Positions 1-64,000 of a stretch of 64,000 nucleotides of DNA are shown here, piece by piece. Positions within the stretch are counted from its first letter, which is position 1, and each line of letters begins with the position of its first letter. A program made the translations under genes and the position numbers. Under the pieces are notes generated by a model that saw only the letters and a list, made by a program, of their open reading frames with translations, ran no database searches and was not told the DNA's origin. Origin of the DNA: Janibacter terrae NBRC 107853 (lineage in GTDB: Bacteria; Actinomycetota; Actinomycetes; Actinomycetales; Dermatophilaceae); NCBI RefSeq assembly GCF_001591405.1, contig NZ_BCUV01000004.1, positions 62,001-126,000 on the forward strand, in the 5' to 3' direction.

Positions 1-287
1 TCGTCTACACCGCGTCGACGATGGGTGTCACAGGCACCCGGGGCAGCGTCGGCAGCAGCGCGCCCGAGCTCGTCGCCCGGCTGCGCGGGGCGACCGACCT
101 GCCGCTGTGCGTCGGGCTCGGCGTGAGCAACGGTGCGCAGGCGGCCGAGGTGGCCTCCTTCGCCGACGGCGTCATCGTCGGCTCCGCGCTCGTGGCCACC
201 CTCATGGACCGCGGCCGCGACGAGGGGCTGGCCGCGCTCCGCGCGCTCACCACCGAGCTCGCCGAGGGCGTGCGGGGCCGGGTGTGA
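1..287 (+). CDS. trpA: Tryptophan synthase alpha subunit, 3' end only
   Basis: This is the last 95 codons of the alpha subunit, which splits indole-3-glycerol phosphate into indole and glyceraldehyde 3-phosphate for the beta subunit. The reading frame is open from base 3, so the gene begins before the window. The segment VYTASTMGVTGTR followed by a glycine-rich LGVSNGAQ phosphate-binding loop and the closing ADGVIVGSALV strand is typical of the C-terminal third of this TIM barrel. The stop at 285-287 overlaps the GTG start of the next gene, so it heads a tightly coupled run of four genes ending with lgt. In other actinobacteria trpCBA is also followed by lgt, which supports the call. Confidence 0.95.
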   Translation, partial: VYTASTMGVTGTRGSVGSSAPELVARLRGATDLPLCVGLGVSNGAQAAEVASFADGVIVGSALVATLMDRGRDEGLAALRALTTELAEGVRGRV

Positions 288-763
288 CCACCTGCTGGCG
301 CGACCATGTCGGCCTCCTCGCCCGCGTGGCCCTGGGCGGTGTCCTCGTGTGGGCCGGTGCGCTCAAGCTCGGCAACCCGCTCGGCTCGGCCCGGGCGGTG
401 CAGGCCTACGACGTCCTCCCCTTCGAGGTCGCGAAGTACCTCGGCTACGGCCTCCCGTGGCTCGAGGTCGCGGTCGGCGCGCTGCTCGTCATCGGCCTCC
501 TCACCCGCGCCAACGCGCTCGTGGGAACCCTGCTCATGGCGGCGTTCGTCGTCGGCATCGCGCAGGCCTGGGCCCGCGGGCTGACCATCGACTGCGGCTG
601 CTTCGGCGGCGGTGGCCAGGTGGCCGCCTCCGAGACCAGGTACGGCAGCGAGATCGCCCGGGACCTCGCGCTGGCCCTGTGCGGGCTGTGGCTCGTCGTC
701 CGTCCGGCGTCGACGTGGAGTCTCGACCGGGTCCTCTTCGGGACCACGAAGGAGTTGCAGTGA
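284..763 (+). CDS. MauE/DoxX-family membrane redox protein
   Basis: The product is a 159-residue, four-helix membrane protein of the MauE/DoxX type. MauE-like proteins are thought to pass reducing or oxidising equivalents to partner thioredoxin-fold proteins; the substrate here is unknown. A Cys pair in the motif DCGCFGGGG (near residues 103-110) before the last helix is the hallmark of the redox-active members. The GTG at 284 overlaps the trpA stop by four bases (GTGA), which fixes the start although the frame is open further upstream. Its own stop overlaps the start of a DsbA-like gene in the same way. This pairing supports a joint role in disulfide chemistry outside the membrane. Confidence 0.85.
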   Translation: MTTCWRDHVGLLARVALGGVLVWAGALKLGNPLGSARAVQAYDVLPFEVAKYLGYGLPWLEVAVGALLVIGLLTRANALVGTLLMAAFVVGIAQAWARGLTIDCGCFGGGGQVAASETRYGSEIARDLALALCGLWLVVRPASTWSLDRVLFGTTKELQ

Positions 764-1551
764 GCACCACCGACCGCAAGGCCAAGGCGCAGGCCGCCGC
801 CAGGGGAGCGAAGGGGGGCGCCAACGTCCTCGTCGTCGCCGGCGTGGTGGTCGTCCTCGTCATCGCACTCGTCGTCGGCGGGGCCATCTGGGCCTCGACG
901 CGCGGCGGCGACACGGCGGCGAGCAAGCAGCCCGTCGGTGTCGAGCAGGGGCAGCCGATCGAGCCCTTCAAGGACGCGAAACCCGCGGCCGACGCGCCGG
1001 TCGTCGACGTCTACGAGGACTTCCGGTGCCCGATCTGCCAGGTCTTCGAGCAGGCGATGGGCGACACGATCAACGACCTGGCCAAGGACGGCAGGATCAG
1101 GCTGCGCGTGCACCTCAAGACCGTCATCGACACCAACACCGGCGGTGACTCCTCGGCCGTCGCCGGGTCGAGCGCCGTCTGCGCCGCCGACCAGGGCAGG
1201 TGGGAGGAGTACCACGAGGCGCTCTTCGCCCTGCAGCCCGCGACGGAGACGCAGCAGGGATTCCCCGAGGGCGACTACACCCGCGCGGCGAAGGAGGCCG
1301 GTCTCTCCGGCGACGCCCTCGACGCCTGGCAGGAGTGCACGGACGAGGGCACCTACGTCGACTACGTCAGGAGCGTCGACGACGCGACCGTCAAGGACGG
1401 CATCACCGGGACGCCGGTCATCGCGGTCGGCGGGACCCAGCTCAGCTGGGGGGCCCTGATGGACCAGCAGACGGGCCGGGCGGACACCACGCGCCTGACC
1501 GAGGTCCTCACGAGCGGCGAGGTGCCGCAGGACCTGGTGCAGCAGCGGTGA
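760..1551 (+). CDS. Membrane-anchored DsbA-like thiol oxidoreductase
   Basis: The 263-residue protein has a short basic cytoplasmic N-terminus, one hydrophobic segment (about residues 24-46, rich in Val/Leu/Ile), and an extracytoplasmic thioredoxin-fold domain. The active site is CPIC at residues 90-93, preceded by EDFR as in DsbA/thioredoxin_4 proteins. The cis-proline region is GITGTPVIAVGG near the end. Two further cysteines (in AVCAAD and QECTDE) could form a structural or shuttling disulfide. The GTG at 760 sits in a GTGA overlap with the MauE-like gene, so the two are translationally coupled. Likely role: formation or repair of disulfides in exported proteins, with MauE as electron partner (inference). 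Confidence 0.88.
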   Translation: MSTTDRKAKAQAAARGAKGGANVLVVAGVVVVLVIALVVGGAIWASTRGGDTAASKQPVGVEQGQPIEPFKDAKPAADAPVVDVYEDFRCPICQVFEQAMGDTINDLAKDGRIRLRVHLKTVIDTNTGGDSSAVAGSSAVCAADQGRWEEYHEALFALQPATETQQGFPEGDYTRAAKEAGLSGDALDAWQECTDEGTYVDYVRSVDDATVKDGITGTPVIAVGGTQLSWGALMDQQTGRADTTRLTEVLTSGEVPQDLVQQR

Positions 1552-2420
1552 TCCCGGCCACGCTCCCTTCGCCCACCGTCGGGGTTCTCGCGCTCGGACC
1601 GCTGACGATCCACGCGTACGCGCTGTGCATCCTCGCCGGCATCGGCGTGGCCATCTGGATGGGCGACCGTCGCATGCGCGATCGCGGCGGCGAGGAGGGC
1701 CTCGTCCTCGACGTCGCGATGTGGGCAGTGCCCTTCGGCATCGTCGGTGGCCGGCTCTACCACGTCATCACCACCCCGCAGCCCTACTTCGGCGAGGGCG
1801 GGAGCCCCGTCGACGCGCTGAAGATCTGGCAGGGGGGCCTGGGCATCTGGGGCGCCGTCGCCCTCGGCGCCCTCGGGGCATGGATCGGCACCCGGCGGGA
1901 GGGGGTCTCCTTCCTCTCCTTCGCCGACGCCGTCGCACCCGGCGTGCTCGTCGCCCAGGCGATCGGGCGCTGGGGCAACTGGTTCAACAACGAGATCTAC
2001 GGCGAGCCGACCGACCTGCCCTGGGCCGTACGCATCCACGACTGGGATGCCGGCGCCGGGCAGGCGGTCGTGGACTCCGCGGGTGACCCGGTCGTCCTGG
2101 GCACGTACCACCCGACCTTCCTCTACGAGTCGCTCTTCCTGCTCGTGCTCGCGATCGCCATCCTCGCGCTCGACCGACGGCGCCGGCTCGCGCCGGGCCA
2201 GGTGATGGGCCTGTACGTCGCCGGCTACCCGCTCGGCCGCGTCGTCATCGAGACGATGCGCACCGACGCCGCCAACACCATCCTCGGCCTGCGGGTCAAC
2301 ATCTGGACGAGCCTGGTCGTCTTCGTGCTCGGTGTGGTCATCTACACCGTCTGCGGGCGCCGACGCGCCGCGGACGAAAGAGACGAACATCTCACATCCC
2401 GAGATGCGCCCTCTCACTAG
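1548..2420 (+). CDS. lgt: Prolipoprotein diacylglyceryl transferase
   Basis: Lgt transfers diacylglycerol from phosphatidylglycerol to the lipobox cysteine of prelipoproteins at the membrane, the first step of lipoprotein maturation. The 290-residue protein is of usual length with about seven membrane spans. It carries the family signature GRWGNWFNNEIYGEPTD (about residues 140-156), the upstream QGGLGIWGA segment, and the later YHPTFLYES motif. The GTG at 1548 overlaps the preceding stop by four bases, the third GTGA junction in a row, and there is no other good start. At least two lipoproteins in this window (the livK product and the Rieske protein) would be its substrates. Confidence 0.97.
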   Translation: MIPATLPSPTVGVLALGPLTIHAYALCILAGIGVAIWMGDRRMRDRGGEEGLVLDVAMWAVPFGIVGGRLYHVITTPQPYFGEGGSPVDALKIWQGGLGIWGAVALGALGAWIGTRREGVSFLSFADAVAPGVLVAQAIGRWGNWFNNEIYGEPTDLPWAVRIHDWDAGAGQAVVDSAGDPVVLGTYHPTFLYESLFLLVLAIAILALDRRRRLAPGQVMGLYVAGYPLGRVVIETMRTDAANTILGLRVNIWTSLVVFVLGVVIYTVCGRRRAADERDEHLTSRDAPSH

Positions 2421-2539
2421 GTAAGACAGGCGCTGCTACACTCCGTCTTGCCGTGGCCGACGCCGTCCACGCCCTCTGACCCTGTACCTGTCGTTGTCCC
2501 TGACGCGGCAGGTACTTTCGAATCGAGACCCCGAGGACG
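2421..2539 (+). promoter_or_regulatory. gltB promoter/leader region with a hairpin
   Basis: The 119-base gap between lgt and gltB holds a possible -10 box TACACT at 2435-2440 and then a long leader. In the leader a perfect 7-base inverted repeat, GTACCTG (2484-2490) and CAGGTAC (2509-2515), encloses an 18-base loop. A purine-rich GAGGA at 2533-2537 precedes the start codons. The hairpin could matter for control of glutamate synthase, but I do not recognise a known riboswitch and saw no clear GlnR or AmtR box. Confidence 0.35.
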
Positions 2540-7103
<4,564 letters not shown>

Positions 7104-7111
<8 letters not shown>

Positions 7112-8561
7112 CCCGCACGGATTCCTGACCACCCGAGAGCGTGAGCTGCCCGCCCGTCGCCCCGTCGACGTGCGCATCCGTGACTGGAAGGAGGTCTACG
7201 AGGAGCAGCAGACCGGACAGCTGCAGCGCCAGGCCGGCCGGTGCATGGACTGCGGCATCCCGTTCTGCCACTCGGGCTGCCCCCTCGGCAACCTCATCCC
7301 GGAGTGGAACGACCTCGCCTGGCGCGGGGACTGGCACGATGCGATCGAACGCCTGCACGCGACCAACAACTTCCCGGAGTTCACCGGTCGTCTCTGCCCG
7401 GCGCCCTGCGAGACCGCGTGCGTGCTCGGCATCAACCAGCCGGCCGTGACGATCAAGCAGATCGAGGTGACGACGATCGAGGAGGCCTTCGGCCGCGGTG
7501 ACGTCCCGCCGCAGATCCCCGATCGCCTCACCGGCAAGACCATCGCCGTCGTCGGCTCCGGCCCGGCCGGTCTGGCCGCCGCCCAGCAGCTGACGCGGGC
7601 GGGCCACACCGTCGCTGTCTACGAGCGCGCCGACGCACCGGGCGGCCTGCTGCGGTACGGCATCCCGGAGTTCAAGATGGAAAAGCGCATCCTCGACCGG
7701 CGCCTCCAGCAGATGAGGTCCGAGGGCACCCGCTTCCGCTCCGGCGTCGACATCGGCACCGAGATCACCGGGCAGCAGCTGCGGGACCGCTACGACGCGG
7801 TCGTGCTCGCCGTCGGGGCCACCGTGCCGCGCGACCTGCCCGTCCCGGGCCGCGAGCTCGAGGGCGTCGTGCAGGCCATGGACTTCCTGCCGCCGGCCAA
7901 CCGCGTCGCGCTCGGCGAGGAGGTCGAGGACCAGGTGAGCGCCGAGGGCAAGGACGTCATCATCATCGGTGGCGGTGACACCGGGGCCGACTGCCTCGGC
8001 ACGTCCATCCGCCAGGGCGCCAGGTCCGTCACGAGCCTCGAGATCATGCCCCGGCCGGGCGAGGACCGACCGCAGGACCAGCCCTGGCCGACCTACCCGA
8101 TGCTCTTCCGCGTCGCCTCCGCGCACGAGGAGGGCGGTGACCGCGTCTACGCGGTGTCGACGACCGAGATCATCGGTGACGACGAGGGCCGGGTCTCCGG
8201 CCTGCGCCTCACCGAGGTCCGCCGCGGCGACCAGGGCTTCGAGCCGGTCGAGGGCACCGAGCGGGTGCTGCCGGCCCAGCTCGTCCTGCTCGCCATGGGC
8301 TTCCTCGGTCCGGAGCCGGACGGCGTCGTCGCCCAGCTCGGCCTCGAGACCGACGAGCGGTCGAACATCGTGCGCGGCAAGGACTACCAGACCGCTGTCC
8401 CGGGCGTCTTCGTCGCCGGTGACGCCGGGCGTGGCCAGTCGCTCATCGTGTGGGCGATCGCCGAGGGCCGCGCCGCGGCCCACGGGGTCGACCGCTACCT
8501 CATGGGCGAGTCGCAGCTGCCGCGCCCGGTCGACCCGACGGACCGTCCGGTCGTCGTCTGA
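7104..8561 (+). CDS. gltD: Glutamate synthase, small subunit
   Basis: GltD takes electrons from NADPH through FAD and two 4Fe-4S clusters to the large subunit. The 485-residue protein has the N-terminal cluster motif [17 protein letters not shown], a second set in [13 protein letters not shown], an FAD-binding dinucleotide fold [12 protein letters not shown] and an NADPH fold [13 protein letters not shown]. The C-terminal [12 protein letters not shown] segment is the usual second FAD contact. The GTG at 7104 lies inside the end of gltB (eight-base overlap) and gives the expected N-terminus, starting just before the conserved R-x-V-x-V-R-I-R-D-W segment. A strong hairpin terminator follows, closing the gltBD operon. 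Confidence 0.97.
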
Positions 8562-8575
8562 GCCCCGGCCGAGGG

Positions 8576-8615
8576 CGAAGGGGGTGTGACCGCGACGGTG
8601 GTCACACCCCCTTCG
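8576..8615 (+). terminator. Hairpin terminator after gltD, built from a CGAAGGGGG pair
   Basis: A perfect 16-base inverted repeat (CGAAGGGGGTGTGACC at 8576-8591, complement at 8600-8615) encloses an 8-base loop. No long T-run follows, as is common in GC-rich actinobacteria. The outer stem is the dispersed 9-mer found throughout the window. Confidence 0.85.
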
Positions 8616-8624
8616 TCGTCGGCA

Positions 8625-8636
8625 TAGGGTGGAGAC
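8625..8636 (+). promoter_or_regulatory. Promoter of pyk, likely leaderless
   Basis: TAGGGT at 8625-8630 is followed by exactly six bases and then the ATG of pyk, so transcription should start at or next to the start codon. GGAG within the six bases is too close to act as a normal ribosome site. Confidence 0.6.
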
Positions 8637-10121
8637 ATGCGTCGCGCGAAGATCGTCTCCACCCTCGGCCCGTCGACCTCCAGCCCCGAACGCATCCGTG
8701 AGCTCGTCACCGCCGGCATGGACGTCGCCCGGCTCAACCTCTCCCACGGCGAGTACGCGGTGCACGAGGCCAACTACCGCAGCGTCCGCGACGCGAGCGA
8801 CGCGACCGGCCACGCCGTCGGCGTCCTCGTCGACCTGCAGGGGCCGAAGATCCGCACCGGCCGCTTCGCCGACGGACCGATCCACCTGGCGGCCGGCGAC
8901 CACTTCACGATCACCACCCGTGACGTACCGGGCGACCACAGGGTCGTCGGGACGACCTACCCCGGCCTGGCCGGGGACGTGGGCGCGGGGGACACGATCC
9001 TCGTCGACGACGGCAAGATCACCCTGGCCGTCCACGACGTCGACGAGACCGACGTGCACTGCGTCGTCGTCTACGGTGGCCCGCTGTCGGACAACAAGGG
9101 CATCAACCTGCCGGGCGCCGCGGTGAGCGCCCCGGCGCTGTCGGACAAGGACGAGCAGGACCTGCGGTGGGCGCTCGGGCTGCGGGCCGACTACATCGCG
9201 CTGAGCTTCGTGCGCTCCGCCGACGACATCAACCGGGTGCACGAGATCATGGACGAGGTCGGCGAGCGACTGCCCGTGATCGCCAAGATCGAGAAGCCGC
9301 AGGCGGTCGACGCGCTCGAGGAGATCATCGACGCCTTCGACGGCATCATGGTCGCGCGCGGCGACCTCGGCGTCGAGCTGCCCCTGGAGCAGGTCCCGAT
9401 CGTGCAGAAGCGTGCGGTGGAGCTGTGCCGGCAGAAGGCCAAGCCGGTCATCGTCGCGACCCAGGTGCTCGAGTCGATGATCGAGAACTCGCGCCCCACC
9501 CGGGCGGAGGCCTCGGACGCCGCCAACGCGGTGCTCGACGGTGCCGACGCGCTGATGCTCTCCGGCGAGACCGCGGTGGGCAAGTTCCCCATCGAGGTCG
9601 TCAAGACGATGTCCAAGATCATCGAGACGACCGAGGAGGAGGGGCTGAGCCGGATGCGCGACCTCATGGCCCCGCCGACGAGCCAGGGGGGTGTCGTCAC
9701 GGCCGCGGCCGCCGAGGTCGGCGAGGCCCTGGGGGTGAAGTACCTCATCGCCTTCACCCAGCTCGGTGGCTCGGCCCGTCGCCTCGCCCAGGTCCGCTCG
9801 GGCCTGCCGATGCTCGCCTTCTCACCCGTGCAGGACACCCGCTCGCAGCTCTCGCTCGTGTGGGGGATGCAGACCTTCCTCACGCCGCCGGTGACGCACA
9901 CCGACCAGTACGCCCTCATGGTCGACGAGCAGCTGCTCGACCTCGGCTGGTGCCAGGAGGGCGACCACGTGGTCATCGTCGCTGGGTCCCCGCCCGGCGT
10001 CCCCGGCTCCACCAACGCGCTGCGGGTGCACCGCATCGGCGACGCCCGCAACAAGACGGCGGCCGCCTACCGCGACGACGCCGAGACGACGAAGGGCGCA
10101 CTGCCCGGCGGGATGGGCTGA
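8637..10121 (+). CDS. pyk: Pyruvate kinase
   Basis: Pyruvate kinase moves the phosphate of phosphoenolpyruvate to ADP, the last step of glycolysis. The 494-residue protein starts with the typical [13 protein letters not shown] strand and continues through VARLNLSHG, the substrate/metal site [17 protein letters not shown] and the following [12 protein letters not shown] loop, with the K+ and ADP residues of the barrel in place and a complete C-terminal regulatory domain. The ATG at 8637 is fixed by this N-terminus and by the -10 box just upstream. Pyk next to the ANTAR regulator and polA is a conserved actinobacterial neighbourhood. Confidence 0.97.
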
Positions 10122-10131
10122 CGCGACACCC

Positions 10132-10149
10132 CCGAGCGCTCGGTATGCT
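10132..10149 (+). promoter_or_regulatory. tRNA-Leu promoter with an adjoining palindrome
   Basis: TATGCT at 10144-10149 is a good -10 box, about 14 bases before the tRNA. It is directly preceded by the perfect 12-base palindrome CCGAGCGCTCGG at 10132-10143, which may instead be a small terminator for pyk. Confidence 0.45.
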
Positions 10150-10163
10150 TGCCGCGCACTCCG

Positions 10164-10249
10164 GCCGGGGTGGTGGAATGGCAGACACGGAGCACTCAAA
10201 ATGCTCTGCCCGCAAGGGCGTGCGGGTTCAAGTCCCGCCCTCGGCACCA
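10164..10249 (+). tRNA. tRNA-Leu (anticodon CAA)
   Basis: The 86-base gene folds into a full cloverleaf with a long variable arm, as expected for leucine tRNA. The acceptor stem pairs GCCGGGG (10164-10170) with CCTCGGC, and the 3' CCA is encoded. The anticodon loop CTCAAAA carries CAA at 10197-10199, reading UUG. The T arm is GCGGGTTCAAGTCCCGC. UUG is a rare leucine codon at this GC content. Confidence 0.95.
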
Positions 10250-10279
10250 GACACGACCGATCGATCACGAAGGATGGAC

Positions 10280-10876
10280 ATGGCGGACACCGACGGACAG
10301 CAGGGCCAGCGGGTGCTGCTCGCGGAGGACGAGGCGCTCATCCGACTCGACCTCGCGGAGATGCTCACCGACGCCGGCTACGAGGTGGTCGGTCAGGCCA
10401 GCAACGGCCAGGAGGCCGTCGAGCTCGCCGAGTCCCTGCAGCCGGACCTGATCATCATGGACGTCAAGATGCCCGTGATGGACGGCCTCACCGCCGCCGA
10501 GACCATCGGGGAGCGGCGGATCTGCCCGGTCATCATGCTCACCGCCTTTTCGCAGAAGGAGCTCGTCGAGCGGGCCCGCGACGCCGGAGTCATGGCCTAC
10601 ATCGTCAAGCCCTTCACGGTCTCGGACGTCACCCCCGCGATCGAGGTCGCGACCTCCCGCTGGTCCGAGCTGAAGGCCCTCGAGTCCGAGGTCGCCGACC
10701 TCGGCGAGCGCCTCGAGACGCGCAAGTCGGTCGAGAAGGCCAAGGGCGTGCTGATGAAGAAGCTGAAGATCACCGAGGCCGAGGCCTTCCGGTGGATCCA
10801 GAAGACGGCGATGGACCGCCGCCTCGGCATGCGCGAGGTCGCCGACGCCGTCGTCGCCGGCATGGACAAGTCCTGA
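10280..10876 (+). CDS. pdtaR: ANTAR-domain response regulator (PdtaR-like)
   Basis: This 198-residue two-domain protein has an N-terminal receiver (acidic [13 protein letters not shown], phospho-acceptor Asp in [16 protein letters not shown] and the YIVKPF lysine) and a C-terminal ANTAR helix bundle ([20 protein letters not shown]). ANTAR domains bind paired stem-loops in RNA and act as antiterminators when the receiver is phosphorylated, usually by the PdtaS sensor kinase, which is not in the window. ATG codons occur at 10274 and 10280; GAAGGA at 10269-10274 is well spaced for the second, giving MADTDGQQ. It lies just after the tRNA and may be read through from it. Mycobacterium Rv1626 is the likely counterpart. 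Confidence 0.92.
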
Positions 10877-10897
10877 CCCGACGGGGCGCCCGCCCCT

Positions 10898-11650
10898 TCA
10901 GCCGAGCGCGACGACCAGCTGCGTGAGCAGCGGTGCCAGGACCAGCGCCGGCAGCATGTCCCCGACGGGGATCTGACGGATCTGCAGCAGCCGCAGGGCG
11001 ATGCCGACGAGCACGAGGCCACCGGTGGCCGTGAGGGCCGCGATGTGCGCCTCCGGCAGCAGGGCGCCGAGGACCACGCCGAGCACGGTGAGCGAGCCCT
11101 GGACGACGGCCACGCTCACGGCGGACAGCAGCACGCCCACGCCGAAGGTGGAGGCGAAGGCGAGGGCGGCGAAGCCGTCGAGGACGGACTTGAGGGCCAG
11201 CTTGTCGATCCCGCGGCCCAGCCCGTCGTCGAGGCTGCCGAGGATCGTGAGCGGTCCCACGCAGAAGAGCAGGCTGGCCGTGAGCCAGCCCTCGATGAAC
11301 CGCTCCCTCTCGGCGCCGTCGGTCGGGGAGTGGCCGACCCAGCCCTGCACCCGGCCGGCGAGCGAGCCCAGCCAGCGCTCGACGCCGAGCAGGGACCCGA
11401 TGACCGACCCGATGAGCAGCGACCCGAGCACGACGAGCACGGGGGCGCTGGACCCCACCGCCGCGGCCAGGTCGGGGGAGAGCACGTCCATCACCGACAG
11501 GGCGGCCATGAGCAGGGTCACCAGACCGAGGCAGTCGGTGACGACCGACCGGGTGTGCTCCGGGAGGCGGCCGCCGACGAGCATGCCGAGCCCGGCGCCG
11601 ACGACGACCGTCAGGACGTTGAGCACCGTCCCCGCGCCGATGAAGTCCAC
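10898..11650 (-). CDS. DUF554-family membrane protein
   Basis: The 250-residue, multi-span membrane protein matches the DUF554 family: the start [26 protein letters not shown], the central [14 protein letters not shown], a [18 protein letters not shown] segment and the closing [13 protein letters not shown]. Its function is unknown; transport of a small solute is only a guess. The GTG at 11650 begins the conserved GAGT(x)xN segment, although the frame is open further upstream where it runs across the thioesterase gene. It is read on the minus strand, convergent with pdtaR (22-base gap with a weak GGGGC/GCCCC hairpin) and about 30 bases behind the thioesterase gene, with which it may be cotranscribed. 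Confidence 0.85.
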
Positions 11651-11679
11651 GGGATCCCCCTTCGTCGGTCCGTGGAGCC

Positions 11680-12120
11680 TCAGACGCCCGGGGGCTGGTC
11701 GCGCAGCAGGCAGGTGATCCGGCAGGTGCAGGTGCGACGACCCTCCTCGTCGGTGATGGTGATCTCGTAGCAGGTGGCGGTCCGCCCCAGGCTCACGGGC
11801 ACGGCCGTGCCCGTGACCCAGCCGCTGGCGACCGCACGGTGGTGGGTGGCGTTGATGTCGAGGCCGACGCAGATCTTGCCCAGCCCGGCGGCGTGGATCG
11901 CCGACCCGATCGATCCGAGGGTCTCGGCGAGCACGACGCTGGCCCCCCCGTGGAGGATCCCGTAGGGCTGGGTGTTGCCTTCGACGGGCATGCGGGCCAC
12001 GACCCGATCGGCCGAGGCCTCGAGGACCTCGATCCCCATCCGCTCGGCGAGGGGGCCGCGGATGCCCCTGAAGTCCTCGGCATCGAGCTGTCCCGGCTGG
12101 GGGAGGGAGTCGGTGGTCAT
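11680..12120 (-). CDS. Hotdog-fold thioesterase (PaaI type)
   Basis: The 146-residue protein has the hotdog signature of PaaI/DUF4442-like acyl-CoA thioesterases: NTQPYGILHGGASVVLAET with the HGGA turn that places the catalytic acid/Asn helix, then GLDINATHHR and a final TCRITCLL strand. It should hydrolyse an acyl-CoA or aryl-CoA; the substrate cannot be told from sequence. The ATG at 12120 has a well-placed AGGAGA upstream. In Mycobacterium a thioesterase (tesB1) also sits near pykA, but that is a different subfamily. Confidence 0.85.
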   Translation of the reverse strand: MTTDSLPQPGQLDAEDFRGIRGPLAERMGIEVLEASADRVVARMPVEGNTQPYGILHGGASVVLAETLGSIGSAIHAAGLGKICVGLDINATHHRAVASGWVTGTAVPVSLGRTATCYEITITDEEGRRTCTCRITCLLRDQPPGV

Positions 12121-12192
12121 GGAGTTCTCCTGGTGGGTCGACGACGTCTGCGGAGCAGCCTGCCACGAGTGAGGGCTGTCCCCCCAAGCGCC

Positions 12193-12198
12193 TAGGGT
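12193..12198 (+). promoter_or_regulatory. Promoter of polA, likely leaderless
   Basis: TAGGGT lies seven bases before the GTG at 12206, which favours that GTG over the one at 12197 that overlaps the -10 box. TGTC at 12177-12180 resembles the first half of a PafBC element, but the rest does not match. Confidence 0.55.
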
Positions 12199-12205
12199 GT
12201 GGGGC

Positions 12206-14875
12206 GTGAGTCGACTACTGCTGCTGGATGGACACTCCCTGGCCTACCGGGCCTTCTTCGCCCTCCCCGCGGAGAACTTCTCGACGAGCACGGGACAGCA
12301 CACCAACGGCGTCTACGGCTTCGTCGCCATGCTGATCAACGTGCTGCGCGACGAGGAGCCCACGCACGTCGCCGTGGCCTTCGACGTCTCGCGGGCGACC
12401 TTCCGCAGCGAGGAGTACGCCGAGTACAAGGCCGGTCGCAACGCGACGCCCGACGCCTTCTCGGGGCAGATCCCGCTCCTGCAGGAGGTCCTCGACGCGC
12501 TCAACATCGCCCACGTGCAGCTCGAGGGGTTCGAGGCCGACGACATCATCGCCACCCTCGCCACGCAGGGCCGCGAGGCCGGCATGGACGTGCTCATCTG
12601 CTCTGGGGACCGCGACACCCTCCAGCTCGTCGACGAGCGCACGACCGTCCTCTACCCGCGCAAGGGCGTCTCCGACCTGGCGCGCATGACGCCGGAGGCG
12701 GTGGCCGACAAGTACGGCGTGGGACCCGAGCGCTACAGCGACCTCGCCGCCCTCGTCGGCGAGGCGAGCGACAACCTGCCGGGCGTCCCCGGCGTCGGGC
12801 CCAAGACGGCGGCCAAGTGGATCACCGCCCACGGTGACCTGCAGGGGATCGTCGCCCACGTCGACGAGATCCCCGGCAAGGCCGGGCAGTCGCTGCGCGA
12901 CCACCTCGACCAGGTGCTGCGCAACCGGCGGCTCAACGCCCTCGTGCGGGACGTCGCGCTGCCCCTCGGGGTCGCCGACGTCGAGCGCCGGGAGTGGGAC
13001 CGGGAGCAGGTCCACACCCTCTTCGACAGCCTCGAGTTCCGCGTCCTGCGCGATCGGCTGTTCGCGACCTTCGACACGGCGCAGACCGAGGTCACCGGCG
13101 GCCTCGAGGTCGAGGGCACCGTCCTCGCCGAGGGCCAGGTGGCCGGGTGGCTCGCCGAGCACGCGACCGAGCGCCTCGGCCTCGACGTCGTCGGCGAGTG
13201 GGGACGCGGCTCCGGCGAGGTCACCGGGCTCGGCCTGGGCACGGCCGACGGGGTCGGGGCGTACGTCGACGTCTCCGGGCTCGGCCCCGAGGACGAGAGC
13301 GCGCTGCGCGCGTGGCTCGCCGACACCGACCGGCCCAAGGTGCTGCACGACGCCAAGGGACCGATGCTGGCCCTCGCCGCCTCCGGGCTGCCGCTCGAGG
13401 GCCTGGTCGTCGACACCGCGATCGCCGCCTACCTGGTGCGGCCCGACCAGCGCTCCTACGACCTCGCCGACCTCACCGTCCGCCACCTCGGTCGTGACCT
13501 CACGGCTGCGGAGGGGGAGTCCGGGGACCAGGGGATGCTCGACTTCTCCGCCGACGACTCGGAGGTCGGCCGCGGGGCCATGACCCGCGCCGTCGCCGCC
13601 GTCGAGCTGGCCACCGTCCTCGCGGGCAAGGTCGAGGAGACCGGGGGCACGCGCCTCATGCGTGAGGTCGAGCTGCCGGTCGTCGACGTGCTCGCCCAGA
13701 TGGAGCGCGCCGGCATCGCCGTGGACGTCGAGGCCCTCCGGGCGCTGGAGTCGGACTTCGCGGACAAGGTCGCGACCGCCCAGGCCGACGCGTGGGCGGC
13801 CATCGGTGACGAGCAGATCAACCTCGGCTCGCCCAAGCAGCTGCAGACCGTGCTCTTCGAGACGCTGGCGCTGCCCAAGACCCGCAAGACCAAGACCGGG
13901 TACACGACGGACGCCGACGCCCTGGCCGACCTGTACGCCAAGACGGAGCACCCCTTCCTCGAGGCCCTCCTGCGGCACCGTGATGCGACCCGGCTGCGGG
14001 TGACCGTCGAGGGACTGCTCAAGTCCGTGGCGGACGACGGTCGCATCCACACGACCTATCAGCAGACGATCGCGGCCACAGGGCGGCTGTCCTCGACCGA
14101 CCCCAACCTGCAGAACATCCCGATCCGCACCGAGGAGGGGCGGCGGATCCGCGAGGTCTTCGTCGTCGGCGCCGGCCACGAGTCGCTGATGTCCGCCGAC
14201 TACAGCCAGATCGAGATGCGGGTCATGGCCCACCTCTCGGGCGACGAGGGCCTCATCGAGGCCTTCCGTACCGGAGAGGACCTGCACCGCTTCGTGGGCG
14301 CGCGCGTCTTCGGGGTCGAGCCGCAGGACGTCACCCCCGAGATGCGCAGCAAGGTCAAGGCGATGTCCTACGGGCTCGCCTACGGCCTGAGCGCCTTCGG
14401 CCTGTCCAAGCAGCTGGGGATCTCCACGGGGGAGGCCACCGGCCTCATGGAGGAGTACTTCGAGCGGTTCGGTGGGGTGCGGGACTACCTCGAGGAGGTC
14501 GTCGACCGGGCCCGGGCGACCGGTTACACCGAGACCATGCTCGGGCGGCGTCGCTACCTGCCCGACCTCACGAGCGACAACCGGCAGCGGCGCCAGATGG
14601 CCGAGCGCATGGCGCTCAATGCGCCGATCCAGGGCTCCGCCGCCGACATCATGAAGATGGCGATGCTGCGCGTCGACCGGGCGCTCACGGACGGGGGCCT
14701 GTCCTCCCGCGTGCTCCTGCAGGTGCACGACGAGCTGGTCATCGAGATCGTCCCCGGCGAGGCCGACGCGGTGGAGGCACTCGTCCGCGAGCAGATGGGC
14801 GCCGCCGTCGACATGGACGTCCCGCTCGACGTCTCCGTCGGGCTGGGCCGCAGCTGGCACGAGGCCGCGCACTAG
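12206..14875 (+). CDS. polA: DNA polymerase I
   Basis: PolA fills repair and Okazaki gaps and removes RNA primers with its 5' nuclease. The 889-residue protein has the N-terminal FEN/PIN nuclease (LLLLDGHSLAYRAFF; GFEADDIIAT; SGDRDTLQL), a middle domain, and a complete family A polymerase with motif A SADYSQIEMRV, the O-helix RSKVKAMSYGLAYGLS and motif C QVHDELVIE. The middle domain lacks the DxE and later Asp residues of a working 3'-5' proofreading site (LDVVGEWGRG replaces the usual DTET strand), as in other actinobacterial PolA. GTG 12206 is chosen because TAGGGT lies seven bases before it and the protein then starts MSRLLLLDG. Confidence 0.96.
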   Translation: MSRLLLLDGHSLAYRAFFALPAENFSTSTGQHTNGVYGFVAMLINVLRDEEPTHVAVAFDVSRATFRSEEYAEYKAGRNATPDAFSGQIPLLQEVLDALNIAHVQLEGFEADDIIATLATQGREAGMDVLICSGDRDTLQLVDERTTVLYPRKGVSDLARMTPEAVADKYGVGPERYSDLAALVGEASDNLPGVPGVGPKTAAKWITAHGDLQGIVAHVDEIPGKAGQSLRDHLDQVLRNRRLNALVRDVALPLGVADVERREWDREQVHTLFDSLEFRVLRDRLFATFDTAQTEVTGGLEVEGTVLAEGQVAGWLAEHATERLGLDVVGEWGRGSGEVTGLGLGTADGVGAYVDVSGLGPEDESALRAWLADTDRPKVLHDAKGPMLALAASGLPLEGLVVDTAIAAYLVRPDQRSYDLADLTVRHLGRDLTAAEGESGDQGMLDFSADDSEVGRGAMTRAVAAVELATVLAGKVEETGGTRLMREVELPVVDVLAQMERAGIAVDVEALRALESDFADKVATAQADAWAAIGDEQINLGSPKQLQTVLFETLALPKTRKTKTGYTTDADALADLYAKTEHPFLEALLRHRDATRLRVTVEGLLKSVADDGRIHTTYQQTIAATGRLSSTDPNLQNIPIRTEEGRRIREVFVVGAGHESLMSADYSQIEMRVMAHLSGDEGLIEAFRTGEDLHRFVGARVFGVEPQDVTPEMRSKVKAMSYGLAYGLSAFGLSKQLGISTGEATGLMEEYFERFGGVRDYLEEVVDRARATGYTETMLGRRRYLPDLTSDNRQRRQMAERMALNAPIQGSAADIMKMAMLRVDRALTDGGLSSRVLLQVHDELVIEIVPGEADAVEALVREQMGAAVDMDVPLDVSVGLGRSWHEAAH

Positions 14876-14881
14876 GACGAC

Positions 14882-14919
14882 GGTCCGGGGGGCGGCTCAG
14901 TCGGCGGACCCCCCGGTCC
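14882..14919. terminator. Hairpin between convergent polA and nucleotidyltransferase genes
   Basis: GGTCCGGGGGG (14882-14892) pairs with CCCCCCGGTCC (14909-14919), 10 of 11 positions, around a 16-base loop. It overlaps the last codons of the minus-strand gene and could end transcripts from both sides. Confidence 0.5.
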
Positions 14920-15937
14920 CGAGCGCTGCGTCGACGACCTGCGCCCCGGGTCCGACCCGCGCGTCCCGGCCGATGACGCTGCGGATCACGACCGCCCCGG
15001 CTGCGACGGTCGCCCCGGGCAGCACGACGGCCGCCTCGAGGCTGGCCCCGGGCCCGATCGAGGCCCGCGGGTGCACGACCGACCCGCCGGCGACGGTGGA
15101 GCTCGGGTCGACGTCGGCGTCTGCCGCGACGAGGGCCCCGTGGGCGTCTGCTCCGTCGCGCAGCAGCCACGAGGGGCCGTCCCCCACCACGAGATCGCGG
15201 TTGGCCCGCACCAGGGCGGCCGGCGTGCCGACGTCGAGGAAGTAGGCCTCCTCCCGGTACACGTGCAGGGCGTCACGGGCCGCCAGCGCCGGGAAGACCT
15301 CGTGCTCGAGCGAGAGCACACCCGCCGCGAGCACCTCGAGCAGGGCGGCGCGCACGACGTAGGTGCCGGCGTTGACGATCCGTGACGGCGGGTCGGGGGA
15401 CTTCTCGACGAAGGCGCGGACGCGACGGCCCTCGGTGAGCACGCTGCCGTACGGACGGGCATCGGGCACCTCGCGGACGTGGACCGAGCCGAGGACCTCC
15501 GAGGGGGCTGTGCGCAGGGAGGCGACCTGCGCCGCCAGGTCGTGCCCGGTGAGCAGGTCCCCGTTGAGGACGACGACCTCGTCGGCCCCCGGCAGCGCCC
15601 GCAGCGCCCCGCGCAGGCCGCCGCCCGTGCCCCGGGCGGTCTCCTCGACGACGGTGGTGAGGTGCACCCCCTTCGCCCGGAGGGCACGGGTCAGGTCGAT
15701 GAAGTCGTCCGCGCGGTACGACGTCGCGAGGACCACACGGTCCACCCCGACCGCGGACAGGCACGCGACCTGGTGCTCGACGAGCGGGTGGAGACCGACA
15801 GGCAGCAGAGGCTTGGGCAGGTCGCGGGTCAGCGGATCCATCCGCCGGCCGAGGCCACCGGCGAGGACGACCGCGTCGAGACGGGCTACGACGGGTCCTC
15901 CCCGCGGGAGATCTGCTGCAGCCGGGGAGCCAGCCAC
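14897..15937 (-). CDS. Sugar-1-phosphate nucleotidyltransferase with C-terminal left-handed helix
   Basis: The protein (346 residues from the GTG at 15937) begins with the nucleotide-binding signature AVVLAGGLGRRMDPLT and the KPLLPVG loop, continues with VVVLNGDLLTG (metal-binding Asp) and VEKSPDPPSRIVNAG, and ends in hexapeptide repeats (HPRASIGPGASLEAAVVLPG). This layout matches mannose-1-phosphate guanylyltransferases and related enzymes that make GDP- or NDP-sugars. With the heptose cassette at 36.9-39.1 kb, it could instead activate heptose-1-phosphate, but HddC enzymes are usually shorter and lack the helix, so I leave the substrate open. It overlaps the acyltransferase gene by 52 bases; ATG 15852 would cut away the binding loop. 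Confidence 0.82.
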   Translation of the reverse strand: MAGSPAAADLPRGGPVVARLDAVVLAGGLGRRMDPLTRDLPKPLLPVGLHPLVEHQVACLSAVGVDRVVLATSYRADDFIDLTRALRAKGVHLTTVVEETARGTGGGLRGALRALPGADEVVVLNGDLLTGHDLAAQVASLRTAPSEVLGSVHVREVPDARPYGSVLTEGRRVRAFVEKSPDPPSRIVNAGTYVVRAALLEVLAAGVLSLEHEVFPALAARDALHVYREEAYFLDVGTPAALVRANRDLVVGDGPSWLLRDGADAHGALVAADADVDPSSTVAGGSVVHPRASIGPGASLEAAVVLPGATVAAGAVVIRSVIGRDARVGPGAQVVDAALGTGGSAD

Positions 15938-17832
15938 CGCCAGAAGATCGGCGCCGACTCGGACGTGAAGTGGATCGAGTCGTCGTACAGGGGCACACCG
16001 TTGACCACGTCGTGCACCGTGCCGCCCGGGCAGAGGAGGGAGTGCTGGTCGAGGACCGGGACGTCCTCGCGCTCGGCCCATCCCGCGACGGTGTCGTTGA
16101 GCCGCTCGACGTACTCGTCGTCGTTGACCCGGCTGATCTCCTCGCTGCCGAAGGTCGGCATGTCGTGGCAGGCGAGGTTCATCAGCGCGAACTGGCCGCT
16201 GCCCGCGGACCTCCTGGCGCGATCGAGCGCGCGCTCGACGAGCTCGACCCACGCGTCGGAGCCGAACTCGACGACCTTGCCGCCGGCGAGCCGGTCGCTG
16301 ACCATCGTCTGGGCCACGAAGAAGACGACGACATCGGGCTCGTCGGTCGGGACCTGCTTCGTCCACCCGTCGCGCCACTCCTGGCAGCCTGCTTGGTCCG
16401 GCTGGCGCGCACCGTCGAAGTAACGCGGGGCGTCCAGGGGGTCGCACCCGACGTTGGTGTGGTCGACGAGACGAAGGTCCGGGTGGTTGGAGGCGCGGAA
16501 GTTCTCGATGAGGCTCTTGGGGACCGAGTTGCCGAGGAAGGTCACGGTCGTCATCCGCCCGTCCGGTCGGTAGACCGGCTGGGCGATCGAGACCTCGTCC
16601 GCCCCCAGCGGGCTCACGGGGGCCACGGTGCGGGCAGCGGCCGGCAGGGCCAGCGCGCCGATGACGAGCAGGGGGGCGGTGACCCAGGAGGTCACGGTGC
16701 CCAGGCGCGGCAGGCGGGGGACGAGCGCCCGGATGCCCTGCTTGCGGATGGGCCGTTCGACGAACCGGTAGCTCAGCCACGAGAGCAGTGCGGTGAGCGA
16801 CGCCTGGAGGGCCACCCGCACGGGCGTGGGCCACGGGATGACCTGGTCGTTGAGGAAGATGACGATCGGCCAGTGCCACAGGTAGAGGCCGTAGGACACC
16901 AGCCCGATGCGGCGCAGCGGCTCCCAGGACAGGACGCGCTGGGCGAGGGAGCTCGAGGGGCTCGTCGCGGCGACCAGCACGATGCAGATGAGCAGGGACA
17001 GGACGACGGCCCAGCCCTCGAAGAGGGCGCTCTGGGCACGCCCGGCCCACCAGGAGGCGGAGAGGACGACCGCGAGGGCGGGCAGGGCGAGGCGGCGGCA
17101 CCAGCGGTCGAGGACGCGCACCCGCTCGCGGTCCACGGCGCCCGGCCCGCCGCTGGTGAAGGCGGCGACGGCGGCGCCGACGAGGAGCTGGTGGGCGCGG
17201 GTGTCCGTGCCGTAGTACACGCGGCTCGGGTCGAGCCCCGGGTGGTGCAGGAGCGACATGAGCAGCGCAGAGGCGGCGGCGCCGAGCGCGAGGATGGTCA
17301 CCAGGGTCGCGCGGCGGCGCACGAGCGCGAGCAGCCCGATGAGCAGGAGCGGGTAGACGAGGTAGAACTGCTCCTCCACGGCGAGGGACCAGGCGTGCCG
17401 GACGGGCGAAGGGGAGGCGACCTGACCGAAGTAGGCCTCGTCGCCGAGCACGAAGCGCCAGTTGGCGACGTAGCCGAGCGTGGCGAGGACGTCACCAGCG
17501 ACATTGCCGGTGCGTCCCGGCAGGGTCAGGAAGGCCGCGGCGAAGAGGACCGCCGCGAGCACGACGAAGAGGGCGGGGAGGAGGCGTCTGGCCCGCGCCA
17601 TCCAGAAGCCGAGGAGGTCGATCCGACCCCGTCGCCTGCGGTACTCGGCGAGCAGGAGCGCCGTGATGAGGAACCCGGAGATCACGAAGAAGACGTCGAC
17701 GCCGAACCAGCCTCCGGGCAGCGCTGCCGGCACCATGTGGTACAGGATCACCGAGAGGACGGCGAAGGCCCGCAGGCCGTCGATGGCCGGTCGGTAGGGC
17801 AGGGAGGTGTGCGAGTGCGAGGTCGAGGTCAT
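15886..17832 (-). CDS. OafA/YrhL-type acyltransferase with SGNH domain
   Basis: The 648-residue protein has an acyltransferase-3 membrane domain of ten or eleven helices (start YRPAIDGLRAFAVLSVILYH with the conserved D-G-L-R-A and H; later WSLAVEEQFYLVYPLL and SYRFVERPI) and a C-terminal SGNH hydrolase-like domain. The nucleophile block reads TFLGNSVPKS instead of the usual GDS, and the last block is DSIHF with the Asp and His of the triad. Such proteins O-acetylate surface or secreted polysaccharides, passing the acyl group across the membrane to the outer SGNH domain. The gene is divergent from the 17891 gene and overlaps the nucleotidyltransferase, so the two probably form one transcript. 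Confidence 0.9.
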   Translation of the reverse strand: MTSTSHSHTSLPYRPAIDGLRAFAVLSVILYHMVPAALPGGWFGVDVFFVISGFLITALLLAEYRRRRGRIDLLGFWMARARRLLPALFVVLAAVLFAAAFLTLPGRTGNVAGDVLATLGYVANWRFVLGDEAYFGQVASPSPVRHAWSLAVEEQFYLVYPLLLIGLLALVRRRATLVTILALGAAASALLMSLLHHPGLDPSRVYYGTDTRAHQLLVGAAVAAFTSGGPGAVDRERVRVLDRWCRRLALPALAVVLSASWWAGRAQSALFEGWAVVLSLLICIVLVAATSPSSSLAQRVLSWEPLRRIGLVSYGLYLWHWPIVIFLNDQVIPWPTPVRVALQASLTALLSWLSYRFVERPIRKQGIRALVPRLPRLGTVTSWVTAPLLVIGALALPAAARTVAPVSPLGADEVSIAQPVYRPDGRMTTVTFLGNSVPKSLIENFRASNHPDLRLVDHTNVGCDPLDAPRYFDGARQPDQAGCQEWRDGWTKQVPTDEPDVVVFFVAQTMVSDRLAGGKVVEFGSDAWVELVERALDRARRSAGSGQFALMNLACHDMPTFGSEEISRVNDDEYVERLNDTVAGWAEREDVPVLDQHSLLCPGGTVHDVVNGVPLYDDSIHFTSESAPIFWRWLAPRLQQISRGEDPS

Positions 17833-17877
17833 GTCCTGATTCCGGAGGGGGCGCGCCCATTATGCCCAACCCGTGGG

Positions 17878-17883
17878 TAATAT
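17878..17883 (+). promoter_or_regulatory. Leaderless-type promoter for the 17891 gene
   Basis: TAATAT lies seven bases before the ATG at 17891. On the other strand GCATAATGG at about 17857-17865 may serve the divergent acyltransferase gene, so both promoters share a 58-base gap. Confidence 0.55.
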
Positions 17884-17890
17884 GCGCCGC

Positions 17891-18457
17891 ATGACAGATC
17901 ACACCGCGGCGATCACTCCCTCCCGGCAGTTCGCCCCTCTGGCGATCATCCTCGGTATCCCCCTGATCTTCGCGGCGATCTACTTCTACACCTCCCCGGT
18001 CACGCTCCTCACCGGCGGAGACCAGGGGATCTTCAAGTGCGGGTCCCCGAGCTCGCCCAACACCGACGCCAAGAACGTCTGCGACGACCCGGAGGGCATC
18101 CAGCGCAACAAGGCGATCTACAGCGGGCTCTCCGGCGCGACCCTGCTGGGCCTCGGCGTCGTGTGGATGGTCCGGGGGGCCTCGCGCGACGAGGAGGAGT
18201 GGGACGACGACGGTCCGCGCCGCGGTGGCGACGACGACATCGACCTGCGCGGCGACGGCCCCCGCGCTCGTCGTGAGCTGCGCTCCGGCGTGGCCGAGCG
18301 CCGCCCCCGCCGCGACGAGACCGACGACGAGGTCGGCGACGACAACCGGTCCGCACGCCGCACCAGCCGTCGGTCCGTCCTGCGCGACGACGACTTCGCC
18401 GACCCCGAGCCGCGCCGACGCGGCGATGACGACTGGTCCTCGGACGGCTGGCGCTGA
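17891..18457 (+). CDS. Unknown membrane protein with Arg/Asp-rich tail
   Basis: I do not recognise this 188-residue protein. It has two predicted membrane helices (about residues 15-36 and 75-94) joined by a short loop with two cysteines (FKCGSPSS and NVCDDPEG) that could form a disulfide outside the cell. The second half is a low-complexity cytoplasmic tail with alternating acidic and basic clusters (DEEEWDDD, RRGGDDDIDLR, RRTSRRS). Such tails often bind partners or lipids, but this is only an inference. ATG 17891 follows TAATAT by seven bases, so the upstream in-frame ATG is unlikely. Its stop overlaps the next start (TGATG), which couples it to the methyltransferase that follows. Confidence 0.75.
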   Translation: MTDHTAAITPSRQFAPLAIILGIPLIFAAIYFYTSPVTLLTGGDQGIFKCGSPSSPNTDAKNVCDDPEGIQRNKAIYSGLSGATLLGLGVVWMVRGASRDEEEWDDDGPRRGGDDDIDLRGDGPRARRELRSGVAERRPRRDETDDEVGDDNRSARRTSRRSVLRDDDFADPEPRRRGDDDWSSDGWR

Positions 18458-19293
18458 TGCGGGTCGAGGACTTCCTCGCCGCGGTCGACCAGGCCTTCGA
18501 GGGGGACCCGCGGACGAGCGCTCCGACCGACCCGGTCTTCGCCGAGCTGGCAGACAGGGTCAACGGCTACACCTCGGCCAACGAGCTGGCCGTCCTCAAC
18601 GCCGCAGCGCGGGTTATGCCCGCCGACGAGTGCTACCTCGAGGTCGGCAGCTACAAGGGGCGCTCGATGTGCGCCGCGGTCCAGGGGGTGGAGGGCAAGG
18701 CCTTCTACGTCGTGGAGAACTACCTCGAGTTCGGCATGCAGGGCCGGGAGGCCCGCGCCGAGCTGGAGCACAACCTGCGCACCCACGCCGCCCACGCGGA
18801 CGTGCGCCTCATCGAGGGCAACTGCTTCTCGCTGCTGCGACGGCCGGGCCTCCTGGACCGTCCGGTGGGTGTCTACTTCTACGACGGTGAGCACACCGGC
18901 CTGTCGCACTACCTGGCCCTGGGCATCATCGAGCCCTGGCTCGCCGACGAGGCAGTCATCCTCGTCGACGACGCCTCCTACCCGATGGTGCGCGGCGCCC
19001 ACGAGGAGTACATCCGACGGCACCCGCAGTGGCGGGTCGAGCGCCGCTGGGACGCCGAGGTCAACGGTGACCCGCGCTGGGCCAACGGGCTGCATGCGCT
19101 GAGCTTCCGCCGCGACGCGGCGACGGCGCGGGGCACCGACGAGCCGTGGGACGTGCGGTGGCGCCGGCTGGCCTACCTCTCCTCGCTGGGTCCCGGGCAG
19201 AAGGCCGCATGGACGGCCATCCACCGCTTCCCCGAGCTGATCCCGCTCGCGAAGAAGCTCTACCCCTCGAAGAAGGCCAGCTCGATCGACTGA
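18457..19293 (+). CDS. Class I SAM-dependent methyltransferase (glycan island)
   Basis: The 278-residue protein has a SAM-binding loop in YLEVGSYKGRSM, an acidic VVENYLEFG strand end, and a metal-site-like segment FYDGEHTGLSHY followed by AVILVDDASYPMV. This pattern is that of methyltransferase_24-type enzymes (macrocin/cephamycin O-methyltransferase relatives), which often methylate hydroxyls of sugars or small molecules. The substrate is probably a surface-glycan sugar, judging only from its neighbours. The ATG at 18457 overlaps the stop of the unknown membrane protein gene by one base. It converges on the flippase gene with 18 bases between the stops. Confidence 0.8.
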   Translation: MRVEDFLAAVDQAFEGDPRTSAPTDPVFAELADRVNGYTSANELAVLNAAARVMPADECYLEVGSYKGRSMCAAVQGVEGKAFYVVENYLEFGMQGREARAELEHNLRTHAAHADVRLIEGNCFSLLRRPGLLDRPVGVYFYDGEHTGLSHYLALGIIEPWLADEAVILVDDASYPMVRGAHEEYIRRHPQWRVERRWDAEVNGDPRWANGLHALSFRRDAATARGTDEPWDVRWRRLAYLSSLGPGQKAAWTAIHRFPELIPLAKKLYPSKKASSID

Positions 19294-19315
19294 CCGTGGG
19301 CTCGGGCTCGGTCAG
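19290..19315. terminator. Weak hairpin between convergent genes
   Basis: CTGACCG (19290-19296) is the complement of CGGTCAG (19309-19315); each arm includes one of the two stop codons. The 7-base stem is short, so the call is tentative. Confidence 0.3.
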
Positions 19316-20553
19316 GCGACCAGGGCCTCGGCCGGGTCCGCACGGGGGAGGGGGGCATCCCCCTTCGGCGTGGTGAGCAGCCCCACCCCCGCGACGACGG
19401 CGGCGGTCCCGCCCACGGCGGCGAGGACCTCGTAGGGCGAGTCGTTGAACCACACGAGGACCAGCAGGCTCTGCACCCCGGCCGCCACCCACACGACGAC
19501 GGTCAGGACGTGGTGACCGCGCGTCATCCCGGCGAAGAGCCACACCTGGACGACCGCCCACAGGGTGCCGATGATCGCGCTCCAGACGAGCAGCGGCTCC
19601 GCGTCGGTGAAGGCGGCGCCTCCCGACAGGGCGACGAGCCGGCCCGGGAGCAGCGCGCAGCCCAGCGCGACGACGGTCCCGATGGCCAGGACCCCGGCGG
19701 CGGAGCGGTAGACCGTGGCGCGCACCGCGCCGGGCGACCCCTCCGCGAGCCTCGGCACGATCGCCAGGGCGACGAACTGCGTGCCCCAGAAGACGACCTT
19801 GCCGAAGAGCGCGGCCAGGGCGTAGGAGCCGCTGTCGTGGTCGGTGAGCACGCTGCGGGCGAGCATGACGTCGACCGACGAGAGCGCCATGAGGCCGGCG
19901 AGCGCGAGGTTGCTGCGCACGAGGTCGCGCAGCAGGCCCCGTGCCGACCTGCCACCGGTGAGCTCGTGCCGGGTGAGCAGGAGCGCGCAGCCGAGGGTCG
20001 CGACCGAGGCGAGCAGCGTGGCCGCGAAGACCTCGACGACGTCGAAACCGGCGAGCGTCGCGACCACCGCGGCCACGAGTCGTGATCCTGCGGTCACGAG
20101 GTAGACGACCGAGAGCCGGCCGAGCAGGCCCCGTCCGAGGAGGACTCCCTGCAGGGCCCCGGTCAGCGTCATCGGGGGCAGCATGAGGGCCAGCCACACG
20201 ACCGACCACGCGGTGTCGAGGCGCAGCTGGTGGGCGAGCACGGGGGAGAGGGCGATGGTGACGAGCGCCAGCACGCTGCCGACCGCCAGCGCGGAGCGCA
20301 GCCCCGTGACGTGGCGGTCGGTCACGCGGTACCGAGCGCCCTGCCGTCGGGCGACGACGAGCTGGTACGCGCCGGCGGGCAGGGCGAGCAGGACGCCGTA
20401 GGTGTTGAGTGCTGAGAAGCCGCCGAAGTCGGCCGGGCCGAGCGTGGACGAGACGAGGGCCACGAAGACGTAGCCCATGACATTGGCCAGTCCCATGGAG
20501 GCCCCGAGGACGAGACCGGCGACGGGCAGCGCCCGGCGCGCACGTGACGTCAT
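19312..20553 (-). CDS. Wzx/MurJ-like polysaccharide flippase
   Basis: The 413-residue protein is almost entirely hydrophobic, with 11 or 12 predicted helices and an arginine-rich start. Its N-terminus (SMGLANVMGYVFVALVSSTL followed by GPADFGGFSALNTYG) and the later arrangement fit the polysaccharide-transport/MOP superfamily, which flips lipid-linked glycan units across the membrane. The ATG at 20553 has GAGGA five bases upstream. The gene is divergent from the large AftD-like gene, with a 150-base shared control region. It is the only obvious exporter in the island, so it is the likely route for the glycan made by the neighbours (inference). Confidence 0.78.
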   Translation of the reverse strand: MTSRARRALPVAGLVLGASMGLANVMGYVFVALVSSTLGPADFGGFSALNTYGVLLALPAGAYQLVVARRQGARYRVTDRHVTGLRSALAVGSVLALVTIALSPVLAHQLRLDTAWSVVWLALMLPPMTLTGALQGVLLGRGLLGRLSVVYLVTAGSRLVAAVVATLAGFDVVEVFAATLLASVATLGCALLLTRHELTGGRSARGLLRDLVRSNLALAGLMALSSVDVMLARSVLTDHDSGSYALAALFGKVVFWGTQFVALAIVPRLAEGSPGAVRATVYRSAAGVLAIGTVVALGCALLPGRLVALSGGAAFTDAEPLLVWSAIIGTLWAVVQVWLFAGMTRGHHVLTVVVWVAAGVQSLLVLVWFNDSPYEVLAAVGGTAAVVAGVGLLTTPKGDAPLPRADPAEALVA

Positions 20554-20704
20554 GGGGGTCCTCGGCGGTCGGTGGGGATGACCACACGATGTTACGCCCC
20601 GGTAGCAGAAATGCCCCGGTCGGTTAGGATCGGCCGTCCGGCGTGCTGCAGGTTCCACTGGGGCGAGACCGTCGGACGACGCGTCCCGAGAGGAAGAGGT
20701 GAGT
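20554..20704. promoter_or_regulatory. Divergent control region, flippase and AftD-like gene
   Basis: TAGGAT at 20625-20630 is a -10 box for the rightward genes, giving a leader of about 65 bases that ends in the strong ribosome site AGGAAGAGG (20691-20699). On the minus strand TAACAT (complement of 20589-20594) can serve the flippase. I saw no further structure. Confidence 0.5.
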
Positions 20705-23700
20705 GTGCGCAGCCGGTTCCGGCTTGACCGCGCGGGCTCCGTGCGGCTGGTGTCCGCACTCCTGCTCCTCCTGCTCGCCGTCGTCGTCTTCGGCAACTCG
20801 TGGGGCGTCTTCCAGACCGACATCAAGCCCGAGGTCTACCTCGCCCCGCAGGAGATGCTGCCGCGCTACCTGTCGGCGTGGACCTCCTCGCCCTACCTGG
20901 GCTCGCCGAACTTCAACGTGGGGCTCGTCCCGGTCCTCGTCGTCACTGCCGCCCTGCGCGCCGTGGGGCTGGACCCGGAGATGGCCTTCAAGGTCTACCA
21001 CCTGCTGCTCTGGGCGCTCGCCGCCTGGGGGACCAACCGGTTGCTCCGCACCCTCGTGCCGGGCGCCGGGGCCTGGGCCGGCCTGCTCGCCGGCGTCGCC
21101 TACATCGCCAACCCGTACGCGGTGGCCGCGGGAGGCACCCTCGCCATCGCCCTGCCGATGGCCCTGCTGCCGTGGCTGCTCATCGCGATGACCAAGGCCC
21201 TGCGTGAGCCAACCAGCTGGGCCTGGCCGGCCGCCGTGGGACTCGTCTTCTTCTGCATGAGCGGGATGAACGTCGGCGTCGTGCCCGTCTACCAGCTGCT
21301 CCTCGTCATCCCGCTCGTGCTCCACGTGCGCTCCGAGCAGGGGTTGACGTGGGCCGAGGTCCTGACCGCGCTGGCCAAGAGCGCCCTCTTCGTCGTCCTC
21401 GTCTCCGCCTACTGGCTCGTCCCCGGCGCCGCGGCGAGCGACACCGGCTCGCAGATCGTCCAGGGCTCGGAGTCCCTCGACGGCATCGCCCGGGTCAGCT
21501 CCTTCGGCGAGGTCCTGCGTGGGCTCGGTCTGTGGTCCTACTACGGCTCCTCCGACGCCGGCCCGTGGATCCCGCAGTACGCGATGTACCTGACGAGCGC
21601 CGTGATCGTCCTGCTGACGATGCTCTGGCCTGCTGCCGCGCTCGCCTCCCTGCGGGTCGTCCCGGCCCGGCTGGCCCGCTTCAGCGCCCTGGGCACCGCG
21701 ATCGTCGCCGTGATCATGGTCGGCCTCTACCCGGGCGGCAACGGCAGCTCGGCCTTCAGCATCGTCCTGCGGTGGCTCTTCGAGCACCTGACGCCACTCG
21801 TCGCCTTCCGCACGACCAACAAGGTCGGGGCCGGTCTCGCCCTCGTCTTCGCGCTCGTCATCGGTCTCGGTCTCGTCCGGCTGCTCCCACGGGTGCTGCG
21901 GCGCAACGGCGGTGTCCCGCTCGTGGCCACCCTCGCCACCGGCGTCGTCGTCGCGCTGGTCGCCCCCGCGGTCACGGGCAACCTCTACGTCTCGCCGCTG
22001 GACGTCCCCGACTACTGGAAGAGGGCCGCGGCCGCGGCCGACGAGGGGGACGTCAACGGCCGGGTGCTGCTCCTGCCCGGCCAGACGCGCTCCTCCTACC
22101 GCTGGAGCCTCGAGCGGCCGGACGACCTGCCCAACTCGCTCATGCAGCGCGATGCCGTCATCCCGGAGACGATCCCCAACACCTCCGCGACCGGTGGCAA
22201 CTTCCTCGCGGCCCTCGACGCCACCCTGCAGCAGGGCACCGCGGGCAGCCACGAGGTCTCCCCCTTCGCCCGCTACCTCGGGGCCGACCGTGTGCTGCTG
22301 CGCCACGACGTCAACTGGGAGGACACCGGGGGTGCCCGCCCCGGCGAGACGGCTCGTGCGCTCGGCGGCGACCCCGGCCTGCGGGGGCTGGCCAACTTCG
22401 GCGCCCCGGGTCAGAACATGTTCACCTACGCAGTGCCGCCGGTCTCCCAGGACGAGGCCGTGCTCTCGCCCCTGCAGCTCTACGGCGTCCGGGGGCACCG
22501 TGGCGTCGTGCGTGCCACGCCCACCCCCGGCACGGTCGTCGTCGCCGGCGATGCCTGGGCGATCCCACCACTGGCCGAGCAGGGCCTCCTCGACGACACG
22601 CCCGCGCTCCGGTACGCGCACGACGTCACCGACGAGCAGCTGCGCGAGGTCCTGCGCGACGGCGGGCGGATGGTGCTCACCGACACCAACCAGCGTCGCG
22701 CCGCGATCACCAACCGCCTGACGGCCAACCAGGGCGCCGTCCTCGCCGCCGACGAGACCCCTGCGCTCACCCGCGCGCTCGGCGACGCCCAGGACCAGAG
22801 CACCCTCGTGCGTGACGGGGTGCGCGCCACCGCGACGAGCTCCGGCGGGGCCTTCTTCGACCTGCCGCACGGCGTCGCGGAGCACGCCATCGACGGCGAC
22901 CGGCGGACGTCGTGGCTCTTCGGTGACTTCCAGCGGGCGAAGGGGGAGTCGATCATCCTGCGTCTGCCCCGGGAGCGCCAGCTGGGCCGGGTCCGCATCG
23001 ACACGACAGCGCTCGGCGGCGTCGAGATCGACAGCCTGCGCGTGGACGCGGGTGAGTCCACCCGCACCGCGAAGGTCGAGGAGGACGGCACGGCCGAGGT
23101 CCAGCTCGGCGGCATCACGACCGACCGGGTGAGGATCACCGTCGCCGGGCTGCGGGGGGAGGGCTTCAGCCTCGTGGGCCTGTCCGAGATCGACCTCGGT
23201 GCCGAGGGCCTGGTCGCCGAGCGGACCGTGCGGACGCCGGACACCCTCTCCCGTCTCTACTCCGGCCTCGACGCCCGTGAGCGCTCCGAGTTCGGGCAGA
23301 CGCCTCTCGACGTGAGCTTCACCCGCGTGGTCAACACCGATGCGCCGACCGACGACTCGGAGCAGGGGTTGCGACGCGACTTCACCCTGCCCGACGACCG
23401 CGAGGTCCGGATGGAGGCGCGGGTGCGCGCCACCGGCGACCTCGAGCACCTCGCCGACGAGCTCTCCGGCGCGGCCGACACCTACCGGATGCGTTCCAAC
23501 CGCACCTACTTCGACGCCCTCGACGTGCGCGCCTCCAAGGCCGCCGACGGCGACCCGCGGACCGCGTGGGTCCCCGGCGGCGACCTGGCCGACGCGTGGT
23601 GGGAGGTCACCGGACCGCAGCGCGACCTCGACAGGGTGGCGATCACCCAGGCCCCGGGCCCCGACGACGAGGGCGACACCATGTGGGCCACGCGTGCCCG

Positions 23701-24949
23701 GGTGCTCGTCGACGGCGAGGAGGTCGCCGACGCCCGGATCGGGCGTGGGAGCACCACCACGATCACGCTCCCCCCGAGGACGAGCGGCCGCACCCTGCGG
23801 GTGGCCGTCGACGAGGTCGACGACTCGGACGGCAACCGGCCGCCCCGGTTCACGAGCATCGACACCGGGGTTGAGCTCGAGCAGGGCGAGCAGAGCCGCC
23901 CGTGCATCCCCGTCGCGACCATCGACGGCGACCCGGTCCGCATGCGCCCGAGCGACCCCGAGGCGATCGCCGGCCGCGACGGGCCCGCCACGACCTGGCA
24001 GGGGTGCGCCGCACAGTCGATCACCTGGGGGGAGCACCGGCTCCGTCCGGTCGACGACATCCAGCTCGACGGGCTCACCCTGCGCGACCGGCAGGGGACC
24101 AAGCCGACCGAGACCGTCCCACCGCCCGTCGTCGAGGTCGACCGCACGACGCTCTCCGCGTCCATGACCGTCTCCGTCGGCGCCGCCCGCACGCCGTACT
24201 TCCTCACCATCGGCGAGGGGCACGACCCGCGCTGGCGCGCGACGCTCGAGGACGGCACCGACCTCGGCCCGCCCGTCGTCGTCGACGGCTACGCCGCCGG
24301 GTGGTACGTCGACGACCTCGCGGCCCACGAGGTGAGCATCGGCTACGGTCCGCAGCGCCGCGCGGACGTCGCGCTGCTCGTGAGCGGGCTCAGCCTGCTC
24401 GTCGCGCTCGTGCTCCTCCTGACCCCGCTGGTGCGGCGGCGCGTCGCCGCGGTGCGCACCGAGCGGGAGACCGAGTGGCCCGAGGAGCCGCTCGTCGACC
24501 CAGCTGCAGCCGAGACCGCTGCCCCGGCCGAGCAGGCCGCCGTGCCCGAGCCGGTCGTCGCACGCGACCCGCTCCCCTTCGTCGGCCTCGGCCGTGTCCT
24601 CGCCGACCGCTCCGGCCGCTCGCGGGTCCTCGTCGAGGTGGGCATCGTCCTCGGCGCCTTCGTCCTCACGGGCATCGGTGGATCCCTCGGGGCGCTGGCT
24701 GCGATGCTGCTCGTGCGGCGCCAGGGGCCCCGACCCGGTCGCCTCATCGCGGCGGGCGCGGCGCTGGTCGTCCTCTCGGCGGCCGCCTACCTCGTCCAGG
24801 CCGGTCTCGTCGAGGGCACCCTCGGCTCCGTGGACGCCGACACCATCAAGGCCTCCCTCGTCCCGCACCACCTGGCCGGGGCCGGCGTGGTCCTCGCCGT
24901 CCTCGGTACCTTCATGCGACCCGACCCTCCCAAGGAGAGCACCACGTGA
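20705..24949 (+). CDS. AftD-like arabinofuranosyltransferase-family protein with discoidin-like modules
   Basis: This 1414-residue protein resembles the DUF3367/AftD group of GT-C glycosyltransferases, which add arabinofuranose from decaprenyl-phosphate-arabinose to mycobacterial polymers. The N-terminal half is membrane-bound, with the acidic loop QTDIKPEVYLAPQEML after helix 1, where GT-C enzymes keep their catalytic acid. The second half is extracytoplasmic with two discoidin-like modules, marked by AIDGDRRTSWLF (about residue 729) and AADGDPRTAWVPG (about residue 945), then a final membrane region. GTG 20705 is preferred over GTG 20699 because AGGAAGAGG ends five bases before it. It heads an overlapping four-gene run. 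Sugar donor and acceptor are unknown. Confidence 0.78.
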   Translation: MRSRFRLDRAGSVRLVSALLLLLLAVVVFGNSWGVFQTDIKPEVYLAPQEMLPRYLSAWTSSPYLGSPNFNVGLVPVLVVTAALRAVGLDPEMAFKVYHLLLWALAAWGTNRLLRTLVPGAGAWAGLLAGVAYIANPYAVAAGGTLAIALPMALLPWLLIAMTKALREPTSWAWPAAVGLVFFCMSGMNVGVVPVYQLLLVIPLVLHVRSEQGLTWAEVLTALAKSALFVVLVSAYWLVPGAAASDTGSQIVQGSESLDGIARVSSFGEVLRGLGLWSYYGSSDAGPWIPQYAMYLTSAVIVLLTMLWPAAALASLRVVPARLARFSALGTAIVAVIMVGLYPGGNGSSAFSIVLRWLFEHLTPLVAFRTTNKVGAGLALVFALVIGLGLVRLLPRVLRRNGGVPLVATLATGVVVALVAPAVTGNLYVSPLDVPDYWKRAAAAADEGDVNGRVLLLPGQTRSSYRWSLERPDDLPNSLMQRDAVIPETIPNTSATGGNFLAALDATLQQGTAGSHEVSPFARYLGADRVLLRHDVNWEDTGGARPGETARALGGDPGLRGLANFGAPGQNMFTYAVPPVSQDEAVLSPLQLYGVRGHRGVVRATPTPGTVVVAGDAWAIPPLAEQGLLDDTPALRYAHDVTDEQLREVLRDGGRMVLTDTNQRRAAITNRLTANQGAVLAADETPALTRALGDAQDQSTLVRDGVRATATSSGGAFFDLPHGVAEHAIDGDRRTSWLFGDFQRAKGESIILRLPRERQLGRVRIDTTALGGVEIDSLRVDAGESTRTAKVEEDGTAEVQLGGITTDRVRITVAGLRGEGFSLVGLSEIDLGAEGLVAERTVRTPDTLSRLYSGLDARERSEFGQTPLDVSFTRVVNTDAPTDDSEQGLRRDFTLPDDREVRMEARVRATGDLEHLADELSGAADTYRMRSNRTYFDALDVRASKAADGDPRTAWVPGGDLADAWWEVTGPQRDLDRVAITQAPGPDDEGDTMWATRARVLVDGEEVADARIGRGSTTTITLPPRTSGRTLRVAVDEVDDSDGNRPPRFTSIDTGVELEQGEQSRPCIPVATIDGDPVRMRPSDPEAIAGRDGPATTWQGCAAQSITWGEHRLRPVDDIQLDGLTLRDRQGTKPTETVPPPVVEVDRTTLSASMTVSVGAARTPYFLTIGEGHDPRWRATLEDGTDLGPPVVVDGYAAGWYVDDLAAHEVSIGYGPQRRADVALLVSGLSLLVALVLLLTPLVRRRVAAVRTERETEWPEEPLVDPAAAETAAPAEQAAVPEPVVARDPLPFVGLGRVLADRSGRSRVLVEVGIVLGAFVLTGIGGSLGALAAMLLVRRQGPRPGRLIAAGAALVVLSAAAYLVQAGLVEGTLGSVDADTIKASLVPHHLAGAGVVLAVLGTFMRPDPPKESTT

Positions 24950-25788
24950 GCGCACCCGACCAGCACCCGATCCCGGGGTCGGTGACCGTCGTGGTCCCGA
25001 CCCGCGACAACATCCGGACCATCGAGGCCTGCCTGCGCTCGGTGACCGAGCAGACGCACCGGCCCCTCGAACTCGTCGTCGTGGACAACCACAGCACCGA
25101 CGGGACCCGGGAGGTCGCCGAGCGCTACGCCGACCGGGTCATCACCGCCGGCCCCGAGCGCTCCGCCCAGCGCAACACCGGCATCGAGGCCGCGAGCTCC
25201 GAGTGGGTCCTCTGGCTCGACAGCGACATGGTGCTGCCGCGACGCACCGTCGCGATGGCGCTCGAGACCGCCTGCGCGACCGGCGCGAGCGGCATCGCCC
25301 TGCCGGAGCGGACGATCGGCGAGGGCTTCTGGACCGCCTGCCGCGCCCTCGAGCGCGAGTGCTACCTCGACGACCCGTGGCTGCACAACCCGCGCCTCGT
25401 CCGTCGTGAGTACCTGCTCGGGGAGGGCGCCTTCCACACGGACATGTCCGGCCCGGAGGACGCCGACCTGCGGATGAAGATGCGCGCCTCGGGCGCCGGC
25501 ATCGAGCTCGCACCGATCATCATCGACCACGACGAGGGCCGCCTCACCGTCCGCGAGGTGCTCAGCAAGCGGTACTACTACGGCCGGAGCATCCCGGCCT
25601 TCGCGCAGGAGCACGAGGGTGCCGTCGGTGCCCAGGGCCGGGCCGTGCTGCGCTCCTACGCCCGCAACCACCGTCGGCTCCTCAGGGACCCGGCGCACGC
25701 GGCCGGCATGGTGCTCCTGCGCGCGCTGGAGGCGGGCGGCTACGCGCTCGGGGCACGACGCGGCCGCAAGGACCGGGCAGCGACGTGA
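24946..25788 (+). CDS. Family 2 glycosyltransferase
   Basis: The 280-residue cytoplasmic enzyme has a GT-A fold: TVVVPTRDNIRTIEACLRS at the start, then ELVVVDNHSTDGTREV (nucleotide-binding Asp) and WVLWLDSDMVLPRR, where DSD is the metal-binding DxD motif. The later GPEDADLRMKMR segment supplies the catalytic base region. It should move a sugar from an NDP donor to a lipid-linked acceptor. The GTG at 24946 overlaps the stop of the AftD-like gene by four bases and the gene's own stop overlaps the next start in the same way, so it is translated in series with its neighbours. Confidence 0.88.
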   Translation: MSAPDQHPIPGSVTVVVPTRDNIRTIEACLRSVTEQTHRPLELVVVDNHSTDGTREVAERYADRVITAGPERSAQRNTGIEAASSEWVLWLDSDMVLPRRTVAMALETACATGASGIALPERTIGEGFWTACRALERECYLDDPWLHNPRLVRREYLLGEGAFHTDMSGPEDADLRMKMRASGAGIELAPIIIDHDEGRLTVREVLSKRYYYGRSIPAFAQEHEGAVGAQGRAVLRSYARNHRRLLRDPAHAAGMVLLRALEAGGYALGARRGRKDRAAT

Positions 25789-26897
25789 GCGACGCCCTTC
25801 GTCGGATGCTCTGGGTGTCGCTGCCGGACCAGCGACCCCGCCGCGAGCTGTACTGGATGTCCCGGATGCCGGGCACCCACGTGCGCGCGATGGCTCAGCA
25901 GGAGCCGGTCGGCGGGATCGACTGGATCCCGAGCACCTACGTGCGGCCGATCAAGCGGTTCGTCGAGGCCGGCGCCCTCGCCCGGGTGCGCGGGCTGCGG
26001 GAGCAGGACCCCTCCGAGTACGACTGGGTGGCCTCGCTCGAGCTGTGCTCGCTCGTCACCGGCCAGGCCTCGGGCTGGCGGCGTCGGGCGCGGTCCGCCG
26101 GCGCCACCCGTCCGCTCCAGGCGGTCGTCACGTGGGAGAACCTGCCCGACCAGCCCCTGTACAAGGTCCCGCCGTACCGTCAGGCCCTGAACTCCTGCCG
26201 GGACGCCGACCTGCTGCTGTGCATGGTCGACGCCGCCCGCGACCACCTCCTGGCCAACGACTTCGACGACGAGCTCATCCGCGTCGTCAAGCCCGGCGTC
26301 GACATCGGGCTCTTCCACCCCGCCGCCGAGCCGGTGGCCGAGCCGGTCGTGGTCTTCGCCTCGCCCCTCGCCGCCAACAAGGGGATCGACCGCATCCTCG
26401 ACGCCATGGCGCTCGTGCGCCGACGGGTGCCCGAGGCACGGCTCAAGGTCGCCGGACGCGGTCCGCTCGAGCACCTCGTGCGGGCCGCCGCCGACGACCC
26501 GCGCACGGGCGTCGAGCTCGTGGGTTCCCTCGACACCGCCGGCGTCGCCGATCTCATGCGCTCCGCCGCGGTCTTCGCCACCGCACCGCGACCGACGTGG
26601 AAGTGGACCGAGCAGCTGGGCCTGGCCTACCTGGAGGCCCTGGCCTGCGGCCTGCCGGTGGTCACCACGCGGTGCGGCACCAACGACGAGGCCGTCCAGC
26701 CGCCCAACCTGCTCGTCGACGACGACGTCGAGGCCCTCGCGGACGCCCTCGTCGGGTTCCTCGAGGACCCCGACCGGCGTGCCGAGGTGGGGCGCGCCAA
26801 CCGCGCCCACGTCGTGACGCACCACGACCTCACGGCGCAGTGCGTCGCCATGGGCGACGCCTTCGCCGAGATCGAAGCGCTCCACCGGTCGCGATGA
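25785..26897 (+). CDS. Family 4 (GT-B) glycosyltransferase
   Basis: The 370-residue protein looks like a retaining GT-B enzyme. The C-terminal domain shows VFASPLAANKGIDRILDAM, the phosphate-contacting VKPGVDIGLFHP, and the EX7E motif EQLGLAYLEALACGLPVV. The N-terminal half is less typical (YWMSRMPGTHVRAM; TWENLPDQPLY) and may carry the acceptor site. The GTG at 25785 lies in a GTGA overlap with the family 2 enzyme, and the stop overlaps the following ATG (ATGA). Context places it in assembly of the surface glycan; the sugar is not known. Confidence 0.85.
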   Translation: MSDALRRMLWVSLPDQRPRRELYWMSRMPGTHVRAMAQQEPVGGIDWIPSTYVRPIKRFVEAGALARVRGLREQDPSEYDWVASLELCSLVTGQASGWRRRARSAGATRPLQAVVTWENLPDQPLYKVPPYRQALNSCRDADLLLCMVDAARDHLLANDFDDELIRVVKPGVDIGLFHPAAEPVAEPVVVFASPLAANKGIDRILDAMALVRRRVPEARLKVAGRGPLEHLVRAAADDPRTGVELVGSLDTAGVADLMRSAAVFATAPRPTWKWTEQLGLAYLEALACGLPVVTTRCGTNDEAVQPPNLLVDDDVEALADALVGFLEDPDRRAEVGRANRAHVVTHHDLTAQCVAMGDAFAEIEALHRSR

Positions 26898-28603
26898 GGA
26901 CGAAGGGGGTGACCCGCCCCGGCGTCCTGGGCGCGGTGGTCGGGGCACTCGTCGGCGTCGTCGTCCTCGGTCCTGCGCTCGCCCCCGGGTACACGCTGCA
27001 CTACGACCTCGTCTTCGTCCCCGAGCTGCCGCTGTCGGCCCGCACGCTGGGCACGGACGGGAGCGTGCCGCGTGCCGTCCCCAACGACCTCGTCGTCGCG
27101 CTGCTCGGCACGGTGCTGCCCGGGTGGCTCGTGCAGAAGCTCGTCCTCCTCGGGTGCTTCGTGCTCGGGGGAGCCGGAGCCGGACGGCTGGCCCGCACCG
27201 CGCCCGGCGCCGTCGCCACCGCGATGCTGTGGTCGTGGAACCCGTGGGTCGGCGAGCGCCTCGGCATCGGCCACTGGGGCTACCTGCTCGGTTTCGCCCT
27301 CCTGCCGTGGGTCCTCGTCGCGGCCACCAGGGTGCGCACCTCGCGTGGCCTCGCGCTCCTCGCCGCGACCCTCACGGCGGCGGCCCTCGGCGGGTCGACG
27401 CCCGGCGTGCTCGCCACCCTGGTCGCCGCGGTGACCGTGCTCTCCCTCGACGGGAGCATCCGCCTCCGGTCACGGGACCTCGCGCTCGTGGCCGGGATCT
27501 CGCTGCTCGCCAACGCCGCCTGGTGGTGGCCCTTCCTCCGCGCGTCCTCGCACGCAGCCGACGCGGGAGGCGCCGCGGCGTTCGCGGCCGGGGCGGACAC
27601 CCCCTTCGGCGTGCTGGGCTCGTTGCTGCTCGGTGGGGGGCTGTGGAACGACCGCACGTGGTTCGTCGAGCGCACGACGTGGCCGGTGGCCCTCGGCGCG
27701 CTGCTCGCGGTCCTGCTCGTCCTCGCGCTCGCGCTGCGCAGCCCCGCCTGGTGGCGCGCGCCGGTGACCCGGGCCGCCACGGCCAGCGGCGTGCTCGGGC
27801 TGCTCCTCGCGGGCCTCGCGGCCCTGCCGGGCGGGCGAACCCTGCTCGAAGCCGTCGTCACGACCGTCCCGGGCGGCGGTCTGCTGCGCGACGGGCAGAA
27901 GTTCGTCGCGCTGTGGGTCCTGCTCCTCGCGGTGGCCACGGCCGTCGTCGTCGACCGACTCGTCGAGCGCGACCTGCCGCGGGTCCTCGTGGCCGTGGCC
28001 GTGCTGTGGCCGGTCGCCACCCTGCCCACCCTCGCCGCGGGGCACGCGGGTGCCTGGGGGAGCGTCGACTACCCCGACGACGTGCTCGCCGTCGCGCGCG
28101 AGGTGGGCCGCAGCGGTGAGCCGGCAGCCGTCTTCCCGTGGTCGACCTACCGCCGCTACGCGTGGGACGGGGACCGCGTCGTCCTGGACCCGTGGAACAG
28201 GCTGCTCCCGCAGCAGGTCGTCTCCGACGACCGGCTGCCGCTGCGTGACCGCACGGTGGCCGGAGAGGACCCCGCGTCGGCGCGGGTCGCGGAGGCGCTC
28301 GCGTCGGGAGGGGACGTCCCCGGGGTGCTCAGGTCGCTCGGGGTCCGCTGGGTGGTCGTGCAGACCGACCAGCCCGCCCCGGAGGGCACCGTGCCGGCCC
28401 TCGACGGGCTCGCGACGCGCACGGTCGGCGACCTGCGGGTCGTCGACCTCGGACGCCCTGACCCCGTCTCGGACGACGCGGACGCACTGCGCGGGCTCGG
28501 CCTCGCCGGGACCGCGGCGGCGCTCATCGGGTCCGTCGGCGGGCTCTGGCGCACGCGCCGGGGTGGGACCGGGGACACGTCCGCACGACTCGCCGCGAAG
28601 TGA
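26894..28603 (+). CDS. GT-C-like multi-span membrane protein, unrecognised
   Basis: This 569-residue membrane protein has about eleven predicted helices. After the first helix comes TLHYDLVFVPELPLS, with an acidic residue placed as in GT-C glycosyltransferases and in the N-terminus of the two AftD-like neighbours. A short soluble C-terminal domain follows (AVFPWSTYRRYAWDG; GVRWVVVQTD), recalling the YfhO/DUF6541-like layout. I cannot assign a family. It may be a shorter relative of the AftD-like enzymes that uses a polyprenyl-phosphate sugar (inference). ATG 26894 overlaps the previous stop by four bases; the gene is the last of the overlapping run. Confidence 0.7.
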   Translation: MRTKGVTRPGVLGAVVGALVGVVVLGPALAPGYTLHYDLVFVPELPLSARTLGTDGSVPRAVPNDLVVALLGTVLPGWLVQKLVLLGCFVLGGAGAGRLARTAPGAVATAMLWSWNPWVGERLGIGHWGYLLGFALLPWVLVAATRVRTSRGLALLAATLTAAALGGSTPGVLATLVAAVTVLSLDGSIRLRSRDLALVAGISLLANAAWWWPFLRASSHAADAGGAAAFAAGADTPFGVLGSLLLGGGLWNDRTWFVERTTWPVALGALLAVLLVLALALRSPAWWRAPVTRAATASGVLGLLLAGLAALPGGRTLLEAVVTTVPGGGLLRDGQKFVALWVLLLAVATAVVVDRLVERDLPRVLVAVAVLWPVATLPTLAAGHAGAWGSVDYPDDVLAVAREVGRSGEPAAVFPWSTYRRYAWDGDRVVLDPWNRLLPQQVVSDDRLPLRDRTVAGEDPASARVAEALASGGDVPGVLRSLGVRWVVVQTDQPAPEGTVPALDGLATRTVGDLRVVDLGRPDPVSDDADALRGLGLAGTAAALIGSVGGLWRTRRGGTGDTSARLAAK

Positions 28604-28613
28604 CCGGCCGGTA

Positions 28614-28619
28614 TAGGAT
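28614..28619 (+). promoter_or_regulatory. Promoter for the 51-residue peptide gene
   Basis: TAGGAT (within TATAGGAT) lies 33 bases before the start codon and implies a transcript start near 28626, which leaves room for the GGAGG ribosome site at 28642-28646. Confidence 0.6.
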
Positions 28620-28652
28620 GGCCGGAACGACATCCGTTGACGGAGGACACCT

Positions 28653-28808
28653 GTGAACAACGACGGCTCCAAGAAGCTGGCCTACAACGTCGTCGGCACC
28701 GTGCTCGGCGCGGCGATGGCGGCGCTGCTGATCTTCGGCATCGTGCAGTACGAGGGCAACAAGTCCGTCCCTCAGGAGAACCAGCAGATCATCAACTACA
28801 ACAGCTGA
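28653..28808 (+). CDS. 51-residue single-span membrane peptide
   Basis: This short gene encodes a peptide with a polar start (NNDGSKK), one hydrophobic helix (about residues 13-32: Val-Gly-Thr-Val-Leu to Ile-Val) and a polar tail ending QQIINYNS. It has its own -10 box, a strong GGAGG ribosome site with six-base spacing to the GTG, and a strong hairpin terminator 17 bases after its stop. These signals make it a real gene rather than a chance frame. I do not recognise the family. A role as a small partner of the large membrane glycosyltransferases just upstream is a reasonable guess only. Confidence 0.75.
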   Translation: MNNDGSKKLAYNVVGTVLGAAMAALLIFGIVQYEGNKSVPQENQQIINYNS

Positions 28809-28824
28809 TCTGCCCCAGACCCCG

Positions 28825-28864
28825 CGAAGGGGGCGTCCGCTCGCTCGAGCGGACGCCCCCTTCG
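28825..28864. terminator. Hairpin terminator built from a CGAAGGGGG pair
   Basis: CGAAGGGGGCGTCCGCT (28825-28841) is perfectly complementary to 28848-28864, giving an 18-base stem with a tiny loop. It lies between convergent genes and can serve both strands. Confidence 0.88.
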
Positions 28865-28887
28865 TCATGGCCGGGCAGGGCCGTCGA

Positions 28888-30123
28888 TCAGGACGCGACG
28901 GCCTGCAGGTCCGGCGCGTGGTCCTCCACGGGGCGGGTGGCGATGAGCGCGTCGAGGTCGATGACGTCGTCGCGGTAGCGCTCGCGCAGACCCAGGACGG
29001 ACTCGATGACCGACTCGAGGCGCCGTCCGGCGCGGCCCCAGTCGAAGGAGCTCGCGTACAGGCGCGCGGTCCGGCCGAGGTCGCGACGCATCGCGGCGTC
29101 GTCGACGAGGCGGATGACGTGGTCCTCGAACTCCCCGACCGAGTCGGCGAGCAGGCCGGTGCGGCCGTGGACGATCGACTCGCTCGGGCCGCCGGCGAAG
29201 CCGTAGGCGACGGCAGGGGTGCCGTGCAGGCCCGCCTCGACGATCGTCAGGCCCCAGCCCTCCTTGTGCGAGGGCATGACGACGACCCAGGCGCGGGCGA
29301 GCAGCTCGTGCTTGCGCTCCTCGGGGACGAATCCGTGGAGGTGGACGCGGTCGGCGACGCCCCGCGCCCGGGCGTGCTCGGCGATCGAGTCCTCCCAGTA
29401 GCCGCCCCCGACGACGTGCAGCTCGAGGTCGGGGTGGGACATGGCCCGGGAGGCGAGGATGTCGACGGCCTGCTCGACGTGCTTGTGCGGCACGAGGCGG
29501 CCGAGGAAGAGCATCGTCGGGGCCTGCGTCCGCTCGAGCCGGGCGAACCGGTCGAGGTCGGCGGGCCGGTCGTTGCCGGAGTAGACGAGGTCGACGCGGC
29601 CGGGGTCGACGCCGAGCTCCTCGAGCTCGGTGCGGGTCGACTTCGACACGGTGACGTAGCGGCTGCGGCGGTAGACCCAGGGGGCGACGCGGGACTCCAG
29701 GAGCCACCCGAGCCGGGCGACCTTGCGACCGAAGACGGCGGTCCACTGCTCGCGGTGCACGTGGTGGACGATGTTGACGACGGGCACCTGCGTCACGAGG
29801 GGCGACCAGAAGGGCACGCCGTTCTGCACGTCGAGGACGACGTCGTAGTCGTGGCCGTGGCGCAGCAGGTGCCACATGCCGTGGAGGTAGACGCTGAACT
29901 TGGAGCCGCGACGGATGACGTCGACGTCCCCGTGCCGGGTGCGCGGGGCGGAGCCGGGGAAGGTGGCGGTGAAGATCGTCACCTCGTGGCCCTGCTGGGT
30001 GAGCACCTCGGAGGTCCGCTCGGTGAAGGTCTCTGCGCCGCCCGCCTCGGGGTTCTCGCGGTCGCGCCAGGACAGGTAGAGCACCCTCAGCCGCCGCTTC
30101 GGGGTCGTCGTGCTCCAGGTCAT
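28888..30123 (-). CDS. Family 4 (GT-B) glycosyltransferase
   Basis: The 411-residue enzyme shows a full GT4 pattern: N-terminal LRVLYLSWRDRENPEAGGAE with the glycine turn, HVHREQW, VYSGNDRP, the second-domain start APTMLFLGRLVPHKHVEQ, and the EX7E motif EGWGLTIVEAGLHGTPAV. It resembles mannosyl- or glucosyltransferases of lipid-linked glycan assembly. The ATG at 30123 has GGAGAGACGA directly upstream; the in-frame ATG 33 bases earlier has no ribosome site. The gene is divergent from the zinc-ribbon methyltransferase gene with 55 bases between them and ends at the shared terminator after the small peptide gene. Confidence 0.9.
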   Translation of the reverse strand: MTWSTTTPKRRLRVLYLSWRDRENPEAGGAETFTERTSEVLTQQGHEVTIFTATFPGSAPRTRHGDVDVIRRGSKFSVYLHGMWHLLRHGHDYDVVLDVQNGVPFWSPLVTQVPVVNIVHHVHREQWTAVFGRKVARLGWLLESRVAPWVYRRSRYVTVSKSTRTELEELGVDPGRVDLVYSGNDRPADLDRFARLERTQAPTMLFLGRLVPHKHVEQAVDILASRAMSHPDLELHVVGGGYWEDSIAEHARARGVADRVHLHGFVPEERKHELLARAWVVVMPSHKEGWGLTIVEAGLHGTPAVAYGFAGGPSESIVHGRTGLLADSVGEFEDHVIRLVDDAAMRRDLGRTARLYASSFDWGRAGRRLESVIESVLGLRERYRDDVIDLDALIATRPVEDHAPDLQAVAS

Positions 30124-30166
30124 TCGTCTCTCCTTGTCGCGCTGCGAGGGGTGCAACGCCGACGGT

Positions 30167-30172
30167 TAGGCT
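30167..30172 (+). promoter_or_regulatory. Leaderless promoter of the 30179 gene
   Basis: TAGGCT lies exactly six bases before the GTG at 30179. A small inverted repeat TACCC-AA-GGGTA follows at 30184-30195, inside the first codons. Confidence 0.6.
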
Positions 30173-30178
30173 AGCGCC

Positions 30179-31051
30179 GTGAGTTACCCAAGGGTAGGTG
30201 AAGCCGCGGATCCGCGCTGCGAGGTGTGCGACGGCCCGGTCCGCGGGCAGGCCGTGCGCGGGGGCTGCGTGCTCGAGCGGTGCGAGCGCTGCGGGCACCT
30301 GGTGCGGGACCTCGACCGCTGCCCGGCCGACCACCGTGACCTCGCGTACGGCGGCGAGCCGACGCTCGACCGCATCCGCCTCGACCTCACCTACCGCGAG
30401 CTCGTCCGTGACGGTGTCCCGGAGCGGGTCCTCGAGGTCGGGTTCGGCGCGGGGACGATGCTGCGCCGTTTCCTCGACGACGGCGCGCAGGTGGCCGGGG
30501 TCGACCCCGACCAGCTGCAGGTCGGCGTCGACGAGGTCGTGCGCGCGAAGGGGGACCTGCGCACCGGTGGCATCGAGGAGGCCACGGACCTGCCGGGGGA
30601 GCAGGACCTCGTGTACGGCATCCACGTCCTCGAGCACGTCGTCGACCCGCACGCCGCGCTCCGCTCCTCCTTCGACCTGCTGCGGCCGGGTGGTCGCGCG
30701 AGCTTCCTCACGCCGGCGGGGGACAGCACCGGCCTCACCCGGTACGGCGCCGCCTGGTGGATGCTCGAGGACCCGACGCACATCCGCTTCTTCACCGCAG
30801 ACTCCCTGGCGCGGGCCGCGCGGACAGCCGGCTTCGTCGACGTCGAGGTGCGGCGGCTGCTCCTCGACAGCCTGAGCGTCGACGCCGCGAGCCTGGCCCG
30901 GGCGGTCCGTCCGGGCGAGCGGCCGCAGGGGGTCCTCGGCTCGCGACCGGTGCTCGCCGCGGCCGTGGCCAGCCTCCCCCTCGTCCTGGGCCAGCGCCTC
31001 GTCTCCCCGCGCAGCCGCCCCACCCTGCAGCTGCTCGCACGTCGTCCATGA
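30179..31051 (+). CDS. Zinc-ribbon class I methyltransferase
   Basis: The 290-residue protein starts with a four-cysteine zinc ribbon (CEVCDG near residue 12, CERCGHL near residue 36), followed by a SAM-binding Rossmann domain: RVLEVGFGAGTMLRRFL, GVDPDQL, GIHVLEHVVDP and LRPGGRASFLTP. This ribbon plus methyltransf_23 layout is common among sugar and nucleotide-sugar methyltransferases in polysaccharide clusters. Its promoter has a -10 box six bases before the GTG, so the mRNA is probably leaderless. It leads a three-gene run with a second methyltransferase and the larger AftD-like gene. Confidence 0.85.
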   Translation: MSYPRVGEAADPRCEVCDGPVRGQAVRGGCVLERCERCGHLVRDLDRCPADHRDLAYGGEPTLDRIRLDLTYRELVRDGVPERVLEVGFGAGTMLRRFLDDGAQVAGVDPDQLQVGVDEVVRAKGDLRTGGIEEATDLPGEQDLVYGIHVLEHVVDPHAALRSSFDLLRPGGRASFLTPAGDSTGLTRYGAAWWMLEDPTHIRFFTADSLARAARTAGFVDVEVRRLLLDSLSVDAASLARAVRPGERPQGVLGSRPVLAAAVASLPLVLGQRLVSPRSRPTLQLLARRP

Positions 31052-31058
31052 TGGTGTC

Positions 31059-31784
31059 GTGCCGATGACCTCCCAGCCCATGCGTCGCGGGGTGCGCCGG
31101 TCGGTGCGCCTCTTCTCGGCCTTCCTCGTCGAGCAGACCGAGCCGGAGCGCTTCTACTCGGAGCTGGCGCGCGACTCCATCGGGCTGGTGCGCGAGCACA
31201 CGCCCCTCGACGGCCGGACCGTGCTCGACGTGGGCGCCGGCCCGAGCGAGTTCGCCCGTGCCTTCCGCGCGGAGGGCGCGCGCTACGTGCCGCTCGACCA
31301 CGATCCGTCGGTCCCGTCGGTGCGGGACGGCGGGGTCGTCGGCGACGCCCTGCGACTGCCGCTCGCGGACGGGAGCGTCGACGTCGTCTTCTCGAGCAAC
31401 ATGTGGGAGCACGTGCCGGACCCCGAGGCCGTCGCCGACGAGATGCTGCGTGTCACCCGGCCGGGCGGGCTCGTCCTCCTCTCGTACACCAACTGGCTCT
31501 CGCCGTGGGGCGGGCACGAGACCTCACCGTGGCACTGGCTCGGCGGCGACCGCGCGGTCCGGCGGTACGAGCGTCGCCACGGCCACCCGCCCAAGAACCG
31601 CGTCGGCGAGACCCTGCACCGCGTGAGCGTGCGGCAGGGCCTGGACTGGGCGCGCCGGGCCGACGCCGACGTCCTCGTCGCCCGGCCCCGCTACCTGCCG
31701 GACGCGGCGCGGGCCGTGCTGCGCGTCCCCGGCCTGCGCGAGGTCGTGACGTGGAACCTCCTGCTCGTCCTGCGTCGCCGATGA
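31059..31784 (+). CDS. Class I SAM-dependent methyltransferase
   Basis: The 241-residue protein has a methyltransf_11 core: TVLDVGAGPSEFARAF (SAM loop), YVPLDHDP, GDALRLPLADGSVDVVFSSN and MLRVTRPGGLVLL. A following YTNWLSPWGGHETSPWHWLGG insert is likely the acceptor site. GTG 31059 is the first start and lies six bases after CATGAT, a weak -10 box; ATG 31065 is the alternative. Its stop overlaps the ATG of the AftD-like gene (ATGA), so the methyl transfer is probably part of the same glycan pathway. The exact acceptor is unknown. Confidence 0.83.
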   Translation: MPMTSQPMRRGVRRSVRLFSAFLVEQTEPERFYSELARDSIGLVREHTPLDGRTVLDVGAGPSEFARAFRAEGARYVPLDHDPSVPSVRDGGVVGDALRLPLADGSVDVVFSSNMWEHVPDPEAVADEMLRVTRPGGLVLLSYTNWLSPWGGHETSPWHWLGGDRAVRRYERRHGHPPKNRVGETLHRVSVRQGLDWARRADADVLVARPRYLPDAARAVLRVPGLREVVTWNLLLVLRRR

Positions 31785-34700
31785 CCGCTGACGGCCGGGT
31801 CGACCTCCTGCGCGAGCGCCTCCAGCGACTCTCCGCGACCCTGCTCGTCGCGGTCCTCCCCTGGCTCGTCGCGCCCGGCACGATCCAGCCGGACACCAAG
31901 ACCGACCTCGTCCTGTCACCCGCGCGCTACCTCGGCCGGGCGCTGTGGGCGTGGAACGACCACACCGGCATCGGCGAGCTGCAGAACCAGGCCTACGGCT
32001 ACCTCTGGCCGATGGGGACCTTCTTCCTCGTGGGCGACGCGGTGGGCGCGCCGGCGTGGGCGGTGCAGCGGCTGTGGTGGACGCTCCTTCTCGTCGTGAC
32101 CTTCGTCGGGGCCGAGCGTCTGGCCCGACGGGTCGGCGGCCTGGCACCGGTCCCGGCGCTGCTCGTCGGCGGGGTCTTCACGCTGTCACCGCGGGTGCTC
32201 ACCGTGCTCTCGGAGATCTCCGTCGAGGTGTGGCCGCAGGCCCTCGCACCCTGGCTCGTCCTCGTCGCCGCGCGCGCCGTCGCCCCCGGCGCGGTCGCCG
32301 CGGACCGGCGGCGGACGGCGGTGCTCACCGGCCTCCTCACGGCCTCCCTGGGTGGGGTCAACGCGACCGTCTCGCTCGTGGCCCTCGTCCCCGCGGCCGC
32401 CTGGCTGCTCCTCGCGCCGGCGGGCCGGCACCGTTGGCGGGCCCTCGCGTGGTGGCTCCTCGGTGCGGTCGCCGGGGCGGCCTGGTGGCTGGGTCCGCTG
32501 CTCGTCCTCGGCCGCTACTCCTACCCCTTCCTCGACCACATCGAGCTGGCGTCGACGACGACGGCGGTCGCGTCCGTCACGAACGTGCTCCGGGGCGCCA
32601 ACCACTGGATCGCCTACATCCTCACCGGCAGCGACCAGCCGACGTGGCAGAGCGGGTGGGTCCTCGCCCAGTCCTTCTCGGCGATCCTCGCGACGACCCT
32701 GCTCGCGGGGCTCGGCCTCGCCGGTCTCGTACGTCACCGGGACCGGGGCGAAGGGGGCGACCCGCCCCCTTCGTCCGGGCGGCCCGCGGCGCACCTGACG
32801 CGCTGGGCGCTCGTCCTGGTGCTGCTCGGCGTGCTCGCGATGACGACCGGGCGCTCCGGCTCGGCCTCCGGGCCGCTCGCGCCCGTCGTGCAGGACCTGC
32901 TCGACGGGCCGCTCGCCCCCTTCCGCAACGTCCACAAGGCCGACCTGCTCATCCGGCTGCCGGTCGCCCTCGGCGTGGGCCTGCTCGCCCACTGGGCCAC
33001 CCGCGTGGAGGGCGGCGCCGGTCCCGTGGTGCGGCAGGCCGTCGTCGTCGCGACCGTGCTCGCGCTCGTCGGCTCGCTCGCCCCGCTGTGGGTCGGTCGC
33101 GTCGGTGATGCCTGGGCGCCGGAGGACCTGCCGGGGACGTGGACCGAGGCGGCCCGGGAGGTCGACGAGCTCGCGTCCCGCGACGGCGGGACGACGCTGG
33201 TGCTCCCCGGGGCGCGCACCGCGGACTTCACGTGGGGACGCGTCACCGACGAGCCCCTCGGGGCGCTCGCGGCCTCACCGGTGCTCACCCGGGCCGCCGC
33301 GCCGCTCGGGCACCCCGGTGCCACGAGGATCCTCGACCACCTCGACGAGATGACCGCGACGGGGCGCAGCCGACCGGAGATCGTCCCCGGGCTGCGGCGG
33401 CTCGGCGTCTCCCGCGTCGTCGTCCGCGGCGGCCTGCAGCAGGCCGTCGGCGCGATGGACCCCCGGCGGGTGGCGGACACCCTGCAGGCCACCCCCGGCA
33501 TCACCCGGGTCTGGGCCGAGGGCGACGGCCAGGACCGGGTGAGCATCTGGCGGCTGGACGCCCCGGCCGAGCCCATGGTCGTCGTGCCCCGGGACGGGGT
33601 GGTCCCCGTCGCCGCCGCGCCCGAGGGCTGGTTCGCGCTGCTCGCCTCGGGGCTGGTCGACCCCGACGCCCTCACCACGACCGCCCGCGGTGAGGACGCC
33701 GACGTGCGCACCGACACGCTGCGGTGGCAGGCGCTCAACTCCGGGCGACCGCCGTCGGACGGCCGCAGCCCCACCCTCCCCGCCACCAACCTCTGGCCCG
33801 AGATCGTCGGCACCAAGGACCTGGACCCGGGCGGCTCGGCGCTCGCCCGCACCACCAGGTTCTGGCGCGGGCTCTCCGGGCTCGCCGTGAGCTCGACCGC
33901 TGCCGACCCCTTCGCCCGAGACCCCGGGGGCGCGGGGACCGGCCCGGCGGCCATGGTCGACGGCGACCCCACGACCGCCTGGGTGAGCGGCGACGGGCTG
34001 GGCAGGCAGTCCTTCACGCTGCGCCTCCCCGACACCCACCGGCCGACGGCAGTGCTCGTCCACGAGGCGTGGGGCGGCACCCTCGCCCCGCTGTCGGGCG
34101 TCCGCGTCGCCGGCAGCGACGGCGAGCTGCTCGAGGGGACCAAGACCTGGCGCGTCCCCCTCGACGGTCGCGGGCGCACCGAGGTCACCGTCGACCTCGA
34201 GCGTGCGGGCGGGGACCCGACGCGCCGCGGGGCGCCGGTCGGCGTGCGCGAGGTGCAGCTCGAGGACGGCCCCCGTCTCGGGACGGGGCTGGCCCTGCCG
34301 CCGGGCCGGGGCCCGGCCCTGCTGACGCGCGACCCGCGCGGCGGCGTCGACGTCGGGGCGGGCGAGGACCCCGGCGACCTCGTCCGTCGGGTGGGCCACC
34401 TGCCGACGACCCGGGTGGAGGCGTCCGTGCGGGTGCGCCCGGGGGAGGCCGCGCAGGACCTCGTGACCGCACCGTGGAGCCTCACCGGCAGCACCGCACC
34501 CGACACCGACCCCGCCGCGTCCGGGCTGGCCGACTGGCCGGTCGCCGCCCTCGACGGCGACCCCACGACACGGTGGCGGCCCGCGGTCGGTGCCGCGCGG
34601 CCCACGCTGCGGATCGACCTCGGCCGGGAGCGGCGGGTCGGCACCATCAGGCTCGACCGGTCCGTGGGCTCGGTGACCGTCGCGACCGACACGCAGCGCC

Positions 34701-35803
34701 ACGTGCTGCCCGCGGGCACCGAGCTGCGGATCCCGGCGCAGGAGACACGCCAGGTCTCCCTCGTCTTCACCCGGCCCCCCGGCCGGGCCGCATGGTCCGG
34801 GCCGGAGGTCACCCTGCCCGAGGCGGGCGCCCCGCCGACGACCGTGACGCTGGGCTGCAGCGCCGCAGGTGCCGTCGGCCGGGACGAGGGCCGCATCGGT
34901 CTGTCCCTCACCGCACCGCGCGCCGACCTCGTCGGCGGCCGACCGGTCGCCGCGACGGCCTGCGGCGACCTGCCCGCCGGTGGCGGCACGGTGACGGCGG
35001 CCGGCGTCCCGGGTCTGGTCCCCGAGTCGGTCGCCCTCGTGCCCGTCGGCTGGGTGCGGTCCGAGGTGGCGCCGACCCGCACGGTGACGACGCAGCGCGA
35101 GCACACCGGCCGGTGGCTCGCGGACGTCGGGGCCGGTGGGCCCTCGGTCCTGGCCCTGTCGCAGGGGGCCAACGCGGGCTGGCGGGCCGTCGACGAGGAG
35201 GGCATGCGGCTCGAGCCGGTCACCGTGGACGGGTGGCGCCAGGGGTTCGTGGTGCCCGGGGGAGCGAGCGAGCGGATCACGATCGACTTCGTGCCCAACG
35301 GGCAGCACCGGCTCGCCCTGCTCGTCGGGGCCGTCCTCGCGGGGCTCCTGCTCCTGTGGGGGCTCGTCGAGCTGGTCCCGGCGCGCCGTCCTGCGCGCTC
35401 GTCGGCCGTCGACGACCGGGTCGTGGAGCCGGCCGGCCCTGAGCCGACGGACGTCCCCGCCGGGGGAGTGGCCCCCTTCGTCGTGGGCGTCCTGCTCGCG
35501 GCACTCGTCGGCCTGCTCGTCGCGGGCTGGGCCGGGCTGCTCGCGGGTGCGGTGGGCGCGCTCGTGCCGGTGCGGCGGCGGGCGGCCGCGGTCGTGCTCG
35601 TCCTCGGGGCCGCGGGGGTCGCGCTGGCGGTGCTCGGGGTCGCCGAGCGCCAGTCGGCCGGCGCGATGGTCTCCCAGGTGCTCGGCGCGCTCAGCCTCGG
35701 GGTGCTGGCAGCGGCTCTGGTGCGTCCGCGGGCCGACGGTGGGCCAGTGCCAGCACCGGACGCTCCAGCAGCATCCACGACAGGTGCGCCAGACCCACGC
35801 TGA
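31781..35803 (+). CDS. AftD-family arabinofuranosyltransferase (DUF3367), discoidin-like modules
   Basis: The 1340-residue protein is closer than its cluster partner to mycobacterial AftD: after helix 1 it has QPDTKTDLVLSPARYL and then the strongly conserved IGELQNQAYGYLWPMGTFF. AftD adds alpha-(1->3)-linked arabinofuranose from decaprenyl-phosphate-arabinose outside the membrane. The N-terminal half holds about twelve helices. The second half contains two discoidin-like modules (AMVDGDPTTAWVSG near residue 723; ALDGDPTTRWRP near residue 923), and the protein ends with membrane helices. ATG 31781 overlaps the previous stop. Its last 113 bases overlap the end of an acyltransferase gene on the other strand. 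Whether it really moves arabinose here is unproven. Confidence 0.85.
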   Translation: MTADGRVDLLRERLQRLSATLLVAVLPWLVAPGTIQPDTKTDLVLSPARYLGRALWAWNDHTGIGELQNQAYGYLWPMGTFFLVGDAVGAPAWAVQRLWWTLLLVVTFVGAERLARRVGGLAPVPALLVGGVFTLSPRVLTVLSEISVEVWPQALAPWLVLVAARAVAPGAVAADRRRTAVLTGLLTASLGGVNATVSLVALVPAAAWLLLAPAGRHRWRALAWWLLGAVAGAAWWLGPLLVLGRYSYPFLDHIELASTTTAVASVTNVLRGANHWIAYILTGSDQPTWQSGWVLAQSFSAILATTLLAGLGLAGLVRHRDRGEGGDPPPSSGRPAAHLTRWALVLVLLGVLAMTTGRSGSASGPLAPVVQDLLDGPLAPFRNVHKADLLIRLPVALGVGLLAHWATRVEGGAGPVVRQAVVVATVLALVGSLAPLWVGRVGDAWAPEDLPGTWTEAAREVDELASRDGGTTLVLPGARTADFTWGRVTDEPLGALAASPVLTRAAAPLGHPGATRILDHLDEMTATGRSRPEIVPGLRRLGVSRVVVRGGLQQAVGAMDPRRVADTLQATPGITRVWAEGDGQDRVSIWRLDAPAEPMVVVPRDGVVPVAAAPEGWFALLASGLVDPDALTTTARGEDADVRTDTLRWQALNSGRPPSDGRSPTLPATNLWPEIVGTKDLDPGGSALARTTRFWRGLSGLAVSSTAADPFARDPGGAGTGPAAMVDGDPTTAWVSGDGLGRQSFTLRLPDTHRPTAVLVHEAWGGTLAPLSGVRVAGSDGELLEGTKTWRVPLDGRGRTEVTVDLERAGGDPTRRGAPVGVREVQLEDGPRLGTGLALPPGRGPALLTRDPRGGVDVGAGEDPGDLVRRVGHLPTTRVEASVRVRPGEAAQDLVTAPWSLTGSTAPDTDPAASGLADWPVAALDGDPTTRWRPAVGAARPTLRIDLGRERRVGTIRLDRSVGSVTVATDTQRHVLPAGTELRIPAQETRQVSLVFTRPPGRAAWSGPEVTLPEAGAPPTTVTLGCSAAGAVGRDEGRIGLSLTAPRADLVGGRPVAATACGDLPAGGGTVTAAGVPGLVPESVALVPVGWVRSEVAPTRTVTTQREHTGRWLADVGAGGPSVLALSQGANAGWRAVDEEGMRLEPVTVDGWRQGFVVPGGASERITIDFVPNGQHRLALLVGAVLAGLLLLWGLVELVPARRPARSSAVDDRVVEPAGPEPTDVPAGGVAPFVVGVLLAALVGLLVAGWAGLLAGAVGALVPVRRRAAAVVLVLGAAGVALAVLGVAERQSAGAMVSQVLGALSLGVLAAALVRPRADGGPVPAPDAPAASTTGAPDPR
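32749..32773. repeat. Terminator-like CGAAGGGGG inverted pair inside the aftD-like gene
   Basis: CGAAGGGGGCG (32749-32759) and its exact complement (32763-32773) are separated by only three bases, and three more outer positions can pair with one wobble. The protein stretch it encodes (RGEGGDPPPSSG) is a polar linker between helices. Unlike the other four pairs it lies in a coding region. Confidence 0.85.
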
Positions 35804-36872
35804 CGAGCGTCACGAGGGCGAGCGTCAGCGCGAAGGGCGCAGCGAAGAGCCGCAGGTCGAGGGCCGCGAAGGCGACCTGCAGCACGAGCACGTGCCACAG
35901 GAAGACCCCGTACGAGATGTCGCCGAGCCACCGCAGGGCGCCGGCGACGGGGGAGTCGGCGAGGGTCGAGGACAGGCCGCGCGTCGTCGCCGCGAGGAGC
36001 AGGCACCCCGCGACGAGCCCGTAGAGCACCTCGGCGGCGAGCGCCTCCGGTGGCGACGAGGACTCGATGCCGCGCGGGCCGGCGACCGGGGTCGAGGCGA
36101 GCAGCCACAGGACGGCGGCGAGGACGACGAGGGTCCCCGGGCTCGTGCGCAGGACCTCGAGCCACGGACGGGCCGGCAAGGCGTCCACCCGCTCCGCCTC
36201 GACGAGCACGCGCACGGCCACGCCGAGCGCGAACCACGCGGCGTGCCCGGCCGCGCTCGTGGCGAGCACCCCGCCCGGGGTCCCCTCGAGCAGCGCCGCG
36301 AAGGTCTGGGTGCCGAGGCCGAGCACCCCGACGAGGAGGCAGAGCCACAGCAGGCGACGGGTCGCGGCGGTGGGGGAGGCGCCGCGCACGAGCGGGGCGA
36401 GGAGCCACGCGACGAGCGGCAGGAGCAGGTAGAAGGTCACCTCGGTCGTGAGGCTCCACGTCTGGGTGAAGGACTGGAAGGTGCGCCCCGTCCAGCCCTG
36501 GCCGATGACGAGGTGGACGAGCACGGTCGGCACGTCGAGCACGCTCGCCGCGGCACCGCCGAGGCGAGCGGCGACGGCGACGACCGCCGCGAGCGCGAGG
36601 AGGTAGGCGGGCAGGATGCGTGCCGCACGCCGCACGAGGTAGCGCCTGGTCGACCAGTCCGCGGTGCCACCGAGGGCACGACGCACGAAGGGGGAGGACA
36701 GCAGGAAGGCGGAGAGGGCGAAGAAGATCGCGACGCCGAGCTCGCCCCGGACCGCGAGCCCGCCCACGACCCCGGAGGCGCCGGCCCCGGTCCAGAAGGC
36801 CACGTGCGAGAGCAGGACGAGCCAGGCCGCCACGGCACGCAGCAGGTCGAGCCCGAGCATGCGACCCGCCAC
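35691..36872 (-). CDS. Membrane acyltransferase (acyltransferase 3 family)
   Basis: The protein (393 residues from the GTG at 36872) has the acyltransferase-3 pattern: LGLDLLRAVAAWLVLLSH with the catalytic His, IFFALSAFLLSSPF, RRAARILPAYLLAL and WSLTTEVTFYLLLPL, then SYGVFLWH and the closing LLERPVL motif. It lacks the SGNH domain of the other acyltransferase, so it alone probably O-acylates a lipid or glycan. The start is uncertain: ATG 36908, GTG 36872 or ATG 36860. A -10-like TAGGAC (complement of 36884-36889) favours the two shorter forms. The last 113 bases overlap the 3' end of the aftD-like gene on the opposite strand. Confidence 0.85.
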   Translation of the reverse strand: MAGRMLGLDLLRAVAAWLVLLSHVAFWTGAGASGVVGGLAVRGELGVAIFFALSAFLLSSPFVRRALGGTADWSTRRYLVRRAARILPAYLLALAAVVAVAARLGGAAASVLDVPTVLVHLVIGQGWTGRTFQSFTQTWSLTTEVTFYLLLPLVAWLLAPLVRGASPTAATRRLLWLCLLVGVLGLGTQTFAALLEGTPGGVLATSAAGHAAWFALGVAVRVLVEAERVDALPARPWLEVLRTSPGTLVVLAAVLWLLASTPVAGPRGIESSSPPEALAAEVLYGLVAGCLLLAATTRGLSSTLADSPVAGALRWLGDISYGVFLWHVLVLQVAFAALDLRLFAAPFALTLALVTLVSVGLAHLSWMLLERPVLALAHRRPADAPEPLPAPRG

Positions 36873-36902
36873 ATCCGCCACCCGTCCTACCTGCGGGTCA
36901 CT

Positions 36903-36908
36903 TACCAT
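36903..36908 (+). promoter_or_regulatory. Promoter of the heptose cassette
   Basis: TACCAT at 36903-36908 gives a leader of about 33 bases that ends with GAGAGG six bases before the ATG of hddA. The same short gap carries the minus-strand signals of the divergent acyltransferase gene. Confidence 0.5.
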
Positions 36909-36947
36909 TCCGTCATCATCGCTCACCGTCGTATCGAGAGGCCACCC

Positions 36948-37991
36948 ATGACGTCGCGTCCGGTCCTGCGTGCCCGCGCGCCCCTGCGGGTCAGCTTCGC
37001 CGGCGGTGGCACGGACGTCGCCCCCTTCCCGCAGCGCGAGGGCGGCGCGGTGCTCAGCGCGACCATCGGCAGCTACGCCTGGGCCACCCTGCGGCCGCGC
37101 ACGGACGGTCACATCACCGTCGAGTCCCACGACTACGGGACCTCGATCGGCTACGACGTCGGCACCCCCTTCGTCCTCGACGGGGAGCTCGACCTGCCCA
37201 GGGCGGCGATCGTGCAGATCATGACCCTCGACGGGGCGATCCGGTCCGAGGGCTTCGACCTCTTCCTGCACACCAACGCGCCGCCCGGCTCCGGGCTCGG
37301 CAGCTCGAGCGCCGTCATGGTCGCGGTCATCGACCTGGTGGCCCGGCACTGCGGGCTCGACCTCGGCCCGCACGAGATCGCCCGGCTGGCCTACCGGCTC
37401 GAGCGGGACGACCTGCACATCCCCGGCGGCTACCAGGACCAGTACGCGGCCGCCTTCGGCGGGTTCAACTACATGGAGTTCCGTCGCGACGGCGAGGTCG
37501 TCGTCAACCCCCTGCGGGTGCGCCCCGACACCGTGCACGAGCTCGAGCACAACATGCTGCTCGCCTACACCGGACGCACGCGGGTGAGCGACCACATCAT
37601 CGAGGACCAGGTCTCCCGCTACGAGACGGGCAACGAGGAGGCGGTCGCCGGCCTGCGGGCGCAGCGCGACCTCGCCGACGCGATGCGCGTGGCCCTCCTG
37701 CGGGGGGACGTCGACGAGATCGGTCGGCTCCTCGGGATCGCCTGGCAGGAGAAGCAGCGGATGTCCTCGCGCATCTCGACGCCGCTCATCCAGGACGCGG
37801 TCGAGGCGGCCCTCGCGACGGGCGCCCTCGGTGGCAAGGTGACCGGCGCCGGCGGCGGCGGTCACCTGATCTTCATCTGCGAGTTCGAGCGGCGCCACCT
37901 CGTGGCCGACGAGCTCATCCGACTCGGCCTCACCGTCTCCGAGTTCACCTTCACCAAGCACGGCGTGACGACCTGGAAGGGCCAGCCATGA
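36948..37991 (+). CDS. hddA: D-glycero-alpha-D-manno-heptose-7-phosphate kinase
   Basis: This 347-residue GHMP kinase fits HddA, which phosphorylates D-glycero-D-manno-heptose 7-phosphate at C1 to give the alpha-1,7-bisphosphate. The start RARAPLRVSFAGGGTDVAPF is the HddA/fucokinase-type motif 1, PPGSGLGSSSAVMVA is the ATP loop (motif 2), and GKVTGAGGGGHLIF is motif 3. HIPGGYQDQYAAAFGG is a further HddA-like segment. The ATG at 36948 has GAGAGG upstream. It is followed with a four-base overlap by gmhA and then gmhB, the enzymes just before and after it in the GDP-heptose route, which strongly supports the call. Confidence 0.9.
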   Translation: MTSRPVLRARAPLRVSFAGGGTDVAPFPQREGGAVLSATIGSYAWATLRPRTDGHITVESHDYGTSIGYDVGTPFVLDGELDLPRAAIVQIMTLDGAIRSEGFDLFLHTNAPPGSGLGSSSAVMVAVIDLVARHCGLDLGPHEIARLAYRLERDDLHIPGGYQDQYAAAFGGFNYMEFRRDGEVVVNPLRVRPDTVHELEHNMLLAYTGRTRVSDHIIEDQVSRYETGNEEAVAGLRAQRDLADAMRVALLRGDVDEIGRLLGIAWQEKQRMSSRISTPLIQDAVEAALATGALGGKVTGAGGGGHLIFICEFERRHLVADELIRLGLTVSEFTFTKHGVTTWKGQP

Positions 37992-38596
37992 CATCGACCG
38001 AGGAGCGGCACGCCCTCGTGACGCAGCAGCTGGACGCGGGCATCGCCGCCTGGGCCCGGCTCGCCGACCAGGTGGCCGAGCCGGGGCTGCGGTCCGCGGT
38101 GGACGCCGCGGGCCGGGCGGTCCTGGACGCCCTGCTCGCCGGGCGGACCCTGCTCGTCGCCGGCAACGGCGGCTCGGCGGCGATCGCCAGCCACGTCGCC
38201 GCCGAGTTCCTCGGCAAGTGCGTCCGCGACCGGCACCCGCTCCCGGCGATCAGCCTCGCCGAGTCGCACTCGTCGCTCACCGCGATCGGCAACGACTACG
38301 GCTTCGACCAGGTCTTCCTCCGCGGTGTCCGGGCCTTCGGGCGACCCGGGGACGTCCTGCTCGCGATGTCGACGTCCGGCACGAGCCCCAACGTCGTCGC
38401 GGCGCTCGGCGAGGCCCGCGCGCGCGGGCTCACCACGATCCTCATGACGGGTGCGAAGGGAGCCGGCCAGGACCACCTCGCCGACCACCTGCTCGTCGTG
38501 CCCTCCGGGGAGACGCCGCGCATCCAGGAGGTCCACATGCTCTGGGCCCACGCCTGGTGCGAGGCCGTCGACCACGCCCTGCAGGACCACCCCTGA
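37988..38596 (+). CDS. gmhA: Sedoheptulose-7-phosphate isomerase (SIS domain)
   Basis: GmhA converts sedoheptulose 7-phosphate to D-glycero-D-manno-heptose 7-phosphate, the entry step of heptose synthesis. The 202-residue protein is one SIS domain with the GmhA signatures LVAGNGGSAAIASHVAAEF (phosphate site), HPLPAISL, MSTSGTSPNVVAAL and the late TPRIQEVHML helix containing the catalytic His. Length and motifs agree with GmhA rather than DiaA or general SIS regulators, and the gene neighbours settle it. ATG 37988 overlaps the hddA stop (ATGA). Confidence 0.92.
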   Translation: MTSTEERHALVTQQLDAGIAAWARLADQVAEPGLRSAVDAAGRAVLDALLAGRTLLVAGNGGSAAIASHVAAEFLGKCVRDRHPLPAISLAESHSSLTAIGNDYGFDQVFLRGVRAFGRPGDVLLAMSTSGTSPNVVAALGEARARGLTTILMTGAKGAGQDHLADHLLVVPSGETPRIQEVHMLWAHAWCEAVDHALQDHP

Positions 38597-39144
38597 CCGC
38601 GGCGCCCTGGTGGTTCGGCCCCGGGACGCTGACCGCGACCGGCGAGGGGACCCCCTTCGACCTCGTCCTGCTCGACCGGGACGGGACGCTCAACGTCCGG
38701 GTGCCCGACGGCTACGTCACCCGGCCGGACGAGCTCCAGCTCCTGCCCGGGGCGTCCGAGGCGGTCGCGGCGCTCACGGCCGCGGGCTGCCGCACGGTCG
38801 TCGTCACCAACCAGCGGGGCATCGCCCGGGGCCTCATGGACCGGACGGACCTGCTGGCGGTCCACGCCCGCCTGCGGGAGCTGCTCGCGGCCGACGGTGG
38901 ACGCATCGACGCGATCGCGGTGTGCCCCCACGAGCGGGGGGCCTGCCGCTGCCGCAAGCCGCTGGACGGTCTCCTCGTCGAGGCACTGCGCCGGGCACCG
39001 TGGGCGGACCCCGCCCGGTGCGTCGTGGTCGGGGACATGCCGAGCGACCTCGAGCCAGCCATCGGGCTCGGGATGCGGGCGGAGCGGGTCGGCCCTCCGG
39101 GACCCGACGCCGGGGCCGTCGTGGCCAGGATCCTCGCGACATGA
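38593..39144 (+). CDS. gmhB: Heptose bisphosphate phosphatase (HAD family), probable CTG start
   Basis: GmhB removes the 7-phosphate of heptose bisphosphate. The protein has the HAD motifs LLDRDGTLN (nucleophile Asp and acid Asp), VVVTNQRGIARG, and VVGDMPSDLEPA, plus the zinc-binding CPHERGACRCRKP loop that defines GmhB and histidinol phosphatases. The start is odd. No ATG, GTG or TTG lies close to the conserved core. CTG at 38593 forms a CTGA overlap with the gmhA stop and has CAGGA at a good distance upstream, giving 183 residues. GTG 38557, 36 bases earlier, is the alternative but has no ribosome site. Confidence 0.88.
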   Translation: MTAAPWWFGPGTLTATGEGTPFDLVLLDRDGTLNVRVPDGYVTRPDELQLLPGASEAVAALTAAGCRTVVVTNQRGIARGLMDRTDLLAVHARLRELLAADGGRIDAIAVCPHERGACRCRKPLDGLLVEALRRAPWADPARCVVVGDMPSDLEPAIGLGMRAERVGPPGPDAGAVVARILAT

Positions 39145-39232
39145 GGGGCCTCGCGCAGGCCGCGGATCGGGCGAGTCCGAGGTCACGTCCCCTACGCTGT
39201 CGTCCAGCCGGGCGCGGTGTGCCGAATGGTGC

Positions 39233-39238
39233 TACCGT
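39233..39238 (+). promoter_or_regulatory. Promoter of the DUF3068 gene
   Basis: TACCGT at 39233-39238 implies a start near 39245 and a leader of about 27 bases that includes AAGGAGG at 39259-39265. TACGCT at 39193-39198 is a weaker second candidate. The 127-base gap holds nothing else that I can recognise. Confidence 0.5.
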
Positions 39239-39271
39239 CCGGTAAGTTCTTCAGGGCCAAGGAGGCTTTTC

Positions 39272-40315
39272 GTGCGCAAGTTCTTGCTGCCGGCGATCAT
39301 CATGGGCGTCGGCGCCTTCATCCTCACCATGGGGCTGCTCTTGCGGTTCTATGCCTACCCCAAGCTCGCGGTCGTCCCCCTGGACCAGAACACGACGCAG
39401 GTGGTGCAGGACCCCAACGCCTCCTTCTTCGACGCCGACAACGTCAAGCCGGGCTCGGGCGAGCTGACCACCACGAGCCGCATCATCGGTGACCCGGAGG
39501 CGTCCGAGCAGGCATCCGAGGACTCCGGCCGCGACCTGGCGATCTGGAACAGCGGCCAGGTGAGCGACAACAACGGCGACAACATGCCGATGGACGGATC
39601 CACCGAGGTCTACGTCTTCGACCGTCACACCGGTGAGGCCGTCAACTGCTGCGGCGAGGCCCGCGACGGCCAGGAGGTCAAGCGCGACGGTCTGCTGGTC
39701 AAGTTCCCCTTCGACACCAAGCCCGTCGACACCTACCGGTGGTGGGACAGCTCGGCCGGCCAGTCCTTCCCCGTGAAGTACGAGGGCGAGGAGGACCTGC
39801 AGGGCATGAACGTCTACCGGTTCACGATGGAGGTCCCGGAGACCAAGACCGGCACCCGTGAGCTGCCGGGCAGCCTCTTCCCGAAGGCGAAGGAGAACGG
39901 TGCCGTCGAGGCCGAGCGCTTCTACAGCAACCAGCGCACCTTCTGGGTCGACCCGGTGACGGGCGTCGTCCTCGACCGCCTGGAGCTGCAGAACCAGGAG
40001 TTCCGCTACGAGGGCGAGTCGCTCAAGGCGCTCGAGACCGAGTCGCGCTTCACCAAGGAGACCGTCGACAAGAACGTCGAGGAGTACAAGAGTGCCTCGA
40101 GCCTGCTCAAGATGGTCCATTCGACCCTGCCGCTGGTCCTCACGATCCTCGGTGTCCTGCTCCTGCTGACCGGTGTGCTGCTGTCGGTGCTCATCGGGCG
40201 ACGCCACCACCTGGACGCGCAGCCGGCCTACGTGGACGACCGGCCGGACCCGGTCTTCGGCATGGCCGACCCCGACGCCCCGACGACGCGGCGCAGCGAC
40301 CTGCACGGCGGCTGA
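39272..40315 (+). CDS. DUF3068 / PorA-family membrane-anchored protein
   Basis: The 347-residue protein has an N-terminal helix (KFLLPAIIMGVGAFILTMGLLL is split here by position: residues 4-25), a large extracytoplasmic domain and a C-terminal helix (about residues 285-308) with a short cytoplasmic tail. Segments such as FDRHTGEAVNCC, GLLVKFPFDTKPVDTYRWWD and TFWVDPVTGVVLDR are those of the DUF3068 family, annotated as porin PorA family in databases. Function is not established; members occur widely in actinobacteria beside cell-envelope genes. GTG 39272 follows AAGGAGG by six bases. It has its own promoter and a strong terminator, so it is a separate unit at the end of the glycan island. Confidence 0.82.
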   Translation: MRKFLLPAIIMGVGAFILTMGLLLRFYAYPKLAVVPLDQNTTQVVQDPNASFFDADNVKPGSGELTTTSRIIGDPEASEQASEDSGRDLAIWNSGQVSDNNGDNMPMDGSTEVYVFDRHTGEAVNCCGEARDGQEVKRDGLLVKFPFDTKPVDTYRWWDSSAGQSFPVKYEGEEDLQGMNVYRFTMEVPETKTGTRELPGSLFPKAKENGAVEAERFYSNQRTFWVDPVTGVVLDRLELQNQEFRYEGESLKALETESRFTKETVDKNVEEYKSASSLLKMVHSTLPLVLTILGVLLLLTGVLLSVLIGRRHHLDAQPAYVDDRPDPVFGMADPDAPTTRRSDLHGG

Positions 40316-40329
40316 GGCCGCGCTGCGCA

Positions 40330-40372
40330 GTGAGCCCGGTCCTCCGCCACCCCGGCGGGCGACCGGGCTCAC
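40330..40372. terminator. Bidirectional hairpin terminator
   Basis: GTGAGCCCGGTC (40330-40341) is perfectly complementary to 40361-40372; a smaller CCGCC/GGCGG stem can form inside the loop. It lies between convergent genes and covers the stop codon of the minus-strand methyltransferase. Confidence 0.75.
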
Positions 40373-41190
40373 GTCGTGGCGACGAAGATCGCGGTCCCGG
40401 GCAGGCGCTCGCCGCGCAGCGGCGACCAGCCGCCCCAGGTCTCGGTGTTGTCCGGTGGCCACTCGGGCTCGAGGAGCGCGCGCAGGAGGAGACCCGCCTC
40501 GACGAGCTCGGCGATGCGGTGCCCCAGCGTGCGGTGGTGCTCGACGTAGCTGGCCCGTCCGGCGGTGGTCTCGACGTACGGGGTCTCGTCGAAGTACGTC
40601 CCGGTCGCGGTCAGGCCCTCCGGTCCCGGCACATCGGGGAAGGCCCACCGGATCGGGTGCGAGGTGGAGAAGGCGAGCGTGCCGCCCGGTCGCAGCACGC
40701 GCGCGAGCTCGCGCATGAGCCCGGCGGAGTCCGCGACGAAGGGGGTGGCCCCGTACGCGGAGAAGACGATGTCGAAGCTCGCGTCGGCGAAGGGGAGCCG
40801 GCTCGCGTCCGCCTGGGCGAGGAGGGGAGCGGGGCCGTCGTGCCGGGCGTCGAGCAGGCGGGCGGTGGCCAGCATGCCGGCGGACAGGTCGGTGGAGACG
40901 ACGTGCGCGCCCTGCGCGGCGCACCAGCGCGCCCCCTGGGCGGCGCCCCCGCCGAACTCGAGGACCCGCCGGCCGGCGAGCTGGTCGCGCGGTCCGAGGA
41001 CGCGCAGGTCCTCCTCGGTCCAGCCCTCGGGGCCCCAGACCAGGTCGGCGTCACCGAGGAAGCCGCCGTGCTCGGCGAGGTAGTCCGTGGCCTCGCGGTC
41101 CCACCACCCACGGTTGGCGCGGACCGTCTCGCCCTGGTCGCTCTCGCGCCGGCTGACGGCGTCCGGGTGCTCGTCGGGGCCCTCGTCCAT
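40369..41190 (-). CDS. Class I SAM-dependent methyltransferase next to rpsA
   Basis: The 273-residue protein has a methyltransf_11 core: RRVLEFGGGAAQGARW, VVSTDLSAGML, ADASRLPFADASFDIVFSA and LARVLRPGGTLAFSTSHP. The N-terminal NRGWWDREATDYLAEHGGFL and late GTYFDETPYVE segments are typical of a conserved actinobacterial protein found beside rpsA and polA; its substrate is not known to me. ATG 41190 is fixed by TAGCGT seven bases upstream; the frame is open further but runs across the rpsA promoter. This gene is probably part of the core neighbourhood rather than the glycan island. Confidence 0.83.
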   Translation of the reverse strand: MDEGPDEHPDAVSRRESDQGETVRANRGWWDREATDYLAEHGGFLGDADLVWGPEGWTEEDLRVLGPRDQLAGRRVLEFGGGAAQGARWCAAQGAHVVSTDLSAGMLATARLLDARHDGPAPLLAQADASRLPFADASFDIVFSAYGATPFVADSAGLMRELARVLRPGGTLAFSTSHPIRWAFPDVPGPEGLTATGTYFDETPYVETTAGRASYVEHHRTLGHRIAELVEAGLLLRALLEPEWPPDNTETWGGWSPLRGERLPGTAIFVATT

Positions 41191-41197
41191 GGGGTGG

Positions 41198-41203
41198 ACG
41201 CTA
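41198..41203 (-). promoter_or_regulatory. Leaderless promoter of the 41190 methyltransferase gene
   Basis: Read on the minus strand, TAGCGT is followed by exactly seven bases and the ATG at 41190. Confidence 0.55.
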
Positions 41204-41218
41204 GCCGACGCAGGGGTT

Positions 41219-41346
41219 TTGCCCCCCTCGTGCCTGAGCACTACGATGGGAGGGCACTCTTGTGTGCCCAGCTGTGTCCACCAGGGCACCCGGGTGCGAT
41301 GCCTGCACCGCACCCGTTCCATACGATCAACTGTCCACAATCGGAG
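41219..41346 (+). promoter_or_regulatory. rpsA control region: two promoters and palindromes
   Basis: TTGCCC (41219-41224), a 17-base spacer and TACGAT (41242-41247) form a good upstream promoter. A second TACGAT lies at 41322-41327, about 30 bases before the ATG. Between them are a GGGCAC/GTGCCC hairpin (41252-41269) and the perfect 12-base palindrome GCACCCGGGTGC (41286-41297). GGAG at 41343-41346 is the likely ribosome site. S1 controls its own translation in some bacteria, and the hairpins may take part (inference). Confidence 0.55.
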
Positions 41347-41356
41347 TTCCTACTAC

Positions 41357-42859
41357 ATGACTGCCAGCACGGTCGACACGACCGCCCCTCAGATCGCCAT
41401 CAACGACATCGGCTCTGAGGAAGATCTTCTCGCCGCCATCGACGCCACGATCAAGGACTTCAACGATGGCGACATCGTCGAGGGCCACATCGTCAAGGTC
41501 GACCGCGACGAGGTGCTTCTCGACATCGGCTACAAGACCGAGGGTGTCATCCCCTCGCGCGAGCTGTCCATCAAGCACGACGTCGACCCCTCGGAGATCG
41601 TCGCCGTCGGCGACCTCGTCGAGGCCCTCGTCCTCCAGAAGGAGGACAAGGAAGGCCGACTCATCCTGTCCAAGAAGCGCGCGCAGTACGAGCGCGCCTG
41701 GGGCACCATCGAGAAGATCAAGGAAGAGGACGGCGTCGTCACCGGCACCGTCATCGAGGTCGTCAAGGGTGGTCTCATCCTCGACATCGGCCTGCGCGGC
41801 TTCCTCCCCGCCTCCCTCGTGGAGATGCGTCGCGTCCGCGACCTCCAGCCGTACGTCGGCAAGGAGATCGAGGCCAAGATCATCGAGCTGGACAAGAACC
41901 GCAACAACGTGGTCCTGTCCCGCCGTGCCTGGCTCGAGCAGACCCAGTCCGAGGTCCGCACGACCTTCCTCAAAGAGCTCCAGAAGGGGCAGGTCCGCTC
42001 CGGCGTCGTCTCCTCGATCGTCAACTTCGGTGCGTTCGTGGACCTGGGTGGCGTCGACGGTCTCGTCCACGTCTCCGAGCTGTCCTGGAAGCACATCGAC
42101 CACCCCTCCGAGGTCGTCGAGGTCGGCGACGAGGTCACGGTCGAGGTCCTGGACGTCGACATGGACCGCGAGCGCGTCTCCCTGTCGCTCAAGGCGACGC
42201 AGGAGGACCCGTGGCAGCACTTCGCCCGGACCCACGCGATCGGTCAGGTCGTCCCGGGCAAGGTCACCAAGCTCGTCCCCTTCGGTGCCTTCGTGCGCGT
42301 CGAGGACGGCATCGAGGGCCTGGTCCACATCTCCGAGCTGGCCGAGCGCCACGTGGAGCTGCCGGAGCAGGTCGTCAACGTCGGCCAGGAGATCTTCGTC
42401 AAGGTCATCGACATCGACCTGGAGCGTCGCCGCATCTCGCTGAGCCTCAAGCAGGCCAACGAGGACGGCGCCAACCTCACCGAGTTCGACCCGACCCTCT
42501 ACGGCATGGCCGCGGAGTACGACGAGCAGGGCAACTACAAGTACCCCGAGGGCTTCGACGCTGAGACCAACGAGTGGCTCGAGGGCTACGACACCCAGCG
42601 CGAGGCATGGGAGAAGCAGTACGCCGACGCCCACGCCCGCTGGGAGGCCCACCGCGCCCAGATGGAGAAGGCCGCTGCGGACGACGCCGCCGCTGCCGAG
42701 GGCGGTGCCGACTCCGTCAGCACCACCTCGTACAGCTCGGACAGCAGCAGCAGCAGCTCGGGCGCGCCGAGCGCTGGTGCCCCGGCGCCGACGTCCGAGG
42801 GCACGCTCGCCTCGGACGAGGCCCTGGCCGCGCTCCGCGAGAAGCTCACGGGCAACTGA
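41357..42859 (+). CDS. rpsA: 30S ribosomal protein S1
   Basis: S1 binds mRNA on the small ribosomal subunit. The 500-residue protein has four S1 (OB-fold) repeats, at roughly residues 32-103, 120-186, 207-275 and 292-361, each with the G-x-V-x3-F-G-A-F-V or G-G-L core (SSIVNFGAFVDLG, TKLVPFGAFVRVE). The tail after residue 400 is charged and then Ser/Ala/Pro-rich (YSSDSSSSSSGAPSAGA), ending LREKLTGN. Four repeats is the normal actinobacterial form. ATG 41357 is the only good start, with GGAG ten bases upstream. A very strong hairpin terminator follows. Confidence 0.97.
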   Translation: MTASTVDTTAPQIAINDIGSEEDLLAAIDATIKDFNDGDIVEGHIVKVDRDEVLLDIGYKTEGVIPSRELSIKHDVDPSEIVAVGDLVEALVLQKEDKEGRLILSKKRAQYERAWGTIEKIKEEDGVVTGTVIEVVKGGLILDIGLRGFLPASLVEMRRVRDLQPYVGKEIEAKIIELDKNRNNVVLSRRAWLEQTQSEVRTTFLKELQKGQVRSGVVSSIVNFGAFVDLGGVDGLVHVSELSWKHIDHPSEVVEVGDEVTVEVLDVDMDRERVSLSLKATQEDPWQHFARTHAIGQVVPGKVTKLVPFGAFVRVEDGIEGLVHISELAERHVELPEQVVNVGQEIFVKVIDIDLERRRISLSLKQANEDGANLTEFDPTLYGMAAEYDEQGNYKYPEGFDAETNEWLEGYDTQREAWEKQYADAHARWEAHRAQMEKAAADDAAAAEGGADSVSTTSYSSDSSSSSSGAPSAGAPAPTSEGTLASDEALAALREKLTGN

Positions 42860-42877
42860 CCCGGGTCGCTTCCTGAC

Positions 42878-42924
42878 GACGAAGGGGGGCATCGCACCGA
42901 TCCGGTGCGGCGCCCCCCTTCGTC
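42878..42924 (+). terminator. Hairpin terminator after rpsA, CGAAGGGGG pair
   Basis: GACGAAGGGGGG (42878-42889) pairs perfectly with 42913-42924, and the stem continues inward through GCACCG/CGGTGC to about 21 pairs with one mismatch. The -10 box of coaE begins six bases later. Confidence 0.9.
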
Positions 42925-42929
42925 TTGCC

Positions 42930-42935
42930 TAGGAT
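42930..42935 (+). promoter_or_regulatory. Leaderless promoter of coaE
   Basis: TAGGAT lies seven bases before the ATG at 42943. The region where a -35 box would lie is the right arm of the rpsA terminator. Confidence 0.55.
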
Positions 42936-42942
42936 CGGGCCC

Positions 42943-44154
42943 ATGCTGCGCATCGGACTCACAGGTGGGATCGGCTCCGGGAAGTCGACGGTCTCCTCCC
43001 GGCTCGCCGAGCTCGGTGCGGTGGTCGTCGACGCGGACCGGATCGCCCGCGAGGTCGTCGAGCCCGGGGAGGCGGCGCTGGAGCGGGTCCGGGAACGCTT
43101 CGGTGACGGCGTCTTCGACGTGGAGGGGTCGCTCGACCGTCCGGCGCTCGGGCGGGTCGTCTTCGGTGACCCGCAGGCCCTCGCCGCGCTCGAGGGCATC
43201 ACCCACCCCGCGATCTGGGCGCGCACCGCGGAGCGCTTCGCGGCCGCCGAGGCGGCCGGGACGGCGATCGGCGTGCACGACATGCCGCTGCTCGTCGAGA
43301 AGGGGATGGCGGGGGAGTACCACCTCGTCCTCGTGGTCGACACCGACGAGGAGGTGCGTGTGCAGCGGCTCGTCGGGTCGCGGGGCATGCCCGAGGACGA
43401 GGCCCGTTCGCGGATCGCCGCCCAGGCCACCGACGAGGAGCGGCGCGCGGTCGCCGACGTCCTCCTCGACAACAACGGGTCCCCGGAGGAGCTCGCCGCC
43501 GCGGTGGACCGGCTGTGGGAGGCGCGGCTGGCCCCCTTCGCCGACAACCTCGCCGAGCTCACCCCGGTGCGCGCGCCGCAGGAGCTCGTCCTCGTGGAGC
43601 CCGACCCGGCGTGGGCGGGGCGGGCCGCGCGCGAGATCGCTCGTCTGCGGCACCGGCTCGGCGACCTCGCGGTGACGCTCGACCACATCGGGTCCACGGC
43701 CGTCCCGATGCACGCCAAGCCGATCATCGACCTGCAGGTCGGGGTGGCCTCGCTCGACGTCGCGGACTCCGCCGCCTTCCTCGCGGCGACGGTCGAAGGG
43801 GGGTGGCCCCGGATCGAGGGCGTCGTCCAGGACACCCCGCTGGACACCTCGCGGGACTCCGCCACCTGGCCGAAGCGGTACCACCTGGGGAGCGACCCGG
43901 CCGTGCCGATCCACGTACACGTGCGCGAGGTGGGCTCGTCGGGGTGGCGCTGGGCGCTGCTCTTCCGCGACTGGTTGCGGGAGGACCCCTCCGCGCGCGC
44001 GGACTACCGCGCGGAGAAGGAACGCCTCGCGGCCGAGGGGCTGACCCGCAGGGAGTACGCCGCCGCCAAGGAGCCGTGGTTCGCCGCCGCCCACGGGCGG
44101 GTCGAGGCCTGGGCCCGCGAGACCGGGTGGTCGCCCGGGGCCCGGGGGGCCTGA
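42943..44154 (+). CDS. coaE: Dephospho-CoA kinase fused to a GrpB/UPF0157 domain
   Basis: CoaE phosphorylates the ribose of dephospho-CoA in the last step of CoA synthesis. Residues 1-200 of this 403-residue protein are the kinase, with P-loop GLTGGIGSGKST (residues 5-16), VVDADRIAREVV, HDMPLLVEKGM and a lid region. Residues about 210-395 form a GrpB-like nucleotidyltransferase-fold domain (VEPDPAWAGRAA; LDHIGSTAVPMHAKPIIDLQV; HVHVREVGS). The same fusion is known in mycobacterial CoaE, where the extra domain aids folding. ATG 42943 follows TAGGAT by seven bases. It is probably cotranscribed with the small unknown gene after it. Confidence 0.94.
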   Translation: MLRIGLTGGIGSGKSTVSSRLAELGAVVVDADRIAREVVEPGEAALERVRERFGDGVFDVEGSLDRPALGRVVFGDPQALAALEGITHPAIWARTAERFAAAEAAGTAIGVHDMPLLVEKGMAGEYHLVLVVDTDEEVRVQRLVGSRGMPEDEARSRIAAQATDEERRAVADVLLDNNGSPEELAAAVDRLWEARLAPFADNLAELTPVRAPQELVLVEPDPAWAGRAAREIARLRHRLGDLAVTLDHIGSTAVPMHAKPIIDLQVGVASLDVADSAAFLAATVEGGWPRIEGVVQDTPLDTSRDSATWPKRYHLGSDPAVPIHVHVREVGSSGWRWALLFRDWLREDPSARADYRAEKERLAAEGLTRREYAAAKEPWFAAAHGRVEAWARETGWSPGARGA

Positions 44155-44508
44155 GTGCCGTCCTACCGCGTCGCCGTCGACGTGCACGGAGTCTCGCCGG
44201 GCGTGCCGCCGCAGAGCCTCCTGCCGCGTGCCGAGGAGCTGCTCGCGCTCGGGCACCGCGTCGAGGACCGGTCCGTCGAGATCGTGCGGGGGCAGCCCCA
44301 GATCCACCTGCGCTTCCTCGTGACGGGAGGGCACGACGCCGCCGAGGACGACGAGGCGCAGGACGCGGTCCGCGGCATGGTGATGGCGCTGGCGCCCATC
44401 GCGCGCCTCGGGCGGTGGACCCTGCGTCGCGGTCCGGGTGGCCACTGGAAGGTCATCCGCAGCGGCCACTCCCGGGCGGACCTGCCCGAGCACCCGGTCG
44501 ACTTCTGA
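44155..44508 (+). CDS. Small conserved-position protein of unknown function
   Basis: I do not recognise this 117-residue protein. It has no membrane helix or signal peptide. It starts with an alternating strand (YRVAVDVHGV), has a mixed middle (IHLRFLVTGGHDAAEDDE) and ends with a basic strand (RWTLRRGPGGHWKVIRSG). The GTG start directly follows the coaE stop with no space, so it depends on ribosomes finishing coaE. The gene sits between coaE and uvrB, and its end lies three bases before the uvrB damage-type promoter. Codon use looks like that of its neighbours, which supports a real gene. Confidence 0.65.
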   Translation: MPSYRVAVDVHGVSPGVPPQSLLPRAEELLALGHRVEDRSVEIVRGQPQIHLRFLVTGGHDAAEDDEAQDAVRGMVMALAPIARLGRWTLRRGPGGHWKVIRSGHSRADLPEHPVDF

Positions 44509-44511
44509 GGG

Positions 44512-44534
44512 TTGTCGGTGGGGTGACATACCGT
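44512..44534 (+). promoter_or_regulatory. PafBC-type DNA-damage promoter of uvrB
   Basis: TTGTCGGTG (44512-44520), exactly eight bases, then TACCGT (44529-44534) matches the known TTGTCRGTG-N8-TAnnnT element of PafBC-controlled promoters. The ATG of uvrB follows after seven bases, so the transcript is leaderless. Confidence 0.85.
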
Positions 44535-44541
44535 GGTGGTC

Positions 44542-46629
44542 ATGCGCCCGGTGACCGATCTGCAACGTACGGTGGCTCCCTTCGAGGTCATCTCGGAGTT
44601 CGAGCCGGCCGGTGACCAGCCGACCGCGATCGCCGACCTCGCGACGCGCGTGCGGGCCGGTGAGCAGGACATCGTCCTCCTCGGCGCCACCGGCACCGGC
44701 AAGTCGGCGACGACCGCCTGGCTCATCGAGGAGGTCCAGCGCCCGACCCTCGTCATGGCGCCCAACAAGACGCTCGCCGCGCAGCTGGCCAACGAGTTCC
44801 GCGAGCTGCTGCCCAACAACGCCGTCGAGTACTTCGTCAGCTACTACGACTACTTCCAGCCCGAGGCCTACGTGCCCCAGACGGACACGTACATCGAGAA
44901 GGACTCCTCGGTCAACGAGGAGGTCGAACGTCTGCGCCACAGCGCGACCAACAGCCTGCTGACCCGCCGGGACGTCATCGTCGTCGCCTCGGTCTCGTGC
45001 ATCTACGGCCTCGGTACGCCGCAGGAGTACGTCGACCGGATGGTCACGCTCGAGGTCGGCACCCAGATCGACCGGGACGAGCTGCTGCGCAAGTTCGTCA
45101 CGATGCAGTACACCCGCAACGACCTGGCCTTCACCCGCGGCACCTTCCGCGTGCGCGGCGACACGGTCGAGATCATCCCGGTGTACGAGGAGCTGGCCGT
45201 GCGCATCGAGTTCTTCGGCGACGAGATCGAGCGCGTCCACACCCTCCACCCGCTCACCGGTGAGGTGGTGCGCGAGGAGCAGCAGATGCACATCTTCCCG
45301 GCGACCCACTACGTCGCCGGGCCGGAGCGCATGGAGCGGGCCATCGCGGGCATCGAGACCGAGCTCGAGCAGACGCTGGCGGACATGGAGCGCCAGGGCA
45401 AGATGCTCGAGGCCCAGCGTCTGCGGATGCGCACGACCTACGACATCGAGATGATGCGCCAGGTCGGCAGCTGCGCCGGGATCGAGAACTACTCGATGCA
45501 CATCGACGGCCGCCTGCCGGGCACCGCGCCCAACTGCCTGCTCGACTACTTCCCCGAGGACTTCCTCCTCGTCATCGACGAGTCGCACCAGACCGTGCCC
45601 CAGATCGGGGCCATGTACGAGGGCGACGCCTCCCGCAAGCGCACCCTCGTCGAGCACGGCTTCCGGCTCCCGAGCGCGATGGACAACCGCCCGCTGAAGT
45701 GGGAGGAGTTCCTCGAGCGGATCGGGCAGACGGTCTACCTCTCCGCGACCCCCGGCGACTACGAGCTGGCCAAGTCCGACGGGTACGTCGAGCAGGTCAT
45801 CCGCCCCACCGGCCTCATCGACCCCGAGGTCGTCCTGAAGCCGACCAAGGGCCAGATCGACGACCTCCTGCACGAGATCCGTCAGCGCGCCGACCGCGAC
45901 GAGCGGGTCCTCGTGACGACCCTGACGAAGAAGATGGCCGAGGACCTCACCGACTACCTCCTCGACAAGGGGGTGCGGGTGCGCTACCTCCACTCCGACA
46001 TCGACACCCTGCGACGGGTCGAGCTGCTGCGCGAGCTGCGGCTCGGCGAGTTCGACGTCCTCGTCGGCATCAACCTCCTGCGGGAGGGCCTGGACCTGCC
46101 CGAGGTCTCGCTCGTGAGCATCCTCGATGCCGACAAGGAGGGCTTCCTGCGCAGCGCCCGCTCGCTCATCCAGACGATCGGTCGCGCCGCCCGCAATGTC
46201 TCGGGCGAGGTGCACATGTACGCCGACAAGGTGACCCCCTCGATGCAGGAGGCCCTCGACGAGACCCACCGCCGCAGGGTCAAGCAGATCGCCTACAACC
46301 GTGAGCGCGGCCTGGACCCCCAGCCGCTGCGCAAGAAGATCGCCGACATCACCGACATGCTGCGCCGCGAGGACGCGGACACCGACGAGCTGCTCGGCTC
46401 CGGTCGCAGCCAGTCCCGCGGCAAGGGTCGCGGTGGCAAGGCGGGCACCGAGACCACGGAGCGGGGCCGCGACCTGCCGGCGACCGAGCTGGCCCGACTC
46501 ATCCAGGAGCTCACCGACCAGATGCACCAGGCGGCCACCGACCTGCACTTCGAGCTCGCGGCGCGCCTGCGCGACGAGATCGGGGACCTGAAGAAGGAGC
46601 TGCGGCAGATGACCGCCGCGACCCGGTAG
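44542..46629 (+). CDS. uvrB: Excinuclease ABC subunit B
   Basis: UvrB verifies damage in nucleotide excision repair and hands it to UvrC. The 695-residue protein has Walker [17 protein letters not shown], the damage-clamping beta-hairpin [20 protein letters not shown], the DESHQT helicase motif, SATPGDYEL, the helicase VI region [13 protein letters not shown] and the C-terminal UVR domain ([23 protein letters not shown] split across the UvrC-contact helix). ATG 44542 is fixed by TACCGT seven bases upstream; the in-frame GTG 9 bases earlier overlaps the promoter. Its promoter matches the PafBC DNA-damage consensus, so damage induction independent of LexA is likely. Confidence 0.97.
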
Positions 46630-46692
46630 CCGGGGGCGCCCGGGCAGAGTCCTGCAGCCGGACCGGGGTGGGTCGTGAGAGACTCGAGGGAG

Positions 46693-46808
46693 CGGAGGGG
46701 AGTACCCCCAAGCGTTGGCTCGTCAGCACGGTCGGTCCGCCGACCCGGGTCATCGGCCCCCTCGGGGGTGGGAGAGACCTCCGGACGTTGTGTTCCCTGT
46801 CCGGAAGG
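46693..46808 (+). promoter_or_regulatory. yybP-ykoY manganese riboswitch with ribosome-site control
   Basis: The leader carries the aptamer hallmarks: GGGGAGTA at 46697-46704, CGTCA at 46721-46725, and GAGACCT at 46774-46780. P1 pairs CGGAGG (46693-46698) with CCTCCG (46778-46783). A second hairpin, CCGGAC (46781-46786) with GTCCGG (46799-46804), shares bases with P1 and covers the first two bases of the ribosome site GGAAGG (46803-46808). The two folds exclude each other, so Mn2+ binding should expose the site and switch translation on. The family is known to sense Mn2+ and to precede TerC/Alx and MntP exporters, as here. Confidence 0.85.
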
Positions 46809-46814
46809 TTCTCG

Positions 46815-47852
46815 TTGTCCACCATCTCATCGCTCCAGCCGTCGATCATGAGCGGCGGCACCATGGACGTGCCGACCTGGGCGTGGCTCCTCACGCTCGG
46901 TGTCGCCGCCGCGGTGCTGCTCTTCGACGTCATCTGGGTGGCCCGCAACCCGCACGTCCCCTCCACGCGCGAGGTCGCGACGATCCTCAGCATCTACGTC
47001 TCGGCGGCAGTGCTCTTCGGCATCGGCCTGTGGTTGATGGAAGGGGGTGACCGCGGGACCGAGTTCTTCGCCGGGTGGTTGACCGAGTACTCGCTCTCGG
47101 TCGACAACCTCTTCATCTTCATCATCATCATGGCGAAGTTCGGCGTGCCGGCCCGGTTCCAGCAGACCGCGCTCCTGTGGGGCATCATCATCGCGATCGT
47201 CCTGCGGACGATCTTCATCTTCGTCGGCGCCGCCGCGATCAACCAGTTCGCCTGGGTCTTCTACATCTTCGGCGCCTTCCTCATCTACACCGCGTTCAAC
47301 CTCGCCACGGAGAGCCACGACGAGGAGGACGAGTGGGAGCCCAACGCGGTCATCAAGTGGTTCCAGCGGACCGTGCCGAGCACGACCGAGTGGGCCCCCA
47401 AGCTCTTCACCAAGGAGAACGGCAAGCGCGTCGCGACTCCTCTCTTCATCGTCGTCATCGCCCTCGGCATGACCGACCTGCTCTTCGCCCTGGACTCGAT
47501 CCCGGCGATCTACGGCCTCACCAAGGAGCCGTACATCGTCCTCACGGCGAACCTCTTCGCGCTCATGGGTCTGCGCCAGCTGTACTTCCTCATCGGTGGT
47601 CTGCTGAAGAAGCTCGTCTACATGAGCCTGGGCCTGTCGGTCCTGCTCGCCTTCATCGGCGTCAAGCTCATCCTCCACGCGCTCCACGAGAACACGCTGC
47701 CCTTCATCAACGGCGGCGAGCACGTGAGCGTCCCGGAGATCTCCACGCTCTTCTCCCTCGGCGCCATCGTCCTCATCCTCGGTGTCACGACGGTCGCCAG
47801 CCTCTGGAAGTCCAACAAGGACGCCAAGGAGGGCATCGGCTCCGACCACTGA
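46815..47852 (+). CDS. TerC/Alx-family membrane protein, probable manganese exporter
   Basis: This 345-residue (from TTG 46815) TerC-family protein has about nine helices and the two family metal-site motifs EYSLSVDNLFIFIIIM and LLFALDSIPAIYGLT. TerC/Alx proteins export Mn2+ and assist exported metalloproteins. A manganese riboswitch directly upstream supports that role. The start is uncertain: TTG 46815 lies six bases after the ribosome site GGAAGG, while ATG 46848 and ATG 46863 (MDVPTWAWLL) give shorter, more usual N-termini but have no ribosome site. A perfect 19-base terminator hairpin follows, so the gene is a single unit. Confidence 0.9.
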   Translation: MSTISSLQPSIMSGGTMDVPTWAWLLTLGVAAAVLLFDVIWVARNPHVPSTREVATILSIYVSAAVLFGIGLWLMEGGDRGTEFFAGWLTEYSLSVDNLFIFIIIMAKFGVPARFQQTALLWGIIIAIVLRTIFIFVGAAAINQFAWVFYIFGAFLIYTAFNLATESHDEEDEWEPNAVIKWFQRTVPSTTEWAPKLFTKENGKRVATPLFIVVIALGMTDLLFALDSIPAIYGLTKEPYIVLTANLFALMGLRQLYFLIGGLLKKLVYMSLGLSVLLAFIGVKLILHALHENTLPFINGGEHVSVPEISTLFSLGAIVLILGVTTVASLWKSNKDAKEGIGSDH

Positions 47853-47859
47853 GCCGGCA

Positions 47860-47903
47860 GACGAAGGGGGTCGGTCACGCCGCGGTGACCGACCCCCTTC
47901 GTC
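47860..47903. terminator. Hairpin terminator, CGAAGGGGG pair
   Basis: GACGAAGGGGGTCGGTCAC (47860-47878) is perfectly complementary to 47885-47903 with a 6-base loop. It lies between convergent genes and should work in both directions. Confidence 0.92.
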
Positions 47904-47909
47904 ATCTCC

Positions 47910-48794
47910 TCAGACGGGCAGCTCGGTGGCGGGGGTGCGCTGACCCAGGCCGAGGACGAGGATGCTCGCCAGGACCACGAGCGTCATCCCGCCGAGCTGC
48001 ACGGGGTCGAGGCGCTGGCCGAGCACGAGCAACCCGGCGAGCGCCGCCACGGCGGGCTCGAGGCTGAGCAGGATGCCGAAGACCGCGGGCGCGAGCCGTC
48101 GGAGGGCGAAGAGCTCGAGGGAGTAGGGCAGGACGGACGAGAGGACGGCGATGCCCAGCCCCTTGAGCAGCACCTCGGCGTCCCAGGCGCCGGTCCCGTG
48201 CCGGGCGACGTCGAGCAGGCCGAAGGGGAGGACCAGGAGCGTCGCGACGACCATGGCGAGGGCGAGCCCCTCCAGCTTGGGGAAGGCCGCTCCGGTCCGG
48301 CCGGAGAAGACGATGTACCCGGCCCAGCAGGCACCCGCCGCGAGGGCGAGCGCGATGCCCGTGCCCTCGAGCTCGTCGAGGGGGATGCTCAGGGCCCGGG
48401 AGATCAGGACGACCCCGACCCCCGCGGCGCCGACCGCGAGGAGGTCGCGCGGGCGGCGCGAGAGGACGGCAGCGAGCGCCAGGGGCCCGACGAACTCGAT
48501 CGTCACGGCGACGCCGATCGGCAGGTGACCGAGCGAGCCGTAGAAGGCGAAGTTCATCATCCCGAGCGCGGCACCGAAGCACGTGACCGTCGCCCAGTCC
48601 CGGCGGGTGTGGCCGCGCCAGCGCGGCCGGGCGACGAGCAGGAGGATCGCCGTCGCGAAGCCGAGCCGCAGGATGACCGAGCCGGCCGCGCCGATCTCCG
48701 GGACGAGGGTGGCCGCGAGCGCCCCGCCGAACTGCACCGAGAGCACTCCCGCGAGGACGAGGAAGGGCGCTGGGACGGCATCGACACGACTCAC
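47910..48794 (-). CDS. EamA/DMT-superfamily exporter (RhtA-like)
   Basis: The 294-residue protein has ten predicted helices in two EamA repeats. The first holds FGGALAATLVPEIGAAGSVILR and GMMNFAFYGSLGHLPIG followed by VAVTIEFVGPLALA, a pattern seen in the RhtA threonine/homoserine exporter branch; the second contains SSVLPYSLELFALRRL and LLSLEPAVAALAG. It probably exports an amino acid or related metabolite, but the substrate is not shown by sequence. GTG 48794 is preceded by TAGGGT at a six-base distance, so the transcript is likely leaderless. It ends at the shared terminator with the TerC-family gene. Confidence 0.85.
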   Translation of the reverse strand: MSRVDAVPAPFLVLAGVLSVQFGGALAATLVPEIGAAGSVILRLGFATAILLLVARPRWRGHTRRDWATVTCFGAALGMMNFAFYGSLGHLPIGVAVTIEFVGPLALAAVLSRRPRDLLAVGAAGVGVVLISRALSIPLDELEGTGIALALAAGACWAGYIVFSGRTGAAFPKLEGLALAMVVATLLVLPFGLLDVARHGTGAWDAEVLLKGLGIAVLSSVLPYSLELFALRRLAPAVFGILLSLEPAVAALAGLLVLGQRLDPVQLGGMTLVVLASILVLGLGQRTPATELPV

Positions 48795-48800
48795 GGCGTC

Positions 48801-48806
48801 ACCCTA
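48801..48806 (-). promoter_or_regulatory. Leaderless promoter of the EamA gene
   Basis: TAGGGT on the minus strand is followed by six bases and the GTG at 48794. A small GGCGGC/GCCGCC hairpin (48861-48876) lies between this promoter and the upstream transporter gene and may end that gene's transcript. Confidence 0.55.
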
Positions 48807-48889
48807 GTCTTCGGCCCCGGGGCCACCTACCTGTCTCGTCCCGGAGGCCGACGAGACGCAGGCGGCCGGCGCCGCCCCGGACGAGGTCG

Positions 48890-49777
48890 TCAGTCGACGA
48901 GCTGCGGCGTCGTGGCGCGTCGGGCGCGCACGTCACGGCTGATCACGAGGCCGAAGACCGGCGCGAACAGGTACATGAAGATCGAGTAGATGGCGGCCGC
49001 GATCGCGACCTCGGTGCTGCCCAGCACGCTGAGGGCGATGGTCAGGGCGATCGTCGTGTTGTGGATGCCGACCTCCATCGAGGTGGCGATCGCCTGCCGG
49101 TCGTCCAGACGCATCAGCCGGGCGCCGAGGTAGCCGATGGTCAGGCTGGCGAGGCAGAAGAGTGCGGTCACGAGGCCGAGCTGCTCGAGGTAGCCGGCGA
49201 CGTCGTCGCGCTCGCCGACGAGGGCGCCGACGGCGACCACGACGAGGACGCTGATCGAGAAGATGCGGACCGGGCGGTCGGCCCGGACGGCGAAGGCCTG
49301 CGAGCGATGGCGCACCACCATGCCCAGGCCGACGGGGACGAGGACGATGGCGATGACCTGGAGGACCTTGCCGACCTGGAGGCCGAGCTCTCCGTCGGCC
49401 TCGAACCAGCCGATCGCGAGGTTGGTGATGACGGGGATGCTGACCACCGCCAGCACCGAGTTGACGGCCGTCAGCGTGATGTTGAGGGCGACGTCCCCAT
49501 GGAAGAGGTGGCTGAAGAGGTTGGCCGTCGTCCCGCCCGGCGAGGCGGCGAGCAGCATCACGCCCACCGCGAGCAGGGGGTCGACGTCGAAGGCGATGAC
49601 CAGCCCGAAGGCGACGAGCGGAAGGACGAGCACCTGCAGCACGAGGGCCACGACGACGGCCTTGGGCGATCGTGCGACCCGACGGAAGTCGCCGACGGTC
49701 AGGGACAGGCCGAGGCCGAACATGATGATCGCCAGGGCGATCGGCAGACCGATCGAGATCAGGGGGGAGTCGTTCAT
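48890..49777 (-). CDS. BASS-family (bile acid:Na+ symporter-like) transporter
   Basis: The 295-residue protein has nine or ten helices with two family motifs: MFGLGLSLTVGDFRRV near the start, the sodium-site region LLAASPGGTTANLFSHL, and SMEVGIHNTTIALTIAL in the second half with the paired E-x-G-x-x-N. Such proteins move organic anions with sodium; in bacteria substrates include pyruvate, pantoate and others, so I leave it open. The ATG at 49777 has AAGGA about ten bases upstream. A 7-base inverted repeat 58-77 bases upstream may be an operator. The EamA gene follows on the same strand with its own promoter. Confidence 0.88.
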   Translation of the reverse strand: MNDSPLISIGLPIALAIIMFGLGLSLTVGDFRRVARSPKAVVVALVLQVLVLPLVAFGLVIAFDVDPLLAVGVMLLAASPGGTTANLFSHLFHGDVALNITLTAVNSVLAVVSIPVITNLAIGWFEADGELGLQVGKVLQVIAIVLVPVGLGMVVRHRSQAFAVRADRPVRIFSISVLVVVAVGALVGERDDVAGYLEQLGLVTALFCLASLTIGYLGARLMRLDDRQAIATSMEVGIHNTTIALTIALSVLGSTEVAIAAAIYSIFMYLFAPVFGLVISRDVRARRATTPQLVD

Positions 49778-49834
49778 GGCCAGCCGCGTCCTTGCCGTCG
49801 GGGTCGATCACGCTCGGGTCACCGGGAGAACTCA

Positions 49835-49854
49835 GGGTTACTGATGGGTAACCC
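49835..49854. promoter_or_regulatory. Palindrome upstream of the BASS gene
   Basis: GGGTTAC (49835-49841) and its complement GTAACCC (49848-49854) flank a 6-base spacer. The 20-base element lies upstream of the BASS start and 74 bases downstream of the MBL gene. It could be a repressor site or a small hairpin. Confidence 0.4.
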
Positions 49855-49927
49855 AGCCCGCTGGTGAGCAGTGTGGAGGGCCGGGCGTCGTCCCGTCAAC
49901 CCCAGCCGGCCCGTCGGGCCCCCGTGC

Positions 49928-50596
49928 TCACCAGCCCCGCTCGCGCCACTCCTGGAGGTGGGGCCGCTCCCTTCCGAGCGTCGTGTCCGAGCCGTGGCCG
50001 GGGTAGACCCACGTGTCGTCGTCGTACACGTCGAAGACCCGCTGGGTGACGTCGGCGTACAGCGACTCGAAGCTCTGGCCCTCCATCTTGGTGTTGCCCA
50101 CCCCGCCCGGGAAGAGACTGTCGCCCGTGAAGAGGTGGACATGGCCCTCGGGGTCGTCGTACGCGAGTGCCACCGATCCCGGGGTGTGCCCCCGAAGGTG
50201 CGTCACGGCCAGCGTGGCCTCGCCGAAGGTGATCGTGTCCCCGTGCGCCAGACGGTGGGCCGGCGCCAGGGGCAGCGCGTCGGCGTCGTCCTCGCCGGCG
50301 TACGTCTCGGGGGAGTACTCCGCAGTGATCTCCGCCAGGGCGCGGACGTGGTCCCAGTGCTGGTGCGTCGTCACGAGGTGGCCGAGGTCCGTCCCGCCCG
50401 CGGCGACGAGCTCGCGGATGCGGTCGGCCTCGTCGGCGGCGTCGATGAGCAGCTGGGCACCGCTCGCCCGGCAGGTGAGCAGGTAGACGTTGTTGTGCAT
50501 CTCGGACACGGAGAGCTTGCGGATCGTCAGGTGGGCCAGCTCCCGGGTGGACCAGGGGCCGCCCGGGGTGACGTCGGGGTCGTAGGTGTCGGTCAT
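49928..50596 (-). CDS. MBL-fold metallohydrolase (glyoxalase II-like)
   Basis: The 222-residue protein has the metallo-beta-lactamase metal motif THQHWDH, a following His in LRGHTPGSVAL, an Asp in LFTGDSLFPGG and a last His in YPGHGSDTT, the full set for two metals. The GHTPGS/FTGDSLF/PGHG pattern is that of glyoxalase II-like hydrolases, which cleave thioesters, but the short length and the lack of the C-terminal helices leave the substrate open. The ATG at 50596 follows AAGGAGCGA, and it overlaps the stop of the GH15 gene by four bases (ATGA), so it is translated together with it. Confidence 0.88.
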   Translation of the reverse strand: MTDTYDPDVTPGGPWSTRELAHLTIRKLSVSEMHNNVYLLTCRASGAQLLIDAADEADRIRELVAAGGTDLGHLVTTHQHWDHVRALAEITAEYSPETYAGEDDADALPLAPAHRLAHGDTITFGEATLAVTHLRGHTPGSVALAYDDPEGHVHLFTGDSLFPGGVGNTKMEGQSFESLYADVTQRVFDVYDDDTWVYPGHGSDTTLGRERPHLQEWRERGW

Positions 50597-52449
50597 GAGA
50601 TCGCTCCTTCAACGGGGTGCACGGGGGTCGCTGTGTCGTCCGTCCTGGGGTGCTCGCCACGGGCCGCGGCGGCGTCGGCATCACGCAGCGCGTAGGCGGC
50701 GCCGATCAGGGCGAGGTGGCTGAAGGCCTGCGGGAAGTTGCCCGCCTGCCGCCGGCCCCTGACGTCGTACTCCTCGGCGACGAGACCGACGTCGTTGAGC
50801 AACCCGCACAGGCGGGCCATGAGGGCGTGCCCCTTGTCGAGCTGCCCGGTGAGGGCGTAGGCGCTCACCAGCCACCAGGAGCAGGCGAGGAAGGGGTGCT
50901 CGTCACCGGCGAGGCCGTCGACGCCCGACTCCGTGCGGTAGCGCAGGAGGTACCCGTCGCGCAGGAGGTCGCGCTCGACGGCGGCGATCGTCCCGAGGAC
51001 CCGCGGGTCGTCCGGGGGCAGGAACCCGACCATCGGGATGAGCAGCAGCGAGGCGTCGACCTCGGTGGTGTCGTAGTGCTGGGTGAAGCTCTGCCGGTCC
51101 TCGTCCCACCCGTGCTCGAGCACGTCCGCGCGCACCCGCTCGCGCAGGTCGCGCCAGGTCTCGACCTCCCCTTCGTACCCGTGGAGCTCGACCGCCCGGA
51201 TGGCGCGGTCGAAGGCGGCCCACACCATCACCCGCGAGTGGGTGAAGTGGCGCAGCGGTCCGCGGATCTCCCACAGGCCGTTGTCCGCGTCCTGCCAGTG
51301 CGTGGCGAGGTTGTTGACGAGGGCGCGCTGGACGGCCCACGACTGGGGCGACTCGGTCAGGCCCTGGGCGCGGGCGTCCTCGAGCGCGATCATCACCTCG
51401 CCGAGGACATCGGTCTGCTTCTGGTCGACGGCACCGTTGCCGATGCGCACGGGACGGCTGCCCGCGTACCCGGGGAGGTGGTCGAGCTCGCGCTCGGGCA
51501 GCTCCCGCCCGCCGTCGACCGCGTACATGATCTGCATGTCCTCCGGGTCGCCGGCGATCGCGCGCACGAGCCAGTCCCGCCACAGCTTGACCGCGCCGAC
51601 GTAGCCCGACTTGAGCAGCGCCTCGAGGGTGAGCGAGGCGTCGCGCAGCCAGCAGTAGCGGTAGTCCCAGTTGCGCTCGCCGCCGAAGTCCTCGGGCAGG
51701 CTCGTGGTGACCGCTGCGACGATGCCGCCCCGGCGCGTGTCGGTGAGCAGGCGCAGGGTGAGCAGCGAGCGCACGACCTCGTCCTGGTACGGCCCCTCGT
51801 AGGTGCAGCGGGCACCCCACTGCGCCGAGCGCTGGTACGTCGCCTCGATGCGTGAGCGGATGTCGAGCGGCGGGGGGATCGGCTTGTAGGAGGCGAACCA
51901 CGTCGTGGAGAAGTTGTAGTGCTCGCCCGCGCGCACGGTCCACCGGTCGCGGTGGTGGTCGCCCTCGGGCACGGGCAGCCGGGAGCCGCGCAGGACGAGC
52001 ATGTCGTTGCCGGCGATGGCGGTGATGACCTCGCGGTCCTGCTCGTGGCCGGGGGAGTGCGCCACCCACGGGCGGATCCGGCCGTAGCCGAAGCGCACGA
52101 CCCACTCCTGGCGCATCTCGACCTCGCCCTCGAGGCCCTCGACGACGCGGACGAGGTCCGCGCGCCCGTCGCCGAGGGGCATGAGATCGGTCACCTTGAC
52201 CGCCCCGGTGGCGGTGCGGTGGGTGGTCTCGAGGATGAAGGAGTCGCCGCGGTAGGCGCGGGTCGTCGTCGCCTCGCCGACCGGGCCGATGAGCCACCGG
52301 CCGTGCTCGGGGGTGCCGAGCAGCGCGGTGAAGCACGACGAGGAGTCGAAGCGCGGCAGGCAGAGCCAGTCGACCGAGCCCCCCTTGGACACCAGGGCGG
52401 CGGTCTCGGTGTCGCCGATGGCGGCATAGTCCTCGATCGGTGTCGTCAT
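50593..52449 (-). CDS. Glycoside hydrolase family 15 (trehalase/glucoamylase-like)
   Basis: The 618-residue cytoplasmic protein has the GH15 layout: an N-terminal beta-sandwich beginning [17 protein letters not shown] with [12 protein letters not shown], then an (alpha/alpha)6 barrel. The motif [18 protein letters not shown], the first catalytic Glu in DNGLWEIRG, and the second in LVAEEYD are present. Actinobacterial proteins of this kind include trehalases and oligosaccharide glucosidases. There is no signal peptide, so an internal sugar such as trehalose is likely (inference). TAGCCT lies six bases before the ATG on the minus strand, so it too has a leaderless-type start. It is followed by the MBL gene with a four-base overlap. 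Confidence 0.92.
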
Positions 52450-52499
52450 CCGCTCAGGCTAGGCCCTGCTTCGGCCCGTCCGGCGAAGGGGGGAGAGCG

Positions 52500-52522
52500 C
52501 TGTCGGTGGTCCCGCCTAAGGT
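52500..52522 (+). promoter_or_regulatory. PafBC-type DNA-damage promoter of uvrA
   Basis: CTGTCGGTG (52500-52508), eight bases, then TAAGGT (52517-52522) matches the PafBC consensus at all but the first position. The GTG of uvrA follows after seven bases. On the minus strand the nearby TAGCCT (52456-52461) serves the divergent GH15 gene. Confidence 0.8.
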
Positions 52523-52529
52523 TGGGTGC

Positions 52530-55500
52530 GTGACTGTTGCCAAGGCCGCCGGCTCCCGCCTGCACGACCGGATCGTCGTCCAGGGGGCCCGCGAGCACAA
52601 CCTCAAGAACATCCATGTCGACATCCCACGCGACTCCCTGGTGGTCTTCACCGGGCTGTCGGGGTCGGGCAAGTCGTCGCTGGCCTTCGACACGATCTTC
52701 GCCGAGGGGCAGCGCCGGTACGTCGAGTCCCTGTCGGCCTACGCGCGGCAGTTCCTCGGCCAGATGGACAAGCCGGACGTCGACTTCATCGAGGGGCTGT
52801 CGCCCGCGGTGTCCATCGACCAGAAGTCGACGAACCGCAACCCCCGATCGACCGTGGGCACGATCACCGAGGTCCACGACTACCTGCGTCTGCTCTTCGC
52901 CCGCGTCGGTCGGCCGCACTGCCCGGTCTGCGGCGAGGCGATCACCCGTCAGAGCCCGCAGCAGATCGTCGACCGGCTCCTCGAGCTGCCCGAGCGCACC
53001 CGCTTCCAGGTCCTGGCGCCGGTCGTGCGCGCCCGTAAGGGCGAGTTCGTCGACCTCTTCTCCGAGCTGCGGACCAAGGGCTACAGCCGGGCCCGCGTGG
53101 ACGGGGAGGTCGTCTCGCTCGCGGAGCCGCCGACGCTGGAGAAGCAGGTCAAGCACACCATCGACGTCGTCGTCGACCGCCTCGTGGCGAAGGGGGAGGA
53201 GGACCGGGCCGCGAAGCAGCGGGTCACCGACTCCGTGGAGACCGCCCTCGGGCTCGCCGGGGGCGTGCTCGTCATCGACTTCGTCGACCTCGACGAGGAC
53301 GACCCGCAGCGTCAGCGCCGCTACTCCGAGACGATGGCCTGCCCCAACGACCACCCGCTCAACATCGACGAGATCGAGCCGCGGTCCTTCTCCTTCAACT
53401 CCCCCTTCGGCGCCTGCCCGGTCTGCACGGGCCTGGGGACGGAGCTCGAGGTCGACGCGGAGCTCGTCGTCCCCGACGACGACCTGACGCTCGCGGAGGG
53501 GGCCATCGCGCCCTGGGCGCAGGGGACCCAGTCGGCCCAGTACTTCCAGCGCACGATGTCGGCGCTCGGCGACGACCTCGGCTTCGACATGGACACGCCG
53601 TGGCGGGCGCTGCCGAGCCGCGCCCGCGAGGCGCTCCTGCACGGACGCAACCACAAGGTGCACGTCAAGTACCGCAACCGCTTCGGGCGGGAGCGCTCCT
53701 ACAGCACCGGCTTCGAGGGGGTCATCCCCTTCATCAAGCGCCGGCACACCGAGACCGAGTCGGACTGGAGCCGGGAGAAGTACGAGGGGTACATGCGCGA
53801 GATCCCGTGCCCGACGTGCCGGGGGACCCGCCTGAAGCCGGAGTCCCTCGCCGTCCTCGTCGGTGGGCAGAGCATCGCCGACGTCTCCTCGCTCTCGATC
53901 CGCGAGGCGGCCGGGTTCCTCGACACCGTCGACTTCAGCGAGCGTGAGCGGCAGATCGCCGAGCAGGTCATCAAGGAGATCAACGCACGGCTGGGCTTCC
54001 TCCTCGACGTGGGCCTGGAGTACCTCTCCCTCTCGCGGGCCGCGGGCACGCTCTCCGGTGGCGAGGCGCAACGCATCCGGCTGGCCACGCAGATCGGCTC
54101 GGGCCTGGTGGGCGTGCTCTACGTGCTCGACGAGCCGAGCATCGGTCTGCACCAGCGCGACAACCACCGGCTCATCGAGACGCTGACCCGGCTGCGCGAC
54201 CTCGGCAACACACTGATCGTCGTCGAGCACGACGAGGACACCATCGCCGCCTCGGACTGGGTCGTCGACATCGGCCCGGGAGCGGGGGAGCACGGCGGTC
54301 ATGTCGTCCACTCCGGGCCGCTCGCCGACCTGCTGACGAGCGAGCGCTCGGTGACCGGCCGCTACCTCTCCGGCGACCTCGAGATCCCGGTCCCGGCCGT
54401 GCGCCGACCGCAGGACCCCGCGCGCGAGGTCACGGTCAAGGGAGCCAAGGAGCACAACCTCGCCGGCATCGACGTCAGCTTCCCGCTGGGCAACTTCGTC
54501 GCGGTGACGGGCGTGTCCGGGTCCGGCAAGTCGACCCTCGTCAACGACATCCTCTACAACGTCATGGCCAACAAGCTCAACGGCGCCCGCCGGGTGCCGG
54601 GTCGGCACAAGACGGTGACCGGCCTCGAGCACCTCGACAAGGTCGTGCACGTCGATCAGAGCCCCATCGGTCGCACGCCGCGGTCCAACCCGGCGACGTA
54701 CACCGGGGTCTTCGACCACGTCCGCAAGCTCTTCGCCCAGACGAGCGAGGCGAAGGTGCGCGGGTACCAGCCGGGCCGGTTCTCCTTCAACGTCAAGGGC
54801 GGGCGCTGCGACGCGTGCTCCGGTGACGGCACGCTGAAGATCGAGATGAACTTCCTGCCGGACGTCTACGTCCCGTGCGAGGTCTGCCACGGCGCCCGGT
54901 ACAACCGGGAGACCCTCGAGGTGCACTTCAAGGGCAAGAACATCGCCGAGGTCCTCGACATGCCGATCGAGGAGGCCGAGGACTTCTTCGCGGCCGTCCC
55001 GGCGATCGCCCGCCACATGAAGACCCTCAACGCTGTCGGCCTGGGCTACGTGCGCCTCGGGCAGCCGGCGACGACCCTCTCGGGCGGTGAGGCGCAGCGG
55101 GTCAAGCTCGCGGCCGAGCTGCAGAAACGGTCCAACGGGCGCACGATCTACGTGCTCGACGAGCCGACGACCGGCCTGCACTTCGAGGACATCCGCAAGC
55201 TGCTGCTCGTGCTCCAGGGCCTGGTCGACAAGGGCAACTCGGTCCTGGTCATCGAGCACAACCTCGACGTGATCAAGTGCGCCGACTACGTCGTCGACAT
55301 GGGTCCCGAGGGCGGGTCGGGCGGTGGCCAGGTGGTCGCGAGCGGCAGCCCGGAGCAGGTCGCAGCCGTGCCACGCTCCTTCACGGGGCAGTTCCTCGCC
55401 CCGGTGCTCGCCTCCTCGTCGGTCTCGCCCGTCGTCGGCGAGCTCGTCGTCGACGAGGCCGACCCGGCCCCCGCGGCGAAGGGAGCGGCCACGAAGAAGT

Positions 55501-55646
55501 CGGCCTCCGCGAAGAAGACCGCGGCCCGCAGGACCGCGGCCACGAAGGGGACGAAGGTCACCGCGACGAAGAAGACCGCGCCGGCCAAGAAGTCCGTCTC
55601 GAGTGCGGCGAGCGCGGCGGCCCGCCGTGCGAAGAAGGCGGGCTGA
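52530..55646 (+). CDS. uvrA: Excinuclease ABC subunit A with a basic C-terminal tail
   Basis: UvrA finds DNA damage and loads UvrB. The 1038-residue protein has two ABC ATPase modules (Walker [13 protein letters not shown] near residue 44 and [12 protein letters not shown] in the second half; signatures [12 protein letters not shown] and [12 protein letters not shown]), and zinc sites [15 protein letters not shown], and CDACSGDG with CEVCHGARY. After about residue 980 comes a tail of about 58 residues made of Lys/Ala/Thr repeats ([15 protein letters not shown]), with 17 basic and no acidic residues, like histone H1 tails. Usual UvrA proteins stop near residue 970. GTG 52530 is fixed by TAAGGT seven bases upstream and the PafBC element. 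Confidence 0.97.
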
Positions 55647-55652
55647 CGCGAA

Positions 55653-55690
55653 CGGCGAGGGGTGGGGGCCGGCCGCCCCATCCCTCGCCG
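55653..55690. terminator. Hairpin terminator between uvrA and livF
   Basis: CGGCGAGGGGTGGGG (55653-55667) pairs with CCCCATCCCTCGCCG (55676-55690) over 15 positions with one G-T wobble. The genes on either side converge on it. Confidence 0.8.
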
Positions 55691-55707
55691 TCCGGACGTG
55701 CCGGGGG

Positions 55708-56421
55708 TCAGTCCTCGCCGAGGTAGGCCTTGCGGACCTCGTCGCTCGTCAGCAGCTCCGCACCGGTGCCCTGGGTGACGATCTTGCCGACCTCGAGGAC
55801 ATAGCCCTGGTTGGCCAGCTTGAGCGCCGCCCGCGCGTTCTGCTCGACGAGGAGGATCGTCGTGCCCTGCGCCTGGAGCGTCTTCACGGTCGACATGATC
55901 CGCTTCATCATGATCGGCGAGAGCCCCATCGAGGGCTCGTCGAGCATGAGCAGCTTCGGCCGGGAGAGCATCGCGCGCCCCATGGCGAGCATCTGCTGCT
56001 CCCCGCCGGAGAAGGTGCCGGCAGGTTGCGAGCGGCGCTCCCCGAGGATCGGGAAGAGCTCGAAGGCGGCCTGGATGTCCTTGTCGACGCCCCTGTCGCG
56101 GCGGGCGAAGGCGCCCAGGCGCAGGTTCTCCTCGACGGTCATCTTCGGGAAGATCCGCCGCCCCTCGGGCGAGTGGGCCAGCCCCAGCGTGACGATCTGG
56201 TGCGCGGGCAGCTGGTCGATGCGCTGGCCCTTGAAGCGCACCTCGCCGCTGCTCGGCCGCAGCAGGCCGGAGATGGTGCGGAGGGTGGTCGTCTTGCCCG
56301 CACCGTTGGTACCGATGAGGGTGACGACCTCCCCCTCGTCGACGGTGAAGGAGATCCCCTTCACGGCGACGATCTTGCCGTAGGAGACCTCCAGGTCATC
56401 GACCTCGAGCATCGCGCTCAT
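55708..56421 (-). CDS. livF: Branched-chain amino-acid ABC transporter ATPase
   Basis: LivF is the second ATPase of the high-affinity leucine/isoleucine/valine importer. The 237-residue protein has Walker A LIGTNGAGKTTTLR, the Q-loop region, the LivF-type AHSPEGRRIFPKMTVEENL, signature FSGGEQQMLAMGRAL-like segment (TFSGGEQQMLAMGRAML), Walker B LLMLDEPSMGLSP and the switch His replaced by the usual LVEQNA of this family. ATG 56421 overlaps the livG stop by four bases; a second ATG nine bases later is possible. It is the last gene of the liv operon and ends at the hairpin shared with uvrA. Confidence 0.95.
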   Translation of the reverse strand: MSAMLEVDDLEVSYGKIVAVKGISFTVDEGEVVTLIGTNGAGKTTTLRTISGLLRPSSGEVRFKGQRIDQLPAHQIVTLGLAHSPEGRRIFPKMTVEENLRLGAFARRDRGVDKDIQAAFELFPILGERRSQPAGTFSGGEQQMLAMGRAMLSRPKLLMLDEPSMGLSPIMMKRIMSTVKTLQAQGTTILLVEQNARAALKLANQGYVLEVGKIVTQGTGAELLTSDEVRKAYLGED

Positions 56422-57302
56422 CGGCCCTCCTCCTCGTCCGTGGTCGCGCTGAAGGTCGTGTCGACGTCGAGTGCGGCCACCTCCTCGTCCTCGTCGTCCG
56501 CGACGCCGATGTAGGCCTCGATGACGCGGGGATCGGACTGGACCTCCCCGGGCGTGCCCTCGACGAGCACCTGGCCCCGCACGAGGCAGAGCACCCGGTC
56601 GCAGAGGTTGAAGATGAACCGCATGTCGTGCTCGATGACGACGACGGCCAGGCCCGAGTCGCGGATCTTGAAGATCAGCTCCATGGCCTGCTCGGTCTCC
56701 TTGGGGTTCATTCCGGCCGTCGGCTCGTCGAGCAGCAGGACCTTGGGATCGGTTGCCAGGGCACGCGCGATCTCGAGGCGACGCTGGTCGCCGTAGGGCA
56801 TGTTGCGCGCGAGCAGGTGCGCGCTGCGCCCGAGGCCGACGTAGTCGAGCAGCTCCTGGGCACGGTCGGTCGTCTCGCGCTCCTCGCGACGGAACTTCGG
56901 GCCCCGGATGATCGAGGTGAAGGCTCCCGAGGAGGTCCGGCAGAAGCGACCCACCATGACGTTCTCCAGCGCGGTCATGTTGCCGAAGAGCCGGATGTTC
57001 TGGAAGGTGCGTGCCATGCCTGCGCGGACGACGGCGCGCGGCTTCGGAGGGATCTGCGTGCCGAAGAGCGCCACCTCGCCCTCGGTCGGCTTGTACATGC
57101 CGGTGAGGCAGTTGAAGAAGGTCGTCTTCCCGGCGCCGTTGGGGCCGATGAGCCCGACGATCTCACCCTCGCGAACGTCCATCGAGACGTCGTCGACGGC
57201 GACGAGACCACCGAAGCGCATCGTGACGTTGCGGGCGTCGAGGATGACCCCCGGCGCTGCCTGCGACTCCGCGGTCGGGGGAGTGGTGGTTGCGGTGCTC
57301 AC
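56418..57302 (-). CDS. livG: Branched-chain amino-acid ABC transporter ATPase
   Basis: LivG pairs with LivF to power the importer. The 294-residue protein shows Walker A LIGPNGAGKTTFFN, ARTFQNIRLFGNMTALENV (typical LivG segment), the signature YGDQRRLEIARALA, Walker B VLLLDEPTAGMNPKE and IEHDMRFIFNL. About 30 extra C-terminal residues are acidic (VADDEDEEVAALDVD), longer than usual. GTG 57302 lies in a GTGA overlap with livM, and its stop overlaps livF, so translation runs through the whole set. Confidence 0.95.
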   Translation of the reverse strand: MSTATTTPPTAESQAAPGVILDARNVTMRFGGLVAVDDVSMDVREGEIVGLIGPNGAGKTTFFNCLTGMYKPTEGEVALFGTQIPPKPRAVVRAGMARTFQNIRLFGNMTALENVMVGRFCRTSSGAFTSIIRGPKFRREERETTDRAQELLDYVGLGRSAHLLARNMPYGDQRRLEIARALATDPKVLLLDEPTAGMNPKETEQAMELIFKIRDSGLAVVVIEHDMRFIFNLCDRVLCLVRGQVLVEGTPGEVQSDPRVIEAYIGVADDEDEEVAALDVDTTFSATTDEEEGR

Positions 57303-58966
57303 TTGGCTGCCTCCAGCTCGTTGATGACCACTGTCTCGGCCAGGTCCTCGTCGTCCTCGTGGAACTCCAGCTGGCGACGCTTGCTGGCGACGAGGCCCTC
57401 GGGACGCACGCGCATCATGACGACGAGCACGAGCCCGAACATCAGGAGGCGGTAGTCCTCGAGGAAGCGCAGCTTCTCCGGGAGGAACTTCAGGATCGCG
57501 GCGCCGATGAGCACACCGCCGACCGTGCCCATGCCGCCGAGGACGACGGCAGCGAGCAGGAAGGCGGACTCGAGGAAGATGTAGCTGTCCGGGGAGACCG
57601 CCTGGTCCATGTGGGCCTTGACCGTGCCGGCCATGCCGGCCAGCGAGGCGCCCCCGGCGAAGGCGAGCAGCTTGAGCCCGAAGACGTTGACGCCCATGGC
57701 CTCCGCAGCGCGCTCGTCCTCACGGATCGCAACCCACCCGCGCCCGATGCGGGAGTTGTTCAGGTGGGTGAAGACGACGATCACGAAGACGATGAGCGCG
57801 ATGAGCACGAAGTAGTAGTTGCCCGCACGCGGGATCTCGATACCGAGGATGGTGTGCGTGTCGCCGAAGTTGAATCCGAAGAAGTCCAGGTCCGGGATGG
57901 CGTTGATGCCGTTGGACCCCCGCGTGATGAGCGGGCCGGAGGTGCCGTCGAGGTTGAACATCGCCAGACGGAAGATCTCACCGAAGGCGAGCGTGACGAT
58001 GGCGAGGTAGTCGCCGGAGACGCGCAGGGTCGGCGAGCCGATGATCAGACCCAGGATGCTCGAGACGAGACCGCCGATGAGCATCACGACGAGGAAGGGG
58101 GGCTTCCACCCGATCGTCGCGAAGGCGGAGTACGACATCGTGGCCCCGACGTAGGCACCGGCGCCGAGGAAGGCGATGTAGCCGAGGTCGAGGAGGCCGG
58201 CGAGGCCGACGACGATGTTGAGGCCGAGCGCGGTCGCCGCGAAGATCAGCACATTGCCGGCGATCGTCAGGTTGCCCTCGGAGCCGCCCTGGGTGAAGGG
58301 GAAGGCGAGCGCCACCGCGAAGGTCGCGAGCGTGAAGACGCGCCGGTGGCGCAGGGTCACGCCACCGATCCACGCCGCCATGTTCGAGCGCGTGAAGGTG
58401 AGCGTCACGCCGATGAGCATGCCGACGAGCAGGACGAGCACCCACGGCTCCTGCTGCTTCAGGGCGTACTGCGCCGTGTAGAGCGCGATGCCGAGCAGGG
58501 CCGCGATGGTCAGGATCTCCACCCAGGCGGGCAGCGCGAGCGCGGCCGGGTCGAGGACCTTGCGCTCGGGCGTCATGAAGCCGGCGACGGCGACGAGCAG
58601 CCCGCCGACGACGGCGACCCACACCCCTTCGTTGGCGTTGATCAGGCCACCGGACTCGAAGGAGATGGCTCCCAGCGAGACCACGGAGAAGATCGCGCCG
58701 GTGACGCCGATGGTGCGCAGCCCGCGGCCGGCGTCGATGTGCTCGGCCCACCGACGCAGGGGACCCAGCACGACGAGCGCCAGCACGAGCGAGACGAGGC
58801 CGATGACGATCGCGTAGACCTGCAGGGTGACCGGCCAGAAGCGGACGGAGATGTCACCGAAGAGGGGCTCGAAGCTCCACGACAGGAAACCGGAGACGAT
58901 GAGCAGGACGGAGCCGGCGACCGCGAGCGGCGCTGCGAGACGGGGGTTCTGGGACGGCGACTTCAT
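57299..58966 (-). CDS. livM: Branched-chain amino-acid ABC permease with long N-terminal extension
   Basis: LivM forms the membrane channel with LivH. The canonical permease domain occupies about residues 235-530 (LGLNIVVGLAGLLDLGYIAF; SGDYLAIVTLAFGEIFR; IREDERAAEAMGVNVFGLKL, the contact loop with the ATPases). It is preceded by about 230 residues with roughly six further helices and no family motif that I recognise (SFEPLFGDISVRFWP; GGLINANEGVWVAVVGG). The total of 555 residues is well above the usual 300-420. A C-terminal acidic tail (FHEDDEDLAETV) also occurs. ATG 58966 overlaps the livH stop; the frame is open further upstream inside livH. Confidence 0.92.
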   Translation of the reverse strand: MKSPSQNPRLAAPLAVAGSVLLIVSGFLSWSFEPLFGDISVRFWPVTLQVYAIVIGLVSLVLALVVLGPLRRWAEHIDAGRGLRTIGVTGAIFSVVSLGAISFESGGLINANEGVWVAVVGGLLVAVAGFMTPERKVLDPAALALPAWVEILTIAALLGIALYTAQYALKQQEPWVLVLLVGMLIGVTLTFTRSNMAAWIGGVTLRHRRVFTLATFAVALAFPFTQGGSEGNLTIAGNVLIFAATALGLNIVVGLAGLLDLGYIAFLGAGAYVGATMSYSAFATIGWKPPFLVVMLIGGLVSSILGLIIGSPTLRVSGDYLAIVTLAFGEIFRLAMFNLDGTSGPLITRGSNGINAIPDLDFFGFNFGDTHTILGIEIPRAGNYYFVLIALIVFVIVVFTHLNNSRIGRGWVAIREDERAAEAMGVNVFGLKLLAFAGGASLAGMAGTVKAHMDQAVSPDSYIFLESAFLLAAVVLGGMGTVGGVLIGAAILKFLPEKLRFLEDYRLLMFGLVLVVMMRVRPEGLVASKRRQLEFHEDDEDLAETVVINELEAAK

Positions 58967-59922
58967 GCGCGGTCCACCACCTTTGCACCCATGATGCCTT
59001 GGGGTCGGAAGACGAGGACGAGGATGAGGATCGAGAAGGCCCAGATGTCCTTCCACGGCGATCCGCCGGGCAGGTACTGGATGGCCATCGACTCGAGGAC
59101 ACCCAGGACGAGGCCACCGACGACCGCGCCCTGGATGTTGCCGATGCCCCCGAGCACGGCAGCGGTGAAGGCCTTGAGGCCGTAGATGAAGCCCATCTTG
59201 AAGTTGATGTTGGTCGTCTGCAGGCCGTACGCGACTCCGGCGACGGCGGCGAGCGCGGCGCCGACGGCGAAGGCCGTGACGATCATCCGGTCGACGTTGA
59301 TGCCCATGAGGCGCGCGGTGTCGGGGTCCTGCGAGACGGCCTGCATCGCGCGGCCCGTGCGCGTGCGGTTGATGTAGTACCAGAGCCCGACGGCGCTGAT
59401 GACGAGGCAGGCGATCGTGAACAGCGCCGGCCGCTGCAGCGTGACGCTGCCGAGGGTGAAGGCCTCACCGGAGATGCCGTCGACCTGGGGGAAGACGACC
59501 TTCTGCTTCGCGGAGGGGAAGTCGAAGGGGTTGACCGAGGAGATGAAGAGCGTCGGGTCGTTGTACCCGACGCGGACGAGCTCCTGCAGGAAGACCGAGA
59601 TACCGATGGCCGTGATGAGCGGTGCCAGACGGGGCGCGTTGCGCAGCGGCCGGTAGGCCACGCGCTCCATGAGCACCGCCACGAGGACCGAGGCCGCGAC
59701 GGCGCCGAGGAGGATGAGCGGCAGGGTCCACAGGGCCGTCTGCCCGGGGAAGAGGACCAGCGAGGTCGAGAGCGCGCCGAAGGCGCCGATCATGAAGATC
59801 TCGCCGTGCGCGAAGTTGATGAGCTGGATGATGCCGTAGACGACGGTGTAGCCGACGGCGATCAGGGCGTACAGGGACCCGATGGTCAGACCGTTGACGA
59901 TCTGCTGGGCGACTTGTTCCAC
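58963..59922 (-). CDS. livH: Branched-chain amino-acid ABC permease
   Basis: The 319-residue permease has the LivH start VNGLTIGSLYALIAVGYTVVYG followed by INFAHGEIFMIGAF, the ATPase-contact loop TRTGRAMQAVSQDPDTARLMG and the ending GIMGAKVVDRA. About eight helices are predicted. The GTG at 59922 is preceded by CCAGGAGGACAC, the same 15-base start region as livK, which suggests matched strong initiation. A 150-base gap with a hairpin separates it from livK, so the permease and ATPase genes may be transcribed less than the binding-protein gene. Confidence 0.95.
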   Translation of the reverse strand: MEQVAQQIVNGLTIGSLYALIAVGYTVVYGIIQLINFAHGEIFMIGAFGALSTSLVLFPGQTALWTLPLILLGAVAASVLVAVLMERVAYRPLRNAPRLAPLITAIGISVFLQELVRVGYNDPTLFISSVNPFDFPSAKQKVVFPQVDGISGEAFTLGSVTLQRPALFTIACLVISAVGLWYYINRTRTGRAMQAVSQDPDTARLMGINVDRMIVTAFAVGAALAAVAGVAYGLQTTNINFKMGFIYGLKAFTAAVLGGIGNIQGAVVGGLVLGVLESMAIQYLPGGSPWKDIWAFSILILVLVFRPQGIMGAKVVDRA

Positions 59923-59998
59923 GTGTCCTCCTGGGGCGTGGACGCAGGTCGTGCGTCCACCACGTGCGTCGAGGGGATGTGACGAAGGGGGATCTCAG

Positions 59999-60038
59999 CG
60001 GTGGGGTGAGGATGCGAAGCCGCGTCCCCACCCCACCG
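59999..60038 (-). terminator. Hairpin between livK and livH, possible partial terminator
   Basis: CGGTGGGGTG (59999-60008) pairs with CACCCCACCG (60029-60038) around a 20-base loop. A second small stem, CTGACCG/CGGTCAG, lies at about 60045-60059. Such a structure often lowers transcription of the genes after a binding-protein gene. A single CGAAGGGGG copy lies at 59983. Confidence 0.5.
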
Positions 60039-60072
60039 GATGACCTGACCGGGGACGGTCAGATCAGGTCGA

Positions 60073-61305
60073 TCACTTGAACTCCTCGGTGTTCACGTCC
60101 GTCCACTTGCCGCCCTTGACCTCGTAGACGGTGAGGACCCGCGTGGTGTTGTCGCCGTACTCGTCGAAGGCGACCTTGCCGGTCACCCCGTCGAAGGAGA
60201 CGTCCTTCATCGCGTCGATGGTGGCCTGGCGGGCCTCCTCCACGCTGGAGGCGTCCTTGAGCGAGACCTTCATCGCCTCGATGATCGACTGGCCCGCGTC
60301 GTAGGCGTAGGCGCCGTAGGCCTCGGCCGGGTCGCTGTAGCCGGCGGCCTCGTAGTCCTCCAGGAACTTCTTGCCGGCGTCCAGGCTCTCGGTCGGGGCG
60401 CCGACCGAGGTGGCGAGGTCGCCGTCGGAGCCCTTGCCGGCGAGCTTGATGAACTCCGGCGAGAAGATGCCGTCACCGCCCATGAGCGGGATGTCGAGAC
60501 CGCCGGCCTTGAGCTGCTGGCTCAGGGGTGCGCCCTGGGGGTACTCCCCGCCGTAGTAGACGGCCTTGGGCTTCTTGGCCTTGAGGGAGGAGACGACGGC
60601 GTCGTACTTGTCCTCGTCGGGGTTGATCGTCTCGGAGGCGACGACCTTGCCGCCGAGCTTCTCGTACTCCTTGGTGAAGGCCTCGACGAGACCCTGGCCG
60701 TAGGTCTTCTTGTCGTGGACGGTCGCGATCTCCTTGATGCCGGCCTTCTCGTAGAGGTACCGGGCGGCGAAGGGCCCCTGGATGCTGTCGGTGGTGCAGA
60801 CGCGGAAGTAGCTGGCGTAGACCCGCTCCGGGGAGTCCTCCGGCTTGGCCCCGCGGGTGAGCGTCGGGTTGGTGTTGGCGGGCGAGACCATCGTGATCTT
60901 CGCCTTGTCGAGGATCGGCTGCACCGGGCCGGCGACGGACGAGTTCAGCGTGCCGACGACGCCGATGACCTCGTTGTCCGAGGCCAGCTTGGAGGCAGCG
61001 TTCTTGCCGACCTCGGGCTTGCCCTCGTCGTCCTCGGGGACGACCTCGATCTGCCAGTCGCCGAGGTCGCCGGACTGGTTCGCCTGGTCGGCCGCGAGCT
61101 CGACCGAGTGCTGGATGCCGAGGCCCAGGGCGGAGAGGTCGCCGGACAACGGCGCGACGACACCGATCTTCACGACCTTCTTGTCACCGCCCGAGTCGCC
61201 GGAGCCGTCGGAGCCGCCGCTGTCGCCGCGGGTGCCGCAAGCCGACAGGGCCATGGTCGCGACGAGCATCGTCGCTCCCGTTGAGATGACGGAACGCCTG
61301 ATCAC
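60073..61305 (-). CDS. livK: Branched-chain amino-acid binding lipoprotein
   Basis: The 410-residue protein captures the amino acid outside the membrane and delivers it to LivHM. It has a lipoprotein signal peptide with lipobox LSAC (Cys23), a Gly/Ser/Asp-rich linker, and then a type I periplasmic-binding fold: KIGVVAPLSGDLSALG, SNEVIGVVGTLNSS-like strand (NEVIGVVGTLNSSVAG), ATVHDKKTYGQGL and AYGAYAYDAGQSI. The GTG at 61305 has AGGAGG upstream; starts further up would hide the signal peptide. It is the first liv gene, next to a possible operator, and is probably the most strongly expressed. Confidence 0.94.
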   Translation of the reverse strand: MIRRSVISTGATMLVATMALSACGTRGDSGGSDGSGDSGGDKKVVKIGVVAPLSGDLSALGLGIQHSVELAADQANQSGDLGDWQIEVVPEDDEGKPEVGKNAASKLASDNEVIGVVGTLNSSVAGPVQPILDKAKITMVSPANTNPTLTRGAKPEDSPERVYASYFRVCTTDSIQGPFAARYLYEKAGIKEIATVHDKKTYGQGLVEAFTKEYEKLGGKVVASETINPDEDKYDAVVSSLKAKKPKAVYYGGEYPQGAPLSQQLKAGGLDIPLMGGDGIFSPEFIKLAGKGSDGDLATSVGAPTESLDAGKKFLEDYEAAGYSDPAEAYGAYAYDAGQSIIEAMKVSLKDASSVEEARQATIDAMKDVSFDGVTGKVAFDEYGDNTTRVLTVYEVKGGKWTDVNTEEFK

Positions 61306-61378
61306 GTGTCCTCCTGGTGCTGGGATGTGCGGCCGTGCGGCCTCGGCGCGCAACTCTGGTGCTGCGGGCTGTGCAGGG

Positions 61379-61415
61379 AATGTAGGCCTGCGGAGGCCGT
61401 GATGTGTCCCACATC
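61379..61415 (-). promoter_or_regulatory. liv operon promoter with a possible operator palindrome
   Basis: On the minus strand TACATT (complement of 61379-61384) is a candidate -10 box. The perfect repeat GATGTG-TCC-CACATC at 61401-61415 covers the place of the -35 box and looks like a binding site of a dimeric regulator. The rest of the 217-base gap between livK and the Rieske gene holds a loose TGGTCA...TGACCC repeat (about 61443-61464) and one CGAAGGGGG copy (61501-61509). Confidence 0.45.
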
Positions 61416-61522
61416 GCAAGACCGTGACTCGCTCGTTACCAAGTGGTCATCACCGTGGTGACCCACGGACCCCGGTGGCAGGATCGGGGGCCGGACCGAT
61501 CCCCCTTCGGAAGGGCTCTGAG

Positions 61523-61918
61523 ATGAGCACGACGCGACGCACCGCCATGTCCCTCGCCGCGACCGGTGGTGCCGGTCTGCTCGCCGCCTGCGGGGGTGAC
61601 GGCTCCGCGGCCGGCGAGACCGGCGGAGGCGGCACGGGTCGCGTGAGCATCCCGGTCGCCGACGTGCCCGAAGGGGGAGGCGTCGTGCGTGACGACGTCG
61701 TCGTCACCCAGCCGAGCGCCGGCGAGTTCAGGGCCTTCGACGCCAGGTGCCCGCACCAGGGTTGCGCGGTGGCCGGCGTGACCGCCGAGGCCATCGAGTG
61801 CCCGTGCCACGGCAGCCGCTTCGACCCGGCGACCGGGGCGGTGACGCAGGGGCCCGCGACGACCGGCCTCACGGCGAGGACGGCGACCGTCGAGGGCGCT
61901 GACGTGACCGTCTCATAG
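61523..61918 (+). CDS. Small Rieske [2Fe-2S] lipoprotein
   Basis: The 131-residue protein has a lipoprotein signal with twin arginines (TTRRTAM) and lipobox LAAC (Cys23), a Gly-rich linker, and a Rieske domain with both cluster motifs CPHQGC and CPCHGSRF, and the final PATTGLTARTATVEG segment. Folded cluster proteins are usually exported by the Tat route, which the RR pair allows. It is too small and isolated to be the cytochrome bc1 subunit; an electron carrier at the outer face of the membrane is likely. ATG 61523 follows GGAAGGG by seven bases. Its stop codon TAG is part of the uvrC -10 box. Confidence 0.88.
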   Translation: MSTTRRTAMSLAATGGAGLLAACGGDGSAAGETGGGGTGRVSIPVADVPEGGGVVRDDVVVTQPSAGEFRAFDARCPHQGCAVAGVTAEAIECPCHGSRFDPATGAVTQGPATTGLTARTATVEGADVTVS

Positions 61919-61921
61919 GCT
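61916..61921 (+). promoter_or_regulatory. Leaderless promoter of uvrC, overlapping the Rieske stop
   Basis: TAGGCT lies six bases before the GTG of uvrC and begins with the TAG stop codon of the preceding gene. The bases at the PafBC position (CTGACGTGA) do not match well, so uvrC is probably not under that control. Confidence 0.55.
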
Positions 61922-61927
61922 CGGGGG

Positions 61928-63874
61928 GTGGCAGATCCGGCGACCTACCGACCCGCCCCGGGGTCCATCCCGACCGATCCGGGCGTGTACCGCTTCCTCG
62001 ACGAGCACGGGCGGGTCATCTACGTCGGCAAGGCCAAGTCCCTGCGCTCGCGGCTCTCCTCGTACTTCCAGGACATCTCCGCGCTGCACCCGCGCACCTC
62101 GCGGATGGTGCGCACCGGCGCCCGGGTCGAGTGGACCGTCGTCGCGACCGAGGTCGAGGCGCTCCAGCTCGAGTACGCGTGGATCAAGGAGTTCGACCCC
62201 CGCTTCAACGTCAAGTACCGCGACGACAAGTCCTACCCCTACCTCGCGGTGACCCTCGGCGAGGAGTTCCCCCGCGCGCAGGTGCTGCGCGGCGCCAAGC
62301 GCAAGGGCACGCGCTACTTCGGCCCGTACACCCATGCCTGGGCGATCCGCGAGACGCTCGACCTGCTCCTGCGGGTCTTCCCCGTGCGCACGTGCAGCAA
62401 GGGCGTCTTCAAGCGGGCCGAGCAGTCCGGCCGCCCCTGCCTCCTCGGGTACATCGACAAGTGCTCGGCGCCGTGCGTCGGCCGCGTCACCCCGGAGGAG
62501 CACCGCGCGCTCGCGCTGGAGCTGTGCGACTTCCTCGCCGGGGACACCGCCCGGTTCGTGCGGCGGCTCGAGCGGCGGATGAAGGAGGCGGCCGCCGAGC
62601 TCGACTTCGAGCAGGCCGCCCGCCTGCGTGACGACGTCGCGGCGCTCACCAAGGCCCTCGAGAAGTCCGCGGTCGTCCTGCCTGACGGCACCGACGCCGA
62701 CGTCTTCGCCCTGGCCGACGACGAGCTCGAGGTCGCCATCCAGGTCTTCCACGTCCGTGGCGGCCGCATCCGGGGCCAGCGGGGCTGGGTCGCGGAGAAG
62801 GCGGCCGAGGACCTCCCGGAGGTCGTCGAGCACCTCCTCCAGCAGGTCTACGGCGGCGAAGGGGGAGAGGCCGTGCCCCGTGAGGTGCTCGTCCCCGTCG
62901 TGCCCCCGGACGCCGCGCAGGTGGCGGCCTGGCTGACCGAGCGTCGTGGCAGCTCCGTGGACCTGCGTGTCCCGCAGCGCGGCGACAAGCGCGCACTCAT
63001 GGAGACCGTGGCCCGCAACGCCGAGCAGTCCCTCGCCCGGCACAAGGTGGCCCGGGCCGGTGACCTCACGGCGCGCAGCCAGGCCCTGCAGGAGCTGCAG
63101 GAGGCGCTCGGCCTCGACGACGCGCCCCTGCGCATCGAGGGCTACGACATCAGCCACGTGCAGGGCAGCGACGTCGTGGGCTCGATGGTCGTCTTCGAGG
63201 ACGGGTTGGTGCGCAAGGGGGAGTACCGGCGCTTCATCGTCCGGGGTGACGTCGACGGACGCACCGATGACACCGCGGCCATGCACGAGGTCCTCTCGCG
63301 CCGCTTCGCCCGCCACCTCAAGGACCGCGAGCGCGACGCGACCGATCCCGAGACCGGTGAGGTGCGCCGCTTCGCCTACCCGCCCAACCTCGTCGTCGTC
63401 GACGGCGGGGCCCCGCAGGTCGCGGCCGCCCAGCAGGTGCTCGACGAGCTCGGCGTCGACGACGTCGCCGTCGTCGGCCTGGCCAAGCGGCTCGAGGAGG
63501 TCTGGGTCCCCGGGGACGAGCATCCCGTGATCCTCGCCCGCACGAGCGAGGCCCTCTACCTCCTGCAACGCCTGCGCGACGAGGCGCACCGCTTCGCCAA
63601 CACCTTCCACCGTGAGCGGCGCAGCAAGTCGATGACACGCAGCGCGCTCGACGGCATCCCCGGTCTCGGCGAGGCCCGCCGGGCCGCCCTGCTCGCCAGG
63701 TTCGGCTCCGTCAAGCGGATCCGGGCGGCGTCGGCGGAGGAGCTGGCGACCACATCCGGGATCGGACCTGCCCTCGCGGAGCGGATTGCGGCAGAGTTGG
63801 CCGGGACGACGACCACGCCGGCCGTGAACCTCACCACCGGTGAGGTGCTCGACGACGCAGGAGGAACCCAGTGA
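61928..63874 (+). CDS. uvrC: Excinuclease ABC subunit C
   Basis: UvrC makes both cuts beside damaged DNA. The 648-residue protein has the N-terminal GIY-YIG nuclease ([19 protein letters not shown]; later [18 protein letters not shown]), a four-Cys-like segment ([15 protein letters not shown]), a UVR helix that binds UvrB ([18 protein letters not shown]), an RNase H-like 5' nuclease ([29 protein letters not shown]) and two helix-hairpin-helix motifs at the end ([29 protein letters not shown]). GTG 61928 is six bases after TAGGCT. Its stop overlaps the start of rapZ by four bases, the usual uvrC-rapZ order. Confidence 0.97.
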
Positions 63875-64000
63875 ACGAGACCGACACCGCCGCGGCGGCC
63901 GAGAGCGACTGGGTCCCGGAGGTCGTCGTCGTCACCGGGATGAGCGGAGCCGGCCGCTCGACGGTCGGCAACGTCATGGAGGACCACGGCTGGTACGTCA
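63871..64000 (+). CDS. rapZ: RNase adapter / nucleotide-binding protein RapZ, 5' end only
   Basis: The first 43 codons of this gene lie in the window. After an acidic/Ala-rich start comes [21 protein letters not shown], whose GMSGAGRST is the Walker A loop of RapZ (YvcJ) proteins, followed by the conserved GWYV. GTG 63871 overlaps the uvrC stop by four bases and has AGGAGG upstream. The family is known to follow uvrC in actinobacteria, ahead of whiA. The gene runs off the end of the window. Confidence 0.9.

What the first reader, a model, noticed from the sequence alone, without database searches (positions are those of the whole stretch)
418..62864. Strongly over-represented 9-mer CGAAGGGGG, arranged like a DNA-uptake or genome-marking sequence
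By hand count the window has 35 copies of CGAAGGGGG (47 of the 8-mer CGAAGGGG), against about 2 (5) expected for a 72 % GC sequence. Copies occur in both orientations, inside reading frames of unrelated proteins and in gaps, and five times as closely spaced inverted pairs, four of them forming terminators. Single genic copies plus inverted pairs in terminators is the layout known for Neisseria DUS and Pasteurellaceae USS uptake sequences. I know of no such family described for actinobacteria. Other options are a Chi-like, FtsK-orienting or nucleoid-protein site.
Basis: partly seen in the sequence, partly recalled or inferred. Interest (0 to 1): 0.82.

Follow-up and report, generated by a model that had tools for sequence, protein, structure and literature searches.

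The report
DNA self-marking words in Janibacter family
A Gram-positive bacterium (Janibacter) and its relatives carry a short DNA word scattered about once every two kilobases through their own chromosomes, with different lineages using different words, much like the DNA passwords by which Neisseria and Haemophilus recognise their own DNA; whether it serves DNA uptake here is untested.

Summary
The window (a Janibacter) has 47 CGAAGGGG and 35 CGAAGGGGG; its genome has 1,797 CGAAGGGGG against 22 for the reversed word. All 19 Janibacter genomes scanned are loaded (797-1,939 copies); the other 167 genomes of the family hold at most 80. Most other genera of the family carry GTATGCCG, or a one-letter variant (GTACGCCG, GGATGCCG), at similar density: dialects. 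The two words tested outside the family are at background there. Copies are strand-balanced without replication-arm polarity, five times commoner in genes than after synonymous shuffling, paired as hairpins beyond chance, kept between species two to three times as often as neighbouring words, and missing from transposon-rich islands. This is the layout of Neisseria DUS and Pasteurellaceae USS, and speaks against Chi, FtsK, HIP1 or RNA signals. ComEC, DprA and Tad genes are present, but also in genomes without a known word, and no receptor was found, so uptake is inferred, not shown. Best reading: an uptake-signal dialect system in Gram-positive bacteria. No such report was seen in the papers searched.

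The parts
8576..8615 (.). inverted pair of CGAAGGGG (+ at 8576, - at 8608), hairpin after the gene ending at 8561
   Evidence: -43.8 kcal/mol, z -9.0
28825..28864 (.). inverted pair (+ 28825, - 28857), hairpin between genes
   Evidence: z -8.7
32749..32773 (.). inverted pair (+ 32749, - 32766), short hairpin; scored genic by a crude gene caller
   Evidence: z -6.1
42880..42922 (.). inverted pair (+ 42880, - 42915), hairpin after the S1-domain gene ending at 42859
   Evidence: z -8.9
47862..47901 (.). inverted pair (+ 47862, - 47894), hairpin between the TerC gene end (47852) and a convergent gene; word-bearing hairpins stand at the same place in 4 of 7 other Janibacter loci, with a different inner stem, one arm in 2 more, none in J. 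melonis
418..425 (-). CGAAGGGG copy (8-mer only)
809..817 (+). CGAAGGGGG copy
5452..5460 (+). CGAAGGGGG copy
6868..6876 (-). CGAAGGGGG copy
11656..11664 (-). CGAAGGGGG copy
15667..15675 (-). CGAAGGGGG copy
17407..17414 (+). CGAAGGGG copy (8-mer only)
19359..19367 (-). CGAAGGGGG copy
22260..22268 (-). CGAAGGGGG copy
22938..22946 (+). CGAAGGGGG copy
24574..24581 (-). CGAAGGGG copy (8-mer only)
26901..26909 (+). CGAAGGGGG copy
27600..27608 (-). CGAAGGGGG copy
30546..30554 (+). CGAAGGGGG copy
33907..33914 (-). CGAAGGGG copy (8-mer only)
35472..35480 (-). CGAAGGGGG copy
36686..36694 (+). CGAAGGGGG copy
37165..37173 (-). CGAAGGGGG copy
38651..38659 (-). CGAAGGGGG copy
39706..39713 (-). CGAAGGGG copy (8-mer only)
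40737..40745 (+). CGAAGGGGG copy
40788..40795 (+). CGAAGGGG copy (8-mer only)
42277..42284 (-). CGAAGGGG copy (8-mer only)
43532..43540 (-). CGAAGGGGG copy
43794..43802 (+). CGAAGGGGG copy
48221..48228 (+). CGAAGGGG copy (8-mer only)
51168..51175 (-). CGAAGGGG copy (8-mer only)
52484..52492 (+). CGAAGGGGG copy
53188..53196 (+). CGAAGGGGG copy
53401..53409 (-). CGAAGGGGG copy
55543..55550 (+). CGAAGGGG copy (8-mer only)
58624..58631 (-). CGAAGGGG copy (8-mer only)
59523..59530 (+). CGAAGGGG copy (8-mer only)
59983..59991 (+). CGAAGGGGG copy
61501..61509 (-). CGAAGGGGG copy
61669..61677 (+). CGAAGGGGG copy
62857..62865 (+). CGAAGGGGG copy

Best explanation
The word is the Janibacter dialect of a family-wide DNA self-recognition word that works like the DNA uptake sequences of Neisseriaceae and Pasteurellaceae. 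Inferred mechanism: a cell-surface DNA receptor, most likely a minor pilin or other part of the Tad/Flp pilus, binds double-stranded DNA carrying the word; the pilus draws it in, ComEA and ComEC pass one strand inwards, and DprA/RecA recombine it. Because word-bearing fragments of kin are taken up preferentially, alleles that hold the word spread by biased recombination, and the word accumulates at tolerant sites in genes and as hairpin pairs at gene ends. When the receptor's specificity shifts, the genome is slowly rewritten, giving dialects. Shown: over-representation, strand balance, dialects nested in a gene tree, conservation of sites, absence from the mobile islands examined, presence of ComEC/DprA/Tad genes in this genome and ComEA in a congener. 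Inferred: that the word is bound by an uptake receptor, that these bacteria transform naturally, and which protein reads it.
For: 1,797 copies against 22 for the reversed word. GTATGCCG exceeds 500 copies in at least one genome of 30 of the 51 other genera of the family (counted by eye; e.g. 2,376/2,348 in G099); at most 180 copies in 299 genomes of 18 other families of the order. One-letter dialects: GGATGCCG (G178 1,977/1,972; two g9 genomes; g15, of which G036 and G037 hold both words) and GTACGCCG (three g34 genomes, G014, G015, G012, and G083, whose congeners carry GTATGCCG). Janibacter is one clade nested among GTATGCCG bearers in a TerC tree. No replication-arm polarity in two complete genomes that start at dnaA. 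Hairpin-oriented pairs are 15 of 24 and 26 of 36 close pairs in two Janibacter samples; intergenic excess 1.6- to 2.3-fold. Sites intact between species 48 of 88 against 0.29 for neighbouring words (Janibacter) and 36 of 46 against 0.23 (Knoellia). Long word-free gaps examined are low-GC islands with transposases, resolvase and TraG. 245 genic copies against 50 after synonymous shuffling. Tad ATPase, ComEC and DprA in this genome, ComEA in a congener. M. luteus, another actinobacterium, transforms through Flp/Tad pili (PMC8467076, passages).
Against: ComEC is in 180 of 186 family genomes, including those without any known word; ComEA and the Tad locus were seen in both kinds, DprA in 12 of 12 tested: nothing found separates loaded from unloaded genomes. 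No type IV pilus marker (PilM) in Janibacter, so the known receptor type, a T4P minor pilin, is not expected. Natural transformation in Janibacter or kin was not seen in the papers searched. CGAAGGGG shares no clear core with the GTATGCCG set, unlike Neisseria dialects. In GTATGCCG genomes close pairs are not mainly hairpin-oriented (9 and 8 of 17), and the reversed control word is itself raised in many of them (e.g. 822/838 against 279/299 in G005, 578/564 against 230/223 in G041). Two genomes inside loaded genera (G008, G113) carry none of the known words and remain unexplained.
Confidence: 0.62

Rival explanations
1. A chromosome-organising or nucleoid-associated protein binds the word throughout the chromosome, and its binding specificity has shifted between genera.
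For: Even spread, both strands, absence from mobile islands and conservation of sites would fit a dsDNA-binding protein as well.
Against: I recall nothing of this kind that uses an 8-11 bp asymmetric word at 1 per 1-2 kb with clade-wide dialects. The hairpin pairs at gene ends and a mixture of two dialects in one genome are known marks of uptake sequences (PMC3630211, passages).
Confidence: 0.17
2. A Chi-like site that regulates a RecBCD/AddAB/AdnAB-type nuclease, or an FtsK-orienting site.
For: Density and G-richness resemble Chi and KOPS; Chi words also differ between lineages (recalled; PMC8022716 seen in a listing with the start of its abstract only).
Against: No arm polarity: 94/81 and 86/98 copies in the two halves of G064 (Fisher p 0.21; leading-strand share 0.53, against 0.54 for GGGG) and 65/63 and 69/75 in G078 (p 0.72). 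No overdispersion between stretches (chi-square 18.6 on 20; in G078 6.2 on 20, more even than chance). Hairpin pairs have no role in such systems that I recall.
Confidence: 0.07
3. An orphan methyltransferase or other DNA-modification target, as suggested for cyanobacterial HIP1.
For: HIP1 is likewise an abundant octamer of one clade with an unclear role (PMC4390886, listing and start of abstract).
Against: HIP1 is palindromic; the four words here are not, and the 11-base consensus with a preferred G at -2 and R at -1 is long for a methylase (recalled). Hairpin pairs are unexplained.
Confidence: 0.06
4. A by-product of composition, codon use or dispersed terminator/REP-like repeats.
For: Some copies form hairpins at gene ends.
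Against: Reversed word 22 against 1,797 copies; synonymous shuffling 50 against 245; 255 of 320 copies lie in called genes and there is no long shared flank; most genera of the family lack it.
Confidence: 0.02

Closest known systems
Neisseriaceae DNA uptake sequence (DUS) and its dialects
   Same: Short asymmetric word at about 1 per 1-2 kb on both strands, in genes and as inverted pairs at gene ends; near-identical dialects that follow the phylogeny; two dialects together in some genomes; some family members without any; atypical distribution in mobile elements (here; DUS: PMC3630211 passages, and PMC7371117 abstract).
   Different: Monoderm high-GC Actinomycetota; none of the four words holds the DUS core CTG; Tad/Flp locus and no PilM in Janibacter; no ComP known; function untested. 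GTATGCCGT shares ATGCCGT with the Neisseria AT-DUS (its letters recalled), which I take as coincidence.
Pasteurellaceae uptake signal sequence (USS)
   Same: 9-mer, paired copies forming inverted repeats, two dialects (PMC12616744, passages).
   Different: No GCGG core; no downstream AT-rich segments.
Chi sites / KOPS / AIMS
   Same: Abundant octamers (recalled).
   Different: Those are polar with respect to replication (recalled); this word is not.
HIP1 of cyanobacteria
   Same: Abundant octamer of one clade.
   Different: Palindromic, and linked to orphan methylases (PMC4390886, listing and start of abstract).
Micrococcus luteus competence (ComEA/ComEC plus Flp/Tad pili)
   Same: Likely the same machinery: the same gene types are present here.
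   Different: The words 'uptake sequence', 'sequence-specific' and 'specificity' do not occur in the main text of the one M. luteus paper searched; whether its genome has such a word was not tested by name.

Membership tests
DNA uptake sequence systems in general | Word grossly over-represented genome-wide | tested here: met
   1,797 against 22 for the reversed word; 245 against 50 after synonymous shuffling
DNA uptake sequence systems in general | No strand or replication-arm bias | tested here: met
   905/892; Fisher p 0.21 and 0.72 by arm in two relatives
DNA uptake sequence systems in general | Inverted pairs forming hairpins near gene ends | tested here: met
   15 of 24 and 26 of 36 close pairs are hairpin-oriented in the two Janibacter samples (in the GTATGCCG genome G078 9 of 17 one way, 8 of 17 the other), folds
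DNA uptake sequence systems in general | Dialects that follow phylogeny | tested here: met
   the tree (one gene) covers CGAAGGGG and GTATGCCG only
DNA uptake sequence systems in general | Depleted in recently acquired DNA | tested here: met
   word-free gaps in L180, L173 and L171 hold transposases, resolvase and TraG at 65-69% GC against 71.7% (20 of 56 called ORFs scanned); the gap in L183 (73% GC) was not examined
DNA uptake sequence systems in general | Competence machinery present | tested here: met
   ComEC, Tad ATPase, DprA in this genome; ComEA in congener G064
DNA uptake sequence systems in general | Word loss goes with loss of competence genes | tested here: inconclusive
   ComEC in 180 of 186 genomes, loaded or not
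DNA uptake sequence systems in general | Word raises DNA binding, uptake and transformation | not testable with these tools
   needs bench work
Neisseriaceae DUS | Core CTG | tested here: not met
   absent from CGAAGGGGG, GTATGCCG, GTACGCCG and GGATGCCG; core as in PMC3630211
Neisseriaceae DUS | ComP minor pilin of a type IV pilus | tested here: inconclusive
   PilM in 7 of 186 genomes, none of them Janibacter; ComP itself was not searched
Pasteurellaceae USS | Core GCGG | tested here: not met
   absent from all four words; core as in PMC12616744
Chi / KOPS | Polarity along replication arms | tested here: not met
HIP1 | Palindromic octamer | tested here: not met
   sequence itself

The most novel reading that the evidence does not exclude
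The family Dermatophilaceae/Intrasporangiaceae has its own DNA-uptake-signal system, the first in Gram-positive bacteria, with at least four dialects (GTATGCCG, GTACGCCG, GGATGCCG, and the unrelated CGAAGGGGG of Janibacter), read by a Tad/Flp-type competence pilus rather than a type IV pilus. Such self-recognition words would then have arisen at least three times independently, and the family would hold snapshots of dialect switching in progress (G036 and G037 with two words; G083 switched relative to its congeners).
Probability: 0.58. Interest if true: 0.93.

Novelty: new variant of a known kind. Interest (0 to 1): 0.87.

Why it matters
In the passages read here, uptake sequences are described for two Gram-negative families only, and why they evolve is a long-standing question. 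A third, independent origin in monoderm high-GC bacteria, with many sequenced genera, near-identical dialects, natural switches and mixed genomes, would let receptor-word co-evolution be tested by comparison, would suggest frequent natural transformation in these actinobacteria, and would give a handle for genetic manipulation of Janibacter, Knoellia, Tetrasphaera and kin.

Tried and rejected
ComEC, T2SSE ATPases, ComEA/comEC and Tad loci and DprA (12 genomes) as genes separating loaded from unloaded genomes: present in both kinds. Dialect tracking by proteins of the Tad loci: crude gene calls with many antisense ORFs, no conclusion. Competence loss in G083 as the reason for its missing GTATGCCG: dropped, because G083 carries GTACGCCG instead. 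Another word in G008, G113, g46, g53 and other unloaded genera: samples of 3.9-20 kb from 19 genomes (a 578-base piece, L131, was left out) and 60 kb pools of g46 and g53 gave no convincing further dialect besides GGATGCCG (g51) and GTACGCCG (g34); a few other enriched words (poly-G in L119, an AT-rich repeat in L123, TAGGAGGG and TCGCTACG in L132) were not followed up. Two g46 genomes, G153 and G158, have a roughly four-fold excess of GGATGCCG over its control. An order-5 Markov model is contaminated by the word itself (231 observed, 68 expected), so shuffled codons and the reversed word were preferred. RNA-level action: no strong bias between coding and template strand in genes (own 117 same, 138 opposite; G064 130 and 125; G078 116 and 99). 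Kribbia GGCCGCGGC looks like a low-complexity GC word, not a dialect. Paper searches for the words themselves listed unrelated papers (20 of 501 and 10 of 643 listed). Limits of the counts: GTACGCCG was counted in 34 chosen genomes only, and GGATGCCG and GTACGCCG were not counted outside the family. In the tree the word status comes from one locus per genome by density cut-offs; one Janibacter row (L011, 3.6 kb) scored as having no word, and the cut-off for GTATGCCG is low (2.3 per 10 kb).

Full report
OBSERVATION. The 9-mer count is exact: 35 CGAAGGGGG and 47 CGAAGGGG in the window, 2.2 expected for the 9-mer under an order-4 Markov model of the window. In the whole genome the 9-mer occurs 905 times forward and 892 reverse; read backwards it occurs 22 times. 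In a 464 kb sample (window plus 20 stretches of 20 kb) 320 copies of the 8-mer give an extended consensus G-R-CGAAGGGG-G: G at -2 in 78%, A or G at -1 in 78%, G at +8 in 72% and C there in 1%. In 326 called genes 245 copies stand against a mean of 50 (maximum 60) in 20 synonymous shuffles, which themselves keep the codons that the word recruits; for G064 it is 234 against 42, for GTATGCCG in G078 197 against 21.

WHOSE GENOME. A TerC protein from the window has its best matches in Janibacter (87-90% identity to J. anophelis, J. indicus and J. hoylei), and the TerC tree places the window inside Janibacter. The window carries ordinary chromosomal genes: glutamate synthase, pyruvate kinase, DNA polymerase I, an S1-domain protein, a UvrB-type protein, TerC and a GH15 enzyme.

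TAXONOMIC SPREAD AND DIALECTS. In 186 genomes of the family, all 16 of genus g1 (797-1,860 copies) and all 3 of g35 (1,317-1,939) are loaded; the other 167 hold at most 80. g35 is the J. melonis group: contig 1 of G092 has the same length, 1,298,592, as the J. melonis record. Among 272 genomes of the order outside the family the word has at most 101 copies, and the reversed word is of similar order. The named relatives led to a second word: loci of Knoellia, Pedococcus, Nostocoides/Tetrasphaera, Humibacillus xanthopallidus and others carry GTATGCCG 9-23 times per locus of 13-21 kb, except one Pedococcus locus with 5, and CGAAGGGG 0-4 times. Family-wide, GTATGCCG reaches 4,724 copies and exceeds 500 in at least one genome of 30 of the 51 genera other than g1 and g35 (counted by eye), with the two strands nearly equal; it is at background in all 19 Janibacter (7-41 copies). 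Its reversed control is itself raised in many loaded genomes, so the excess over control ranges from about 2.5-fold (G041) to about 50-fold (G112). In 299 genomes of 18 other families it has at most 180 copies. Two one-letter variants are words of their own: GGATGCCG in g51, g9 and g15 (for example G178, 1,977/1,972 against 140/149 for the reversed word) and GTACGCCG in three g34 genomes, G014, G015 and G012 and, strikingly, in G083, whose congeners G084 and G085 carry GTATGCCG (34 chosen genomes). In genus g15, G034 and G035 carry mostly GGATGCCG, while G036 and G037 hold about 2,100-2,200 GGATGCCG and about 1,200 GTATGCCG: a mixture, as described for Simonsiella in Neisseriaceae (PMC3630211, passages read). 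In a maximum-likelihood TerC tree of 81 rows the Janibacter word forms one clade (apart from L011, a 3.6 kb locus without the word) nested among GTATGCCG bearers, with Kribbia, which has neither, next to it; label changes needed were fewer than in every one of 200 shuffles. Some genera have none of the four words as a clear excess.

ANATOMY. Copies are near-randomly spaced (coefficient of variation about 1). 80% lie in called genes in the window's genome (71% in G064, 79% in G078), with an excess between genes: 65 observed and 35 expected, 104 and 46 in G064, 57 and 36 in G078. In genes, coding and template orientation are about equal, so the signal acts as double-stranded DNA, not RNA. Close pairs (under 60 bp) exceed chance (24 against 13, 36 against 19, 17 against 11) and in Janibacter are mostly hairpin-oriented (15 of 24; 26 of 36); in the GTATGCCG genome G078 the two opposed orientations are equal (9 and 8 of 17). 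The five pairs of the window fold with z from -6 to -9, but no T-run follows, so terminator function is not shown. At the end of the TerC gene a word-bearing hairpin stands in the window and in 4 of 7 other Janibacter loci; two more have a single arm and one (J. melonis) has none. The inner stem and loop differ between species while the outer CGAAGGGG stays. In 5 of 6 loci of the Knoellia group a single GTATGCCG lies just after the same gene.

SITES ARE KEPT. Between the window and seven Janibacter loci (82-88% DNA identity) 48 of 88 alignable sites are intact, against 1,339 of 4,588 (0.29) for neighbouring 8-mers and 509 of 1,723 (0.30) for words of equal composition. Between Knoellia sinensis (L018) and five relatives it is 36 of 46, against 523 of 2,304 (0.23) for neighbours and about 0.30 for equal composition; with K. 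locipacati (L020) as reference 39 of 51, against about 0.26 and 0.43. Sites shared between comparisons are not independent; the three single comparisons tested gave p 0.00002 (L018 with L019), 0.003 (window with L009) and 0.06 (window with L010). So the word is maintained by selection or by biased recombination.

NOT POLAR, NOT MOBILE. In two complete genomes whose sequence starts at dnaA, 20 even samples each show no polarity along replication arms: 94/81 and 86/98 for CGAAGGGG in G064, 65/63 and 69/75 for GTATGCCG in G078; the leading-strand share of 0.53 in G064 is that of plain GGGG there (0.54). This is unlike Chi, KOPS or AIMS as I recall them. Four of the five longest word-free gaps in the sample of this genome have 65-69% GC (genome sample 71.7%) and lie in three stretches. 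Of 56 ORFs called in these stretches 20 were scanned: Mutator, ISL3, TniB and Mu-type transposition proteins, an integrase core, a resolvase and a TraG domain are among them, beside metabolic and transport genes. The fourth-longest gap (L183, 73% GC) and the gaps of G064 and G078 were not examined. DUS distributions have been used in the same way to find integrative elements in Neisseria (PMC7371117, abstract).

MACHINERY. ComEC, four Tad-like ATPase matches and DprA are in this genome. The comEA-comEC locus, with ComEA holding SLBB and HHH domains, and a Tad locus with a T2SSE ATPase, a DUF4244 protein (a Flp pilin, as I recall) and TadE were read in Janibacter and relatives. In Micrococcus luteus, Flp/Tad pili and two tad clusters serve transformation (PMC8467076, passages). 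But ComEC, ComEA, DprA and Tad genes also occur in genomes without a known word, and T4P PilM is absent from Janibacter. I could not name a receptor.

JUDGEMENT. The sum of features is the sequence signature of an uptake-sequence system with dialects; I recall no other class of abundant word that shows all of them. By sequence it is neither a DUS nor a USS (no CTG or GCGG core), so the claim is 'works like', not 'is a member'. In the parts of seven paper searches that were listed (20 of 32, 20 of 501, 20 of 287, 10 of 643, 13 of 13, 15 of 38 and 25 of 2,579 hits) I saw no report of such words in actinobacteria; most papers of subscription journals are not held. Passages or abstracts of four papers were read (PMC3630211, PMC8467076, PMC7371117, PMC12616744); all others were seen only in listings.

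Noticed in passing
L019 (Janibacter sp. HTCC2649): This strain named Janibacter groups with Knoellia in the TerC tree and carries GTATGCCG, not CGAAGGGG; the name looks wrong.
   Followed up: partly
window and L165-L184 (G000), L096-L115 (G064): A second dispersed repeat: words such as CCCTAGGGCAATG and CCTAGGGGAATG, 17-19 copies in 464 kb of this genome, probably an imperfect palindrome, and a related CCCTAGGGT repeat in G064; also TCCCTGAGGAG in both. Perhaps REP-like or terminators.
   Followed up: no
L158:9102-11449 (G083): comEC matches in two reading frames in G083, although this genome is loaded with GTACGCCG; sequencing error or recent loss.
   Followed up: no
G008 and G113: Single genomes within GTATGCCG-loaded genera that carry none of the four words as a clear excess; 20 kb samples show no replacement.
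   Followed up: partly
G005, G006, G009, G041 and others: The reversed control word GCCGTATG is itself frequent in many GTATGCCG-loaded genomes (e.g. 279/299 in G005), perhaps because sites of the form GCCGTATGCCG hold both words.
   Followed up: no
L119 (G152): Unusually many runs of eight or more G in 20 kb (42 8-mers against 5.5 expected).
   Followed up: no
L123 (G088): TACTTGTTTT-like repeat, 9-12 copies of its words in 20 kb, AT-rich against a 69% GC background; perhaps an array.
   Followed up: no
L162 (G000 contig 7, 1293001-1313000): Two T2SSE-type ATPase genes about 12 kb apart, seen as such a pair also in G057 and G065 in a capped list; 7 words in this 20 kb stretch.
   Followed up: no
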